Source of the DNA: Allacma fusca
Lineage: Eukaryota; Arthropoda; Collembola; Symphypleona; Sminthuridae
Length of the DNA: 64,000 bases
Direction of reading: 5' to 3'
Assembly (NCBI GenBank): GCA_947179485.1
Contig: OX359247.1
Span: forward strand, 38,292,801 to 38,356,800
Of the stretch, positions 1 to 64,000 are shown piece after piece. The position numbers and the translations under genes are program-made. Within the stretch, counting starts at the first letter, position 1; every line of letters starts with the position of its first letter. A model generated the notes under the pieces. The model ran no database searches, was not told the DNA's origin, and was given only the letters and a program-made list of their open reading frames with translations.

Positions 1-1074
1 TCACGTAGTAATACTCTTGTTCAAGGAAAACAAGTCTACTTGTCGAAGAAATGTTCGCCGGAAATAAATCTTTGCACTCTGAAGTTACATAAATATGCAA
101 TATAGATTATTAATAGCTCCAAAGATGGGCCTTTCAATTCACCTAGCCTTTTTCCTTCCTATAATTAAACTAACATAATGCGCCTCCCTATTTCCTATAA
201 TTATAATCCTCGCCAAGTTATCTCCCCCTTTTAAGGAAATGCTCAACCAAACGCCTTCCTTAAATCCTATAAAGGCTAAGGCAACACGAAGTTCCTTCCT
301 ATAATATAGGAAACAGGGAGATGCCTACCTACATATATCCCTATAAATGTTCTTAGAATATTCCTTTTGGGAGTATCATGCAGCTATACCCTATTAGGAA
401 GTTCAAAACTACTGTTTATATGATATATAACTTGTTATATAACTGGTACTATATAAGCACACCCTTAAAGCCCCACAGAAAACCGAAAACCCCGCATGTG
501 TGTATGTCGAAATATCCTGTACTTAATAATACTATTTATTTATTGCTACGTTGGTCTGTTGGTTTGTTGATCTGTTGGTCTGTTCCACGCTGAAAATGTG
601 TTTTTCCATTGTCGTCCAGATGTCCTAACAATCGTGCTATAACATGCTTTACTTCTCCGCATTTTTACAACCATTGCTTATTTATTTTAGTATAAAATGT
701 AGGGATTTCCCAATGTAAACTTATACATTCCTCTTCGAAATTATATCCATACGTTTTATTGTTCAGTGCACCAATGCATAACCATACCCCTACTCGGCAT
801 GTTGGCATCAGTAGCATACCTGCTCCCTTCATATTATATTTATTTATGAAGCTCCTAGCCTAAATTTCCTAGATGCCTATATTTATTCCCCAAACTTCCT
901 ATAATATTTTATTTGCATATAAATCCTATTGAACCTTGCCTATATCCTATCCTAGATTCTTGTTTTTTTGCTTCCTCCCTAGAATTTTTGCCTATAAAAG
1001 GGCCTAGATATAGGCAAGGGGCCCATCTTTGAATAGCTCTGTTGAAAAGTGAATCACCAGACAATAAACGCCTT
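1..1074. other. Gene-free AT-rich DNA with scattered CCTAT/CCTACAT motifs
   Basis: I see no convincing coding frame here. The stretch is AT-rich and studded with short degenerate motifs of the kind TTCCTATAAT and GCCTACAT, also found inside the intron element at 1817-3295. This suggests related repeat material, but I found no ends or target duplication. Confidence 0.4.
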
Positions 1075-3778
1075 TCACAAAAGATCCGTACCTCCATCAA
1101 CAGCTAAACATGTACCAGTAATCATTCCAGACAACTTACTAGACAGGAAAACAACCGCATCAGCAATCTCGCCCGGTTCAATAAGTCTTTTATGGATCAC
1201 TCGATTTATAATAAATTCGCTGGCTTTCGTTGCTTCGTTGGTGACAATTTTCTCTGACATCTCAGTTGAAACTAGACCCGAACGAATGGCGTTAACTCGA
1301 ATTCCAGCGGAAGACAGCTCCGTTGCTAAGACTCTCGTTAGTGTAGAAAGTGCTCCTTTTGAGCAATTGTACATATCTGAAGCCGTGCCTGAAATAATCG
1401 AGCGTTGGTCTGCCTGCTGAAATAATGGAAGTTGCAGTTTATCTGTTTACACAATCAATGACTAACTATTCATTCCCATCATATATAATTAGTAACGATA
1501 AAACATTCAGTATTACCTGATTGAAGGAAAAATGGGATAAAAGTACGAAGACTAATACATGAATGTAAGATGATGTATAGATACACTTAAAAAATAATGC
1601 TCATTGCTCACCACCGAAGAAATGTTCGTAATCGTTCCGTTCTGGACGTTATTCTTGATCATATCCCTGGCAACTATTTGAGCAACGTGCACGGAAGACT
1701 TGAAGTTCAGGTCGAACGTGCTGAAACATGCACAAAGTACATACAAATTAAAATACAAGATACGAGCTAATTGTACGAGGAACTGGCTTTTATAACAACT
1801 GTGCGCACTTTAGCCCCAATTTAGAATTTTGGGTAAATGGGAAACATTTTAAATATTTTTGGCCCAATACAAATAATGCTCTAAAAAGCAGTATTAGGGT
1901 CTCTAATTATGAGAGTACAATACACTCATAATTATTATAGACAAAAGTTACAGGTAGATGCACATGTGCAATTTGAATTTCGCCGCATGGTTGCCATGAC
2001 AACATCTGTTTAACCCGCTAATGCCAATTTTTTCTTAATTTACAATATTGCATACATACACCTTTCACCCGACCCGAAAAAACGCTCTCGTTTTTCAGCT
2101 AAAAATATGGTTATTCGAAATAACGTTTCTTGAACTCATTTTCTGAAATTTCATGTTGGAACGTTTGTATAAAGTTTGCAAAATATTTTTGATCCAGCTC
2201 TAGTACTCCATTTCGAACAGTTCCATTGGACATACATAAATTTCTTAAGCATTCGCTAAACGGGGAGAAATTTCTCACAATATGTAAGACTACTTCAAAG
2301 GTGTCCAAATGACTCACAATCAGCCTATCCTATATCCTTCCTATTTATAAAATTTGAACCGAGCCTACATATATGCCTACATTTTAACCGCCGAATAGAT
2401 CAGCCTATCCTACATCCTTCCTATATGGGGTCCAGTTTGCCTACATATTTAGCCTACATTTCACTAAAAAATTAGCTCAACGAATTCTACACCCTTCCTA
2501 AATCTTACGTGATTTTCATAACTGACAGACTATTTAAGACCATTCTACTCTAATAAATTAAAAATCCTGTCTCAAGTAAATGGGGTTGAAATAAAATAGT
2601 TTAAGTTTAGACACTTGACCAAAGCCCTAAGAGCAAAATAGTATGGATCTTGATTTGGTTTACGCCGGAAATAGTATGCAAATTTTACAACATTGGTCAA
2701 AAGGGTTGTCACACTTAAGATTTCCTTAAATTCCCACTTTACCGAATATTTAGAAGTTTTGATTTCGGTGAGGTTTCAGCGCATATCAAGGCGAGATAGC
2801 ACGTACTTTTCACGTTTGAACCACTCCATAAAACAATTTGCAAGTACCAGGTGCCGACTATTCTTTAATTTTCATTTTGTCCATTCCATATACCATTAAA
2901 TGAAAATGATGTGCTTCAATAGTCTACTATGTATATGCCTATAATTCTTTGACGGCTGAGCCTACCTATTTTATAGGCTAGGTTTTAAGTATATATTATT
3001 GCACCCTATTTTGCCTACAAGCCTCTTTAATAAAATCCTCGCACCCTATAAATAGCCTACAAATAGACCTATATGTAGGATAGGCGGACACCTTTGGACT
3101 ACTTACAATGAGGTACATACTTGCAACCAGCCGACATGCAAATATTGCATATTGCGCATATGCATCTACCTATACGTTATATCTATAATAATTACACGAG
3201 TCCAGTGTACTCTCGTTATTAGGGACCCCAATACTGCATAAGACCATTAGTTTGTATGTATTGGGTCGAAAATATTTACCCAAAATTCTGAATTGTAGTT
3301 TTTGTACATGGGCATGAGGAAAATATGAGTAAAAACAAGCTGATTTTATGGGTTACCTAATAAAGAGAGTATACTTCTTACATGTCAATGTCTTTTTCGG
3401 TAAGCTCAAAAAATGGTACACGGTATAAAATCCCAGCATTGTTTACTAAATGATGAATTGGCAGGACTGACTGGACTGCCTCTGTCGTTGCTTCCCAATT
3501 CGTCAAGTCTACCTGCACCCCAACGACTGAAGGAAGGTCTTCCTTGAGCTTTTGCAGGAGAGAGTCATTTTTCTCCAACACGATCACCGTCGCATTGTAC
3601 TGAAGGAATTTCTTCACTATGGCCAGTCCAATGCCTTTGTAAATCAATGAATTTTCATTAAATATTACTAAATGAAAATCCGGAATCCCAACACCTCAAA
3701 AACGGAAATTGTTCACTTATCTCTTCCACCTCCTGTGACAAGAACTCGTTCTCCTGTAAAATCTAATTGGCTTCCCAT
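1075..3778 (-). CDS. Short-chain dehydrogenase/reductase, dicarbonyl/L-xylulose reductase-like (copy 1, four exons)
   Basis: Exons on the minus strand are 3721-3778, 3382-3634, 1612-1720 and 1075-1416 (stop TGA). Their joined length is 762 nt, giving 253 aa, close to the usual size for this family. The Rossmann glycine motif TGGGRGIG spans the exon 1/2 junction. NNAG is in exon 2, the catalytic-type Ser is in NISS at the end of exon 3, and the YNCSK (YxxxK) motif is in exon 4. The overall pattern resembles NADPH carbonyl/L-xylulose reductases of the classical SDR family, cytosolic enzymes that reduce carbonyls; the exact substrate cannot be read from the sequence. Phases agree at all junctions (1, 2, 0). 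Acceptors are AG and the donors of exons 2 and 3 are GTAAGA and GTGAGC. The donor after exon 1 reads ATAAGT (position 3720 is T on the plus strand where C is expected), while copy 2 has GTAAAT. Copy 1 may therefore be mis-spliced despite its open frame. Confidence 0.8.
1817..3295. mobile_element. DNA transposon-like element with long TIRs in intron 2 of SDR copy 1
   Basis: Intron 2 is about 1.66 kb here but only 171 nt in copy 2, so copy 1 gained an insertion. The ends form inverted repeats of roughly 130 bp: CAATTTAGAATTTTGGGTAA at 1817 faces its near complement ending at 3295. Pairing continues through 'cagtatt(a/g)ggg' and 'gagagtacaata'. I found no clear target duplication and no transposase. 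The interior holds CCTAT/CCTACAT repeats. The superfamily is not assigned. Confidence 0.6.
2325..2465. repeat. Direct repeat of a CAGCCTATCCTA-type unit
   Basis: Two adjacent copies begin CAGCCTATCCTA(T/C)ATCC at about 2325 and 2401. Each is followed by TTCCTAT and then by several GCCTACAT motifs. Similar motifs recur at 2925-3085. The repeat lies inside the intron insertion. Confidence 0.5.
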
Positions 3779-4822
3779 ATTTAATCCTGGCTGAATTATA
3801 TTTTCACGTAATAGCGTAAATGAAAGGAATAGAGAACTGAGCTAACAATATGTTTTTGGACGATTAGCTGGCGAATGGTTACCCTAAAAAGGACAAATTT
3901 TCAAGGATAACCGGTACTTTTTTTATACAAAAATAACTAATACTAGTTTACAGACACGCTGTATGTAAAGTGGGATGGGGATCGAGTCTATTTCCAGGGT
4001 GATGGCAATCATATTTGTACACTCTAACCGCATAAAGGAATGACTCATAAAATATTTGAATCCCCATTATGTAGCCAATTTAAGTTTCAGATTTTATAAA
4101 ATTTCCTTCATTAACCAGGGTCAGGATTTGAGATCACAGGGTTCGACAACGGGAAGAGAAGTCAAATTTTATTTAGACCTTAAGTGCTTCATTTTTTTTC
4201 CATAAAATCGTTTTAGACAGGAAACAAGTTTGGCGAAATTATACTCATTGAACTCAATTGAAGTTAATTCGGAAGGGGAATTTCGGATCGTGTCATTTTA
4301 TCATGGAAGACAGGAACAAGGAACGTAATTAAAATATTTTAAAACTTTACACTTCTGGCATTCATTGGCATTCATTTTCGTCAAATAATATCAAAAACTG
4401 TTCATCTGAAAAATCGGGGCAAAAACATCCAAAAACTTGCCATGAGCTTATATAATATAATATAATAATAAATAATAAAAATAATTCCTCCCTTCAACTT
4501 TATTTCAAATTGCAATGGTACGCATATACATCAAGCTTATATTCGTACGACAACACAACGAAAGAAAACTACATAAAAGTACTGTTTGTACATGCAATCA
4601 GCGGGGGCATACATGTATTGTGTAATGTGTATTAATGATTGGGTCAACATGGCAATTTGTCGTTATTAATGTAATTCCATAGAAGCAGGTTTTGTTTCAT
4701 AAGCTCGATATTCATTTGACCAGAACCATCAATGTCAACAAGTATTTACAACATTTCAGATTTCACACAGATCTGTAAAGAGTTTCCATTCGTGATAGTA
4801 ATTTTGCTCTCCTTCCAAGCAG
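3779..4822. other. Gene-free upstream flank of SDR copy 1, homologous to 61430-62088
   Basis: I see no coding frame. From about 3779 to about 4430 the sequence aligns by eye with 61430-62088, upstream of SDR copy 2, so the duplication included at least 650 bp of promoter-side DNA. The rest is AT-rich, with an AATAAT microsatellite near 4450-4490. Confidence 0.55.
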
Positions 4823-4895
4823 GTTTCTGTGGTGTAGTGGTTATCACATCCGCCTAACACGCGGAAGGTCCCAGGTTCGGTCCCTGGCAGAAACA
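4823..4895 (+). tRNA. tRNA-Val (AAC)
   Basis: A 73-nt cloverleaf can be folded by eye. The acceptor pairs GTTTCTG with CAGAAAC, followed by discriminator A. The anticodon stem TCCGC/GCGGA holds loop CTAACAC (anticodon AAC), and the T-loop contains GGTTCGG. A GTGTAGTGGTTATCAC D-arm is typical of tRNA-Val. Its 3' end with CCA added matches the first 11 nt of the primer binding site of the giant LTR element at 43225. Confidence 0.93.
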
Positions 4896-5376
4896 GATAT
4901 ATTTTGAATGATATAATTTTTTGATTATTTCTAATCTTAATGTAATCAGTTTTTATTTTATTTGTGTGCATGTATTTTATTATCGATTCATAATCCTCTT
5001 TCTAGTGATATTTCAGTGGAAATATTCCATATAAATATACAGTAGTATCGTCATCTTGTATATTCACTAATAATTAGCGTAAGTTTCAATTACGGTGCAC
5101 TGTAGTTCTGTAAGTAAACATTTTTTTCTGGAAGTGCATCATTCAGAGGAAACATTCGTATGTTAATTTAGTTACAAGTACGCGCAAGTTTCGTTCACTT
5201 TTCAACTGCCAGCCCAAGCAATTATTCATCTCTTGGTATCGTTGCACACGAACACCATACACTTGAGAATGCCCTTAATTTGAGAATACAACAGATCTAA
5301 TGCAAATATTTATGCAGGATTTGATTTTCTTATCCTAACCAATATATTCACTATCTTTGACATTAGCCTAATTTAC
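4896..5376. other. Gene-free AT-rich interval
   Basis: No coding frame, RNA gene or repeat with definable ends was seen. Confidence 0.4.
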
Positions 5377-5788
5377 CTGGATTTTTAAAGAAAAGGTATA
5401 TTTTGTATTTCGGTCGTCGTCTTGCCTGACCTTCGGTTTTTGGAGTTTCTTTTTTAATATAAATACTACTAATATGTATTCCGGGTCCGGAAATTTCAAC
5501 ATTTTCCAAAAATACTCTCTTGAATTGTTTACACAGGTTTTCTTCGGAAACGCCTTAGATACGGGCAACAACTTTGGTAGTTTCTTTTCGGGGAACTTGA
5601 ATGAGGAAACATTTTAAACTGGGCACATCTATTAAGGATACCTTCGAGTGCGCAACCTGCCTCCAAACCTCATTTATTACATACCAATCCTGTATAGAGA
5701 AAGTTGGAAAGGGCCTGGACATCAATACATACATATTCGCTACATCACCCAATCGATGTGTGATCGGCTCATGAATTAAATTTTGGTT
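5377..5788 (-). pseudogene. Possible exon of an unrecognised gene, carrying a frameshift
   Basis: On the minus strand, an open stretch from an AG acceptor-like site (before 5788) contains protein-like sequence such as PTFSIQDWYVINEVWRQ and LIDVPSLKCFLIQVPR. It meets a TAA at 5555-5557. The neighbouring frame continues with protein-like sequence (NNSREYFWKML, ILVVFILKKK) to a donor-like CAG|GTAAAT at 5377. The amino-acid composition looks like real protein in both halves. A one-base shift near 5560-5575 in a former exon of about 412 nt is the simplest reading. I do not recognise the family. Chance overlap of two open frames is the alternative. Confidence 0.35.
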
Positions 5789-6271
5789 CTAACGAAGTTT
5801 TCAGTACGTTAGAATTAATCATTGAGAATACTGCCACTGGTAAAAGTAGAAAAATGAATTTCAAAAAAGGACAAATGATGAGATTACCACACCGTATGGA
5901 CGAAAAGCGTCACATTGCAGGTGAACCAAGCGATGACGATGCTAGTTGTTTGACATTTTAGTTTATAACGAGCAAAGAATAATAATAGCAATAACGGAAA
6001 GTACCGGCTATTTTATATTTTTAATGGTGGCAACGAAAACTAACGCTGGAACATTAGCGAGCTTAATTTATGTGTTTAAACTTCATTGAAACCATTTAAG
6101 CTCACCTAATGTAGTGTAAGCAAACAATCCATATGACAATGCGTTACACATGGCTTCGCGCTCATTATCAGATTTAGAAACTAAGGTAGTTACTGTGCTT
6201 ATAGACCTTGGTATATTTCTGTTATTAATAATTTATATTTTTCTTGTTTTATTCTTTGTGGAAGTTGTGAA
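5789..6271. other. Intergenic DNA with a possible short 5' exon at 6150
   Basis: There is no clear gene. An ATG at 6150 opens a frame of 71 codons whose first 20 codons look protein-like and are followed by a donor-like G|GTATAT. It then runs into hydrophobic, AT-biased sequence and the TIR element at 6272. I cannot support it as a gene. Confidence 0.25.
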
Positions 6272-8320
6272 TAGTGATGCGACCGATTACGATTATAATC
6301 GAAATGTTCGATTTCGTATACTAGCCGAATCGATTAGCCAAGATCTATCGGTTCGGTTGCGTTAATCCGAACATAATTCGAATGTAATAAAGAATCGAAT
6401 TTGGTTTATCAAACCGATTAAAGTTCGAACCGATTAGTTAAACTACAAATCTAATTTCGATACCGATTCTGTTTTTAATCGCTTTGTATTCGAAATTGGT
6501 TTTTCGAACAATCGAATTCCCGCCACAGTTTAAATTCCACTAACGAATCATACACCCCACGGCATTATTATCACGAGGAGAGTACTGTGGAATCACATAG
6601 AAATGGACCCTAGCCAATTAGCCATCCAGGTGTGCTGGCACGCCTCGCCGGCCCTCATTGGCTCGTTATTCCGGAATGAATGTTTGTATTATTCAGCGCG
6701 AATTTGACGGCACTATATGCGTACCATGTAAATTACACGACCGATTGTTCACATTGCCACGATGGCTTTAACATTTAAGTGATTTAATTTAATATAATTT
6801 TAAAATGAGTACAGCTAGCAAATTGCAACTAACAGTAAGTGAACAACTTTTTGTAAAAACCGTTTACGCCTTTTTACAAGAGATTAAACATGACATTCGG
6901 TGCATTGCGAAACCAAATAGTGTCTACTGGAACAAACCGTCTGAAAAAACTGCAGAGATTTTTGATTTTTGGTACTGCCAAGAAAATGTGACCATGAAAA
7001 AGAAAATGTTGATCCAAAAGTGCTGAGACCAATTAATAAACAAATTGAATGTGATACATTTACGGTCGCCGAAATAAGGAGAGTGACATTACACTTTTAA
7101 GGCAAAAATTAAATTCACAAGAATTAATAAAAAGCCTGTTAGGAACAACAGGATATCTTGCTTCATAGGGAGCAATTTCTTCGAACAATTAAGTCCTACC
7201 TGGAGAATTATTTTAAGATTTTAAGATTTTTGAGGACTAAACTAATTTTAGTAGTACACACAATAAAATCCTAGTTTCTGTAGTGCGATTAACATGTTAC
7301 TTTTTGTCACAAAGTGGTCACTTACTGTTAGTTGCAATTTGCTAGCCGTACTCATTTTAAAATTATATTAAATTAAATCACTTAAATGTTAAAGCCAATG
7401 TAAACGATCGGTCGTCTAATTTACATGGTACGTACATAGTGCCGTCAAATTCGCGCTGTATAATATAAAACATTCATTCCGGAATAACGAGCCAATGTGG
7501 GCCGGGTAGGCGTGCCAGCACACCTGGATGGCTAATTGGCTAGGGTCCATTCCTATGTGATTCCACAGTACTTATACTGTAAAATTCCACTAGGGCTTCT
7601 ACTGGCACAATTTTTGTCCCGCTGACAATTCTGTCCAGTCCCGAAATCCTCGGGACAAAAACGTTCGTCGCCATGTAGTCCCGAAATAAAATGGGGACAA
7701 AGATTTTGTCCCGATACTGTCCCGATCCCGGTCCCGTCCTGAAAACCTCGAGACGTCAAGCCCCGAAAGAAACCCTAACCTCCTCCATAGTATTCTCATG
7801 GTGTCTAACGTTTAATGTTAGGTATTACTTTTATTTATACATAGATCAAGCTTTGTTAAATTGTCATCCGGGACCACGAGCAACTTTATGATTCGTCTAA
7901 GAAATAAACGCCCAAAAGCAATTAGTTCTTAGTCAATTGTATCAGACAATTGACGCTACAGTTCATGCCGAAAGAACACTTCATCGCTACGTACATACTT
8001 AATGGCAAGGAATAGGAACTCATTTTCAAGGACTATTAAATCTTAGACTTTGTTATCTAAATAAATTGAGGAATGGATATACTTAACCGATTAATCGAAA
8101 AAACCGATTCGATACCAACTTCGAACCGAATAACTCGAAGGAAATAACAATCGATACCTAGTTTTGATATTCGATTCGAATAAATTATTCGAATTCTCGA
8201 TTTATTCGATTTGGTTTTGTAAAACCAACTTCGATTTGAAGGCATACTTCGAATCGGTAATCCGAATTCGAATACGAACCAACTTCGAGTTTTGAAATAA
8301 TCGGTTCGATCGCATCACTG
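6272..8320. mobile_element. hAT-like non-autonomous DNA element (about 2.05 kb)
   Basis: The left end reads AGTGATGCGACCGATTA and the right end is the complement of AGTGATGCGATCGAACCG, giving imperfect TIRs. The first and last 200-250 bp are packed with short subterminal motifs (AACCGATTA, TTCGAAT and complements), as in many hAT elements. I found no matching 8-bp duplication outside the TIRs, so the exact borders are uncertain. No transposase frame was seen. A large inverted repeat occupies the middle. Confidence 0.5.
6581..7572. repeat. Large inverted repeat, arms about 260 bp, spacer about 475 bp
   Basis: The left arm 6581-6843 and right arm 7318-7572 are inverted copies. Shared blocks include AGTACTGTGGAATCACATAG, TGGCTCGTTATTCCGGAATG and TAATATAATTTTAAAATGAG. 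The copies differ by scattered substitutions and a small indel. Each arm ends inside ATGAGTAC(A/G)GCTAGCAAA followed by ACAGTAAGTGA, which looks like a short first exon and a splice donor. A 73-codon frame starts at the left-arm ATG (6805) and runs into the spacer; its product is unknown. Confidence 0.7.
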
Positions 8321-8446
8321 TATACAGAGCATACTTTCAAAGAGTCTAAATAATATAAATAATCTTATAGGGCGTAAAATAGTAAGCCGTGCAAAACCGT
8401 AACTTAATTTCACTGTTATAATAGATCCGTAATTTTTGGGCTTCAA

Positions 8447-8640
8447 TAAAATGCGGGATGGTGGGATGGCGGGATGACTCAATAAAATGTGGGATGGCGG
8501 GACGACTCAATAAAATGCGGAATGGCGGGATGGGATGCGGGATCACTCAAGGAAACGCTGCGGGATGGTGGGATGGGTTGCAGGATTACTCAATGTAACA
8601 CTGCGGGATGGGATTCGGGTTCACTCAATAACATGAAAAA
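8447..8640. repeat. Degenerate minisatellite of a GGGATGGCGGGATG...ACTCAATAAAATG unit
   Basis: About five to six imperfect units of roughly 30-40 bp repeat the pattern GCGGGATGG(C/T)GGGATG then ACTCAATAAAATG. The strand is unusually G-rich against the AT-rich surroundings. Confidence 0.65.
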
Positions 8641-9683
8641 CAATCATTCAACTTGTGATGGTGGGAATATAGCCCAATGAATCCTGTGAATACACGAAGA
8701 ACCGTAACTTATGCTCTAGCTAACTCTAGCTTACAAGGTAAATGAATTATTTAAAAAAACTGGTCACAGTTATATCTACTGGGCAAAGATGTTAACTGGA
8801 GCAAAAGAAAAAATCCTTAATTGCAGTCGGCACGTGCATGACCCTTAATTGAAAACTAAAGACATTTTTCTTAAACGTCTTTTATTCCTAAAAATATTTC
8901 GCAAAGCTCTGATTGTTGCAAATTTGAAGACGTTTCATTGTTTTGCTGTCTCCCTGTGTCGTGGCAAAAACCTACTAGAACCGAATTTAATCCTATTGTG
9001 CCTCTTTCTCATTTTTCCTTATGAAACTATAAATCCTCAATCTTGATCTGTTTTTATCTTCAACAGACACATCGTGCCCTGGTGAGCATCTCCCAGGATA
9101 GCCCATAAAAGTTGCTACAAATGGCCGTCAATAGATATTGTGGAAACAAATGTGTTAAAATAAATAACTAATGCGTAATGCATTTCGACTTTGGTTCAGC
9201 CTGACTGCGAAAATTGAACCGGGACATTTAAACTAACGCCAACGCTCTTCACAATTTCACATCATCCAGACCGTAACTCTAGCGACTTCCCAACGCAACG
9301 TTAAAGTTGGAACGTCAGCTAAGTTACTCAATCGTATTCTGTATAAATATTATTCCCAATGTTCTTGCTTCGTTCTGTGAAGACACAATATATAGCAAAA
9401 AATGTTTGGAAATATTCGTCTAGCCTCACATTTTTTAAAATAAAAAATTAGCAAATGTTAGGGTAAGAGGGCTCAAAGGTAAGCCCATCCTGGCCCGGCG
9501 AAGGTACATGTATTTTAGTGCCAGGGTAGTAAATTTCAATATACTTATTAAATTTAATTACAACCCCTGGCCCAACTTACGACATTAAACCTCTTTTATG
9601 ACTGTGACCTTGGTTCGGGCAAATTCTAAAAGAAAATTAAAGAAAGTTTGCAGCTTGGAAATTCAGATCAAAACTAAACCTCT
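8641..9683. other. Gene-free interval
   Basis: I found no supported coding frame, RNA or transposon ends. Short frames present lack protein-like composition. Confidence 0.4.
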
Positions 9684-9755
9684 AGGTTCCACCGAGATTT
9701 GAACTCGGATCGCTGGATTCAGAGTCCAGAGTGCTAACCGTTACACCATGGAACC
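9684..9755 (-). tRNA. tRNA-Gln (CTG)
   Basis: The 72-nt minus-strand sequence starts GGTTCCATGGTGTAACGG and ends GGTGGAACCT. The anticodon stem CTGGA/TCCAG holds loop CTCTGAA, anticodon CTG. The acceptor GGTTCCA pairs with TGGAACC. It is the first of three near-identical tRNA-Gln genes within 900 bp. Confidence 0.95.
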
Positions 9756-10081
9756 CTCATTAGTTTTTGCACTTGTTCAGAAAACTCTTCGAATTTAATG
9801 GAAAAACAAAATTGAGTAATGATGCAATTTTTCCTACAAAGATAACAGTTTTGTTTACATAGCTTTTCAACATCTTATCTGGAGTTCAGAGAAAGCTGAC
9901 TTGTCAGCAATGTACGTGATCAAGGAAATATTATCGGGACAGTGCTGAAGATGAAGTGAGCCCTACGGACTGCAAATGAAAATCATTTATGGCATGTACA
10001 CAGTCAAACTTCATTTGCAAATAACTTTAGTTTCCAAAGAGATCTCCAAGCAGTTTCTGAAATTATAAAACTACCAACGAG

Positions 10082-10153
10082 GGTTCCATGGTGTAACGGT
10101 TAGCACTCTGGACTTTGAATCCAGCGATCCGAGTTCAAATCTCGGTGGAACCT
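10082..10153 (+). tRNA. tRNA-Gln (TTG)
   Basis: Same fold and sequence as the gene at 9684-9755, but on the plus strand. The anticodon loop is CTTTGAA, anticodon TTG. Confidence 0.95.
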
Positions 10154-10496
10154 GTATTAATTTTTTTGAGATAATAATTTTTGTGTAAAAAATATTCGGA
10201 GCAATTGTTCTGCAAGAAAATAATACAGGGAGCAAAAGGTGGGACAACATTTGGTTCACTTTTTTTGAACACCATGGCAGCGCATCCACCTAGTGCTGTT
10301 TCCTGATGCTTTATTGCCATAATTACTGGACCCTTGGCACCTGTGTACAAATTCTTACCAATATTACTATTAATAAAACAACATTACAATCATCTCATAA
10401 ATATTACATAATTCTTACATTTAAGGCACGATCGCTCGACTTATTGCAAAACGGTGGTTGCAGAGAGTTTGATTTACTACCAAAAAATGTAATCAC

Positions 10497-10568
10497 AGGT
10501 TCCACCGAGATTCGAACTCGGATCGCTGGATTCAAAGTCCAGAGTGCTAACCGTTACACCATGGAACC
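10497..10568 (-). tRNA. tRNA-Gln (TTG)
   Basis: Minus-strand copy with anticodon loop CTTTGAA (TTG) and T-arm GAGTTCGAATCTC. It is inverted relative to the gene at 10082-10153. Confidence 0.95.
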
Positions 10569-11948
10569 ATAGTTGGTAATTGCACTGATCGATACAAATT
10601 TTGCAAGTTACTTAATTATTATAAATTAAAATAGTGTTAAATTATATAATTTCATGCATTTGTACTTGCAACATTTTATCTTTTCTTCGTGGTGATTCCT
10701 TTCATTTTTCTTTACACACATTTTTGCTGAGGTATCAGAAGTCCATGTAGATTAATGCCGCCTACTTGGATTTACCAAAGCCTATAATTTGAAGATCCAA
10801 TAGTGTATACTGTAATGGATTACCACCAAAGGTTTACACCAACGGATATATATATTTTTAATTGGGTTCATGTCGGCCAATGCGGGATGATTTTGCGTAC
10901 TCACCACATTTCGTTTTGCTATCATGCTTAAGTTAACAACCGCCATTGCATTAACGTAAACGCGTGAGTTATGTGCACTTCTATCCTCAACTAGGGCTTC
11001 CAAAATTTCCAAAATTGAGTGAAAACGGAAGAAACAGAAAATAAAAGGAACGGAAAAGTGCCTAATTTCCTCAGTGTTACGACTTCCGAATTTTAATTTG
11101 GAAGGTAAAAATTGGAATATTAATCTTTTCAGAAAAAAAATCTCAATCAAATACAATTACGTTGACTAATTTGTATTCTTATGAAATTCAGAGCGTTCGT
11201 GAAAGTGGCATTTCATTTCTTAATTTCAATTTCCACGAATCTCGATCGTGAATTTAGCACCTCGTAACTCATCTCTCTGACCTTGCTCCCTAATTTTACT
11301 AGTCAGACCAATTTTCTCCCTTTCGCTCTTGAAACAAAAGGTAAGGTTTAATAAAAGTTAATATTTCCCAAACTGGCTCTCCGTCCTTACTGATCAAGCC
11401 CATAGTTCTGAACGTCGGGGCATACAGTTTACCTTTCTGTAGACCACAGTTTCCTGTATAGTAGAGTCAAAAGATTTGTGAGACAACTAGTCCTGAAATA
11501 AATAATTGCTGATTTCCTTTCCAAATTTGCCTACTGTTTACCACTAGTGTGGCTGCAAAACTTTATAAATTGCTACAAAATGGAAAATCTAAACATTTAG
11601 TATTCGTGTGTAATAGTGAGTAATAGTTTCCAGTGAGAAATTGGTGAAACGCGTAGTACATTGAGAGAGACGAGACAAGTAAATAGGGCAACTGGTTGTG
11701 AGCGTTATTTCTAAAAAACCGTTTCCAATTATTGTTGGTAAAGGGAAATCTGAGTTTATCCAATCCAGCCATAAAATTATATCACTCTCAGTAGTGCAAG
11801 AGGGCTATGAGTGCACTCAAGCGTACATGCCTGACACTGTCACTGAGACTAGATTTCTCTCCTTGCTCCCTCTGATTACAGTAGGACTCATGCCGCTAAC
11901 TCTTTGCAAAGTCCCTAAAGTTTCCTACTCACAAGTAAGAGGTAATAT
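10569..11948. other. Gene-free interval before the giant LTR element
   Basis: No supported gene was seen. A TAGGGCTTCCAAAATTTCC block at about 10990 resembles a hAT-type end, and a related TAGGGCTTCTACTGGCAC block lies at 7591, but neither has a partner end that I can find. The last four bases, ATAT (11945-11948), are the target duplication of the adjacent element. Confidence 0.4.
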
Positions 11949-12549
11949 TGTTACATCTGCCCTCCCTTCCCCGGTTGAGAAAGAGAGGGACTTGATGTAT
12001 CCCGGGTTCGGGCGCCTCATTCCCTGCTCGTAATGTCCATGATGTTGTTATGGCGCTAATCACTAATGAGGCTTGGTTTGCTTTGCTTTGATTTCTGTGT
12101 GTAGTTCACTTTTATTCGGCCAATAATAATGTTCCTTAACTGACATAACCTATAATTATAACGCTTAACATTTAACACTAAATTTGGTAATGGACCCTTT
12201 CCATTTCTGGAAACTGTCTTCTCTTGAGAATCCACTACGTGGGATTTCTGATGTCCGTGGCGGGTTCCATTCCGGACGGAATGGACCCATTGCCAATCCC
12301 TGGGTTCCAATCCTGGAGATGTTGTTCCTTTGAAGACTGAATTAGAACTCTCTGTCTTTTTCTAACTCTAACTTACAGCTAACATTTATTATTTATACCT
12401 AATTATGCTTACGCTACTTAACCTACTTAAATCTAACTCTTTATTGTTTACTTCTTGCTCAACTTCCGTTGATTTGTCCTGAGTCAGGTTTGACTGCCTA
12501 CGTGCATTTCTGACTCAGGTAATTCCTTTCCTATTATTAATACGTAACA
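11949..12549 (-). repeat. 3' LTR of the giant element
   Basis: 601 bp with TG...CA ends, identical to the 5' LTR except at 12517. It would supply the 3' processing signal for the transcript. Confidence 0.97.
12111..12116 (-). terminator. AATAAA polyadenylation signal in the 3' LTR
   Basis: The minus strand reads AATAAA within GCCGAATAAAAGTG. It lies about 280 nt downstream of the LTR TATA-like box, as expected for the R region of an LTR. Confidence 0.5.
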
Positions 12550-12559
12550 TTCCTCTTCT
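12550..12559 (-). promoter_or_regulatory. Polypurine tract of the giant element
   Basis: The minus strand reads AGAAGAGGAA immediately before the 3' LTR start TGTTACG. This is the expected place and composition for plus-strand priming. Confidence 0.85.
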
Positions 12560-15500
12560 GGGTCATTGTCGACCTCGGCAATGCTAAATTCAAGTTCAAT
12601 GTTAATTTCACAATATTTCATTCATCTGACATTTCATACATTTGTTCATCTTTGTTTACAGCACTGAATTACATGGTATTACCTACATGAATTTATCAAT
12701 TGGTTTTACCTGTGTTCATCTCTCATTTCTTTTACGTTACATATCATGTCATATACAATAACAAGTTTACATGTCATCTCTCAATTCTTGGTATGTATCA
12801 TCGGACAATTTAGTTTATACAATACATATTCATTTGTACTCCGCTATATTGATTATGGGGTTTTCGCACATCATTATCATATTTCCCTTTTACTATTCAA
12901 ACACAAATATGTTTATTCGGAAAAGTTGTATACAAACAGGTGTTCAAGCAGTAATGAAAATTATGACTAATTTTAATTTAACATTTATTCAATTTAATAC
13001 GTGTGGGTGGGTTCTGCGGGGCTATTTATTTATTATATGTTATATTTAGTGTATGTGAAAGGTGTAAAGTTCATTTAGGTCAATTCCTATCCTGCGTTCG
13101 TTGGCGATGAAAAGGTGGTGAGTAACCTTGTGCAAGGTATTGTACATAGAAATGTCTAGTGGAGTTGAATTCGGCACTAGTGCGGAAGAAACTGTTGCCA
13201 TTAAAGTTATAAACTTTCTCTGTTAAATTTGCTGTTTGCAATTTTCTTTGTTTGGGATTGGGATGAAAAGCATTGGTTACTGGAATTGTTGTATGCCGTG
13301 ATTTGGCTGTATAACGAGAGGAGTGTGAGCTGAAACTGAAAGTCAGCTAGTATCTGTTTGATCTTGTTAACCTACGGGTCAAAAGCAAACTGTAACTTGT
13401 AATCGATCTTAAAAATAGATTGTACAGTGCTATGAAACCATGCCGCTGTAACTTGTCACTACCTGTTTAATACTTGGCTTTTTATATATGTTATGTGGCG
13501 TGCTTCTCTTTCCCTGAGTTTCGATCTCTACCGTGAGTCATAGACCATACAAATCAATCTGTGAACGGATGGATGACTTCTAAAGGACATTTGATCGAAA
13601 CGATTACCTGACATTGGCGACTGTGAGTAATTTCATGTCGGGGTTTGTCAAAACTTGTTATTAGCTTTCATTCTGGTTATTGCAAATAAACTATAGTGTT
13701 GGTCGCAGATTATCTTATGAGCGGCGTTATTGGCCTTGAGTCTTCTGTTGTACTGAATTCAAGTGTTGGATTGTTTAGCTAACATTTGAGTTAGGATAGA
13801 GCTGAATCACAATGGAGTTGTATTGTTGCTCATGAAATAATACATAGGATGAATCTTTAGAAACAACTGGCGTTGGTGTCTACGGGGACGTTTCCGACGC
13901 ACCATCCATAGACATCAATCCGGTATATGTAACCATGTATTTTTATTCTATCCCGAAGAAACTGATGTTTCAGAATTTATTATGATCCTACCGATCTTTA
14001 CCTCAGACTTCTAGACCTTTAGTTTCGTCGTAACTGTTATACTTTGTATATTATACTTACTCAGCTTTAAACTGGAACGGAAACGTAGCTCAAAGGTGAT
14101 GACTATAGGGTCGCTGGGAGGCAGAGTGTGTAATTATCTACCTCTACCTGCGGGTAGCTTTCACCTGTGAACTTTCTCCGGCGGTTTCCCGTTCGATACT
14201 GTCGATCTTGGAATTGTACCGGGTTTTATAACTTCTTACCTACCAATACCAAGTTCTAACATACCTTTCGAACGGTGACGCTTCTGAATGCATTTACTGT
14301 GTTCAGAGTGACTTGAAATGATGGTTTAAACTGAAATTTGATTTTCTTGGTCAAGGGAATGAACGAGTGGATATACTCAAGTTCAACATGTTGATGAAAG
14401 CTATTCTTTTAAACGCATCAGGGTTTTGAAATCTTGTAGTAAACTTTAATGGTGCCTCCTTCTTTGGAGTATAGAAAATCGGTGCCAATGGTTGCTTTTA
14501 ATGCTAAAATAAAATTGCTATGTTCTTAGGGGAAATTCTGGGTTTCATTACAAAGTCGGCTCTATGGATATTGCACAGCTTAAGAAGACTCCCAAGTGTC
14601 ATAATTGTCAGAAGGTTGGACACTGGAGTCAGCGAGTCGAGTTCATATTAGATGATCAAATGCTTTTACGAAGATGTTGAAAACTTTGTCTTAGAAATCG
14701 AAAATAACGAAGCTTTGACAATCGTCCTCGCCTTTGTGGAAAAATTGTGTCCAGATGAATATCATTCATCACCGTAACTTGAGACTTACAAAGGGGTTGG
14801 GGTTTACGTGGCAGGCTGTAATTGTGTACGCTGTGCCTGAAAACAATTTGTCATCCTTACTGGGTTTTCGTGTTGGAAAAATAAATAATAAATGAATGAA
14901 AGTTTTGGATACTGTATTTTGTGTTGAATGTACTAATTCAGCTAGCGAAAATGTTCGCATTCCTGATTTAGATCATGTGGCTATATTGGGCTGGGGTTCG
15001 TATTTCTTTTAAACGGTAGTACGTATCACCAAATTCCTTAACCGCTTATTGAACTAAACCCTATGTTATATTTTTAACGTCCATTGCCAAAGACGAAACA
15101 AATTTTACCTCTTCCAACAATTGTGTGTAACATTCCATAAAATTATGTGAACTACAAAACCTAGCTGCCCAAAACAATTGTACTTTCCTACATCCATTCA
15201 TATTGAAAAAAAAACTGATACCTGGTGTCCATTGTGACATACAGTAAATACAAACTTATTGTTAGTAAATAATTGACTTCTGGTCAAGGGTATGACTGAT
15301 TGGATTCATCAAAATGGCTTAGGGCCAATGGAAATTATTCTGCAGGTAACCGGATACGAAAACTCCTTTGGGGAGCATTATCCGATCAGTAAAAAATGGG
15401 TATTGGTTTGCTAAAAAATTAAAGAGGATGTTGAAATTATTGATACATCCTTTAAGGTAGACTTCCTTATAGACTAGATTCTTATAAACGTGCTTGTATA

Positions 15501-17001
15501 CGGAAACTTAAATTTTGAGTGAACAAAACATCCTTTGTCACCTGTCTGCAATACTAAATGTCTTTCGGCGTTGAAGGGAACAAACTAATATGAATGTTCC
15601 TACCATTTCTATGGTTTCTTATATTTTCATAGTACATTAATAAGGATAGATAATGAAATTATAAAACTCCTCTTAGAAATAGGGAATCTTTCCGAAGGTT
15701 ATTCTGCCAATGCTACCCTTAGGATTTACTTTCTTGACCTAAGGTACCTGCCTGGCATACCTTCATGCTGTGACTATTCCGTATTGTTACCTGTGATTGT
15801 GTATGCTCAAACTCATAGTTATATGTATCCTACTCACAGTGTTTCCTGAGTTCTCCCGAACTTGCTCTATCGGCGTTTTGTTGACCGTCTACACCTAGTT
15901 TGGGGTGGCCTAGTCTAACCGCTCGAGAACACTGTCCGAAAAATCTCAAAGGAACTTGTGAGTATATGCGAACGCTCGTGATTCTAGTTTAGTGTGCAAG
16001 AAAAGTCTCAAAAACTTACGGGGTGGGGTTAACTGTATCAGCAACGTACACAGGAGTGCAAAATCAGTGACACCGTTAATAATTTTGTAACTTGCTCCGA
16101 CTCTGATTTCCCAGTTATTTCACTTTTGCTAGCGTGGGAAGTGGGGAGAGAAAATTTATGAGCTGTAATTTCACTCTACTACCTACTCACTTACTATTGC
16201 AAAAAGTGAACCTTGTCAAAATCGTCTGCTTGATTCCTATGGTGAATAATTACGATGGAAATAACGGCGATAAACTGAACCTGCCGTATCCGTGTTTTTA
16301 CAGAAAGCATTTTTCCTTCTCAAGTGCCTGCGCACTCCGGTAACCACTATAATGAGTTAGCAATTGTTTTGCTTCTACTGGCAAGGATTTGGCATAGGAA
16401 CCTTTGCCCTGACTAAAACCTACCAATTGGAGACTCGTGAAAAGTTATTGAAGCGTACTTAAAAATATGTCGGGGGATAGAATTCAAAAATAAAACTTGT
16501 TACTCGTAGTTGTTGGACGATACACATTTTATCCAAATTGTTCAATTGAATGCGTGTGAAAAAGGTGAAACTGATGAATGACTTCATGTCGGTGCGGACT
16601 GCTACGAATTTTTCCTAGTCCGAACCTTTCAAGATGGTTTCTTGTCAAATGTTACCGTGTGATTATATGGATGTTATACTCATGATGATATATGTGTAAA
16701 CTATAAGTTCTCGTGTATGAATGTGATGTGTCTAAAACTTGGTTCTTTAACCTTGATACTTGTAGATGTTAGCAAAAAGTTGATTGAATGTTTATATAGT
16801 TGATTCGCATGATGTTATTACAACGGAAATTAAATCATTATTCTAGGTTACATCTAATTATCCTATCTGAAAATTACCTATTATGTTATGTATAAATAAA
16901 TAAATAATTTAACAGTTTTATCCATACAGTTTGATGAATATTGTTGTTTTGCTTTGTTGTCTTCTCTCTTCTTTCTTGCGTTGCCCCTGCTGCTTGTATC
17001 T
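12560..17001 (-). other. 4.4-kb 3' noncoding region of the giant element
   Basis: No frame over about 70 codons with protein-like composition was seen on either strand. The stretch lies between the last gene (ends 17002) and the purine tract. It may hold RNA signals or a decayed gene; I recognised neither. Confidence 0.6.
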
Positions 17002-17709
17002 TCAGATCTGCAACGTGGCTCTGCTGGTCTGCCGGTTGGCATTGGTCGTAGTGGGTCTCACTAGCTTACAGCCCATCAATTGCTCTACGGAATCCTGAAC
17101 TAAAGCCGCGGTTGCGACATTATCCATTTCCTGGTCCCGTACTAGTTGATGGCTGCCTCTCTTCCGCGAACTCCTGATCCGATAAAGGATGATGGTTACA
17201 ATCGTGATAATGATTGTTGAGACTCCTCCTATGGATCCATTGATGAGCACAGTGTAGTCCGCCTCGGGTGATGGAACCTCATTGGGCTTCCATTTTGCCT
17301 CCATGAATTCCTGTACCCATGGTGGACGTTCATCCTGAAACCGTGGCTGCATCAGCGGTTGCTGAGCTTGCCTTATGGCTTGTTGCTGGTTCAGTTCCAT
17401 CATCTCCTGGGCCCGGTTACTTGGTGCCTCCGGGTCGTATGGAACTATTTGAAGCTCTCCTTCCTCGTTATGGTGGAGTATGTGCACTTCCGGATCCTTA
17501 TGCATCATGACTGAGGCTGTGATGGCTGTTCCTCCTACTGCCATTGCTGGTATCATGGATTTTGCTAACCAGGATCCTCCTGCTGCAAGTATTGCTGCGA
17601 TCAACGGTGGTACAGGCTCCGGGTTGGGCCTTGGTAAAGGCTTGCTGTCCACTATTACGTCCGTCACAATAAGCACCATTGTGAGGCACAAAAGTAGTTG
17701 ATACTTCAT
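17002..17709 (-). CDS. Small membrane protein with signal peptide (envelope-position ORF), 235 aa
   Basis: The ATG at 17709 opens a frame with a signal-like N-terminus (LLLCLTMVLIVTDVIV, residues 5-20). A second hydrophobic, Ala/Gly-rich segment spans about 35-69, followed by a polar Gln-rich middle. A sequon NGS at 157-159 directly precedes a strong transmembrane segment (160-177). After it comes a basic stop-transfer run RIRSSRKR and a cytoplasmic tail of about 50 residues. This predicts a type I membrane or secretory-pathway protein. It sits last before the 3' LTR, where errantiviruses and vertebrate retroviruses keep env, but it is far smaller than a fusion glycoprotein and I see no fusion peptide. 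Expression would need a spliced or internally initiated message. Calling it envelope-like is inference from position and topology. Confidence 0.75.
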   Translation of the reverse strand: MKYQLLLCLTMVLIVTDVIVDSKPLPRPNPEPVPPLIAAILAAGGSWLAKSMIPAMAVGGTAITASVMMHKDPEVHILHHNEEGELQIVPYDPEAPSNRAQEMMELNQQQAIRQAQQPLMQPRFQDERPPWVQEFMEAKWKPNEVPSPEADYTVLINGSIGGVSTIIITIVTIILYRIRSSRKRGSHQLVRDQEMDNVATAALVQDSVEQLMGCKLVRPTTTNANRQTSRATLQI

Positions 17710-18277
17710 GTCGGATGGTTCCGAGAAAATTTTCCTGGTAAATCTTGAGTTTCCACTGAGTAGCCTCAGGTTTTGAGCTTTCTAGAGTGTTTGGAGTGAT
17801 TATGAGAATTCTCGGCTGAGAGTCTCGGTCTTATACCCTCTTTTTGTTTAGTGTTTATAAGTTTTCCCAATGCGGAAAAATTCTTTGGCGGTCGAGATCT
17901 AGGTTGAGATCTGACCTGTAACTTCCTGTCGAGTAACTTATTACATCCTAGGGATCTGAGATCATGAAATAGTTAATACTTTCCTCATCCTTTTGTTTTG
18001 GTTTTCGATATATTTTGTTATTATTTTTCTTTAATTTTCTCTTATTGTTATACTGTTTTGTTGACTGATTATGTAATATCCGCCGTAAATCCCGATGGTT
18101 GATATTACATAAGGTCATGTTAAATGTAACTACGCTAGGTCATTCCTTTACAGAAATGATCTAAACTACATTCCCCTCAGGAATTTCTTCCGTCATTGAG
18201 TAATTTAGCTCCCCGCTTGGTTCTTTTTGTGGCCGTGACTCAGTTGTTGGTAGTCGGCCAACGTCCTCCTGGTTAGG
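17710..18277 (-). other. Spacer between the 600-aa frame and the membrane-protein gene
   Basis: No coding frame was seen. An acceptor-like ATTTACCAG about 35 nt before the 17709 ATG could serve a spliced mRNA, but this is weak. Confidence 0.4.
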
Positions 18278-20149
18278 TCATTGACGTTCTTCTTCCTGAT
18301 TGGACGGTCCCTTCAGGGTGTCCGACTCTGCTTCTTCGTCTACTCTCGTCCGGAAGGACAGTACTACGAATGGATGAGTCCTTGTTAGAAGTAGATCTCG
18401 TTCCGCGTTGTACCGTGTCCTTCGCAGTTCTCGTATGAGTTGTTCCCTTTCCGTTGGTATTGAGATGGAAAGGTACGGCATTTGTCTTGTCGTGTAAACT
18501 GGGTCTCCTCTAGGAGCCGTGTTTATGACATCCTGTCCGGGGTCTCTGAAGATGATCTCGACGTCCGTTCGCTCCCCCAGCGTGTGGACTAGGTTTTCCA
18601 ACTCTCTTTCTGCTAGCCTGGCTTCCACAACTATAGATTGCCAGAATGGTGTTTGAAATCTTTCCATGGCCTGATTTACTAGATGTATTGAAGTCACTCC
18701 AGGCCTTCGTTCGTCCTGTTCTCTCATGGTGTAGGGTTGGTAATGGGGTCCTGCTGGTCGTTCGCTAATTCTTTCCCGTATCCGGTGAAATTGTTCTTTC
18801 TCCCAAATTCTGACCGTCACGAGTTCGTCTAGGTAGAGAAACCTTCCCGCTCCTCGGGGTTGTCGTATTGTGATGACTCCTCCCGCCTTTCTTTGTGCGT
18901 GAAGTTTTGTTGGTTTCTCTCCTTCAGCTGCGCTTGTCATTGCGAACATCCAATCCTCCCATTGCCCTATTTCCTGTAGTATTTCTGAGATTGGATTTGG
19001 TCGGGTCCCGGTGCTCTGATTGTATGACTGTAGGCCTTGCCATTCCTCTATCGCTGCCTCTTGTTGGTATAGGGTTATCATCCTTTCTGCCATGCTTGCG
19101 AATTCCGTGAAGCTGAGTAAGTGCGGGGGTATGTCTGCCAACATCTCCAAGGCTTTCTCTCCTCGTGGGGCGATTGCTTCACCTTTCACCAGGAAGCTTT
19201 CCATCCAAGTCTGTTGCTCCAACCATGTTGGTTGTGACCCTATGTCGTACCACATGCGTGTGAGTAGACTTCGTATTTCATTTCCCGTTAGTCCGTGAAG
19301 CGTTCCTTGGTGCTCTCTGCACTCCAATCTAGGTGGGATGGTAGCTCCTCGGTGACTTCCTTGCTGGCCGTTGAACAGGATTGTCCATAGTCTAGGAATC
19401 ATTGCCCCGGGGGAAATGCTGAGATTCCCCGCCATAGTCTCCAGGCGGGTATTTTCCATTGGGATGTTCCTCCGAGTTTGTCCGTATAGTAGTAGGATGT
19501 CCCTTTCCCTTGCGTCTAGGCGGCGAAAGTCCGTTGGTCTGTCCATTGCCTCGTATAACAGAGCTCGTCGTTCCCGAATGACTTCCCGTCTGTCGTTGAA
19601 GTCAATACCTTCCTGTTGCTCGTAGTATTCTTGATTTGACTCTCTGATGTTGACGGGTGGCTTTTGAATTGTGTTCAAAGCCTTTTGGAGTTGTTCCAAG
19701 TTAATTTGAGGGGGTTGTCTGCTTAAAGGGTGTGCATGCAGTCTTCCTATAAAGGTTTCCCGATACATCCTATTGACCCAACTAACTAAGTGTTGTTCTG
19801 GGGTCGGATCGTATCTCCTTTCTCTGTCACATGCCGGAAATTTTTCTGGATCTTCGGGGAATTGTCTCCGACATTTCCCACACCTGCGGAATACGTCTCG
19901 GTTCCTTCCTGTTAGCGGGATGTTCCATTGTAGTTGGTTAAGGTCCTGACGTGGTTGGTGACGTTGCCTTCGCTCGTCCAATGAGATGTCATCTAACGTG
20001 TCGTCCAGTGAATTATCTGGTGTATGGTCCAGTGGGTTTTGGATTCGTTCTTTCAAGTCCTTTATGTACCGTTGTACCACGTCCAGATCTTGAAATCTTC
20101 GTGCGTGGTCTGGGTGTGTGAAGATGACTGTCTCAGGTTGATTTCTTTC
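18278..20149 (-). CDS. Unknown 600+ aa frame, in frame after a UAG stop
   Basis: The frame is open from directly after the TAG at 20150-20152 to the stop at 18278. It has no ATG near its 5' end: the first Met is well over 100 codons in, within NRMYRETF. It therefore probably depends on UAG readthrough from the 1327-aa frame or on a non-AUG start. The product is charged and Arg/Glu/Gln-rich, with a possible zinc-binding CGKCRRQFPEDPEKFPAC near the N-terminus and a more ordinary globular middle (for example LTRMWYDIGSQPTWLEQQTW). I recognise no family. The near-absence of low complexity suggests a folded protein with a real role. Confidence 0.7.
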   Translation of the reverse strand, partial: ERNQPETVIFTHPDHARRFQDLDVVQRYIKDLKERIQNPLDHTPDNSLDDTLDDISLDERRQRHQPRQDLNQLQWNIPLTGRNRDVFRRCGKCRRQFPEDPEKFPACDRERRYDPTPEQHLVSWVNRMYRETFIGRLHAHPLSRQPPQINLEQLQKALNTIQKPPVNIRESNQEYYEQQEGIDFNDRREVIRERRALLYEAMDRPTDFRRLDARERDILLLYGQTRRNIPMENTRLETMAGNLSISPGAMIPRLWTILFNGQQGSHRGATIPPRLECREHQGTLHGLTGNEIRSLLTRMWYDIGSQPTWLEQQTWMESFLVKGEAIAPRGEKALEMLADIPPHLLSFTEFASMAERMITLYQQEAAIEEWQGLQSYNQSTGTRPNPISEILQEIGQWEDWMFAMTSAAEGEKPTKLHAQRKAGGVITIRQPRGAGRFLYLDELVTVRIWEKEQFHRIRERISERPAGPHYQPYTMREQDERRPGVTSIHLVNQAMERFQTPFWQSIVVEARLAERELENLVHTLGERTDVEIIFRDPGQDVINTAPRGDPVYTTRQMPYLSISIPTEREQLIRELRRTRYNAERDLLLTRTHPFVVLSFRTRVDEEAESDTLKGPSNQEEERQ

Positions 20150-23100
20150 CTATCCTGTACCGACCATCCAACCGTGGTCGTCAATGTGAAAAAGCGCGCT
20201 AGACAAGTCGATGAAACGCACGTTAGGATCGTTCTGGTATCCAGGTGGTCCATCCGGTTCCCGTAGTTCATCTATTCCCGGTTCCTCCTGGGTTTCGGGG
20301 TCATTTTCCTGTTTCCGCCGTCGTTGGCGACCTCTCCTCCTTTTCCTGGCATTTTCCCCTGGTGGGGTTAAGGTGTCTTGGGTGTTAAGGTTATTGATAT
20401 TTACGGAGGGCGATCTACTCGCCTCCGGAGGGGTTTCTTCATCTAATCGGGATGGTATTTGTGTCTCGGGTGAGACGCTTCTTGACCTTATTTTCTGTCC
20501 CGGTCTCTCCTTGTCTTTCGTGGCTGGTTTTTGTTGTCGTACCTGTTGTAGTCTTCCTGTCATGGTGAATGAGCAGGTGGGTAATGTGCTGCGTCCGTAT
20601 ATTCGGTCCAATTCGGGTCTTGTTCGTCGGACGTACTGTACTGGAAGTCCTTTCAGTCTCTCGTACCTCTTCTCGGCTTCCTTGTCTGCGTTCTTTTTCT
20701 TGCTTGAATGGGTGGTGAGATGGCAGGCCCCGCATGTCCAACTTTCACAAGGTATCTTCGTTGTGGTTGTTGTCCTGATTCCATTACACAGATGTGTAAA
20801 AATTTCAGGCTCCGGTGAGCTTGGTGAATCCGATTCGGTCGTGTTCTCGGCCTGCGGCGGTTGCTCCTCTGCCGTTCCCCATTCTTTCAGAATGCTGTCA
20901 CATTCCACGCATCTCCAATTCCTGTTGCTGTCCCTTAGCGCCATGGATCCGACTCCGTCTCGGCATAGACTACAGACTCTTGCTGTTGCGCCTTGAGGCG
21001 TTGGGGTGGCTGTAATTGCTTGTGCTGTGTTGTTGTGGCTGCATCTTCTGCAGCTCCATGCTCCGGAGTCCTGGAGTAAAGCCTGGAAGATGGGCGCTGC
21101 TTGACATGAGATGCATTCTTCGCTCAAAGGAAGTCCTGTAGCTGCTGCATTATTTGAAGACAATCCTGCCACCATACTTGAGAGTTGGTCCAGTGGTGTA
21201 CTGTCGACGATGTCTGGTCTGCCTGACCGGTCCGGTTGTGATGTTCCATCATTGGAGGTAATGGATATCTCCGACGTCGGTAGTATCCATTCCTCTTCTG
21301 AGATTGAAGCCGGTTCCTCTGTTGGTTGTGGTGTGGTTTCTTTTAAGATTGGTCGCTTGTCTTTTCCAGTATCCATTCCGAAGGTGGTGGCGATGTACAG
21401 CAAAATTCTAATAAAAAAATTTACCAGTTGTTGCAAGATTCCCGTCGGTCGGCCTGAAGATGATGAAGTTGCCTCTTCTTCCTCCACTTGTGTCAACATT
21501 TGTTGGAGTTGTTTCTTCAGGAACTCTCGACTGTAGGCCATTGGTGTCCATGCGTTGGTGGGTCCTACGAAAGCTGTCCTTTTCTTCCGTATTTGGGCCT
21601 GTTTTGCCTCCTCCTTCAGGAATAGCGGGTGGTCATGGAGCACACTCGGTTGTGTCTCTACCTCCCATTGGTGAAGCTCATCGTCCTCGATGTGCTCTAC
21701 GCCATTATAGACGTGTGGAATGAGAAGGGTGATGGTCCAATTTGCGTCCGTTAAGGTGGTTGCGAGCATGAAGTAGACTACTTCACCTATGGCAACATCT
21801 CGTACCGGATGGACGTAGTCTTCTCCTTGTGTTAAGGTATGTGGATCCGTCTGCATTTGTCGTTGCACCTGGTGTAGATGGTCGCCTGTGACAATGCTTC
21901 TCCTAGTTCTCCTGGTCGTTGGTTCATGTATCAGTGCCTCCTGTACTACCTCACCTATTACGTTTTGTATTTCACCTTCATATTTATCGAAAAATTCGAT
22001 TTTCCAATCTAGGGGTAGTGGCACAAATTTCGTTAAGAATCCTATGGCGATTCCTTTCAAAGCCTGTTGAGCCAGGTGGTGTGTTCTATTTATGGCGTTT
22101 GACATAATCCAGATAACTTGGGGTAGCTTCAGACGGTCCCGTTCCACCTGTCGTCGGTCCTCCTCTTCTGACGTTGGTTCTGGGGCGTGCCGTCGTTCCC
22201 TCTTTTCTTTCGTGGCCATCTCTTCTTTCACTGCCTGGTTCCAGAGCTTTGCCGGTGATGTCTCATTCAGGTAATGTGCGTTCCGTGGAGTAATTACTCC
22301 TGGTAACGCTGTCGTTGCCTTGCCCGGATCACGTAGGAATTCCTCCATCTCCTTCTCCTCACTGGCGTTGACGGGCATTATCATCCAGATTGGCCTTTGG
22401 TCCTGAAGTTGTGCTTCGATGAGTACCCAATCTTGTGGAATTTTGACCGTCTGAGGTGGGGTTCCGGGTGACCTGATGGCTTTCATGAATGATGATACAT
22501 AGACTCCCATCACTGCAATTCCTGTTGCACAGATCCCTACAACGCTTGCTACACCCTTCACGACGCTATTCTTCCATAGTCTCCGTGCGGTGTCAGAGCC
22601 AAAAGCCTGGTAACGGGGTGCTGCGTTGCATGCTGGTGGGAAGTCTGGTAAGTCGTATGGGTCGTAGTGTCCTATCTCGTCCTCGTCCTCCGTGTTCGTG
22701 AAGCCGGGATTGGTGTAGTCGTGGCCTTCTGCATTGACCGGACTCATTTCATCTATTTTGGCCCACCACGGGCGTTGTGGTGACCATGGATATGGGTTGG
22801 GTTTCCTCTGCAGTTCCGTGTCTTGTAACTGCTTTTTCCCATGTTGGTGACCTATTGCAGATGCTATTAAACCCAAAATGAGAAGTGTTGAGAACACATT
22901 GTTACCAATCCTTGGGATGGGTCCTCCGCGTCCTCCTCCTCCTCCGGCTTGGGTTGCCATATCTGGCGTGTGCGGTGGCGTTTGGATGGATGAGTTGGCT
23001 TGGATGTGTTCCTCGTCGTCCCCGTCTATGATGATGGTCTCGTACTGAGGTGAGTTTGCGAAGTCCGCCAGGGAAAGTTGATGACTATCTGTTACATCCG

Positions 23101-24133
23101 CGTTGGCTGAATGTACTGAAACTGAGCTAATGTTCCGCTCGTCGTCTCCTCCGGTCTCGTTGGAGTCTTCTGTCTCACTGAGATTTGGTTGGTATCGTCC
23201 TGATATAAATGTATCCGAAGTTGCAATCTCGACAGTTTGTCCTGGTGATGGCGGCATATCCGGTGCTGATACTGCTGTGTTGTCATTCCTTTGGACTGAG
23301 GAATTTTCCTGAGCAATCACTCGCTCCAGCTCTCCGGAAGTTGCTGTTGACGTGGCAGGACTAGGTTTCCAACCTTTCGTTGTGATCGGAAATCCTTTCG
23401 TAGCTGGGTCAATCTGAGATTCCCTGCAGACTTGTAGAAAATTTACTGTTTTTCTCCAGTCGAGCCATTTCTGACGGTGTTCCATTAGTTCCTTTGTTAG
23501 CTTATCCTTTTGCTTTTGCATGGCTGAAGTGTCCATCTTACATAAGCCTAGGTGATGGATTAGTTGTTCCTGGTCCTTGATTTTCCTTATCAGTTCTTCA
23601 TGCCGGCCTGCTCGTGTCGAGTCCTCCTGGATGCATACGAGGTTTCGTGGCCATCCTGACGGAATTGGGCTGACCATCTGTGTCGGTCCAAACAGTTCCG
23701 CCACTGTCTTTCTTATTTCTTTCGTAACTTTCTTTTGTTTCTTCAGGCGCTTTTTGTGATGGTGTTCACATTCCTCCTGCACCTGTGAGCCTCTAATTGT
23801 TGTAATTACGTGTCGGGGCCTTTCGCATCCCTGTTTGGCGCATTGTGGTATCGTCATCTCCTCCTCCTCGTCTTCTTCTTCTGACTCTGAGGATGACTCG
23901 TCTGTCTCTGGTCCTCGAGGTGGCTCTACCGTTTCCTCCTCCATCTCGTCACTCCAGAGTGTTACATGCACCGGGGGTGGGATGGGCTCCGGCGTTGTCG
24001 TAGGCGTTTCTGCTCGTACGATGATGACGGCTGGTTGTCGTGGTATTGGGTCGACTCTGGTGAGTATCGTTGGCGTTGGTGTCTTGACCGCCTCCGTGTA
24101 CGTTCGTACTGGTAAGGCTATTGGTGTTACCAA
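20150..24133 (-). CDS. Unknown 1327-aa frame with transmembrane segments, basic cleavage-like sites and a Cys-rich domain
   Basis: The frame is open upstream of 24133 without a nearby ATG (first Met about residue 62) and overlaps the end of the 380-aa frame in the -1 register, so frameshifting or reinitiation is likely. Features in order: Pro/Thr-rich start; C-x4-C...C-x-HHH cluster near residue 95-125; acidic/Ser-rich stretch; hydrophobic segments near 405-422 (STLLILGLIASAIG), 520-548 (ASVVGICATGIAVMGVYV) and 900-918 (FFIRILLYIATTFG); dibasic sites RERRH (about 647), RRTRRS (about 745) and RKKRT (about 853) that resemble proprotein-convertase sites; then paired CxxC motifs (CISC/CRRC, CSLC/CVEC, CGAC) at about 1010-1135. 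A polybasic segment, RKRRRGRQRRRK, lies near the end. The layout suggests a membrane polyprotein. No family is recognised. It ends in TAG with the frame open beyond. Confidence 0.7.
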   Translation of the reverse strand: MVTPIALPVRTYTEAVKTPTPTILTRVDPIPRQPAVIIVRAETPTTTPEPIPPPVHVTLWSDEMEEETVEPPRGPETDESSSESEEEDEEEEMTIPQCAKQGCERPRHVITTIRGSQVQEECEHHHKKRLKKQKKVTKEIRKTVAELFGPTQMVSPIPSGWPRNLVCIQEDSTRAGRHEELIRKIKDQEQLIHHLGLCKMDTSAMQKQKDKLTKELMEHRQKWLDWRKTVNFLQVCRESQIDPATKGFPITTKGWKPSPATSTATSGELERVIAQENSSVQRNDNTAVSAPDMPPSPGQTVEIATSDTFISGRYQPNLSETEDSNETGGDDERNISSVSVHSANADVTDSHQLSLADFANSPQYETIIIDGDDEEHIQANSSIQTPPHTPDMATQAGGGGGRGGPIPRIGNNVFSTLLILGLIASAIGHQHGKKQLQDTELQRKPNPYPWSPQRPWWAKIDEMSPVNAEGHDYTNPGFTNTEDEDEIGHYDPYDLPDFPPACNAAPRYQAFGSDTARRLWKNSVVKGVASVVGICATGIAVMGVYVSSFMKAIRSPGTPPQTVKIPQDWVLIEAQLQDQRPIWMIMPVNASEEKEMEEFLRDPGKATTALPGVITPRNAHYLNETSPAKLWNQAVKEEMATKEKRERRHAPEPTSEEEDRRQVERDRLKLPQVIWIMSNAINRTHHLAQQALKGIAIGFLTKFVPLPLDWKIEFFDKYEGEIQNVIGEVVQEALIHEPTTRRTRRSIVTGDHLHQVQRQMQTDPHTLTQGEDYVHPVRDVAIGEVVYFMLATTLTDANWTITLLIPHVYNGVEHIEDDELHQWEVETQPSVLHDHPLFLKEEAKQAQIRKKRTAFVGPTNAWTPMAYSREFLKKQLQQMLTQVEEEEATSSSSGRPTGILQQLVNFFIRILLYIATTFGMDTGKDKRPILKETTPQPTEEPASISEEEWILPTSEISITSNDGTSQPDRSGRPDIVDSTPLDQLSSMVAGLSSNNAAATGLPLSEECISCQAAPIFQALLQDSGAWSCRRCSHNNTAQAITATPTPQGATARVCSLCRDGVGSMALRDSNRNWRCVECDSILKEWGTAEEQPPQAENTTESDSPSSPEPEIFTHLCNGIRTTTTTKIPCESWTCGACHLTTHSSKKKNADKEAEKRYERLKGLPVQYVRRTRPELDRIYGRSTLPTCSFTMTGRLQQVRQQKPATKDKERPGQKIRSRSVSPETQIPSRLDEETPPEASRSPSVNINNLNTQDTLTPPGENARKRRRGRQRRRKQENDPETQEEPGIDELREPDGPPGYQNDPNVRFIDLSSALFHIDDHGWMVGTG

Positions 24134-25269
24134 CTGTGATCCTCTTCTGTTTTGTTTCTGACCTCCCTCGGGGGTTGTGGTTGCGTTGGAGTCCTGTCCC
24201 TTCGTATCCTTGCATTTAGTGGACTGTCCTGTCGGTTACGTGACCTATCGCTTTCCCTTCGTTTCCGGATTTCGGATGAAGAGTCGGGTTCCCGTTTCCG
24301 TGTTCTAGAGTCCCTGGAGCTGTACCCATCTCTGGAACTTCCTCTTGATCCTCCCGGTCTGGCGTCCTCTCGGGTTTCCCTTACTCTTCCTCGTCCCCTT
24401 CCAACTGGAGGGTTGAATGCTAGGTTTGCTGCATTCCTTGACGTATCTCTTCTCCTTCCTTCCGGTTCGTCTTGGTTGGCTGGTCCGTAATTTCTTTCTA
24501 TTCGTCTGGCCGTTTCCTCCCGGGCCATTCGTTCCCGTTCCTCTTGTGGAGTTGGCCATTCGCTTACTTTGGAGATATGTACTCTTGTTGTCCTGAAATC
24601 CTGATTATCCGTGAATCTTCTTCTTTCCGAGTACTTTGTTGTACTGTATCTTTCTTTTTGTAGACTGTCTTTGTACGCCCACGGGTCCCTCGGATAGTCT
24701 CCGTCCGGTATTAGGTTGTTTCCTACATCCTTTTCCGTCTTGTACGGTTGTATTAACCATGGATCTCCTGGCTGTCGGTTCCGTAGTCTACAATTTGGAG
24801 GTTTCCTCCGGATTGGCGTGGGGTTGAAATCTTGTCCTTTAAATAGGTAGACCAGTTCCTCTGGTGCCTTTGCTCCATCTTCGATATCTTTCTGGTCTTC
24901 TGGGAAGTTTATGGAACCACAGTAGTGAGGTTCTCTCTTGTAAGTCCCAAAATTGATTGATAACTCTCTTCCGTTTTTGAGAGCTCCTAACAATATTGAA
25001 TGGATGATGGTTCCTTTCTCATCTCTTCCTTTAATGATGATGAGATTGGGAATTCTTCCGTCAAGGCGGTGTACTGCTTCCAATCTTCCTGTATCTGCAT
25101 TCGGTAGAATCTTCGCCTGGGGTGGCTCGATATCTGTTTGGGTCACATATTGTGCCCAATATCGGGTCCTGTCCTTGTCATCGCGGTCTACCTCTGGTCG
25201 GTCGTCTTCTCGTCGGCGGGACTCGTTGGTTCGAGACCCTGACGAACGTTGTGACCTGCTGTCGGTCAT
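24127..25269 (-). CDS. Arg/Ser-rich 380-aa protein, unknown
   Basis: The ATG at 25269 overlaps the stop of the 67-aa frame as ATGA, a classic termination-reinitiation layout. Residues 1-35 and about 270-380 are Arg/Ser/Asp/Glu-rich with SR-like runs (RDGYSSRDSRTRKREPDSSS). This suggests RNA binding or phosphorylation. The central part (about 35-180) looks folded, with IPNLIIIKGRDEKGTIIHSI and a hydrophobic core, but I recognise no domain. Its end overlaps the open -1 frame of the 1327-aa product. Confidence 0.7.
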   Translation of the reverse strand: MTDSRSQRSSGSRTNESRRREDDRPEVDRDDKDRTRYWAQYVTQTDIEPPQAKILPNADTGRLEAVHRLDGRIPNLIIIKGRDEKGTIIHSILLGALKNGRELSINFGTYKREPHYCGSINFPEDQKDIEDGAKAPEELVYLFKGQDFNPTPIRRKPPNCRLRNRQPGDPWLIQPYKTEKDVGNNLIPDGDYPRDPWAYKDSLQKERYSTTKYSERRRFTDNQDFRTTRVHISKVSEWPTPQEERERMAREETARRIERNYGPANQDEPEGRRRDTSRNAANLAFNPPVGRGRGRVRETREDARPGGSRGSSRDGYSSRDSRTRKREPDSSSEIRKRRESDRSRNRQDSPLNARIRRDRTPTQPQPPREVRNKTEEDHSW

Positions 25270-25469
25270 TCTTCTGGAGATATAAAATTTTTTGGGTGGT
25301 TTAGATCTTGGGCAACTATCGTGTATGTGCCTATGAGTCGTAACCTTCTTCTTCCTTGGTAATTCAAATAACTGATGAGATTGACTTGTTCGCCAACTCT
25401 TAATTCAACTTCATCCGCTCCGAAGCAAACGCAGTCTGGAATCTGTGTTAAGATCCTAGTGTTGCTCAT
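25266..25469 (-). CDS. Small 67-aa protein between pol and the Arg/Ser-rich gene
   Basis: The ATG at 25469 lies in the pol frame, two codons after the pol stop TAA (25476-25478). The same ATG overlaps the stop of the 89-codon alternative-frame ORF as ATGA. The stop overlaps the next ATG as ATGA. Composition is protein-like (VCFGADEVELRVGEQVNLIS), perhaps a small beta-rich fold. It could be a pol extension made by UAA readthrough or a separate product made by reinitiation. Function unknown. Confidence 0.55.
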   Translation of the reverse strand: MSNTRILTQIPDCVCFGADEVELRVGEQVNLISYLNYQGRRRLRLIGTYTIVAQDLNHPKNFISPEE

Positions 25470-25735
25470 GCCCTTTTAGAGTGATCCTGTTCTTCTTGTC
25501 TCCCTCCTGGTCCGGGTGGGGTATCGTCGGGCTTGCTGACACGCTTCTTCCTTGTTGCCTCCTCCGTGAATTTCCGACTTTCCTCCCGTAACCTCTGGAT
25601 TTCTTCCTGAACTTGTTTCAGCTCCTTTTCCAACTTCAGTCTTCGGTTGGTTAGTTCTACTGAGTAATACAGCGTCCTTTTGTGTATTTTTGAGATCTCC
25701 TGTAGGCCTGCTGGGAATGTCCTCTTGGGGCACAT
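25466..25735 (-). CDS. Coiled-coil ORF overprinting the pol tail (89 codons)
   Basis: ATG at 25735, alternative frame to pol. It contains heptad-rich KLEKELKQVQEEIQRLREES followed by a basic, Pro/Gly-rich end. It ends in an ATGA overlap with the 67-aa frame, which is the best argument that it is translated. Confidence 0.5.
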   Translation of the reverse strand: MCPKRTFPAGLQEISKIHKRTLYYSVELTNRRLKLEKELKQVQEEIQRLREESRKFTEEATRKKRVSKPDDTPPGPGGRQEEQDHSKRA

Positions 25736-28700
25736 TCAAATCTTCGTCCTCTTCTGTAGATGATTCTACAGGTGTGTTTTCGGCTTCCCTAGTGGTTTCT
25801 ACGCTGCCTTCAGAGTTATGGTCGATCACCAGGAATTGGTAATGACCGTCCTCTTCTGTAGATTTATCTACTTCTTCCCTTCTTTGGCTGACTCTTGCCT
25901 GGTCAGCTCGTCTCTGGCTTCCTGGATTGCCTTCCTTAATCTTTGTTCCTCTTCCCGGGACGCTTCTATGGATTGGTTGACCTGTCCCAATCTTTCCCTC
26001 ACGCGTCGGGTCCGATCGTTCACGATTAGCAATTCGTTTTGTTGTTCTTGACTGGGTGGGCTCGCTGTTGGATTCCACTTTGGTGGGCTGCTCCACTGTC
26101 TCTTGCTCATTTGTTCTTGGGGTTGTTGTTATTCTTTTCGGTAACCTCTGCTCTGTAATTCCCTCAATATGTTCCTCAGCGTTTCGATGACTTGCCTCCT
26201 CTCTTCCAATTCCTTTTCCAGTCGTCGGAGTTGGGTCAGCAATCCCCGATTCAGATTCTTTGATGCGTTGATGTTCGCTTCTATAGTGATGGGGCTTGAT
26301 CTCCACATGGGGTTGTGCTGGGATCGGGCTGATCAACTCTTTAAGTGCTCTGGTATGAGTGTTTTCACCTGTTTCAGAGTCTTTTTGAGTCGTATGTGTT
26401 CCTCTTGGAGTTGTTTGATAAGGTCTACCGCTGTTGTTAGGTCGTTGTGCTGGTTGGTTACTTTCTTTCTTAATTCTCTCACTTCGCCTTCGAGTTGGTG
26501 GATCCTCTTCTTGGCGTTGAAGTATTTCCAGCGGGCAAGTTGTTGTTCTTTCAGTTGTCCCGAAATTATTTCTCCCAATTCTTTGATTGTGGACTGACCT
26601 TCTAGTGCATGTGCTCTCGGGGTCGTCTCTGTCATCAGGTATGAGCTGAGTTTCTTCGTCACTTATTGGAATTCCTCCTGTGACCTTTCCAGTCGTTCCG
26701 TAATTTCTTTTATTGAGTCTCTCACCTTGTGGATTTCCTTGAGATTTATCTCGTATTTCACCTCCGTCCTGGAGAGTTGTTGAATAATTTTCTCCTGCTC
26801 TTCTATTTGTTGAAGGATTCGTTGCCTGAGACAAATTTCGTTCTCCTTGGCTTGAATCAATTGGATTTGCAAAATTTCTATGATTTGAATCAGCTTTTTG
26901 CGACTGAGAGTCATTAAACTGCTTGCTTAATCCTTGCGTACTGGTTTCCCTAATCCTAGGCAAAACTTTCTGTATTTCTGGATCTCTTCTTGCATCTGTG
27001 AGTTCAATACTGCAATCTGCTCCTCTATATTTTGCTTGTGAGCCTCGTACTTGCGAATCTTCAGTAATGTCTTCACGTTTTCTAGTTGTAATTTGTTCAC
27101 TTCCTCTTGAAGCTTTTCTATATTCATGTGTCTTGGAGCGTGTGTGATATGGGTAACTTTCGGCTGAAAATTCCCGTGATTCCGTGTTATTTCCTGCTGG
27201 AGTATTTCCGTCCTGCAGGTTCTTTGTTGTCGTGGGCAGTTGTCGACCCTTTGATGGATTTTCTCCTCCTCTGAATCCTCCGGGTCTAGGGTTGTCCACT
27301 GGTATGGTTCCCTTTGACTGTGAGTAGCTCTCGGCTGAGAACTCTCTGTGTCGTTGGTTACTGTTGCTTGCTTCCGACCCTTGTGAGTTTTTCTGACCTT
27401 TTGAGAGACTTTCCGGCTGTGAAAATCCTCTGGGTCTTTTCTTCTCTGGGATCGGGGTGATTTGCGAATCTGAGTAGCTTTCGGTTGAAAACTCTCTGGT
27501 TTGTCTTTCCTTCCGTGGTGGAATGTCTGAACTATATGAGTATCTTTCGGATGAAAAATCTCCAGTTCCTGCTGCTGTGCTGGGCGTTGGTACTTTAAAA
27601 GTCACCTTTTTGCTTAACTTCTCACTGCTGTCTACTGTGGTCGAATTTCTCAAAATTGACCGTGGCTTACTGCTTGAAAGTTCTGGCACTTTGTTCCAAT
27701 TTCTTTTGGTGACTAATTCAATTACATCTGAGTCTAAGTCGTAGCTAAATTCGTCTTCAATATCTCCTCGCTGGAGGCACTTTTTCAACCTTTCTACGTG
27801 AACCTTTTGTCTTTTCTTTGAGTTCCTTAAATCCTGGATGATATAATTATCCTTGGCTAAAACTTCAATGATAACAAAAGGTCCCTTGTATGGGTGTAAG
27901 AAACGTTCACTCTTTCCGACTATTCTTGTTGGCGTGAATACTCTGACTGTCTCTCCGATTTTAAATTTAACTAGCCTTCTCTTGCGGTCGTACCACTCCT
28001 TACTATATTCCTGCCTTTCCCTTATCTTTTCCAAAGCTTTGTCCAGTCTAATTTTTGCTTCCTCAGCACTCAGGAAATTAGTGTCGATACTGTTTAAACA
28101 AAGCTGTAGGTTGAAATCATATACGGGTTGTCGCCTAAACATCATAAAATAAGGAGTTTCTTTGGTCACGTCATGGTGACTGCAATTGTAAGCATTTATT
28201 AAAAACGGTAAACAAGTGCACCATAAAGCTTGGTCTTCTTGTGTGTAATGACTCAGCATAGTGCTTATAGTTTGTACCATCCTTTCAATCTGTCCTACAC
28301 TGTTATGTCTTAATGCTGTCGAAGTGGAATGGTTCATGCCTAATTGCCTAAGTAATGCTTGAGTTATTTCCGCTCTGAATTCGGATCCTCCGTCGCTCAG
28401 CAAGTTTTTAAACAGTCCATACTTGAGAACTACCTTATGCAGCAAAAACTCTGCGATTCGTTCCGCAGTTTTATCTGGAATAGCTTCGGCTATCACATAT
28501 TTTGACACGTAGTCCTTGGCAATTATTATGTACTTGTTGCCTTTTGCACTGATCTGTATGGGCCCTATGAGATCAATGCATAGTGCATCTCCTACATTTT
28601 CTATCCGTATAGGGTGTAAAAGTCCTGCTGGTTTCATTCTCATGGACTTTGCTGCTTGACAGCTCTCACATGACATTACATATTTAGCAATTGAGACATT

Positions 28701-31700
28701 CATCTTCTTCCAAAAATATGACTTATTGAGTCTGTGTAGGGTTTTCTGAAATCCTAGATGACCTCCACATAAAATGCCGTCGTGGGCTTTGGATAGTAAA
28801 AAATTTCTCAATACCCTGGGCACGTATAATTTCCGTCCCTCCTTATGTATTACTATCAGGATGCCTTCCTCATCTAATACATACTTGCGGTACTTTTCTT
28901 GTTCCCTCCAATTAAGTTTATGAAGCTGTTTTATCTTTTCCAAAATGAGAAGGCAGTCGGGGTCATCCTTTTGCATCTCTTTGAGATTGTGTTCATTTAG
29001 TAGCGTTACTTGTTTTTCTTCTTCCAACGTCCTACACACAGGCGTGTGTGTGGACTGATTCTCCTCTGTCACTTCACACCCTTGTAGTGCATATGCCACT
29101 ACAAGTGACTTTATGACTGGAGCCTTGGCCTTGCCTTTGCTCTCTTCATCTTCACTTCTTGCTGGATGGTCAGCGTGAAAGTCGTTCGGTACATGTAGCG
29201 TATCTTTGTTTGCTACATTGCCGGGCACCTTCAGTGGCTGACATTTCCATATTCTTCCGTCTGCGAATTTTATTTCGCCTTCCCGGATTTCTTGACGTAA
29301 TTCTTGACCTGAACTGGCCTGTAAAGATATTTCGTCCTCTGGATTCTGTATGGGTGCGTACCTTTGTGTACTTGCAGGTATTTGTTTTTCTTCCGAGTAC
29401 CAAAGTGCGGACCTTTGTTGAATCATTTCCATCCACTTTTTGATATCTTCCGAAATTTTCTTAGTTTTGATTTGGTCAGCTGTATTTGTTTTCGGATTAT
29501 TTACATCTTCTGCTCTACCTACTAAAGTGCTTCCTTCAGTAGAGAGTGCAGTCGATGTTGATAACTGAAAAATTCTTTCCACTTTGATGTGTACTTGTTC
29601 AAGTTTGATGATTGGCCTGGGATCCATCCATGTCTCTTCAAATCCGAATTGGTCATCTTTTCCTGTGGGATTATTTCCGGACGGAATGGATTCCGTCGCA
29701 CTGTCTTTTCCCTCCAGTGTTGACCGGATCGGTTCCTTCTGGACGTGTCCCTCATTCTTCTTTGGGCTGTTCTCCGGAATTTCCTCGGGAATGGCACACC
29801 GGGTAGCTGGATGGTTTACTGTTGTATTTTTGCTGACAGCAACCCTCTTGCTTCCCTCGTTTTCTATTTCCATAATCATCTCGTCCTGGACTTCGTTCTC
29901 ATCTGGGTCAGGATCCATGACACTGGTGGTGGTCAGTTGTCTGTCTTGCTTAGCCTCAACTGGTCCTTCCATTGTCGCTGATTTTGTTCTCTTGTGGTCG
30001 TCAGAGTTTATTTCCTCCAGGGGTTTTAATGTCATTTGTTCCATGTTTTCCTCCCCAGCACATTGTGATGACGTTGGAATTGTAATTGTGGGTGGAGCGT
30101 GAGACTGTTTTGTCCCATCTCCTTTCTCAATTATAATTTCTATGTTTTCTGCTCCATCCTTCTTGACATTAGTTGCCTGTGATAGGTTTGAAATTTCTTC
30201 TAAATCTAATTTATCAATGCCTGCATTATGTAATTCAATTTCTGCAATTTTTCTGAGGTTTTCCTCGTAGATGTATTCATTTGTGAATTTCCAGCAGTCT
30301 TCCCTTTCCTCGGGATCGTCTGGTCGGAATTGATGAATTGTGATTATTTCATCGACGGATAGTTTCCATTCTTTGCGCGTGGACGTGCCGAGTGTAATTT
30401 GGCTTACTCGGTCTTCTACGCGTGAAGCATGGCTTTCCCAATCCTTTTCTTCCAATTCGGGGTTATGCACCAAAAATTCGGATCGTGGTTTTGTTATTCT
30501 CCGAGGCTGTCCTTTGAGCCTTCCCGACCAAGGATTGGTGTAGCGAGGCTTCTCTTCCTCATCCGTCTCTTCTTCTGAGGATTGGCTACCCTCATCTGTC
30601 CAGAATCTGTCATCTTCATCTTCCTCCCATGTTTTCATGCTGGCTGTACCTTCGGGTAATTCAGTCATTTCCTGAAGTGGTTTTGGGATTTCTGCGATTT
30701 CTTTTGTAATCATTTTATGATCTCGTATGGGATCTGGTTCAAAATCAATTACGTGGTCATCTACATCTGCGAGATCTTCCTTCGTGTAAGGTAATGGTGC
30801 CCTTGATAAGAAGTCCGCATCTAGATGTAATGATCCTTTTTTGTATGTGATGGTGAAGTCAAATTCTTGTAACTTGTTAACAAATTTGCTTATCCTGTGA
30901 TTTGGATCTTTTTGTGCTTTGAGGTAGCATAATGCGAGATGATCGCTGCGAATTTGAAACTTTCTTAAATAAAGATATTGTCTGAATTTTCGCACAGCAA
31001 ATACTACTGCTCCTAACTCCAATTCTGTAACAGAATAATTCTTTTCTGACGCTATTAGTGTTCTAGAAGCATATGCTATTGGGTGTTCACCGTCCTCATC
31101 CTGTAATACGCAGCATCCGAATCCTGCGATTGAAGCATCTGTGTGAAGTATACAATCTAATTCGGGATTAAAGTGTTTTAGTACTGGATGAGTCATTAGC
31201 TTGCTCTTCAATACATTAAATGCTATGGTCGCATCTGAGCTCCATTGAAAGCATCTAATTCTCTTTTGACCTTCTGATTTTCCTTTGCTTCCCAACCATG
31301 ACTGTGAGATGGGATTTGCAATCTTGGCAAAATCTTTAATGTACTTCCTGTAGAAACTGCAAATTCCGAAGAATCTTCTTGCCTCTGTTTCTGACTTTGG
31401 TACTGCTACATGTCGTATTGCCTCTACCTTGGCTGGGTCTGGGCTTGTACCTCCTCTGGATACCTTGAATCCCAATACGATGACTTCATCAAATCCAAAT
31501 TTACATTTTATGGGTTTAAACTTGAAGTTTTTGTTACTGGCCCTCAGGAAAAGCTCCTCTAGAGATGCCAATTTGTCAAATAAATTTATTCCGTATGAAA
31601 TTACGTCATCCAGATAAACCATTGCTCCTCTGAACTTGAGTGAGCCTAGCATCTGGTCTGCTGCTTTCTGGAATGCTGATGGTGCAATTTTTACTCCCAT

Positions 31701-33218
31701 TGGTAGTCTTTTGAATGCATAAAGTCCATCCTGTGTAATGAATGAGGCGATGACTTGGTCATCCTCGTGAATTAATAGCTGGAAAAATCCTGACTCCATA
31801 TCAAGGGTGTCAAACATTGCAGATTTTCCAAATTGCATCAATATGTCATCAATTCTTGCTAGAGGGTAAACTTGATCTTCAATCGTCTTGTTTAATGCTC
31901 TATAATCTACGACTGATCTGAAGGTTCCGTCCTTCTTTTTGATTAAAAATAATGGACTACTGTAGGGTCCGTTGACTTCCTTTATGATGTCTGCATCCAA
32001 CATCTTTTGAACCTCCTCCCGTACTTTCTGTCGCTCTACTGGTGAGCATGGAAAAGGTTTTGCTTGCACGGGTGGGTTATTGCCTGTATGTATTCTGATG
32101 GGGTCAACCCATGCTGGCTCCTTTAAGTCAGCTTTACTAAATGCGAAGCATTCTGGATATCGTGTCAGAAGTGCTCGATACCTGCTTCTTGCTACTTCCT
32201 CTAGTCCTACAAAAATGTCAAAGCAGTCCAGCTGTTCCTGTGTGAGCCTTTTGCTGGCATCACGGAGCTGGTTACGCTTAATCTTGATGAGGTCAAAACT
32301 TTCTTCAGCATGACCTATAGCTGTCTTTTCGTACATTGTTTGAGGACCTGGTGCAGGATTAAATACGTACGCGAAGGGTTCCTCCCTTGGTACTACTCCT
32401 GCTGCGACTAGAATTCGCTTGCTGCTATATAACTTCTCTGATGGTTCTAGGTAAAAATCCCGTGTAATTCTTTTCGATACGTAAATTGGTATCTTGAAAT
32501 GTCCGTATGCTGGGATTGTGACTGTTTCCCTAGTTCTGCATATAGATTTTGCTGGTCGTTTTACTGTATTAAATGCGAAAACGGATCTGACTACTTCCGT
32601 GTCAGCCTTTCTTTCCCCTATATAGAGGTGAGTGTCTCTGCCCATTGGCACTGTTCGGAACCTTTCACTCCGAATTTCTAAGTTCTTGAAATCTAGTGTT
32701 ATTCCGTATTTCGTCATGAGATCTTCTCCAATTATCATTTTTGGCTCTAGTGCTTCCATAACTAGACCTTTGAATAGGAGTTGAACGCCTTCAATCATCA
32801 TTGTGAATCTTGTTAAACAAATGGGTTTTACCAATTCTGTATTAGCAACTGAAACTCTTAATGTGCTTGGCACTTCTTTAATTTCCGCGCAATCTGGCAG
32901 TAAGTTTCTTTGGATGCATGACCTGGTAGCTCCTGAATCTAGTAGTGTTGGTATTACCATACTGCAGATTTGTACTTGTAGTGTTGACTTATTACCTTTT
33001 GCTATACGACATGGGTTGATGTCTACTATCTCCAACTCGCCTTCTTCCTCCGTCTCCGTCCCTTCTTGTCTCGTTATCATCGCATTTATTCTCTCTTGAA
33101 TGTCTCCGATTATTGGGGGTGCGTCCCCCTCCGGGAGTTTTCCGACGGATATGGGCTTTGGGAGCGTCTGTTCGGGCAATTTCTTTTCATGTGACCTAAG
33201 TTTCCACATCCAAAGCAT
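25476..33218 (-). CDS. pol: Pol polyprotein of the giant element: protease, RT, RNase H, integrase, long tail (2580 aa)
   Basis: The frame overlaps the gag end and lies in the -1 register. The first ATG in it is at 33218, but it is open further upstream, so -1 frameshifting is the likely route. Domains: retropepsin LLDSGATRS (about 94); reverse transcriptase with YLDDV (about 534); RNase H beginning HTDAS (about 693) to DADFLSR (about 806); integrase HHCC zinc finger (GHLGFQ...CESCQ, about 1480) and DDE core (IDLIGP about 1548, SDGGSEF about 1607, GQIER about 1644). Two features are odd. A 620-residue acidic, low-complexity spacer separates RNase H from integrase. A 760-residue tail after about 1820 carries repeated FS(A/T/S)E(S/R)YS motifs (about six copies) and is overprinted by coiled-coil ORFs. 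All catalytic residues I can check are present. Confidence 0.95.
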   Translation of the reverse strand: MLWMWKLRSHEKKLPEQTLPKPISVGKLPEGDAPPIIGDIQERINAMITRQEGTETEEEGELEIVDINPCRIAKGNKSTLQVQICSMVIPTLLDSGATRSCIQRNLLPDCAEIKEVPSTLRVSVANTELVKPICLTRFTMMIEGVQLLFKGLVMEALEPKMIIGEDLMTKYGITLDFKNLEIRSERFRTVPMGRDTHLYIGERKADTEVVRSVFAFNTVKRPAKSICRTRETVTIPAYGHFKIPIYVSKRITRDFYLEPSEKLYSSKRILVAAGVVPREEPFAYVFNPAPGPQTMYEKTAIGHAEESFDLIKIKRNQLRDASKRLTQEQLDCFDIFVGLEEVARSRYRALLTRYPECFAFSKADLKEPAWVDPIRIHTGNNPPVQAKPFPCSPVERQKVREEVQKMLDADIIKEVNGPYSSPLFLIKKKDGTFRSVVDYRALNKTIEDQVYPLARIDDILMQFGKSAMFDTLDMESGFFQLLIHEDDQVIASFITQDGLYAFKRLPMGVKIAPSAFQKAADQMLGSLKFRGAMVYLDDVISYGINLFDKLASLEELFLRASNKNFKFKPIKCKFGFDEVIVLGFKVSRGGTSPDPAKVEAIRHVAVPKSETEARRFFGICSFYRKYIKDFAKIANPISQSWLGSKGKSEGQKRIRCFQWSSDATIAFNVLKSKLMTHPVLKHFNPELDCILHTDASIAGFGCCVLQDEDGEHPIAYASRTLIASEKNYSVTELELGAVVFAVRKFRQYLYLRKFQIRSDHLALCYLKAQKDPNHRISKFVNKLQEFDFTITYKKGSLHLDADFLSRAPLPYTKEDLADVDDHVIDFEPDPIRDHKMITKEIAEIPKPLQEMTELPEGTASMKTWEEDEDDRFWTDEGSQSSEEETDEEEKPRYTNPWSGRLKGQPRRITKPRSEFLVHNPELEEKDWESHASRVEDRVSQITLGTSTRKEWKLSVDEIITIHQFRPDDPEEREDCWKFTNEYIYEENLRKIAEIELHNAGIDKLDLEEISNLSQATNVKKDGAENIEIIIEKGDGTKQSHAPPTITIPTSSQCAGEENMEQMTLKPLEEINSDDHKRTKSATMEGPVEAKQDRQLTTTSVMDPDPDENEVQDEMIMEIENEGSKRVAVSKNTTVNHPATRCAIPEEIPENSPKKNEGHVQKEPIRSTLEGKDSATESIPSGNNPTGKDDQFGFEETWMDPRPIIKLEQVHIKVERIFQLSTSTALSTEGSTLVGRAEDVNNPKTNTADQIKTKKISEDIKKWMEMIQQRSALWYSEEKQIPASTQRYAPIQNPEDEISLQASSGQELRQEIREGEIKFADGRIWKCQPLKVPGNVANKDTLHVPNDFHADHPARSEDEESKGKAKAPVIKSLVVAYALQGCEVTEENQSTHTPVCRTLEEEKQVTLLNEHNLKEMQKDDPDCLLILEKIKQLHKLNWREQEKYRKYVLDEEGILIVIHKEGRKLYVPRVLRNFLLSKAHDGILCGGHLGFQKTLHRLNKSYFWKKMNVSIAKYVMSCESCQAAKSMRMKPAGLLHPIRIENVGDALCIDLIGPIQISAKGNKYIIIAKDYVSKYVIAEAIPDKTAERIAEFLLHKVVLKYGLFKNLLSDGGSEFRAEITQALLRQLGMNHSTSTALRHNSVGQIERMVQTISTMLSHYTQEDQALWCTCLPFLINAYNCSHHDVTKETPYFMMFRRQPVYDFNLQLCLNSIDTNFLSAEEAKIRLDKALEKIRERQEYSKEWYDRKRRLVKFKIGETVRVFTPTRIVGKSERFLHPYKGPFVIIEVLAKDNYIIQDLRNSKKRQKVHVERLKKCLQRGDIEDEFSYDLDSDVIELVTKRNWNKVPELSSSKPRSILRNSTTVDSSEKLSKKVTFKVPTPSTAAGTGDFSSERYSYSSDIPPRKERQTREFSTESYSDSQITPIPEKKRPRGFSQPESLSKGQKNSQGSEASNSNQRHREFSAESYSQSKGTIPVDNPRPGGFRGGENPSKGRQLPTTTKNLQDGNTPAGNNTESREFSAESYPYHTRSKTHEYRKASRGSEQITTRKREDITEDSQVRGSQAKYRGADCSIELTDARRDPEIQKVLPRIRETSTQGLSKQFNDSQSQKADSNHRNFANPIDSSQGERNLSQATNPSTNRRAGENYSTTLQDGGEIRDKSQGNPQGERLNKRNYGTTGKVTGGIPISDEETQLIPDDRDDPESTCTRRSVHNQRIGRNNFGTTERTTTCPLEILQRQEEDPPTRRRSERIKKESNQPAQRPNNSGRPYQTTPRGTHTTQKDSETGENTHTRALKELISPIPAQPHVEIKPHHYRSEHQRIKESESGIADPTPTTGKGIGREEASHRNAEEHIEGITEQRLPKRITTTPRTNEQETVEQPTKVESNSEPTQSRTTKRIANRERSDPTREGKIGTGQPIHRSVPGRGTKIKEGNPGSQRRADQARVSQRREEVDKSTEEDGHYQFLVIDHNSEGSVETTREAENTPVESSTEEDEDLNVPQEDIPSRPTGDLKNTQKDAVLLSRTNQPKTEVGKGAETSSGRNPEVTGGKSEIHGGGNKEEACQQARRYPTRTRRETRRTGSL
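25868..26110 (-). CDS. Coiled-coil ORF overprinting the pol tail (80 codons)
   Basis: ATG at 26110, same alternative frame as its neighbours. Charged heptads such as EASREEEQRLRKAIQEARDE predict a coiled coil. It may be real or a compositional side effect of the pol frame. Confidence 0.4.
   Translation of the reverse strand: MSKRQWSSPPKWNPTASPPSQEQQNELLIVNDRTRRVRERLGQVNQSIEASREEEQRLRKAIQEARDELTRQESAKEGKK
26333..26662 (-). CDS. Coiled-coil ORF overprinting the pol tail (109 codons, no ATG at its 5' end)
   Basis: It is open directly after the stop of the 83-codon ORF. The codon at 26662 is GTG and the first Met comes about nine codons later. Heptads (KKRIHQLEGEVRELRKKV, LIKQLQEEHIRLKKTLKQ) are strong. 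It could be reached by readthrough or reinitiation. Confidence 0.4.
   Translation of the reverse strand: MTKKLSSYLMTETTPRAHALEGQSTIKELGEIISGQLKEQQLARWKYFNAKKRIHQLEGEVRELRKKVTNQHNDLTTAVDLIKQLQEEHIRLKKTLKQVKTLIPEHLKS
26663..26914 (-). CDS. Coiled-coil ORF overprinting the pol tail (83 codons)
   Basis: ATG at 26914, twelve nucleotides after the previous stop in the same frame. Leu/Ile heptads (LIQIIEILQIQLIQAKENE) continue almost to the end. Confidence 0.4.
   Translation of the reverse strand: MTLSRKKLIQIIEILQIQLIQAKENEICLRQRILQQIEEQEKIIQQLSRTEVKYEINLKEIHKVRDSIKEITERLERSQEEFQ
26927..27127 (-). CDS. Coiled-coil ORF overprinting the pol tail (66 codons)
   Basis: ATG at 27127, first of the series in this frame. 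It begins NIEKLQEEVNKLQLENVKTL, a clear heptad pattern. Confidence 0.4.
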   Translation of the reverse strand: MNIEKLQEEVNKLQLENVKTLLKIRKYEAHKQNIEEQIAVLNSQMQEEIQKYRKFCLGLGKPVRKD

Positions 33219-34732
33219 ACTGGCTCCCCTTGTGCTGGTTCTAATGCTAGTTGTCCTGGTACGGGTTGAGCCTGTTCCGGGTATTCGGGGTGTCCGTTCC
33301 AGGTGCTTGCTCTGTCGACACTTTGATGGTTTCGGTCTCTTGAGTTGCTCCGGCTTCTATTGCCATTGTTGTTGCCCTGGTATTGTTGTTGACTTCCCTG
33401 TCGATAGCTCTGTTGGTAATTTGGCTGTTGGAAGTTTCCTTGATTGTTCTGGATTGCTTTTGGAGCTTGGCTGTTGTAGGTGGTCATTGGTGTTGGTCCG
33501 TAGCTCTGTTGTGGCGCAAATTGTTGAGGTGGTATGAACCCTTGAGGTGGTCCAAAACCTTGTGGTGGTCCAAAATTTGGATTTTGCTGGTATCCTTGAT
33601 TTGGAATGAAGCCTTGTGGTGGTACAAAGCCTTGGTTTGGGTAAAATCCTTGGTTGCTAAACCCGTTGTAGGTTTGGTTGTAGTTTGGATCCATCATTTG
33701 TCCGTTCCATGGGGCGTTGCCCTGGTTGTTATAGTTGTTGTTATTGAAACCTCTGTTTGGGCTTCTACCTGAGTTGAAGTTTTGGTTCCTCGGGGGATAG
33801 TTTTGACCTCCTTGGTTGTATCCGTCATTCCTGTACTGAGGCCTTCCTCTATCCTGGTTATTGTATGATCTGTCTGGTGTAGGTGATCGTTGTCTATTAT
33901 TGTTGAAATTTCCTCGGTCCCTATTTGGTGATTGGTATCGGTAATCCCTGTTGTCATTACGACTCCGATTTCCGTAGTTGTTGTTGTTCTCGTAGCCTGG
34001 GCTGTTGTTGCGGGAGTTGTTGTAATTTCCTTGACCTGAGTTCCTTCCGCGTTGGTCGTTGTTGCGTGGCTCTGGTCTCTTGAACTCCGGCTGTTCCCTT
34101 ATGGCTGCTACCTTGATTATCTCTGTCTCCATTGGTACTGCCTTCATACCTGTTGTTAGTTGCTCTAACATTTGTTGGACTTTTGCAAATCTTGTCTCTA
34201 TGGATTCTGCTCCATCCGTCTTGCGATCCTCATGGTATTTCTTGATGCTATATACGAAGTCGGGTACGTTGTCCGCTTCCCAACCTCGGCATGCCACCAC
34301 GTATTCGGGTGTTAATCCTGCTCGGATTAGACGGATCTTTTCTGCTTCTGGAAGGTGTCTGTCAATCCTGTTGATCAGTGCTAGCTTTGCATCTATGTAC
34401 GCACATGGGTCTTCATCTTGTTGCATTTTACGCCTTTCCATAAGAGTACGGATCATGGGGTCCGTGATTGCGTATCTCTGCAAAAATTCTTCCTTGAAGT
34501 CGTTCCAGTTGACGTTTGCCCATGGTCTGAGTTCCACTAGTCTTCGCTCTGCTACCCAATTTCTGATCCAATCTCGTTCCGTTGGACTGAAAATCAGTTG
34601 GACGTATTGCATGCGTGTCTCTATCGTATCTCCTCCAAACCTGTTGGTCTGGAGTTCTGCTGTTGCGAATGCTGTTTCGGGGTCATCTTCGCCCGGGTTG
34701 AACTCTACCTTGGGAAACATGAATGCTGACAT
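33110..34732 (-). CDS. gag: Gag protein of the giant element (540 aa from its first ATG)
   Basis: The ATG is at 34732, but the frame is open back to the UGA that ends ORF1 (34796-34798), 21 codons earlier. Residues about 1-180 match the retrotransposon Gag/capsid pattern (WIRNWVAERRLVELRPWANV, FKEEFLQRYAI). Residues about 225-470 form an Asn/Gly/Gln/Tyr-rich region with repeated QGF(I/V/G)PPQGF, similar to prion-like linkers. A single CCHC knuckle, CFGCGNLGHMKRNC, lies near 505-518. It ends overlapping pol. It would form the particle and bind genomic RNA. Confidence 0.93.
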   Translation of the reverse strand: MSAFMFPKVEFNPGEDDPETAFATAELQTNRFGGDTIETRMQYVQLIFSPTERDWIRNWVAERRLVELRPWANVNWNDFKEEFLQRYAITDPMIRTLMERRKMQQDEDPCAYIDAKLALINRIDRHLPEAEKIRLIRAGLTPEYVVACRGWEADNVPDFVYSIKKYHEDRKTDGAESIETRFAKVQQMLEQLTTGMKAVPMETEIIKVAAIREQPEFKRPEPRNNDQRGRNSGQGNYNNSRNNSPGYENNNNYGNRSRNDNRDYRYQSPNRDRGNFNNNRQRSPTPDRSYNNQDRGRPQYRNDGYNQGGQNYPPRNQNFNSGRSPNRGFNNNNYNNQGNAPWNGQMMDPNYNQTYNGFSNQGFYPNQGFVPPQGFIPNQGYQQNPNFGPPQGFGPPQGFIPPQQFAPQQSYGPTPMTTYNSQAPKAIQNNQGNFQQPNYQQSYRQGSQQQYQGNNNGNRSRSNSRDRNHQSVDRASTWNGHPEYPEQAQPVPGQLALEPAQGEPVCFGCGNLGHMKRNCPNRRSQSPYPSENSRRGTHPQ

Positions 34733-34795
34733 TTCGTCGTCTATATACCTTCTTACTGGCGGTCGTTCAACTGGTATCTCTTCAATGTGTATGAC

Positions 34796-37700
34796 TCAGT
34801 GTTGGTTTGGTGGTATGTAGGGGTTGATAATGTTGATGTTCAGTTGGTTAACTAGATTGTTTCGGCGGACTAGCTGTCCGTGTCGTAGGTCGTAAAAATT
34901 TTCGCGGTTGTTGCGGTTGTTCTGGTCTGAGTCGTCGCTGCTGGAGCTGGATGATGAGTTGTCTCCTGAATCTCCAGGTTCGTCTCTCGCTCTCCTTCTA
35001 CCTCCTATGTGGCGACCTCCTCTGACTCCTCCTCGACCTGGGTTTCCTCTTTGTTGAGGTGCTCGTGGGTTATTCCCGTTGTTATTGTTTGGCGGTGTAC
35101 GTGAGTTACCTGCTCCACTTGGTCCTGGGCCTGGTGGTCGTGGGTTATTGTTGCCTATCTGACGACGTGCACGTAAAGGTGGTCTTTTTCTGTTATTTCG
35201 ATCCTTGGTGATTACTATCTGGTATTCTGGATTAAGATCCTGTAGTTGTAATCTTGGGAAGAAATGTACTATTCCGCCTTCGTCTACTAGCTGAATTTCT
35301 CCTTCGGGACTTAATTCCCTTTCAGCTGCTCTTTGTGTTGCTTCTTGAAGTTCTTCGGCGAATATTCGTAAAGCAAATTCGCCGGGAACGGCTTGTATGA
35401 CGTAGTCTTCGATGTCTATTGCGATTCTGAAGTCGTCTTCGTGTACCTCGGAGTTGTTGCTCCTGTGGCTGTTGTTTTCCCTTTGTGGAGTTGGTCGTGA
35501 GCTCTCCCTTTCTTCTACCTGCTCTTCCTCCTCTTCGCTGGAGGTTTCTGCTAGAACTTCTATATCTGGATTGTATAGCAACCTGGTCAGAGCTTCCTGA
35601 TGGTCGTGTTCATCTATTAACCCTGTGAAAAATGCTACGGGTATTCTTTGTCGGTGTATTCCGTTGGGTAAGTTGATGTGTCGATGGTAAAGTCTATAGT
35701 TCCTAGCGATGTAGCTGGTAACTTGGTCTGGGTCTTCTGACCTTCTAATTATTAATCGTCGGAATGCTATTGGTGGGTCGTCACTCGAGATGATTTCTTC
35801 GTATTCTGTTCTTGTAGCTGCTACAGCTTCGAAGTTAGCATCAATTGCCGGTATGAAATTTCGTTGGATAAGGTCGTCTTCCCTATTGAAATAGATTAAT
35901 CGTCTCACCTGACCTGTCCAAGTTGCTTCATGTGCTGCTTCTCTCGCTCTACGCCTGTCGTTGACTCGGCACAAATGTGTTACCTGGCGTACGGTTGCCT
36001 GGCTGCGAACGAGGTTTCTTTCTGTCGCGTCGTTCTCGTCGAGGTAAATTCTACCACTTGGTCCAATCCAGGTGTTTACGCTGTATCGTGGGTCGTCAAC
36101 CCAACTTGCTCCTGTTTGACCTGTTGACGTGGCCTGTGATATCGCTGGTGGCCTTACCACAGTCGGTGTTGGTCGTGTGGTGGTTGCTGTTGTCGTAGTA
36201 GTTGTTGAGAGGTTGATTGATCTGTTTACTGATCTTTCCCTCGGCCTGGGTGGTATTGCAATAGTTGTTGCCAGTTGCGTTGCTGTCGCTGGCGGTACCA
36301 CGGGTGACCTTAGTGTTTCCCCTTGGGTGTAAGACCTGTTGCTATTTGAAGTATTCTCAGGTTGGCTGGTGTTTATAACTGTTACCAGCTCTCCTCCTTC
36401 TATGAGGGTCCTATCGTTGTTAGATGTCCTGGTTACTAGGTCACGTCCTCTCAGAATGTGGCGAAAAATGCCTGCTCGACCTAAAGGTAAGCTGTTGTAC
36501 AGTGATCCTCCGGGGGATTGGTATACTTTGAATCTTTCTCGGTTGTTAAATGCCTGGTAGTAGGTACCGTCGATGTTTCTGATGGTTCTCACCACTGTTT
36601 CTGATGGTCGCTGCTCTCGGATGATCTGTCCGGCCCGTACGAATCCTCTCAGATCTACTGTACTGATCGTTAAAGCTGGTGCGCGTAGAGCATGGACTGG
36701 TGGGTGAGTGTAGATTCTTCCTCCGGGTGACTGGTATACCCGTTGTGACACGAAGTCAACGTCGTCGTCGTTGTTGAATTCTGTGTTGACGTATAATCTG
36801 CTCGTAGCTTCACTTGGTCTTGGCGTAGGCCGGGCTACCGTGCCTAACTGTGTGGAAGGGGTCTCTTCTGTAGGAGTTTCCAAATCGTCTCTGATGGTTT
36901 GATTCCTAAACCGTAAGTTTGGTTGAGTTGGTTGGTTCCTGGGTGTAGTTTCTGTAGCTCGTTGGTGTTCTTGAGTGACAGGTGTGAGCTGTACTGGATT
37001 TTCCTGTAGAGTTATGTCTTGTGTTATGTCAGGGTAGTGCGTGAATCTTTGTTCTGCTGCCCCTGGGGTATTGCGACGAGAATTACCTGACCTCGGGGTT
37101 ACTCCGGATTTGGTCGTGGAGTCCCGAATTGTCGTTGGCGTACTTGTCTTGACTCCTATGAGCGTCTTGGGTGTTGTCGAGTCGGTCTCGTTATTAGTTG
37201 GTCTGCTACAGGTGTCTCCTGATCGTCTGGTTAAGTTGTTGTATGGCAGCTCACTTGACGTTGGTCGTACCTGTTCACCTGAATTTCTTGAAATTGTTGG
37301 TTGGTTGTGAGCTGGTCTCCTACTTGTGAGACTTGAGTTAAAGTCGTCGCTCTGGCTCGTGGGAATTCTGTAGGTTCGCCTAGGTGTCTTTCCGAACGAA
37401 GGGGTCCTTGTTGTCGGATTTACCTGGTCGTCGCTATCTGTCCCACTATTTGCTCGAGTTGATGTTAGATTGAGGCTTTTGACCTTGTTTAATTGCGTTA
37501 TTGTGGGTCTTTCTTCCCCAAATTTCTTCCTTATTTCTTCTGCAACAGCTATATCGGCTGTGCTGGGTTCTCTGGTTGAACTGGAAGCAGTTGCTTGATT
37601 GTCTCTTGACGTTCGTGGTTGCCCTTTGTGTATTTTTCTGGATAGTGAGATGGGTTTACCTGTTGGTCCTGTAAGTGGTTGGGTTATTGATTGGCTGTTA

Positions 37701-39844
37701 AGATCGACGTAGTTCCTAGCAAATTTTGACCTTTGAGGTGTGCGTACTTCTTCGTGGGGTAGTATGGGGTCTATGAGATCTGTTCGTCGTAATCCCTGGT
37801 AAACTGCGTCGTGCTCAAATTCTGGTCGGTCATAAATGTCTGTCGGTCTTACTGTTGCTCTTGACGCTGGTTCTAATAAACCCGTTATCGGATTTCGTGA
37901 AAATGGTGGGTGTCGTGAATCGTACCTCAAATGCCTGCTTAAAATGTCAGTACCATTAGGGTCTACGACTCTACGTTCGCCCGTCTCGTTGTTATTCGCG
38001 TCCTGATCTGAGCCTGACCTTTCTTCGCTACTGGAATAAGCTCGAGTACGCCGTCTGTGACCTTGTATGCTGGTATGCCTCCTAGCATAGGTTACCGTAG
38101 TGTACCTAGGTTGATCGTTAAAGAAAATTTGGCCTCCTTGGTGCCTTGTTCTACTTCCAAATGAAAGTACGTGTCTTTCTAGCAGATTTCTAATTAATTC
38201 GGTTGGTATGAAAATATTTTCCCTGATGTTTCTACTGTGAGTGAGTGCTCTCCTCAATTCCTCTGATTCGTCCCCATTTGGCAATCGATTGTAGTTTCGC
38301 CTATGAATAATCTCTGCTATTCTAATAAAGAAGTGTGTCCATTGGACCGTACCTGTGTAGGTGTGGTGTGCTAACCTGTGGTAAACCTCTATCCAGTGTC
38401 CTTCCAATTCTGTCACTATGAGAAAATTCTCGGTTAGATTCCTCTGAAGTCCCTCCGATCGCGTTAGCTCCTCGAAGCACCCTTCAGGTATCTCTACACC
38501 TGTGTGAATTCTCAGTTGTGTGAGATTTGTCTGCACTAGACTTGCTTCGTCACTTACTGGTGCGATCTGTGGTATTTGTTCTGTTATCAGATCTTCCTGT
38601 ACTGGAGCTTCAGACACCTGGCTGAATGTTCGTTGACGTACTGTGTCACCTCTGTTAGAAAATGCTGGTGTAATTTTTGAAGGTAATTGTTGCACTTTCG
38701 GTTGTGTTGTTGTTTGGTCACGCTCACTCTCTGTACTACCTCTGGTTTGGTTCACTTGTTGTGAACCTGCACTTGCTGTTGATACTTGCTGATGATTTAC
38801 GTGTGGAGTTATTTGTCCAGTAGTGTTGTTGTTCGATACCTCTTCATCTTCTTTATCTGCATCCGGTTGGGGTTGTGCAATCGTTGGTTGAGCAATTTCC
38901 TCTTGGTCAACAGGTCTTATTGTTCCATTGACATCGGCTTTGTTGGGTGATGTAATGTCCTGTCCATCTGCTGATGTAGAAGCCTGTTGCTCAATCTTCT
39001 CAAAACTCGTGTGATTGCTCTCTGGATCCGTGATGATTTCGAAGGATGAGGTGGCTGCACTACTTGTTGGTCTTGACTCCGGTTCATTGAACTGTGCCAA
39101 CATTTCTTTAATGACCGGGTTTGCATCCTTACTCACGTAGATGGGCTGTCCCGCTGCATTTCGCATGAATTCGCCTATGACCTCGCCTTGTCCTTCCGGA
39201 TTTACCGGTGGTACAGACTGTTGGTCGCGTAATTCTAGTTGCGTGGGTGATACGTGGGTTTTCCTTCCGCTCGGAGTCCCGCTTGTTGTGGGTCCACTAT
39301 GGGTACCCTTCGCCTGCTCGGATTCTCCGATTGTGGATCTGATTACCGTACCCGTATCCTCTATTGAATCCTCGAAAACGAGCCTAATTCTAGTACTCGA
39401 TGGTCCAGCGGATTGGTTTGGGGAGGGTCTACTGAGAGAACCATGTTGTTGTGTTGGTGTTCCTTTTGGACTTACGGTAGACCCACTGTGGGGACTTGTT
39501 ACCGAGTCCAGGAACACGTCATCGTCACCCTTATTGTCTGGACTTTCTCGGTATCCCACCGCCTGCGAGTCTCTTGGACTATGTGCAGATGCTGCGGGGG
39601 TTCTGTAAACCGATTTCTCCGAGACGGATGATGTACTGCTGGTTGCGGAGTCCCCTGACTCCCGTGCTGCTTTTGCTTTAGCTTTTGCCATCTTTCTTTC
39701 CAATTTGGCTTTGGCCATAGCAACTTCAAGACTCTCTTCATTATCTGGCACTGGTCCCGTTGATCGCGTAGTCCTTCGAGATGTTGTTGAAGGTGCAGGT
39801 GTTGACTTCCGTTGAGATGGTTGTTGTTTTCTCTTGGAATCCAT
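34796..39844 (-). CDS. ORF1, 1682-aa unknown protein upstream of gag
   Basis: The ATG at 39844 follows the 3.4-kb leader. The N-terminus is basic with a heptad-like KAKLERKMAKAKAKAARE, then long Ser/Thr/Gln/Pro-rich low-complexity regions. Residues about 430-570 and 1330-1500 look more globular. A motif recurs three times: VYQSPGGRIY (about 1036), VYQSPGGSLY (about 1111) and IGPSGRIY (about 1261). The C-terminus has an acidic SSEEEEEQVEE, an RGG-like RGGVRGGRHIGGRRR and a Ser/Asp run. The stop is UGA and the same frame continues into gag. Ty3/gypsy elements normally start with gag, so a frame of this size before it is exceptional. I recognise no domain. It could be a gag N-terminal extension reached by UGA readthrough, or a separate protein. 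Confidence 0.75.
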   Translation of the reverse strand: MDSKRKQQPSQRKSTPAPSTTSRRTTRSTGPVPDNEESLEVAMAKAKLERKMAKAKAKAARESGDSATSSTSSVSEKSVYRTPAASAHSPRDSQAVGYRESPDNKGDDDVFLDSVTSPHSGSTVSPKGTPTQQHGSLSRPSPNQSAGPSSTRIRLVFEDSIEDTGTVIRSTIGESEQAKGTHSGPTTSGTPSGRKTHVSPTQLELRDQQSVPPVNPEGQGEVIGEFMRNAAGQPIYVSKDANPVIKEMLAQFNEPESRPTSSAATSSFEIITDPESNHTSFEKIEQQASTSADGQDITSPNKADVNGTIRPVDQEEIAQPTIAQPQPDADKEDEEVSNNNTTGQITPHVNHQQVSTASAGSQQVNQTRGSTESERDQTTTQPKVQQLPSKITPAFSNRGDTVRQRTFSQVSEAPVQEDLITEQIPQIAPVSDEASLVQTNLTQLRIHTGVEIPEGCFEELTRSEGLQRNLTENFLIVTELEGHWIEVYHRLAHHTYTGTVQWTHFFIRIAEIIHRRNYNRLPNGDESEELRRALTHSRNIRENIFIPTELIRNLLERHVLSFGSRTRHQGGQIFFNDQPRYTTVTYARRHTSIQGHRRRTRAYSSSEERSGSDQDANNNETGERRVVDPNGTDILSRHLRYDSRHPPFSRNPITGLLEPASRATVRPTDIYDRPEFEHDAVYQGLRRTDLIDPILPHEEVRTPQRSKFARNYVDLNSQSITQPLTGPTGKPISLSRKIHKGQPRTSRDNQATASSSTREPSTADIAVAEEIRKKFGEERPTITQLNKVKSLNLTSTRANSGTDSDDQVNPTTRTPSFGKTPRRTYRIPTSQSDDFNSSLTSRRPAHNQPTISRNSGEQVRPTSSELPYNNLTRRSGDTCSRPTNNETDSTTPKTLIGVKTSTPTTIRDSTTKSGVTPRSGNSRRNTPGAAEQRFTHYPDITQDITLQENPVQLTPVTQEHQRATETTPRNQPTQPNLRFRNQTIRDDLETPTEETPSTQLGTVARPTPRPSEATSRLYVNTEFNNDDDVDFVSQRVYQSPGGRIYTHPPVHALRAPALTISTVDLRGFVRAGQIIREQRPSETVVRTIRNIDGTYYQAFNNRERFKVYQSPGGSLYNSLPLGRAGIFRHILRGRDLVTRTSNNDRTLIEGGELVTVINTSQPENTSNSNRSYTQGETLRSPVVPPATATQLATTIAIPPRPRERSVNRSINLSTTTTTTATTTRPTPTVVRPPAISQATSTGQTGASWVDDPRYSVNTWIGPSGRIYLDENDATERNLVRSQATVRQVTHLCRVNDRRRAREAAHEATWTGQVRRLIYFNREDDLIQRNFIPAIDANFEAVAATRTEYEEIISSDDPPIAFRRLIIRRSEDPDQVTSYIARNYRLYHRHINLPNGIHRQRIPVAFFTGLIDEHDHQEALTRLLYNPDIEVLAETSSEEEEEQVEERESSRPTPQRENNSHRSNNSEVHEDDFRIAIDIEDYVIQAVPGEFALRIFAEELQEATQRAAERELSPEGEIQLVDEGGIVHFFPRLQLQDLNPEYQIVITKDRNNRKRPPLRARRQIGNNNPRPPGPGPSGAGNSRTPPNNNNGNNPRAPQQRGNPGRGGVRGGRHIGGRRRARDEPGDSGDNSSSSSSSDDSDQNNRNNRENFYDLRHGQLVRRNNLVNQLNINIINPYIPPNQH

Positions 39845-41233
39845 ACCTGAAAACGTTCTAACTTTCTCGGGTGGTATGAGAAAATGCTAGTCGTTTGAGT
39901 TGATTTATGAATTGCTGGGTTTGTTTGAGAGTGCGTGCCAATGAATTCCTGAAAACCTTCCTTAAAACTTAATCCAAATTATAACTTAAACCGTGTCTAA
40001 AATTTCGTTGGGTGCTTATTGCCTTTATGCTTATATCCTACTGACGCGCTGAATTTAGAAGAAGACTGTAAATAAATACTTGAAGATTAAAAGCCTGATC
40101 TGTCTTAAAACTTAATTTTCGTGATTTAACCTAAGCCTGAAGTCAACCTGTACTTCCTAAATTAAACCTGACCCTAACCTGTGAAACCTGTTGTAACCCT
40201 ATCTCTTTTAACTGCTAACTTCTACTACCTATTTACCTGTTATCACGAAGCCTTTTTAAACTTAAATCCTTCTTTAAACTTAACTTTCCTTACTACCTAA
40301 ATTCCCTTAAGACTTACTCCTCCTTAAAACTTAACTCTCTTACCATCTAAACCTCCTTAAATTACCCGTAACTCTACCTCCTTTTTACCTACTGCCTTCT
40401 AAAAATTTCTTAATCTTATTCTCCTTTTAATTTACCTGTTATACCTAATTTTTAAACTTACTCGTGCTCCTTAAAATATCAGCCTGATTGTCTGTCAACA
40501 CTGCTCACACTCGGCCGGGTGTTGCCTAAATTTCCCTAAATACTCCTATAATAATTTCCCAAATTATCCAGGACTGTATTCCTCACTACTAATTATTTCG
40601 CAACTGGGGAAATAAGTTTCGTGTCCTAATTCGTACCTAAGAACTTCCTTGAACTGATCCTACCATCAGCAAGGCTTGTATCTGTCGTAGACAAATATTT
40701 TCGAAGCCACCGGAAATATCTGAATTCCTATCCCTATAACCAATACTCAAAAATCCCATGAGTCTATGGTTTCCTATGCTGAATCTCTCTACTCTAACAA
40801 TCCTTCGAGATCAGCTATCCTTATGATGCAATCAAATCCCATGATTCATCTAAAAGAGTTGAAAATAAAGAAATTCCCTTATGCATATCCATAGCCGGAA
40901 CCTATGCCTAAGATTTTAAAGCGGTATTCCGTGGTTGGAATGTCCTCTGTCATCCTATTCACTCCCCGTGAACCTCCTTGCTGGTGTTAGCTCTGCCTGT
41001 TACCTAACCCCGTCCAGCTCGGGCACAATACAATACACATGCCTATGTCGGTACTTCAATCATAGCCTCTCCGATTACCTCTAGTAGGTGACAGGCTTAT
41101 CGGTGCTTTTGTCGGCCTCCCCGACCACCTCCGTGCTTGAGATGACTCAATTCAAGTTGACCTTATGAACTTCTTTGCCTCTCTAGCCTCTCGGATTCTA
41201 CGTATGAAATTACATCCTATACACAACAATGAT

Positions 41234-42542
41234 TGCGCTCACGCCTCGGCCCTTCAATCCCTATACTAAATTAAACTATGATTTTCTTAAACGTATGTTT
41301 CTATCCTAATGCCAATGTGTCCCCGCTCACTATACTTCGGCCTTTGAGACTAAATTTTGTCAAACTTAATTAATTGCGAATTCCCTCGGCGCTCAATTAG
41401 ATCCTCGGCCTTTCCGAAAAATTTATGGGTTCTTAAAACTATGCTTTTTGATGGTCTGATGTACCTGCGCTCTCTACCTGAGCTATTTAGGTAAAATTTG
41501 CAAAAATGACTAACTGAAATCTGATATCTGCGCTCAATCCGGCCCTTCAGATTAAAATTTTGAGTTCCTAATATTTACCAAGTCCATGGTAAATTGATTG
41601 TCTAATTACCCCGTGCTCAATCCGGCCCTTCGGGTGGAAAAGAAAAAATAGTGGAGAAGAAAATGTGAAAAGTTTAAGATAGATTCATATTTTTATCCGT
41701 GTAAAATTTTACACCTCAGATAAATAAAGTAATTTGGAGAGAAAAGTTTTGATTATTTACCTTACTAGCGTAAGGTTCCCTAACTAAATAATTTGGAGAT
41801 CAAAAGAATGTTTAAAGAACATTTGCGCTCATAGCCTCGGCCTTTCAAATGCTAACTTAACCCTAGAAGGCGAAATGTGGAAGTATGAAAAATGTGAGAA
41901 AAATGTAAGATAGATCCCTATTTTTATCCGTGTAATCCCTACACTTCAGATAATTAAAGTAATTTGGAGTTAAAGAGTTTTTAATTATTTGCCGCTTAGC
42001 CTAAACTCCTTAATTAGTTAATTTGGAGGTCAAAAGAAATTCTAAAGAACATTTGCGCTCGTATCCTCGGCCTTTCAAATGCTAACTTATTCCTAGAAGA
42101 CGAAACTGTTTTTAGAGTGAAATGAGAAAGTATTTATTTTTGAATACTAAAAAAAATAATTAAAATAAATGATAGATCGTATTGTGTTCATAACCTGAAC
42201 TTGAAAGTGAATTTCGAGAGTCATTAATACTAAAAAAGTGAAATCAAATTGCTTTTGAAAGATTTCCGAATTCTTATTTCTGAGCCCCGTCCTCCTGACA
42301 GAGCCCTAAATAATTTGAAAGTGCATTTTGAGTAAAGATTTTATAGAAATTTTCACGCTCAATCCGGCCCTTTGAAAATCTGGCTTAAACTTACGAAGAG
42401 AAAGACTACTATAGACTGTGCTCAATTCCGTCGGCCCTCCAGCCCCAAATAGTACCCTTTACAATACTGACACTACATGCCTAGCGCTCAATCCGGCCCT
42501 TCTAAGCTCTCTATGTGTAGTGCTCAATTTCCGTCGGCCCTC
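41234..42542 (-). repeat. Array of a GC-rich AAGGGCCGGATTGAGCGC-type motif
   Basis: About eleven copies of a degenerate motif occur in AT-rich DNA. On the element strand the core is AAGGGCCG(A)G...TGAGCGC. Plus-strand copies (GCTCAATCCGGCCCTT and variants) are near 41234, 41324, 41389, 41530, 41614, 41825, 42055, 42356, 42418, 42485 and 42521. Four copies are essentially identical over 16 bases. Confidence 0.7.
41665..42110. repeat. Two tandem copies of a 230-bp unit in the leader
   Basis: The unit running from AAGATAGAT through ATTTTTATCCGTGTAA, AAAGTAATTTGGAG and GCCTCGGCCTTTCAAATGC repeats with a period of about 230 bp (for example ATTTGCGCTC at 41821 and 42051). The copies have clear divergence. 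Confidence 0.75.
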
Positions 42543-43207
42543 CTAGACTTCTAAAAAGATAGAGATAGATTTATACTATTGGGAGAAGTAAATTTTGTTT
42601 TGAAAATGTAAGTACTTACACTTACTATGTGAATCTGAAAGCCAGAAATACATGCAAATATATGCACCATTTTCTAATTTGAACCTATGATTTGCTCATA
42701 ATCTCTGGTTAATTACTCCAAAGAATCATATGCTCCTCGTAACTACGTACAAAAGTTATGCTTAGCCCCTAACTCATGATATTCAAGTAAAGAAAAATGT
42801 TACTCACCTTATTAGGTACTCACCTTGCCCCGAAAATTTCCTTGTGAGGCAAGGGCCTAACTCACTAGTCACTTTTTATTAAACAATCTATGGCCATTTC
42901 GAAAGTTTTTATTATAGTGCTGCACTAGGATTCTTGTAATTTCTTGTCCGGATCCGCGCGTGATGATGATGTCCGATTTTTCTTGAGAGATGAACTTTTT
43001 TGGCTGTTTTTATCTGACTTTCTCTCAAAGTTTCGGGTGCTCGGTTATAGTACTATACAATGTATAGCCCGGTAGTTGAGCCCATACTTCCATCGAGAGA
43101 GTTTATAAATCAACGGAAATGCTTGCTACAAAGCGACTTTCCTGTGATCCAGGGTCATCCGCAGGTCCCCGACCTTTGGATACTCCAGGCCCTTACCGTG
43201 ACCTGAA

Positions 43208-43225
43208 GTCCTGACAGAAACACCA
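43208..43225 (-). promoter_or_regulatory. Primer binding site, tRNA-Val type
   Basis: Directly inside the 5' LTR the minus strand reads TGGTGTTTCTGTCAGGAC. The first 11 bases are the exact complement of the 3' end (CAGAAACA plus CCA) of the tRNA-Val at 4823-4895. CAGG also matches after one mismatch, so a different Val isoacceptor may match fully. Confidence 0.8.
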
Positions 43226-43826
43226 TGTTACATCTGCCCTCCCTTCCCCGGTTGAGAAAGAGAGGGACTTGATGTATCCCGGGTTCGGGCGCCTCATTCC
43301 CTGCTCGTAATGTCCATGATGTTGTTATGGCGCTAATCACTAATGAGGCTTGGTTTGCTTTGCTTTGATTTCTGTGTGTAGTTCACTTTTATTCGGCCAA
43401 TAATAATGTTCCTTAACTGACATAACCTATAATTATAACGCTTAACATTTAACACTAAATTTGGTAATGGACCCTTTCCATTTCTGGAAACTGTCTTCTC
43501 TTGAGAATCCACTACGTGGGATTTCTGATGTCCGTGGCGGGTTCCATTCCGGACGGAATGGACCCATTGCCAATCCCTGGGTTCCAATCCTGGAGATGTT
43601 GTTCCTTTGAAGACTGAATTAGAACTCTCTGTCTTTTTCTAACTCTAACTTACAGCTAACATTTATTATTTATACCTAATTATGCTTACGCTACTTAACC
43701 TACTTAAATCTAACTCTTTATTGTTTACTTCTTGCTCAACTTCCGTTGATTTGTCCTGAGTCAGGTTTGACTGCCTACGTGCATTTCTGACTCTGGTAAT
43801 TCCTTTCCTATTATTAATACGTAACA
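43226..43826 (-). repeat. 5' LTR of the giant element
   Basis: 601 bp, TG...CA. It should hold the promoter. It is followed on the plus strand by the ATAT target duplication. Confidence 0.97.
43667..43674 (-). promoter_or_regulatory. TATA-like box in the 5' LTR
   Basis: The minus strand reads TATAAATA in the first part of the LTR as transcribed, a plausible core promoter about 280 nt before the AATAAA equivalent. The same sequence occurs in the 3' LTR. Confidence 0.45.
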
Positions 43827-43830
43827 ATAT

Positions 43831-44074
43831 TTAAAAAAAATGTGTGCAGAAATAGGCGGCAGTTCGGTGTTTGTTCAATCTTTTTCGAAAGCTGTGTTTG
43901 TGAGAAATTTCGTGTGGAGTCATTTTAGTCTCAGAGCCAAAATGTATGAAGAGCTAGTTCACGAATCGCAATTATTAGGAAGATGATATGAGGCTCCAAT
44001 GTTTAATTCTGCTTCACAATTTTTTACCAATCATAGATGGCGTTTGCAATGAAGCAGAAAGTACTAAAGCTTTA
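43831..44074. other. Short intergenic stretch right of the giant element
   Basis: No supported gene was seen. Confidence 0.4.
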
Positions 44075-44935
44075 AGGGCCATTCAAGTAATTCATAACGC
44101 AAAATTGGTCAAAATTTCACCCCCACCCACATGCTGTAACGTTAGGGTAACGCTGACTAAACTACCACCTACCAGATATAACGCGTTACATGTTTTTTTA
44201 AATGCTGCTTTAACAAATACATTAGATTGACTATATGTATGCGTGCTTAAATAATACGATTCATCCTGTTAAACTTGGTTTATTCAATCTGCGGCTTCAG
44301 CCTCACATTCAACAAATGGTCATTTTAACCAGTCAGGAATACTTTCAATAACTGCAATGTCACTGTTTTCATCATCACTGTCTGCATACCCTTGTACAAA
44401 ACATTCAATAATGTCCTGCGTTTATACTTTCAATCGCTTGAAAAAATGAAGTGAGGCAGAATTGATTAAGAAAATGTCCACAGCTTAAAGCTACAGCGTG
44501 AAAATCACTTCCTTGATCCCCTCCAGGGTACTCCGAAGGGGTTCAAATCATGCTCCACATGCAATAAACTGTGCCATTTAAAATTTTCAAATTAATAAAC
44601 AAAATTCAATAAATGATGCACAGTATTTGAAATCTTTAAGGTGAATTTGGCTTTTCCCTGGGCAAATGTTTTCAAGGATGTATGTGCAAAATCGAGTATG
44701 TATGAAATTTACGTTACGTGTGTCTATACATATGTATGTAATAGGACCACCAACTCGTCGTAAACTTCGAAGCTTTAAAAACGTGTCATTTAATTTTCAG
44801 AGGTAAAAAGGATCATCAACACATTGCGTTACGTACCAAGGTTATCTACGACCCCCCGATACACGTAACCAAGCATAACGTTAGATTGTAAGGCCACCCA
44901 CTGCCCCTGCGTTATGAATTACTTGAACGGCCCCT
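44075..44935. mobile_element. Non-autonomous TIR DNA element, 861 bp
   Basis: The left end AGGGCCATTCAAGTAATTCA continues TAACGCA, and the right end is the complement of AGGGGCCGTTCAAGTAATTCATAACGCA. The TIRs are therefore about 28 bp with two differences. Flanking TA on both sides fits a 2-bp target duplication. Further inside, TTACGT/TAACGTTA motifs recur near both ends. No transposase was seen. Superfamily not assigned. Confidence 0.7.
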
Positions 44936-45568
44936 TACGTCAAAGTAGTTAAATTAATTTAACCGATACGGGTATTCATAAACACGAGATCGGTTCAGGG
45001 TTGTTCCGAGAACACTGTGACTGTGAGGTTTGACACTTTACGTAGTTAAATTTTTTAAGATGTTTTGTTCATGTTCATTGTGCGTATATATTTATTATTT
45101 CTGTTTAAATTCTTCGGGTTTGTTTTTGTTAACTAAACTAACTCGAAAGAAAGGTCACAATTTTCGAGCACATTTCGAATAGGGGATAATTATACTTTAT
45201 TAATTTTTAGTAAATTATAATTAATAATAATACGGATGTGGATAATTGATTTAGAATCTATAAACCCGATACAAGTTGTGGCATTGAACTATGAAAGTGT
45301 GAAACTTTAAATAAACGGACAGAAAGTGCTCTTTAATAATAAAGGATAAGTGATGGTAAGAATCAAATATTCGCGCGCTCTAGATACATAGACGGCCATA
45401 GCACTGCGCAGGTAGCTAGTTAGCTGCTTATCCAACAATAGTTGGCTGTGCAGTGCTATATATTAGAAGTTTTGTAATTATGAAATCTACTTTGGGATAT
45501 AAATATGAGTTCGCGTCTTGACTATTTCATTCCCGCTAATATAATCGCACCCTACCATCGTTACTATT
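44936..45568. other. Gene-free interval
   Basis: No coding frame or repeat was recognised. The last eight bases, TTACTATT, are the left target duplication of the next element. Confidence 0.4.
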
Positions 45569-46514
45569 CAGGGACGGGATATCGGAAAAATACGGATTTA
45601 AATGTGGATTGGAATACTTTCTAATTTCGATTTCAATTTCAATTTTTTTTTAAATACTTACAAATTTGAATTCCGATACGGATTCCAATATATTTGAATA
45701 CTTCCTGAATTTGGATTCCGATTCAAATACTTTTCGGATATTCTTACAAAAAATGGGAATTTATTCAAAAGAATAATTTAATCGCAAAAATATAAGCAAT
45801 ACATAACACATTAAGTTTTTTCAAGGCAAAATTACCACGCAAATCATTTTTAATAAACTTGAGCACAGAAAACACACACTCAGCTGAAATTTGAGTAACT
45901 CGAAAAGCAAGGAGTGATCCCATAACAATTCTAAAAAATTGGAGTAATTTTTTTTCACATTTAAATTGGTTTCAGTGGAATCCATTTTATTATAACTACT
46001 TTTCGGATAAGTTCCTTCTAACAGTATTTGTAAATCGATTTGTTTGATAACACATCGTAATTAGAATGTACTTGAGAGCAAGATTTAAGAAGTGAGAAAC
46101 TTGATTAACTTATTGTTAATAGTGGTTAACAGTCCTGTAAGACCGAAACTATGCAGCTATCTCATCCTGTTTGCAGGAATTTTTACAAAAACGGGCTTCA
46201 ACTCACTGTCCATTAACATGCATACACTTTTCGTTTACCAACCGTTCGGAACTTCGCTTTCAAAAAGCGCTTCCTATGAAGTTTTTCTCGCACGTGGCAA
46301 TATAAAACCGAATGAAATCGATACTTTATTGGAATCGGAATTCATAAAAAATATTCGAATACCGATTCGAATACCCTTGTTTTTATTCGAATCCGATTTT
46401 GAATACAAATACCTCTGAGACTATTTTTCCGATTCCAATATCGATTCGGATACCCGAACTTTTTGAATATAATTCCGATTCGAATTCCGATTCGAATTCG
46501 AATTCCCGTCCCTG
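45569..46514. mobile_element. hAT non-autonomous element, 946 bp, with 8-bp target duplication
   Basis: The ends are CAGGGACGGGA and TCCCGTCCCTG. Exact duplications TTACTATT lie at 45561-45568 and 46515-46522. Both halves carry many subterminal copies of GATTCGAAT/GATTCCAAT-type motifs. The frame at 46092-46418 is not transposase-like. Confidence 0.9.
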
Positions 46515-46821
46515 TTACTATTAAAACCCACCGAGTGGTCTTATTAGGACTGTAAAACAAATTCAGCATCAGGAAAATCACATATTTTACAAGTCACTAC
46601 CTTAGCTAGAGGAGCAGCAAATGATTATGGTCACCTTGTGTATAAGAATTCTAAAGTAAAGGTAAGTTTAACTCTCAAAACATTGATTTCAGGCAATATA
46701 AACGCCATTAGCTTTATTACATTACTTAAGTGTTGTTAACATGAAGCCACATACAATTTTACTTCTGGCAGAAATATTCTCCAGAAATAATCTTTTCATT
46801 CTGAACTACTTACGTAAGTAT
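46515..46821 (+). other. Intergenic DNA with a possible FLYWCH-like exon
   Basis: After an acceptor-like TTATTAG at 46546-46552, an open plus-strand stretch ends at a strong donor AAAG|GTAAGT at 46661/46662. It contains YGHLVYKNSKVK, which loosely resembles the start of FLYWCH zinc fingers. No downstream exon with the WRC part was found, since the LTR element follows. Confidence 0.25.
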
Positions 46822-47376
46822 TGTTAATAAAATTATTGTTGTTTGATGGTTCGTAATGGAGGAAATGTAATGAAGAGCCGATTATGGAATTAAAATGGGA
46901 AATATAAATGGATTTGAGAGTGAGAGATGAAAATGTTGGGGAATAGTGTAGAAGGTAGAGAGGCACTTGCTTTGGAGTGAGGGATTTCGGGCTTGTGTCT
47001 CAGCGTATGGAAGATACGAAGAATGAGTATGTATGTACGTATAAGGTTTTGTTCTCACGGTATACTTTATTCTCTTATCGTGCGTGAATGGATACACTTA
47101 GTTGGTCTCACACGCGTTCCCTTGCTCTGCTTAGCTCAAGATCTGACGTTGCTCTCCTCTCTCGTACCTACGGAGGCACGAAGTTTTATACGGAGGTGAG
47201 CTCACAAGAGCCCACCTCCAGTATTCACAAAGGTTTTCATTTTGACCAATAATATTAGGTTAAAGTAAGTACCTAACACATTTTTAAAGGAAAGTTTACA
47301 TCTTAACAGTACATATATGTACATGAATGTTAACGTTACATTTATTGAGTGTTACAAAACCAAATATCGGTTAACA
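46822..47376 (-). repeat. 3' LTR of the 10.2-kb element
   Basis: 555 bp with TG...CA ends. It matches the 5' LTR except at two positions. Confidence 0.96.
47066..47071 (-). terminator. AATAAA signal in the 3' LTR
   Basis: The minus strand reads AGAATAAAGTATACC, about 115 nt downstream of the LTR TATA box, giving a compact R region. Confidence 0.6.
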
Positions 47377-49116
47377 TTCTACCGGGAAGGGGAAACAATG
47401 TCCCCATTGTTTAAAAGGTAGGAACTGTAACAGATTTTTTGTACCGTTGGTATTTTTAGTCCGCTTCTATCTTGAACTGGGACGACGTAGTTTCTTTTTC
47501 CTCTGGTTTTCTTGGTTTGAACTCTTTCCACTGGAGTTGAATAAACTGTTTAGCTTTACAAATATTATTTTAACATATAGAATATACATAAAACTGTATT
47601 TGTCGTTAAAAATGACATCGAAATTGTGCAGTATTAGCGTAAATGTGTGTATAAACTTCCTGGAGTGGCCGAAAATTCTGTCCTCAGAATTATTAAGATA
47701 GAATTGAGGAAACTTTGGAGAGGGAATTCGCAAGATGGAGATCTTATATACGGTGAGTAACAATTTTGTATTGGGTTAGTGAGATTGAAATTGAAAAATA
47801 GCTTATAATATGAACTTGAAAGTGTGTGTATAATAGATTTTACAGAATTTTTGTGTGTACAGGGTGCCTAATTGGAAGTGGTGAAATGTGGTGATCAGTC
47901 ACAATTTCTGGAAATGAGGAAAATGTATGGGAGCTGCAGCTCATAGTACATAGGTATAGAATTAAAACAAAAACTGCTAAGTGTGTAATATAAGAGTGTG
48001 ATGTGTGAGAATGATGTGAAAGTGTTTGTGAAGCTAGGGAAAATTGTTAGTAATGAAATATAATATTTTTTTTGTATTTTTCTTGATTGTAGATGACTTG
48101 CAAATGTCATGGCGTCCCATGTGTGCTTGCAGTTGCATCATAGAGGGTGCTGACCTGAACATCCGTGAATGTGGGTCATGTTGTGAAGTTTGCAAAAGTG
48201 AGTGAAGAATTTTGCTGGAACTCAAAAGAAATGTGTACATTAGTATTTTTCTCAGAATAAAATTATAATGCAGGGTTTGTAATGTTACAGGGTGACAACG
48301 GAAGACTGTGGGCTGGTGCTGATCATCATTAAAGAAATTGTGAAGTTCCAATTAATATTATTTGTTCTTCGTACAGTGTTCTTCTGTTCTTTCTTGAATT
48401 TTTTATTTTTGTTAGGAGTACGGGTCTGCGGTTGTCTTGCCCTTGCAATTCGTAGATCCAGGTAATTTGTTAATGATAGTCAGTTATAGTGTGATTGAGG
48501 TGATTAACGTTATGAGCACACCGAGACTTGTTGGTCCGAAGCGTTCAATGGGAGATCAAGGCACCAGAGTGGGTCGGGATCACCTGCCATAGGATGGTTG
48601 TGTGTGTGTTTAATAACGGTGGTCAGTTTTAATAACATTTGGGACTTAGACAAGTTGCCGAGGATGTGAACTTTTGAAAGTCACAGATTATTATTAATGA
48701 ATTTCTGTAATTTATCTTGATACAGTACTACTGGTTAATTAAAGATGACACGCCATGATGTGAAACCTTTAGAAGGGCCGAGTGTCAAGGGGGAAGGGTC
48801 ACCTCGTGAGGGAGGGGTGACCTTCCACTTAGGGGGGTTGGGGGGAAACCCTCGGGTGGTACTGGCGTACACGGGTCACGCCAATTTTTTCTTGTAAATA
48901 AAAACATAGAAATTTTTTTGAGGTTCAGAGAGGTCAGTGAACCTAGAGTAGCATTATGTAGCGCATTGAATTTTGGATTTGTAAATGACTCCGAAATGGG
49001 AGTTGTATGTGTTGTATATGGAATAAAATTCTGTTGTAACTTGAAGGGTTGTTCATGAATTTTGCTGAGCATAGAGCATATAGTTGAACATGAAGCTGGA
49101 TCCGATGGCCGTGTTG
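47377..49116 (-). other. 1.7-kb 3' region of the 10.2-kb element
   Basis: No long frame was seen on the element strand. Beside the LTR the minus strand is pyrimidine-rich rather than purine-rich, apart from GGTAGAA. A perfect 8-bp hairpin AAACAATG/CATTGTTT lies at about 47393-47412. Possible plus-strand exons are listed separately. Confidence 0.5.
48093..48461 (+). other. Two possible exons of a Cys-rich peptide, antisense to the LTR element
   Basis: Candidate exon 48093-48197 follows a pyrimidine-rich TTTTTCTTGATTGTAG acceptor and ends at GTGAGT. Candidate exon 48416-48461 follows TTTTTATTTTTGTTAG and ends at GTAATT. Joined phases are compatible and give clustered cysteines (MCACSC, ECGSCCEVC, VCGC). 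A start exon and stop exon were not found. This could be a captured host fragment or chance. Confidence 0.3.
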
Positions 49117-52100
49117 TTATAGTTGATAACTGTGATTATTTGTAGGGCAAACTGTTGTGAGGTTAAATAGGTTGTCCATAGCATGGATATGGGTTCTTGT
49201 GCTACGTCTAAATTCCGAATCGTGACGGGAATAAAAATCTGTGGGTAATATTTGTTGAGATTCCTGTTCCAATAATTGTTGCTGTGTTCTGCGAACACGT
49301 TTATTAGGAATTGTTATAGAAGAGGAATGAGGGATTTCCACAGTGGAATTTTTAGGTGCAGACAACAGTGCTTCTCTATAGGTAGGTTTATGAGGCTGCT
49401 CGTGAATTTCTGGTGGAATTGGAGTCGGTTGTTGAACGGGGAATGGAGGCATTGTATCCCGTAATGGGAATGCGTGATCTTCTGGTGTAGATAAATCAGG
49501 TTCACGAATAATGTCAGGCGGACTGGAGGCCTGTGCAGAAATAATTTCAGGGATTACTTGAGGTTCTGGGGAAGGTAGTTTGCCTGGAGATTTAGTGAGT
49601 TCTTGAGGAATTTCCTGTAGGTTTGTAGAAGGTTCTTGTTCTGGAGGCGTATAGTCATTATGGAGGAGCGATTTAGTATCAAAAACATTGGGACGTTGAT
49701 GGAATAGTTTCAATCTTGACACGTGAACTGTTAGGGTTTTAACGGTGTTACCAACAGATCCTCTAATAGTGTAGTTGACCTCAGAGGGTTGGTCAATAAC
49801 AGAAAAGGGACCCTTCCATCGTGGGAGTAACTTTGAACTTGTTCCAGGTTGGACTGAAGTATGTTGAAGGAGTACATTGTCTCCGATGTTGTAATTTACT
49901 GTTCGTTTAGATTTATTTACGCGTTCAGCGTACTTCTCTCTTTGACGGGTTAAAATTTCTTGGGTAGTCTTCCATAGAACAGTCATGTCTTGGACGTTCC
50001 GGTTTTCTGGAGTAAAAGTAGGGAATGCATTTCTCAACGGGGTGCGTGCATGAAAACCATGCAGCACATAGAATGGTGTAAAACCGTGGGAGTTGTGCTG
50101 AGTATTATTGAGATGGAATGTGATTGCTGGAATGGCTTGGGGCCAGTCGGCCTTATTTTCAGCTCTGTAGATGGAAATGAGATCACCTAAGGTCTGATGT
50201 GTACGCTCACAGAGCCCTTGGCTCTGTGGGCGGAAGGCCGTGGAATGCTGTATTTTAAAATCGAAGATTTTACTAAGTTCGGTAATAACTACATTATTGA
50301 ACTCTGTTCCTTGGTCGGACTGGATTATTTCTGGGAGGGAGTAGACTGCTGCTATTTTGTTGAAAATGAATCGTGCTATAGCGTGAGCATCTGCTGTGGG
50401 TACAACCTCAGCTACAAGAAATTTTGTTAAGTAACAAATTGCAGTAATTATATATCTTGGACGTCCATCTTTATTTGTTAATGGACCCTGGACGTCAATT
50501 TGTATTCTCTCAAAAGGTCTGAGGGGAATAGGAATAAATTGAAACTCTCCTGGCTGCTTTTGTCCACGGGGAGATTTTCTTTCTTGACAAAATGTACATG
50601 ATTGTATAAATTCCTTGATGTCTTTACTCATGGTTTTCCAGTAGTAGCTCTGTGCTATTTCCTTCAGAGCTTTGGTGTGTCCTGTGTGGGACACGGGGTT
50701 ATGGTGGCGTTTAATTATATCTGGTATCATGTGTTGTGGTATCATGAGCAGGGATTTTTCTCCAAGTTTTTTGTTATGCCTATACAAAATATTATCGTAT
50801 AGAGCGTATGTTGAACGTACTCTCCAGTTTGTTGGAAGCTTATTAATTATATCCAGGAGTGCTGGATCTTTTGCCTGTTCTTGTTGGAGAGTACTAATGT
50901 CTATTGTATGAACGGAGAGGCATGCTTCATCGTCGGTCTGGGAGTGTGTAGGCTCTTGGAAAGGATTGCGGCTGAGGCAATCGGCGACCTTATGAGTTGT
51001 ACCCTTGACATATTTTATAGTAACGTCGTAGGGCATCAATAGAAGTTGCAGTCGTTGTAGCTTGGGGTCCAAGCTATCCTTACTCTTCATGATATAGCAT
51101 AAGCTATGATGATCTGTGCGCACTGTAAAGTGTATCCCAAGTAAGTACTCTTTTAGCTTCATGACTGACCATGTAATGGCCAGAAGTTCTAAAAGTCGTA
51201 TATGATACTTAGCCTCATATTTATTTAAACGCCGGCTGAGGAAGAAAACTGGATGTTCTAAACCATCGGGATGAAGTTGTGTCATGTAGGCTCCAAGTCC
51301 TTGGTAGGAGGCGTCTGTGTATAAAAATGTTTCCTTTTGGGGATCATAGTGTGCTAAGACTGGTTTGCATAACAATAGATTTTTGAGAGCTTGAAATGCT
51401 TGATCACATTCGTGAGTCCACAGGAACGGGGTGTTCTTTTTTGTGAGTTCTCGTAATGGTGCTGCTATATGTGCAAACTTGGGCACAAATCTTCGGAAGA
51501 AGTTAGCCATTCCAAGAAAGGACTGGACTGTAGTGATGTTAGTTGGGGCGGGCATCTGCCTTAATCCGTTTAAATTGTCATCGTAGGGCTGAATTCCATA
51601 GGCCGTAATTGTAAAACCAAGGAGGTTTATTGTTTCGTAACCAAATTTACATTTGGTCGGCTCAAATTTGAGATTATGTTGTGCGAAGCGTATGAAGATT
51701 TTCCTGAGTTTAGAAATATGCTCGTCAATAGTTTGACTGGCAATAATAATATCGTCTACATATGCTAGAGCGGTATTGTATTTGAGATCTGCCAGAATAA
51801 CATCTATCACCCGGCAAAAATGAGAGGGGGAATTGCGTGTTCCAAATGGCATGTCCTTATATTGATACTGTCCATTTCTGGTGATGAAGCTGAGTTTTTC
51901 TCTGGAGGCGGGTTCCACCGTTATCTGATGGAACCCTGACGCGAGGTCTAGAGTTGAAAAATACTTTTTATTCTGCAAACGACGGAGGATCTCGTCAATG
52001 CTGGGCAGGGGCCAATGCATAGGTTTAGTGATGGCGTTGAGTGATCGGAAATCAATAACCATTCGGGGCTTCCTTATGCCCTGGTCGTTCGGTTTTTTAA

Positions 52101-52716
52101 ATACTATTATTACGGGACTTGAGAAAGGTGAAGTGGATGGTTCGATGATGTCATGATCGAGTAATTTCTTAACTTCGGCATCAATGATGGCATCTTGGTA
52201 TGAGGAGGTCTTATAGGGCTTATGAGCTACTATACCCCCATATTGGAGTTCGACTTTGAAGGGAATTGTGGAGCATTTGCCCAGCTCATGTGGACCGAAA
52301 GCAAAGGAGGTTCTGTATTGTCTTAACAATGAACGGAGTTTAGTTTGATCCTCAGGGTTGAGATCCGGATTGATTTTAAATGATGCTATTTCAGTTTCCA
52401 ATTGGGAAGTATTGATCGCATTGATATGTATCGGTAGCATAGAATTATCATGTGAGTCGAAAGGGGTTAAATTTCCTATACCCAAACCATCTGGTAAGGT
52501 AATAGTCATAGAAGTAGGATTTGTGAGAAGGAAGAAATTAGAGTCAGGACTGAGTATTGCATGAGGAGCGAGGATATGGAATTGTGGAAAGAGGGAGGCA
52601 TGAGGTTGGAAATATAAAGGCGAAGTTTGTTCAATGGAGTGAATGGTTGCAATGGTTACATGAGACCTGGGTGAAATGACCTGTGTTCCATGGACGCGGA
52701 GAACATCGTCTTCCAT
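49117..52716 (-). CDS. pol: Pol of the 10.2-kb element: RT, RNase H, integrase (1199 aa)
   Basis: The frame overlaps the protease frame by about 60 nt in the -1 register. The ATG at 52716 is the first in it. RT carries AYVDDI (about 319), RNase H starts at YTDASYQGLG (about 466), and the integrase zinc finger HTGHTK...CTFCQ is near 680-715. The DDE core is QIDVQGP (about 740), SDQGTEF (about 800) and GLCERT (about 836). A chromodomain-like tail is not evident; the last 200 residues are Pro-rich. Length and order are typical for Ty3/gypsy. All catalytic residues I can check are present. Confidence 0.95.
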   Translation of the reverse strand: MEDDVLRVHGTQVISPRSHVTIATIHSIEQTSPLYFQPHASLFPQFHILAPHAILSPDSNFFLLTNPTSMTITLPDGLGIGNLTPFDSHDNSMLPIHINAINTSQLETEIASFKINPDLNPEDQTKLRSLLRQYRTSFAFGPHELGKCSTIPFKVELQYGGIVAHKPYKTSSYQDAIIDAEVKKLLDHDIIEPSTSPFSSPVIIVFKKPNDQGIRKPRMVIDFRSLNAITKPMHWPLPSIDEILRRLQNKKYFSTLDLASGFHQITVEPASREKLSFITRNGQYQYKDMPFGTRNSPSHFCRVIDVILADLKYNTALAYVDDIIIASQTIDEHISKLRKIFIRFAQHNLKFEPTKCKFGYETINLLGFTITAYGIQPYDDNLNGLRQMPAPTNITTVQSFLGMANFFRRFVPKFAHIAAPLRELTKKNTPFLWTHECDQAFQALKNLLLCKPVLAHYDPQKETFLYTDASYQGLGAYMTQLHPDGLEHPVFFLSRRLNKYEAKYHIRLLELLAITWSVMKLKEYLLGIHFTVRTDHHSLCYIMKSKDSLDPKLQRLQLLLMPYDVTIKYVKGTTHKVADCLSRNPFQEPTHSQTDDEACLSVHTIDISTLQQEQAKDPALLDIINKLPTNWRVRSTYALYDNILYRHNKKLGEKSLLMIPQHMIPDIIKRHHNPVSHTGHTKALKEIAQSYYWKTMSKDIKEFIQSCTFCQERKSPRGQKQPGEFQFIPIPLRPFERIQIDVQGPLTNKDGRPRYIITAICYLTKFLVAEVVPTADAHAIARFIFNKIAAVYSLPEIIQSDQGTEFNNVVITELSKIFDFKIQHSTAFRPQSQGLCERTHQTLGDLISIYRAENKADWPQAIPAITFHLNNTQHNSHGFTPFYVLHGFHARTPLRNAFPTFTPENRNVQDMTVLWKTTQEILTRQREKYAERVNKSKRTVNYNIGDNVLLQHTSVQPGTSSKLLPRWKGPFSVIDQPSEVNYTIRGSVGNTVKTLTVHVSRLKLFHQRPNVFDTKSLLHNDYTPPEQEPSTNLQEIPQELTKSPGKLPSPEPQVIPEIISAQASSPPDIIREPDLSTPEDHAFPLRDTMPPFPVQQPTPIPPEIHEQPHKPTYREALLSAPKNSTVEIPHSSSITIPNKRVRRTQQQLLEQESQQILPTDFYSRHDSEFRRSTRTHIHAMDNLFNLTTVCPTNNHSYQL

Positions 52717-53626
52717 GGTATTTGAAATACACAGAATAGGTATTGTTGTATTTTTGACATTTTAGAAGGTCTAGCAGAGACAGATGATATGGGAGTAGGT
52801 GTAGTTTTGAGAGGAATTCTGCGGGAGGTAGAAATACGTCGGCGAAGTGGATGGGTTGAGCGATGGAAGTAATCCTGGTCTGTCTCATCAGAAGACATGT
52901 CTGGAGTTGGAGAATATTTTTCTGTAGGCCGTGAATATTTATTCCCATGTTGAGTTTTATTTTTCGTTGTCGTGAGAGTCTGGGAAGCTTGGTCCTGGAA
53001 AGTTGGAAGAGTTTGAGTAGACATTGAGATTGGAAAAGAGGGCACAGGTGGTGTAGGAGATGCAAACCAAGGGTTGGGCAAGAAAGTAGCTTCCTGGTCT
53101 TTGTTAGAATGAGATTTATTTGACAGTTGTGTTCCGTTTGACGAAATTTCTATGGGTTTGACTGGAAGTTCGCATTGGTCTTTAAGTGCATTGTCGTGTT
53201 GTACGAGAGTATGAATTAACGGGATGTTTCCTGTGAATTTGTTGAATAGGATATTTTTCTCAGTGTTGATAAGGAATCCTCCTTTAGAATATAAGAAGGC
53301 TGTTCCCAAGATGCAGCGAAGTGCTGTGGAAGGAGCAATTATCATAGGGTGAAGAAATGTACAGTCTCCTATCTTGATTTTTACAAGGGCGAGTCCTGTA
53401 TTGGGCATGTTATTTCCTGAGGCATCTATGAGTGTGAGATTGGTCTTCGTGATTTGTGTACCAGGAGGCACGTATGATGGATGGATCAAGGAGGCAGCTG
53501 CTCCTGTGTCGATAAGACACGGGAGGCTTATACCGTTTATACTTACAATGATTTTCAGGGAACAGGAGAGTGAGTGTACACTGATGTTAGTAGTACATTG
53601 AGTAGTAATAGAAGGAATTATTAGTG
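52656..53626 (-). CDS. pro: Protease frame of the 10.2-kb element
   Basis: The frame is open from within the gag end (at least 53626) to 52656 and lies -1 relative to gag. The retropepsin motif CLIDTGAAASLI sits near 53505. Further downstream IAPSTALRCILGTAFL fits the C-terminal ILG motif of retropepsins. The remainder (about 160 residues) is Ser/Pro/Thr-rich linker. There is no ATG before the active site, so translation by gag frameshifting is the likely route. Gag, pro and pol thus need two successive -1 shifts. Confidence 0.85.
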
Positions 53627-56257
53627 GTTGTCTTGTGAGTTTTGGTGGTCTGCAGCTTGTATGGGCAGAAGCTGGCGTCGGGGCAGGCCTTGTGGAGCCT
53701 GCCCGTTGGAGTTTAAAGGCTGGTTCTGTAGTTGCTGTTGTCTTTCTTCACGTCGTCGTTGCATATATTGTGGAAATTGTTGGTAATGTATAGCAACGGG
53801 TTGTCTGCAACGGTTAGCATGATGGCCTGGACGGGAGCAACGACCGCAAATTTCTGGGGATTGAGAAGCTGGAATTTGAGGTTGAGTAGGCTGAGTTGGG
53901 CAATACCGGGCTGTGTGGCCCGTTTGGTTACACTTGTAACACGTGTAGGTTCGTTGAATGTTAGAACCTAGTCCAGGTTGAAAATGGTTGTACTGTGAGC
54001 GCTGTGGCTGAGCATGTTGAGTGACTGCCATAATGGGAGTTTCTTTGGCTTCCAATTTTTCTATTTTCTCGAGAAGCGTGGCCAGGGTTTTTTCCAATGA
54101 TGAAGGAAGGACTGGAGTTGCAAGAGTAACTGCACTGTGGTCTGTATGGGGAGTAGTGCAGGATTCATAGTCGCGTAGGGCGTCCAAGAGATGATTGAAG
54201 TTTTTAATTTTCAGATTCTTGCTGGTTATGAAAATTTTTACAGTGGTGTCGAGTTTTTCCAACAATGTTTTCACTGTAGTGGCCTCTGGAAATGTGGACC
54301 AGTCTGTGCTTGCGGCAGACTTAACTCTTAACACGAATTTGGTTGGTGGTTCATGTGGGTAGGGAGTCATAGAGAGTGCATCGAGAAGCTTACTTTTCCT
54401 ATCGGGAATATCCCTGGGCATTTTATTCAAAAGTTCGTCTCTAAACTGGGCATATGTTTGACGGGACGTAGATGTAAGGTTGTAATAATGAGCTAAATAA
54501 TCTTTGCCTGTTTTAGTAGCATCCGATAGTTTACGATACACATACGATTTCTTCATTTTATCGTCTGTTACAAATGTGTTGAAAAAATCGTCACATCTTA
54601 ACAGGAATTCAGAAAGTTCTTCGGATGAAATTTTGGATGAGGGATAAGTTGGCTTATCGAAAAGGAAACGGTTGTAGTCCATGGTAGTGTTTGTTGTAGG
54701 AATAATCGGAGGAATAGGTGGAGGAGTTGGAATAGGAGAAGTGGAACGGGAAGAGGAAGAGCTGTTGGTGGCAGTGGTGAAATGGAGAGATTCAGAGTGG
54801 AGTGACCCTGAATCAGAGTTTGAATCTGAAAGAGGTGGGGGGGTTATGTTAATATTATAGATAGGATTGTCACTGTCGTATGCGGCGGTGGTTTCAGCGT
54901 CAGGAATGAGAACAGCGGTATTATCCTGAGGAGCTGTATGAGAATGATTATCGGTGTGATTGTCTGGATGAGTGATGGGAGTGGAAAAAATGTCCGGGTA
55001 GGTGTGTGTGGCGATGGAAATGAATTCTTGGTCTAAAAGGAAGAGTCCTTCCTTGTAGGCTTGCTGAGAGGAAAAATGATAGTGGTTGTGGGTATATTTG
55101 GAGGCGAGATTAAATTCCTGGACTATGCCTAAGTAAGATGCGTAACTGAGAAGATGTGAAATATCCTGACTGGAATTTTGTGCAGCTTGTAGTCTTGTGG
55201 TCCAGGCGAGGATAACAGGCGTGTAGCTGTGTGTTTCTATGACAAAGGTAGGGGTCTTTGTTGTAGACACGGATGGAGTAGTTGTTGTGACTGGAGTAGT
55301 AGTTACGGTTGGACAGAATTCTTGAGCTAGTAATGAAGTTTGGATGTCCTCGATTTCTTCAATGATGGGTGCAAATTCAGTTGAATTAGTCTGCCAAAGT
55401 GTAAAGATGCGGAGGATTCGTGCTACAATTTTTGTAAATGTTTCTCTGGTATTGAGGAAGTGACCGTCAGATGTAAGTTCTGTGGTTAACTTGAGGTCAT
55501 ACAGCAATTGTTGGTAGTGGGAGTAGGTAAGGATACTAGTCCCTGAAGAGTCGATTTCTTGCTTGGTTTTTATGTCGTCAACTAATTTCTGGGCGACGTC
55601 TTCGAGGAGGTCTCGGGACGTAAAGAGACGCGATGATGTGGGTTGTGGATGTGGAGCGACAGGTGTGCCAGTGAGAGTATGATTGTTAGACAAATTAAAG
55701 TTTGTACTTACTGATTGAGTAGTAACGAAGATCGAATCGTTAACTGCGGGACCAGAAGAGACAGCGGGAGTGGAAGTCCTACTGGGGTTGAAACTCGTAA
55801 ATCCTCCAAGAGGTGTTGTGGGCTCCGGTGTTGGTCCTTCGGTGTCAGTTTCGCCTTCACTTGATGGTACGTGGGTGAGGATGTCGTCTGGGACGGTCAC
55901 CACGGTGGTTTCAGGCAGGGTCGTGGTCGAACTGTTTATTGATCGCGGAATTCGGCTGGGATTTTTCCGGATAACTTTTATGTCACTCCTATCAACTGGT
56001 TGGGGCGCAATGTTGGAGTTAACGTAACGAAGGAGTTTTTGCTTAAATAGTTTGTAAAACTTGTAAAGGTACAGTGCTCTTGTAGATGAGAGATGACTAT
56101 ATTTGGCACGTGCACGTATTTGGTCCTCAGAGGTAAGCTCAACGAGAGCAGCTTCACTTAGTAATAGAGCTATATATTTCTGGTTATTACAAATGATGAA
56201 TTCGGGATGGTTATCCAGTTCTACTACTCTAATAAATCTGATGTCGTGAGGTGACAT
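53621..56257 (-). CDS. gag: Gag of the 10.2-kb element (878 aa from ATG at 56257)
   Basis: The frame is open upstream to a GTG at 56326, but the first ATG is at 56257, which I take as the start. Long Ser/Thr/Pro-rich N-terminal half; retrotransposon Gag domain near the middle (for example LAHYYNLTSTSRQTYAQFRD and KLLDALSMTPYPHEPPTKFV). Two CCHC knuckles CYKCNQTGHTARYC and CGRCSRPGHHANRC lie close to the C-terminus. It ends at 53621 overlapping pro. It is larger than most insect gypsy Gags because of the low-complexity N-terminus. Confidence 0.9.
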   Translation of the reverse strand: MSPHDIRFIRVVELDNHPEFIICNNQKYIALLLSEAALVELTSEDQIRARAKYSHLSSTRALYLYKFYKLFKQKLLRYVNSNIAPQPVDRSDIKVIRKNPSRIPRSINSSTTTLPETTVVTVPDDILTHVPSSEGETDTEGPTPEPTTPLGGFTSFNPSRTSTPAVSSGPAVNDSIFVTTQSVSTNFNLSNNHTLTGTPVAPHPQPTSSRLFTSRDLLEDVAQKLVDDIKTKQEIDSSGTSILTYSHYQQLLYDLKLTTELTSDGHFLNTRETFTKIVARILRIFTLWQTNSTEFAPIIEEIEDIQTSLLAQEFCPTVTTTPVTTTTPSVSTTKTPTFVIETHSYTPVILAWTTRLQAAQNSSQDISHLLSYASYLGIVQEFNLASKYTHNHYHFSSQQAYKEGLFLLDQEFISIATHTYPDIFSTPITHPDNHTDNHSHTAPQDNTAVLIPDAETTAAYDSDNPIYNINITPPPLSDSNSDSGSLHSESLHFTTATNSSSSSRSTSPIPTPPPIPPIIPTTNTTMDYNRFLFDKPTYPSSKISSEELSEFLLRCDDFFNTFVTDDKMKKSYVYRKLSDATKTGKDYLAHYYNLTSTSRQTYAQFRDELLNKMPRDIPDRKSKLLDALSMTPYPHEPPTKFVLRVKSAASTDWSTFPEATTVKTLLEKLDTTVKIFITSKNLKIKNFNHLLDALRDYESCTTPHTDHSAVTLATPVLPSSLEKTLATLLEKIEKLEAKETPIMAVTQHAQPQRSQYNHFQPGLGSNIQRTYTCYKCNQTGHTARYCPTQPTQPQIPASQSPEICGRCSRPGHHANRCRQPVAIHYQQFPQYMQRRREERQQQLQNQPLNSNGQAPQGLPRRQLLPIQAADHQNSQDNH

Positions 56258-56486
56258 GTGGCACGGGGAAACTTGAGACAATTTATAGAAAAATCTGGCA
56301 TAGCCTCCGGCGGCGGCTGACGCCACGTAAGAGTTTGATTGATAGAGTGGTAGAAAAAATGGAAAATTTGGGCAGAGTTCTGTTTAGCGGCTGACGCCAC
56401 AAGTATTTTTTGCACAGAATTTGTCCGAAAAAATAAAATAAGGAGACTAGGCGTAAAATTGTCGTACGAACCTTTTTAGCGAGACC

Positions 56487-56508
56487 TCGAAACCCGCAAA
56501 CTCCACCA
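56487..56508 (-). promoter_or_regulatory. Primer binding site of the 10.2-kb element
   Basis: The minus strand reads TGGTGGAGTTTGCGGGTTTC directly after the 5' LTR. The complement parses as a tRNA 3' end: T-loop CGAAA, T-stem CCCGC, acceptor AAACTCC, discriminator A, CCA. I could not name the tRNA. Confidence 0.75.
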
Positions 56509-57063
56509 TGTTAATAAAATTATTGTTGTTTGATGGTTCGTAATGGAGGAAATGTAATGAAGAGCCGATTATGGAATTAAAATGGGAAATATAAATGGAT
56601 TTGAGAGTGAGAGATGAAAATGTTGGGGAATAGTGTAGAAGGTAGAGAGGCACTTGCTTTGGAGTGAGGGATTTCGGGCTTGTGTCTCAGCGTATGGAAG
56701 ATACGAAGAATGAGTATGTATGTACGTATAAGGTTCTGTTCTCACGGTATACTTTATTCTCTTATCGTGCGTGAATGGATGCACTTAGTTGGTCTCACAC
56801 GCGTTCCCTTGCTCTGCTTAGCTCAAGATCTGACGTTGCTCTCCTCTCTCGTACCTACGGAGGCACGAAGTTTTATACGGAGGTGAGCTCACAAGAGCCC
56901 ACCTCCAGTATTCACAAAGGTTTTCATTTTGACCAATAATATTAGGTTAAAGTAAGTACCTAACACATTTTTAAAGGAAAGTTTACATCTTAACAGTACA
57001 TATATGTACATGAATGTTAACGTTACATTTATTGAGTGTTACAAAACCAAATATCGGTTAACA
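56509..57063 (-). repeat. 5' LTR of the 10.2-kb element
   Basis: 555 bp, promoter-bearing copy. The GTAT duplication follows at 57064-57067. Confidence 0.96.
56871..56877 (-). promoter_or_regulatory. TATA box in the 5' LTR
   Basis: The minus strand reads CCGTATAAAACTTCG, a good TATA consensus inside the LTR, upstream of the AATAAA equivalent. Confidence 0.65.
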
Positions 57064-57067
57064 GTAT

Positions 57068-57348
57068 GTAACACCACTTTAAGAGGTACGGAGATTTGAA
57101 TTGTAAGGTTCAGGATCTGATCTATATTGGTCTTGGTCAGAAATGAAATCTGTACTGTACTCGCGAGACGACATTTTTCTCTGCACATTGTTTATCACAT
57201 GATGTATAACATATCTCTTGAAGGGTCTCAGTCCCAATCAATAAAACCATTCTACTACTGTACTACTAAAGCTTCTAGTAATACAGTTTCAAGATTAGCT
57301 ATTATCTCTGTAGAGAAACAAAAGCACCGGGCAGCAAAACGTTTGAAA
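57068..57348. other. Short gene-free stretch between the LTR element and SDR copy 2
   Basis: No gene recognised. It is the 3' flank of SDR copy 2 and does not visibly resemble the flank of copy 1. Confidence 0.4.
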
Positions 57349-57853
57349 TTACAGAAGGTCCATGCCTCCATCAACAGCTAAACATGTACCTAGTGCTGTA
57401 ATTTGTCCTTTTAGTATTGTATTGTACTTTGGCGAAAAGTACAAAAGTAGTACAACTAAGATATTGTTTTGTACTCCGAGTTTTGTTTTTGTTTTGTACT
57501 TCTATCAGATTGTTTTTGTTTTTGTACAATCTGTATTGTATTGTTCTAAGGTTCTAGAAGACGCTAGAAATTTGCTAAAGTGATAGTTGTATCTGAGTTC
57601 AAGAGCACGTAGGAATTGATTTGTGCAACTTTAGTTGTTTAAAAATTACGTGAAAGAACAAAAAACCAGTCATTGACTAATCTCCCATAAGAGATGCATT
57701 GAATCTGTTGACGGTCGAATTTTGAAGGGTGCAATTCTGTGGCACCAACCTATTTGTGAATAATCCCTGTAATACCCACATCGTAATTTCCAGAACAACA
57801 TAATTTCATAAACAATATTCACTACCATTGCTTAAAATTAGAATGGATAGAGT

Positions 57854-58907
57854 TAGGCCTCCGCACATGTACAATTTCCTTAAACATGAACATGAACTTG
57901 AACATGAACATGAATTTTCATGTTTTACATGAGTTGTTTTCAAAATTACACGAATTAAATCATGTGATTCAAAACGAATACTTGATTTTTATTTCATGTG
58001 AATAAAGCACACATGAACATGACATTTACATGAACATGAAAAGTGGCAATTTCAAGTACATGAACTGGACATGAACATGTACATGAACATGATGAAATGA
58101 ACTAAATTTCAGAAGAGTTATTAAGCTTATATTTAAGAAAGTACACAACAAGAGAGATTCGGATTCCCGCAATAAGGGAATAACACTAGCTTGTTTAGCA
58201 AATGCTTCTACAATTGCACCCTTGTGGTCTGCGACAGGTTCTTTCTTTAAATCAATTGATTTGTGATGCTGCACTAAAGACCTTTAATATCCGGTTCCCG
58301 AATTTGCTTCAACTTTAAGGGAGTATCTAAAAGCATAGTTTTCATTGTCCTTGCCGCTAACTAAATTGTATGTACACAATAATATCTCCAGATATTTCCT
58401 TCCTCGAGTGTGAAATGATTATGTACACTTGATCGTTGTTTCTTAACGTTTTTTAATGGCAATTCTTGAAGTTCTTCCAAAAATGTCAATTTCCTGAATA
58501 ATGCTACTTCCAGGTGCTTTTTCGGTCATATTTGAACCTTCTTTTTCCTTAATAGTGTCAGTGCACAACTTAAAATGACGCTTAATACGATAAAGGAATT
58601 GAACGACATGGAAACGTTTGGCTATTAGTAGCATACTTTGTGGTGACATGAAAATATTCGTGTTTTTGAGCTTGAGTTCATGTCTTCCGCTTTTGTGAAC
58701 ATGAAAGTGTACATGAAAATATTGTCATGTTTTCAAGGTAACCTGCACATGACATAAGACATGACTTGAAAAATCATGTCTGTTGTCAAGTATGTTTTAA
58801 ATGCACATGAATGGTTTGTGACTCGATAATCAGATGCATGAACATGAGTTGAGACATGAGTCAGACATGAATGTTTCATGTCTGAGTTGTACATGAGCGG
58901 AGGCCTA
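57854..58907. mobile_element. Nested hAT element, 1054 bp
   Basis: The ends are TAGGCCTCCGC and GCGGAGGCCTA, with exact 8-bp duplications GATAGAGT at 57846-57853 and 58908-58915. Subterminal ACATGAACATG repeats are dense at both ends. Short minus-strand frames (58026-58274, 58443-58649) look like decayed protein, possibly a BED-finger transposase remnant (VQHHKS), but this is weak. Confidence 0.92.
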
Positions 58908-59380
58908 GATAGAGTAGACGCTTGGGCTCTGATATCTATATTTTCAATTTGCTCAGCCGTTGGCTTTTACCACCTATTTCATCGATGTAGAAATGTCCCC
59001 TATGCGTGGACTACATTTACAAATCGCATAGTTCGTTTGTTAGACTAGGTCTTTTGTCTTTGTTAGACACAGACTAGATTTATCCAGGTCAACATTTAAA
59101 CCATACGGTTAGCCAATTTTATTGATCAGTACCGATTCATTGGTATCATATCTGATGCCATTGAATTGTCATTAGCCAGTGTTGATTTAATTCGTGACCT
59201 TTTTCATGACGTCTTACTAATCCACATTAAATGTAACCTACAACTAGTACATCTTATCGGTGGCGTCTAATAATCAATATAATAATAATAATAATAGGGT
59301 TTTATTGGTTGATATAGTGGCCTCAGCCGTTACAACCTTTAATAATCAATATGGTAACAGTCAAAGTCATGCAACTATTA

Positions 59381-59475
59381 GTGACACAGTAAGGTCAATC
59401 TGAGGTCATGTGACTACTAGTGACACAGTAAGGTCAATCTGAGGTCATGTGACTACTAGTGACACAGTAAGGTCA
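59381..59475. repeat. 39-bp tandem repeat, about 2.4 copies
   Basis: Units starting GTGACACAGTAAGGTCA begin at 59381, 59420 and 59459. The following sequence inverts part of the unit (TGACCTCAAATTGACC). Confidence 0.8.
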
Positions 59476-60368
59476 TGTGACCTCAAATTGACCTTATTGG
59501 GTCACCAATAGTCTCATGACAGATTACGGTTTTAAGGGGCGCATGACCTATAATGAAACTTGGTGAGTAACTAGTAGTAAATCACCTATGATTGACTTTA
59601 TTGGCGCATTACTGGTCACATGACACTAGAATGACATACTCAATGTAAGTGTATATTTTATATGGGCGATAGTAGGCGAATCTACCAAGAATTAGTCAAT
59701 GCCCAGTTTTTGTGCTTTGACGTGTTTTTTCACGATTCCAATTACACAAATCAATTCCTATGTGCTCTAGAAATCTATTACAACAATCACTTTAGTAAAT
59801 TTCTAGCGTCTCTAGAACCTTGAAACAATACAATTTGGATTGTATTGTTTTTTTCAATTCCTGTTTTGTTTTTGTTTTAGTTTTGTATCTCGAAAATGGA
59901 TATTGTTTGTTTAGTTTTGTATCAAAGACAAAAACAATACAAAAGTACAAAACTAAACGAGTACAATATTACAGCACTACATGTACCGGTAACCATTCCA
60001 GACATTTTGCTAGACAGGAAAACAACCGCATCAGCAATCTCGCATGTTTTAACAGGTCTCGAATGAATCATACGACTTAGCATAACCTCGAAGCACTTCG
60101 CTGCTTGCTCGCTGAGATTCGCTTGTGTCATCGGCGTTACAACTGGCCCCGGACGAATGGCGTTAACTCGAATTCCAGCGGAGCTGTCTGTAGCCAAGCC
60201 TGGCATAAACAAGCGTTGGTCGGACTATTGAAATAATGGAAGATGGAATTTACTTTATCTGTGTACAAGATTTATATCTAATCATGCATATCTACTTGTC
60301 CTATCTCGATAAAACTTGCGACTTAGACACATTAACAAGAACGTCAGGTTTCAGTAGCTAACAATAAG

Positions 60369-60691
60369 CAGGGTTGGGATTTTTGTAAATCTCCCTGGAA
60401 GATCATTTCTGATTTTTCCTGCTGACTATTATCTTCCTGCTGGTAGGTCCTCAACGATTTCAAAAATCCCTGCTGAAAAAAAGGTCAACGATTTTCAAAG
60501 TCCCTGTTGGCAAAAAGAATCCCTTACAAGACGCGAAATCCCTGCCAAATTAGGACAATCAAGCCAAAACTCCGTTTGCTTAACTAATTTTCCTGAAACA
60601 AGTCAATCCCTGTTCGTAAAAATAAATCCCTTCCCTTTGAGATTTTCCCTGGCAAGAATCTTGCCGTCTCCCTACAAAAATCCGACCCCTG
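60369..60691. mobile_element. hAT MITE, 323 bp, in intron 3 of SDR copy 2
   Basis: The left end CAGGGTTGGGATTTTTGTA matches the complement of the right end CAGGGGTCGGATTTTTGTA. Exact 8-bp duplications ACAATAAG lie at 60361-60368 and 60692-60699. Subterminal AATCCCTG motifs repeat inside. Confidence 0.92.
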
Positions 60692-61429
60692 ACAATAAGC
60701 AGCTTGACAATTATAGATAATCATTATAATTACTTATATTTATTAAAACCAATGCTCAATGCTCACCATAGAAGAGATGTTCACAATCGTGCCATTCTCA
60801 ATCTTATTCTTGATCATGTCCTTGACAACTATTTGAGCAACGTGCACATACGATTTAAAGTTCACATCGAACGTTCTGGGATATGTGCATAGTAGAGATA
60901 AAAATAAATTATTAAGCACGTTTTATCATTTACCCCAAATTTTATCGATTTTCGTCGGTACATACAAGAGCATCCAACTACTGATATGAATAAAATAAAA
61001 CTACTTTTAAGGGCACCCTTGCAGTTACTGGTAGTGCGTTTCTTACATGTCAATATCCTCTTCGGTAAGCTCCAAAAAAGGGACACCATGTAAAATCCCA
61101 GCATTGTTTACTAAATGATGAATTGGCAGGACCGACTGGACTGCCGCTGTGGTTGCTTCCCAATTCGTCAAGTCTACCTGCACCCCTATGACTGAAGGAA
61201 GGTCTTCCTTGAGTTTTTGCAGGAGAGTGTCATTTTTCTCTAACACGACCACCGTTGCATTGTAATGGAGGAATTTCTTCACTATGGCCAGTCCAATGCC
61301 TTTGTAAATCAATGTATTTTTATTAAATTTTACATCCGCGATAATCTGAAAAACGAAAATATATTATTTACCTCCTCCACCTCCTGTGACAAGAACTCGC
61401 TCTCCTGTAAAATCTAATTGACTTCCCAT

Positions 61430-62088
61430 ATTTATTCCTGATTGAAGAATATTTTCACGTAACAGTGTAAGTAAAAGGAATAGAGCTGAGCGAACAGTGA
61501 ATGTGTTCTTGGACGAATATCTGACGAATGGTTACCCTAAAAAAGATTAAATTTATGTAATCAAAGTAATTCTAATTTTCAAGGATAACCGATACTGGGT
61601 TTTTGTACAAAAATCACTAATAGTAGTTCACGGACACTGTATGTAAAGTGGGATATGAGTCGAGTCTATGTCTGGGGTGACGGTAATCATTTGTGCCCTC
61701 TATACCGCATAAGGGAGTGCCTCATAAAATATTTGATCCCCCCGTTTTGTAGCCAATATAGTTCCAGGTTTTATAAAATTTCCTTGATTAACCAGGGCCA
61801 GGATTTGAGGTCACATAGGGTTCAAAAATGTGGAGAAAATTCAAGTTTTATTTAGACCTCAATTACTTCATTTTTTTCAGAAAATGGTTTCAGACAGGGA
61901 ACAAGGTTGGCGAAATTATTCTTATGGAACTCAGTTGAAGATAATGCGGAAGGAGAATTTCAGATCGTGTCATTTTATCATGAAAAACGGGAACGTAATT
62001 AATATATTTTAAAGAATTACACTTCTGGCTTTCATTAGAATTCGTTCTCGTCATATATCAAAAATACGTGCACTGCACTGATTTGGGC
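61430..62088. other. Upstream flank of SDR copy 2, homologous to 3779-4430
   Basis: No gene seen. Sequence similarity to the upstream flank of copy 1 stops near 62088, where the non-LTR element begins. Confidence 0.6.
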
Positions 62089-63984
62089 AAACTTTGTTTG
62101 CATGTGCAGGAAAGTGAAACTTATATTTAAAGATTTTTTATTAGAATGCCTGAATAAGTGCCTTGCAAATCCCATCCCTGATACGTGGGGGGAAATAATC
62201 ATAGCTCCAATATATAAGAAGGGCGACAAAAACTCACCTTGTAACTACAGACCAATTTCTTTAGTCAACACAATAGTAAAGCTATTTACGATGCTCCTGT
62301 CAATGCGACTGCACACATGGATCGAAAAACATAAGGTGTAATCAGAATCCCAAGCAGCATACAGAAAGCATAGAAGCTGTTCAGACCACTTGTTTGTATT
62401 AAACACTCTAATACAGAATGCGCTGGCAAACCAGAAGAAGTTGTACTGCTTATTCGTAGATCTGTCAAATGCATTTGATTCCATTAAGAGGAAACGTCTA
62501 TGGGATAGGTTAGAAACGCTGGGAGTACCTGCCTACATTCTTCTAAAGATACAAGAAATATACAGTCAAGCAAAGGCAAAAATCCAAACATCAGGGGGAT
62601 ATACAAATTTCATGGACGTACTTAATGGAGTACTGCAGGGGGAAACACTGAGTCCGACGTTACTCTCTATATATATTGATGAAATCACAGAATTGCTTGT
62701 CAAATCCAAAGTACGAGGTGCGAAACTGCTTACCACTGAAGTTACAATCCTACTTTACGCGGACGACATCGTATTAACAGCAGACTCTCCCGCAGACCTC
62801 CAAACCCAGATCGGAATTCTCAGCAGATTCTTCAGCAGAAACGATCTCAACATAAACCTGGAAAAAACCAAGGTGGTAATTTTTGGAAAAGGACCAGTAC
62901 CAACAAAGAAAAACAAAGTTATGCCAATGGAATTCTACTACAATGGAAATGTTATCGAAATAGCAAGTAGCTACAAATATTTAGGAGTGGAGTTTCATCG
63001 AAACGGAAAATTCCACTACCACCTCAAACAAACCCTTTTGAAGACAAACGCTGCAGTCGAGTTACTTTTAAACACTACTAGGTCAACAAAACTGAACGAT
63101 ATAGAAATCATTATGAGACTCTTCAACTCTCTAGTAACAACAATCCCACTCTACGGATTCCCAATTTGGGGAATGGAGTTTTTAGATGAAATGGAAAAGA
63201 TACAGACTAAATTTTTACGAAGAATTACTGGAGCCTGCAATTACACTCCTGGATACGTCCTGCGTCTGGAGACTGGAAGTAAATCAATGCGAGCATTAAT
63301 CGCGAAAAGCATTATGACAACAATGTACAACTCTATATTCTCAGAAAATGCAACTGTTATGGCTTCAAAGTGCTACAGGTTGCTGGAAGCAATCGAGGGA
63401 GACACGAATAACAGATCTCAGTGGAGGACATTATTTAAATCAATTAAACTTGAAGAGGATTTCAACAAATTCACAAGGGAATACTTGAAAAAAAACTGCG
63501 ACAGTTTATGGAGAAAGATAGATCTCCACTCTACAAACACAGATGTAGAAGATATGTTGAAGACTGAGAGCAGCCGGTACATCGGGTTAAAAACCCACGT
63601 TTGGAGGGAAGATTTTTACGGAAAGGGACACAGCTGGGCGCTTACGAAATTCATACAAAATCTCAGACTAGACAAACCAAGAATAAATGTTCAATGCAGA
63701 AACATTAATCTAAAAGCTATGACCTACCGTTGGAAACCAAAAAGCGGACCGATCGACGCATTATGTGCGTGCCTTAAAAATGCAGAAGACCGTTACCAGA
63801 TAATGTGCGAATGTGAAGTTTACGAAGACATCAGAGCAAAGCATATCCCTGAAGCCAATAAGCTAAGACAACACGACTTTATCCAATATTTCCTACAAAC
63901 AGAAGATGACCAGAGCCGAACAAAACGAGCCTATCTATTCTGGAAGGACGCAATAAAAATAAGAAATGGTACTTGAAGCTGGGA
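62089..63984 (+). mobile_element. 5'-truncated non-LTR retrotransposon
   Basis: Homology to the SDR copy 1 flank ends at about 62088 and an RT-coding sequence starts immediately. No endonuclease domain is present, so the element is 5' truncated. The 3' UTR and end lie at or beyond 63984, close to or outside the window edge. The clade is not assigned. Confidence 0.85.
62102..63976 (+). pseudogene. Reverse transcriptase ORF2 fragment of a non-LTR element, one in-frame stop
   Basis: One frame runs from 62102 to 63976 with a single TAA at 62339-62341. It carries the RT motifs PDTWGEIIIAPIYKKGDK, NYRPISL, a palm motif with FVDLSNAFDSI, GVLQGETLSPTL and LLYADDIVL (about 62750-62775). Thumb-like sequence follows, then a C-terminal Cys cluster (CACLKNAEDRYQIMCECE). 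Codons around the stop (HKV-stop-SESQAAYRKHRS) fit the family pattern, so a point mutation is likely. The N-terminal endonuclease is missing. This copy is dead for retrotransposition, but mostly undecayed. Confidence 0.88.
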
Positions 63985-64000
63985 AGGTATTAGAAACACT

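What the first reader, a model, noticed from the sequence alone, without database searches (positions are those of the whole stretch)
11949..43826. A 31.9-kb, apparently young giant Ty3/gypsy retroelement with intact frames
Two 601-bp LTRs with one difference, a 4-bp target duplication, PBS and purine tract bound one unit of 31,878 bp. The only comparably large LTR elements I know of are plant Ogre and planarian Burro. This one has all gag-pol catalytic motifs plus about 5 kb of coding before gag and about 9 kb after pol. Near-identical LTRs and open frames imply recent, perhaps current, activity.
Basis: partly seen in the sequence, partly recalled or inferred. Interest (0 to 1): 0.93.

Follow-up and report, generated by a model that had tools for sequence, protein, structure and literature searches.

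The report
Giant springtail retroelement family, recently active
A springtail genome carries many recent copies of a retrovirus-like mobile element about 30,000 bases long, several times the usual size, with large genes that match nothing known; the copy in this window is a real recent insertion but several of its genes are broken.

Summary
In detail: 11949-43826 is one 31,878-bp LTR element (internal part 30,676 bp; LTRs 601 bp, one difference; ATAT duplications; tRNA-Val primer site; purine tract). It is not a join: the host, the springtail Allacma fusca, holds at least 16 LTR pairs of this family and a sister family (about 28.7 kb) with the same downstream genes. LTR-primer junctions of both families occur 159 times. 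LTR pairs differ at 15 of 9,616 sites (family I, 16 pairs) and 0 of 5,697 (family II, 10 of 19 pairs), so the lineage moved recently. "Intact frames" is wrong for this copy: two stops and two frame changes break its Gag, a small ORF and the big downstream ORF. Real layout: 2,260-aa Gag, 2,626-aa Ty3/gypsy Pol in the -1 frame, 96-aa ORF, ~2,340-aa orphan polyprotein with a membrane module, and a 235-aa signal-peptide/transmembrane protein. Gag core, downstream pieces and the membrane protein are under purifying selection (median omega 0.08-0.18; noncoding controls 0.70, 0.85), and the downstream proteins had no relative in the libraries searched. Best reading: a giant, recently active Ty3 lineage, perhaps envelope-bearing; the envelope role is inferred.

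The parts
11945..11948 (.). target-site duplication ATAT, left copy
11949..12549 (-). 3' LTR (element sense is the minus strand), 601 bp, TGTTAC...GTAACA
12550..12559 (-). polypurine tract AGAAGAGGAA beside the 3' LTR
   Evidence: read by eye; the same AAGAGGAA or its complement stands beside five of the eight unpaired LTRs of other copies
17002..17709 (-). ORF-D, 235-aa protein with signal-like hydrophobic start, hydrophobic Gly/Ala-rich stretch and C-terminal transmembrane-like segment
   Evidence: hydropathy only; median omega 0.169; 52-53% identical in sister family
18278..20149 (-). ORF-C, third piece (623 aa, C-terminal domain); in the other copies aligned it is not cut off from the middle piece by the stop seen here
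   Evidence: median omega 0.077
20150..24235 (-). ORF-C, middle piece (1,361 aa), ends here at a stop absent in 12 of 12 other copies aligned
   Evidence: median omega 0.181
21374..22903 (-). membrane module inside ORF-C: hydrophobic segments at both ends, furin-like sites at 22201, 21910 and 21589, N-glycosylation sequons at 22369, 22267 and 21742, all six present in the sister family
24127..25269 (-). ORF-C, first piece (from its ATG at 25269); separated from the middle piece by a one-base frame change
25266..25469 (-). small ORF between pol and ORF-C, 67 aa here, 96 aa in 10 of 10 other copies, 108 aa in one sister-family copy
25476..33356 (-). Pol, 2,626 aa: PR motif at residue 138, RT YLDD 581, RNase H 738-809, integrase H2C2 1525-1567 and D,D35E 1595-1691; about 640-aa spacer between RNase H and IN; long C-terminal extension
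33110..34795 (-). Gag core: Retrotrans_gag (just under cut-off), Asn/Gln-rich region, one CCHC knuckle at 33217-33176; stop kept in all 13 copies read, pol follows in the -1 frame
   Evidence: median omega 0.075
34796..39844 (-). about 1,680-aa N-terminal extension of Gag, cut off from gag here by a stop absent in 12 of 12 other copies read; one ~2,260-aa frame in 11 of 27 family-I rows
41660..42105 (.). 230-bp tandem repeat (1.9 copies) in the 5' leader
43210..43225 (-). primer binding site, 15 of 16 bases complementary to the 3' end of tRNA-Val(AAC) with CCA added
   Evidence: compared by eye
43226..43826 (-). 5' LTR, 601 bp
43827..43830 (.). target-site duplication ATAT, right copy

Best explanation
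This is one defective but recent copy of a giant Ty3/gypsy LTR-retroelement lineage that is, or very recently was, mobile in Allacma fusca. Shown: LTR pair, ATAT duplication, primer site fitting tRNA-Val(AAC), purine tract, Ty3-type PR-RT-RH-IN, many copies of two families, near-identical or identical LTRs, and purifying selection on the gag core, the middle and last pieces of ORF-C and ORF-D. Inferred: a genomic RNA of about 31 kb runs from the right-hand LTR leftward; the 2,260-aa Gag is made from it and Pol by -1 frameshifting in the gag-pol overlap; the small ORF, a few bases after the Pol stop, is reached by reinitiation or splicing; ORF-C and ORF-D come from later AUGs, probably on spliced mRNAs. 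The middle of ORF-C and all of ORF-D enter the secretory pathway and act as an envelope-like or cell-to-cell transfer module, cut at furin-type sites; the enlarged Gag packs the oversized RNA; the cDNA goes into ATAT. The lineage persists as many parallel sub-lineages that replicate with functional proteins, while inserted copies such as this one lose frames.
For: Structure. Domains; best solved-structure match is Ty3 Gag-Pol 7q5b, E 1.2e-98. Multi-copy: 40 LTR hits scored of 131 candidates, 16 pairs; 30 exact family-I LTR-PBS junctions, 159 for both families with up to 1 mismatch, 0 in the reversed control of each. Recent: 15 mismatches of 9,616 sites in 16 pairs, besides two small indels; 0 of 5,697 in 10 of the 19 family-II pairs. 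Target: ATAT on both sides in 14 of 16 family-I pairs and on the outer side of 8 of 8 unpaired LTRs. Constraint: median omega 0.075 (gag core), 0.077 and 0.181 (ORF-C pieces), 0.169 (ORF-D) against 0.854 and 0.699 in two noncoding controls. Family II: ORF-C about 48-50% identical, ORF-D 52-53%, same order. Gag frame stop-free at full length in 11 of 27 family-I and 43 of 51 family-II rows. Membrane module kept.
Against: No transcript, protein or particle data. ORF-C and ORF-D match no known envelope: no Pfam family over its cut-off, no PDB match better than E 0.14, no protein at E up to 0.001 for ORF-C. The furin-like motif is not special to the module: ORF-C, rich in Arg, has nine such motifs and fifteen sequons in all, of which three and four lie in the module. 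Fold prediction of the C-terminal domain failed (pLDDT 33.9). The only XXXYYYZ heptamer in the gag-pol overlap (33162) is, by my reckoning, out of phase for a -1 slip. One of 16 family-I pairs has non-matching flanks (B) and one an altered LTR end (K). Copy J, which lacks at least most of the post-pol region, has an ATAT duplication and one LTR difference, so those genes may not be needed in cis. Noncoding stretches differ less between copies (0.032 and 0.077 at formally synonymous sites; LTRs 3.8%) than synonymous sites of genes (0.14-0.23), which I cannot explain.
Confidence: 0.6

Rival explanations
1. Purely intracellular giant retrotransposon: ORF-C and ORF-D are accessory proteins (RNA export, particle assembly, membrane-bound assembly sites, suppression of host defence) and there is no extracellular phase.
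For: No similarity to any known fusion protein. Much of ORF-C outside the membrane module is hydrophilic, and its C-terminal piece has the lower omega of the two pieces measured. The module sits in the middle of a polyprotein, unlike a classical Env. Copy J, without at least most of these genes, still has an ATAT duplication and one LTR difference. Nine furin-like motifs occur over the whole Arg-rich protein.
Against: Three furin-like sites and three sequons lying together between hydrophobic segments are kept across families only about 50% identical; ORF-D has a signal-like start plus a transmembrane-like segment and is under selection.
Confidence: 0.38
2. Repeated entry from an exogenous giant retrovirus circulating in springtails (a special case of the envelope reading): each copy is an independent endogenisation, which is why copies differ by 2-4% while their own LTRs are identical.
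For: LTRs within a copy 0 of 5,697 or 15 of 9,616 different, but between copies 2.3% (family II, 45 comparisons) and 3.8% (family I, 276 comparisons); coding differences between copies are mostly synonymous; no old copy among the 26 LTR pairs measured.
Against: The same pattern follows if several active germline lineages coexist and old copies are purged; the searches score best matches first, so old copies are under-sampled (40 of 131 and 40 of 296 candidates scored). No relative of ORF-C's last piece in the viral contigs.
Confidence: 0.2
3. Gene conversion or collapsed assembly made the LTRs look identical, and the copies are old.
For: Homogenised LTRs are known in principle (recalled).
Against: ATAT duplications are intact in 14 of 16 family-I pairs, 26 pairs at separate places show the same low divergence, and between-copy LTR divergence is about 24 times the within-pair one in family I.
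Confidence: 0.02
4. The 31.9 kb is a nest of several elements or an assembly join.
For: None found apart from unusual length.
Against: Family-I pairs of like spacing lie on four chromosomes and one unplaced contig, with the same gene pieces inside the copies read, and the sister family repeats the plan.
Confidence: 0.01

Closest known systems
Burro giant gypsy-like elements of planarians (as described in PMC6431247, passages read)
   Same: Ty3/gypsy Pol, over 30 kb in total, much extra coding, proviral origin suspected by the review's authors.
   Different: Burro's internal region is up to 25 kb, here 30.7 kb with 601-bp LTRs. Burro has thousands of copies, one 4,873-aa polyprotein with Env homology in frame between gag and pol, and BIR, BCL2, ankyrin, MATH and other domains; no such domain was found here, the extra coding lies in front of gag, inside and behind pol, and about 159 junctions were counted. 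Different phylum.
Ogre (plants)
   Same: [quoted passage not shown] one upstream of gag (recalled).
   Different: Ogre is 16-25 kb with LTRs of 1.9-6.5 kb and an 11-13 kb internal region; here the upstream coding is one frame with gag in other copies, and most extra coding follows pol.
Insect errantiviruses / insect endogenous retroviruses (recalled; PMC12992720 seen only as a listing)
   Same: Arthropod Ty3 elements with a downstream membrane-protein gene and AT-rich short targets (recalled).
   Different: Several times longer; no Env domain recognised; primer tRNA-Val; RT position unresolved.
Ty3-like elements with a Monjiviricetes-type fusion protein (P0002, P0140; unnamed database proteins)
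   Same: Large Ty3 polyproteins with an acquired envelope.
   Different: They do not group with this element in the RT-RNase H tree and their envelope family is not found here.

Membership tests
Ty3/gypsy (Metaviridae) | PR-RT-RNase H-IN order, Ty3-type RT/RNase H | tested here: met
   Pfam order; best PDB match Ty3 Gag-Pol with 334 bits, next other group 144 bits (an 'enzymatic polyprotein', caulimovirus as recalled), retroviruses below 100
Ty3/gypsy (Metaviridae) | LTRs with TG...CA ends, PBS, PPT, short target duplication | tested here: met
Ty3/gypsy (Metaviridae) | named clade within Ty3 by RT tree | tested here: inconclusive
   172-row quick tree of fetched proteins: long branch at an open fork; no named errantivirus, Burro or Ogre sequence was available
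Burro | in-frame Env between gag and pol | tested here: not met
   no Env-type Pfam match in Gag or Pol frames; gag stop then pol in the -1 frame
Burro | BIR, BCL2, ankyrin, MATH/TRAF, dUTPase domains | tested here: not met
   none at E up to 1 in the long frames of the element
Ogre | very long LTRs (1.9-6.5 kb) | tested here: not met
   601 bp and 557-581 bp
Enveloped retrovirus-like element (errantivirus-like) | recognisable Env/fusion protein family | tested here: not met
   (limits of these libraries apply)
Enveloped retrovirus-like element (errantivirus-like) | membrane glycoprotein features (signal, TM, furin sites, N-glycosylation) under selection | tested here: inconclusive
   sequence features present and kept in the sister family, but hydropathy and motif counts only, and furin-like motifs are frequent in this Arg-rich protein
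Enveloped retrovirus-like element (errantivirus-like) | particles and transfer between cells or individuals | not testable with these tools
   needs experiments

The most novel reading that the evidence does not exclude
A lineage of giant enveloped reverse-transcribing elements, with genomic RNA of about 28-32 kb, an internal region longer than any LTR retroelement in the review passages read here, and an entry/transfer system made of proteins unrelated to any known viral fusogen, which is still spreading in globular springtails.
Probability: 0.3. Interest if true: 0.93.

Novelty: new variant of a known kind. Interest (0 to 1): 0.82.

Why it matters
[quoted passage not shown] Here two families of about 28.7 and 31.9 kb, with short LTRs and mostly coding interiors, have moved recently in a small arthropod genome, with full-length Gag frames in 54 of 78 rows scored. 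That makes the upper size limit of LTR retroelements, and how an outsized Gag and unknown membrane proteins get round it, directly testable in a living animal, and it gives large orphan protein families with measured selection.

Tried and rejected
Nested insertion or assembly join: rejected. Stop-codon read-through between the upstream ORF and gag, and between the two last downstream pieces, which I first suspected from same-frame neighbours: rejected, both stops are absent in the 12 of 12 other copies compared. Termination-reinitiation through an ATGA overlap at 25266-25269, seen in the window: rejected as a family feature, because other copies have a 96-aa ORF that overlaps ORF-C. Paralogy of ORF-D with the membrane part of ORF-C: no support (hhalign probability 1%). 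Internal repeats in the Gag extension: a short motif seen three times, not pursued. Solo LTRs among the 8 unpaired hits: none, each borders a PBS or PPT. Fold prediction from a single sequence: useless, so no fold search was made. RT tree: unresolved. Viral contigs: 1 pattern match, no relative. Literature searches: (no paper); no listing shows a giant LTR element in springtails. The library holds open PMC papers only, and the springtail genome paper PMC12693562 was seen only as a listing.
Full report
Where it is. The window lies on contig C10 of a genome of 392,743,791 bases in 91 contigs. C10 is 66,084,411 bp, exactly the scaffold N50 printed for the globular springtail Allacma fusca (chromosome 3), and the other large contigs fit its chromosome table to within 0.01 Mb (first of three parts of PMC10427803 read). 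The printed total, 392,786,974 bp in 95 scaffolds, differs slightly. That assembly is from PacBio HiFi reads with Hi-C (same source).

The element. LTRs of 601 bp at 11949-12549 and 43226-43826 differ at one site and are flanked by ATAT on both sides. Coding is on the minus strand, so the 5' LTR is the right-hand one. Next to it stands a primer site that fits 15 of 16 bases of the CCA end of tRNA-Val(AAC), whose gene happens to lie in the window at 4823-4895; some sister-family copies fit 16 of 16 (compared by eye, CCA added). The purine tract is beside the left LTR. Pol has the catalytic motifs of protease, RT, RNase H and integrase, and its best solved relative is Ty3. The internal region is 30,676 bp.

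It is a family, not a join. A genome search with the LTR scored 40 of 131 candidates: 16 pairs and 8 single hits. All 8 single hits border a primer site or purine tract inside and ATAT outside, so none is a solo LTR. In the 16 pairs (window copy and 15 fetched) the LTRs differ at 15 of 9,616 aligned sites, with one small indel each in pairs I and K; 14 of 16 have perfect ATAT duplications, one (B) has different flanks and one (K) an altered LTR end. Between copies the LTRs differ by 3.8% on average (276 comparisons among 24 LTRs, 0.8-7.7%).

A sister family. The protein of the middle downstream ORF found 7 further loci at about 50% identity (34 scored of 485 candidates). Two were fetched: each has a 2,207-aa ORF-C and a membrane ORF-D in the same order; the end of pol (by eye) precedes in one and a small ORF in both. 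The gag of the C12 copy lies about 9 kb upstream; the family-II pol was not searched on its own. Its LTRs are 557-581 bp; 19 pairs were found among 40 scored of 296 candidates, 17 of them 27.5-28.9 kb long, one 23.1 kb and one 4.1 kb. In the 10 pairs fetched there is no mismatch in 5,697 sites, while copies differ from one another by 2.3% (45 comparisons). Of 9 readable pairs 8 have ATAT and one ATAC; the C12 copy also has ATAC. The LTR-primer junction of both families occurs 159 times (up to one mismatch), and the exact family-I form 30 times; the reversed patterns gave 0. If all were full length this would be about 4.6 Mb or 1.2% of the genome (my arithmetic, an upper estimate, since some are deleted).

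What the frames really are. (1) The 1,696-aa frame before gag and gag itself are one frame: 12 of 12 other copies read there (B-I, K, L, N, O; J, M and P not fetched for this region) have no stop at that point, and all 12 keep the gag stop. In the genome-wide gag search (78 scored of 939 candidates) 11 of 27 family-I rows have a stop-free frame of at least 2,256 aa and 43 of 51 family-II rows one of at least 2,196 aa. (2) Between pol and the next gene lies a 96-aa ORF in 10 of 10 copies whose region I read (B, C, M and P left out as not fully covered); it is cut to 67 aa in the window by a one-base change. (3) The three frames after it are one frame of about 2,340 aa: whole in copies E and O among the 14 fetched copies that carry the region (two of them, C and P, only in part; the J piece fetched has none of it), and stop-free in 4 of the 27 family-I rows. 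The window copy has a one-base frame change there (11 of 12 other copies covered show no length change, copy I a different one) and a stop absent in 12 of 12 aligned copies. Most other copies carry lesions of their own in this frame. In family II, 21 of 21 scored loci (of 661 candidates, best first) have ORF-C open at 2,206-2,207 aa.

Selection. Over pairs of copies, median omega is 0.075 for the gag core (13 copies), 0.077 for the last and 0.181 for the middle piece of ORF-C (15 and 13 copies) and 0.169 for ORF-D (15 copies); two noncoding stretches read as if coding gave 0.854 and 0.699 (14 copies each, ranges 0.41-2.83 and 0.27-2.23; 6 of 91 pairs without synonymous change fell out of the second). 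The first ORF-C piece, compared with the window copy only, gave 0.10-0.22 in 12 copies. The downstream genes are thus constrained like gag or somewhat less, and the divergence between copies arose while their proteins worked. Median synonymous divergence between copies is 0.14-0.23, more than in the noncoding controls (0.077 and 0.032) or the LTRs (3.8%), which I cannot explain; constraint on cis signals or recombination between copies may be involved. Against LTR pairs that hardly differ, it means many separate sub-lineages, all young as insertions. With a neutral rate of about 3e-9 per site and generation (recalled, not measured for this species) the mean family-I insertion would be about 260,000 generations old, and family II below about 90,000 (from 0 of 5,697 sites).

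The unknown proteins. ORF-C (2,341 aa, P0064) had no protein at E up to 0.001 among 4,922 candidates from 5.8 billion sequences (the method needs shared 5-residue words), no Pfam family above cut-off and nothing better than E 0.14 in the PDB; ORF-D had sub-threshold matches only (it was not searched in the protein collection). In ORF-C a segment of about 510 residues (window 22903-21374) begins with a signal-like hydrophobic segment, has a Gly/Ala-rich hydrophobic stretch, three furin-like sites and three sequons kept in the sister family, and ends in another hydrophobic segment. Against reading too much into this: ORF-C has nine furin-like motifs and fifteen sequons in all. After the third site come a short hydrophobic stretch, a charged helix-like stretch and the hydrophobic end, which resembles in outline a small fusion subunit; that is my reading of the letters, not a test. 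A region with several CxxC pairs (residues 1397-1527) is nearly absent from family II. The C-terminal 650 residues hold the best conserved 60-residue block (80% between families) and look mostly helical in an untrustworthy model.

Mechanism and rivals. Replication by LTR-primed reverse transcription with tRNA-Val as primer and integration at ATAT follows from the anatomy and from established Ty3 biology. The gag stop and -1 pol frame stand in 13 of 13 copies read, but I found no standard slippery site in phase. How ORF-C and ORF-D are expressed is open. I put an envelope-like role for ORF-C's middle and ORF-D at about 0.5, because the features kept between families are those of a processed secretory protein. 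An intracellular role remains nearly as likely, and copy J, 20.8 kb long, which lacks at least most of the post-pol region but has an ATAT duplication and one LTR difference, shows either help in trans or a later deletion.

Placement. In a quick tree of 172 RT-RNase H rows (the giant element and 171 of 184 rows, those with at least 340 query positions aligned) the giant element is a long branch at an open fork with the window's second element, outside a group of 168 rows with support 81; it does not join the pseudoscorpion, tick and metagenome elements that are its nearest hits at about 41-44% identity, nor the two elements with a Monjiviricetes-type fusion protein. The program warns of long branches meeting. 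No named Burro, Ogre or errantivirus sequence was available, so clade membership was not tested.

Novelty. The review of giant transposons (passages read) names Burro, with an internal region of up to 25 kb, as the record among LTR elements of its time; here it is 30.7 kb with short LTRs. None of the searches named in Tried and rejected lists a giant LTR element in springtails. I call it a new variant of a known kind: the replication core is Ty3, the rest is new.

Noticed in passing
46822-56808: A second, ordinary-sized Ty3-type element in the window (direct repeats of at least 300 bp, 9,687 bp apart, 99% identical), with gag/CCHC, PR and RT-RH-IN frames on the minus strand.
   Followed up: partly
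62342-63976: Frame with a reverse-transcriptase domain (PF00078) and no RNase H or integrase match, on the plus strand, perhaps a LINE.
   Followed up: no
4823-4895; 9683-10568: tRNA-Val(AAC) and three tRNA-Gln genes within 8 kb of the insertion; 11 of 23 tRNA-Val-like starts of the genome lie on C10 between 38.29 and 38.89 Mb, near which two sister-family gag loci also lie (C10:38226013, C10:38387226).
   Followed up: no
G000:C12:12604943-12609060: A 4.1-kb unit between two equal-scoring family-II LTRs, perhaps a short non-autonomous derivative.
   Followed up: no
G000:C8:35456392-35471047: Three LTR-primer junctions spaced 7,317 bp apart in the same direction, a tandem array of family-I 5' parts.
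   Followed up: no
G000 C12, C5, C8 (L047-L049, L051): Four near-full-length COX1 copies outside the small contig C91 (14,936 bp, taken for the mitochondrion), with TGA as the only stop inside: probably recent nuclear copies of mitochondrial DNA.
   Followed up: no
window 25266-25469 and other copies: The 96-aa ORF overlaps the start of ORF-C in another frame in the other copies, a dual-coding stretch.
   Followed up: partly
6581-7572: Two nested inverted repeats of about 100 bp (92-96% complementary).
   Followed up: no
pol residues about 1120-1163 (window about 30000-29870): Several family-I copies match this stretch twice in contiguous DNA, so it looks like a small in-frame repeat that varies between copies.
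   Followed up: no
(family I): Noncoding parts and LTRs differ less between copies than synonymous sites of the genes do; unexplained.
   Followed up: no
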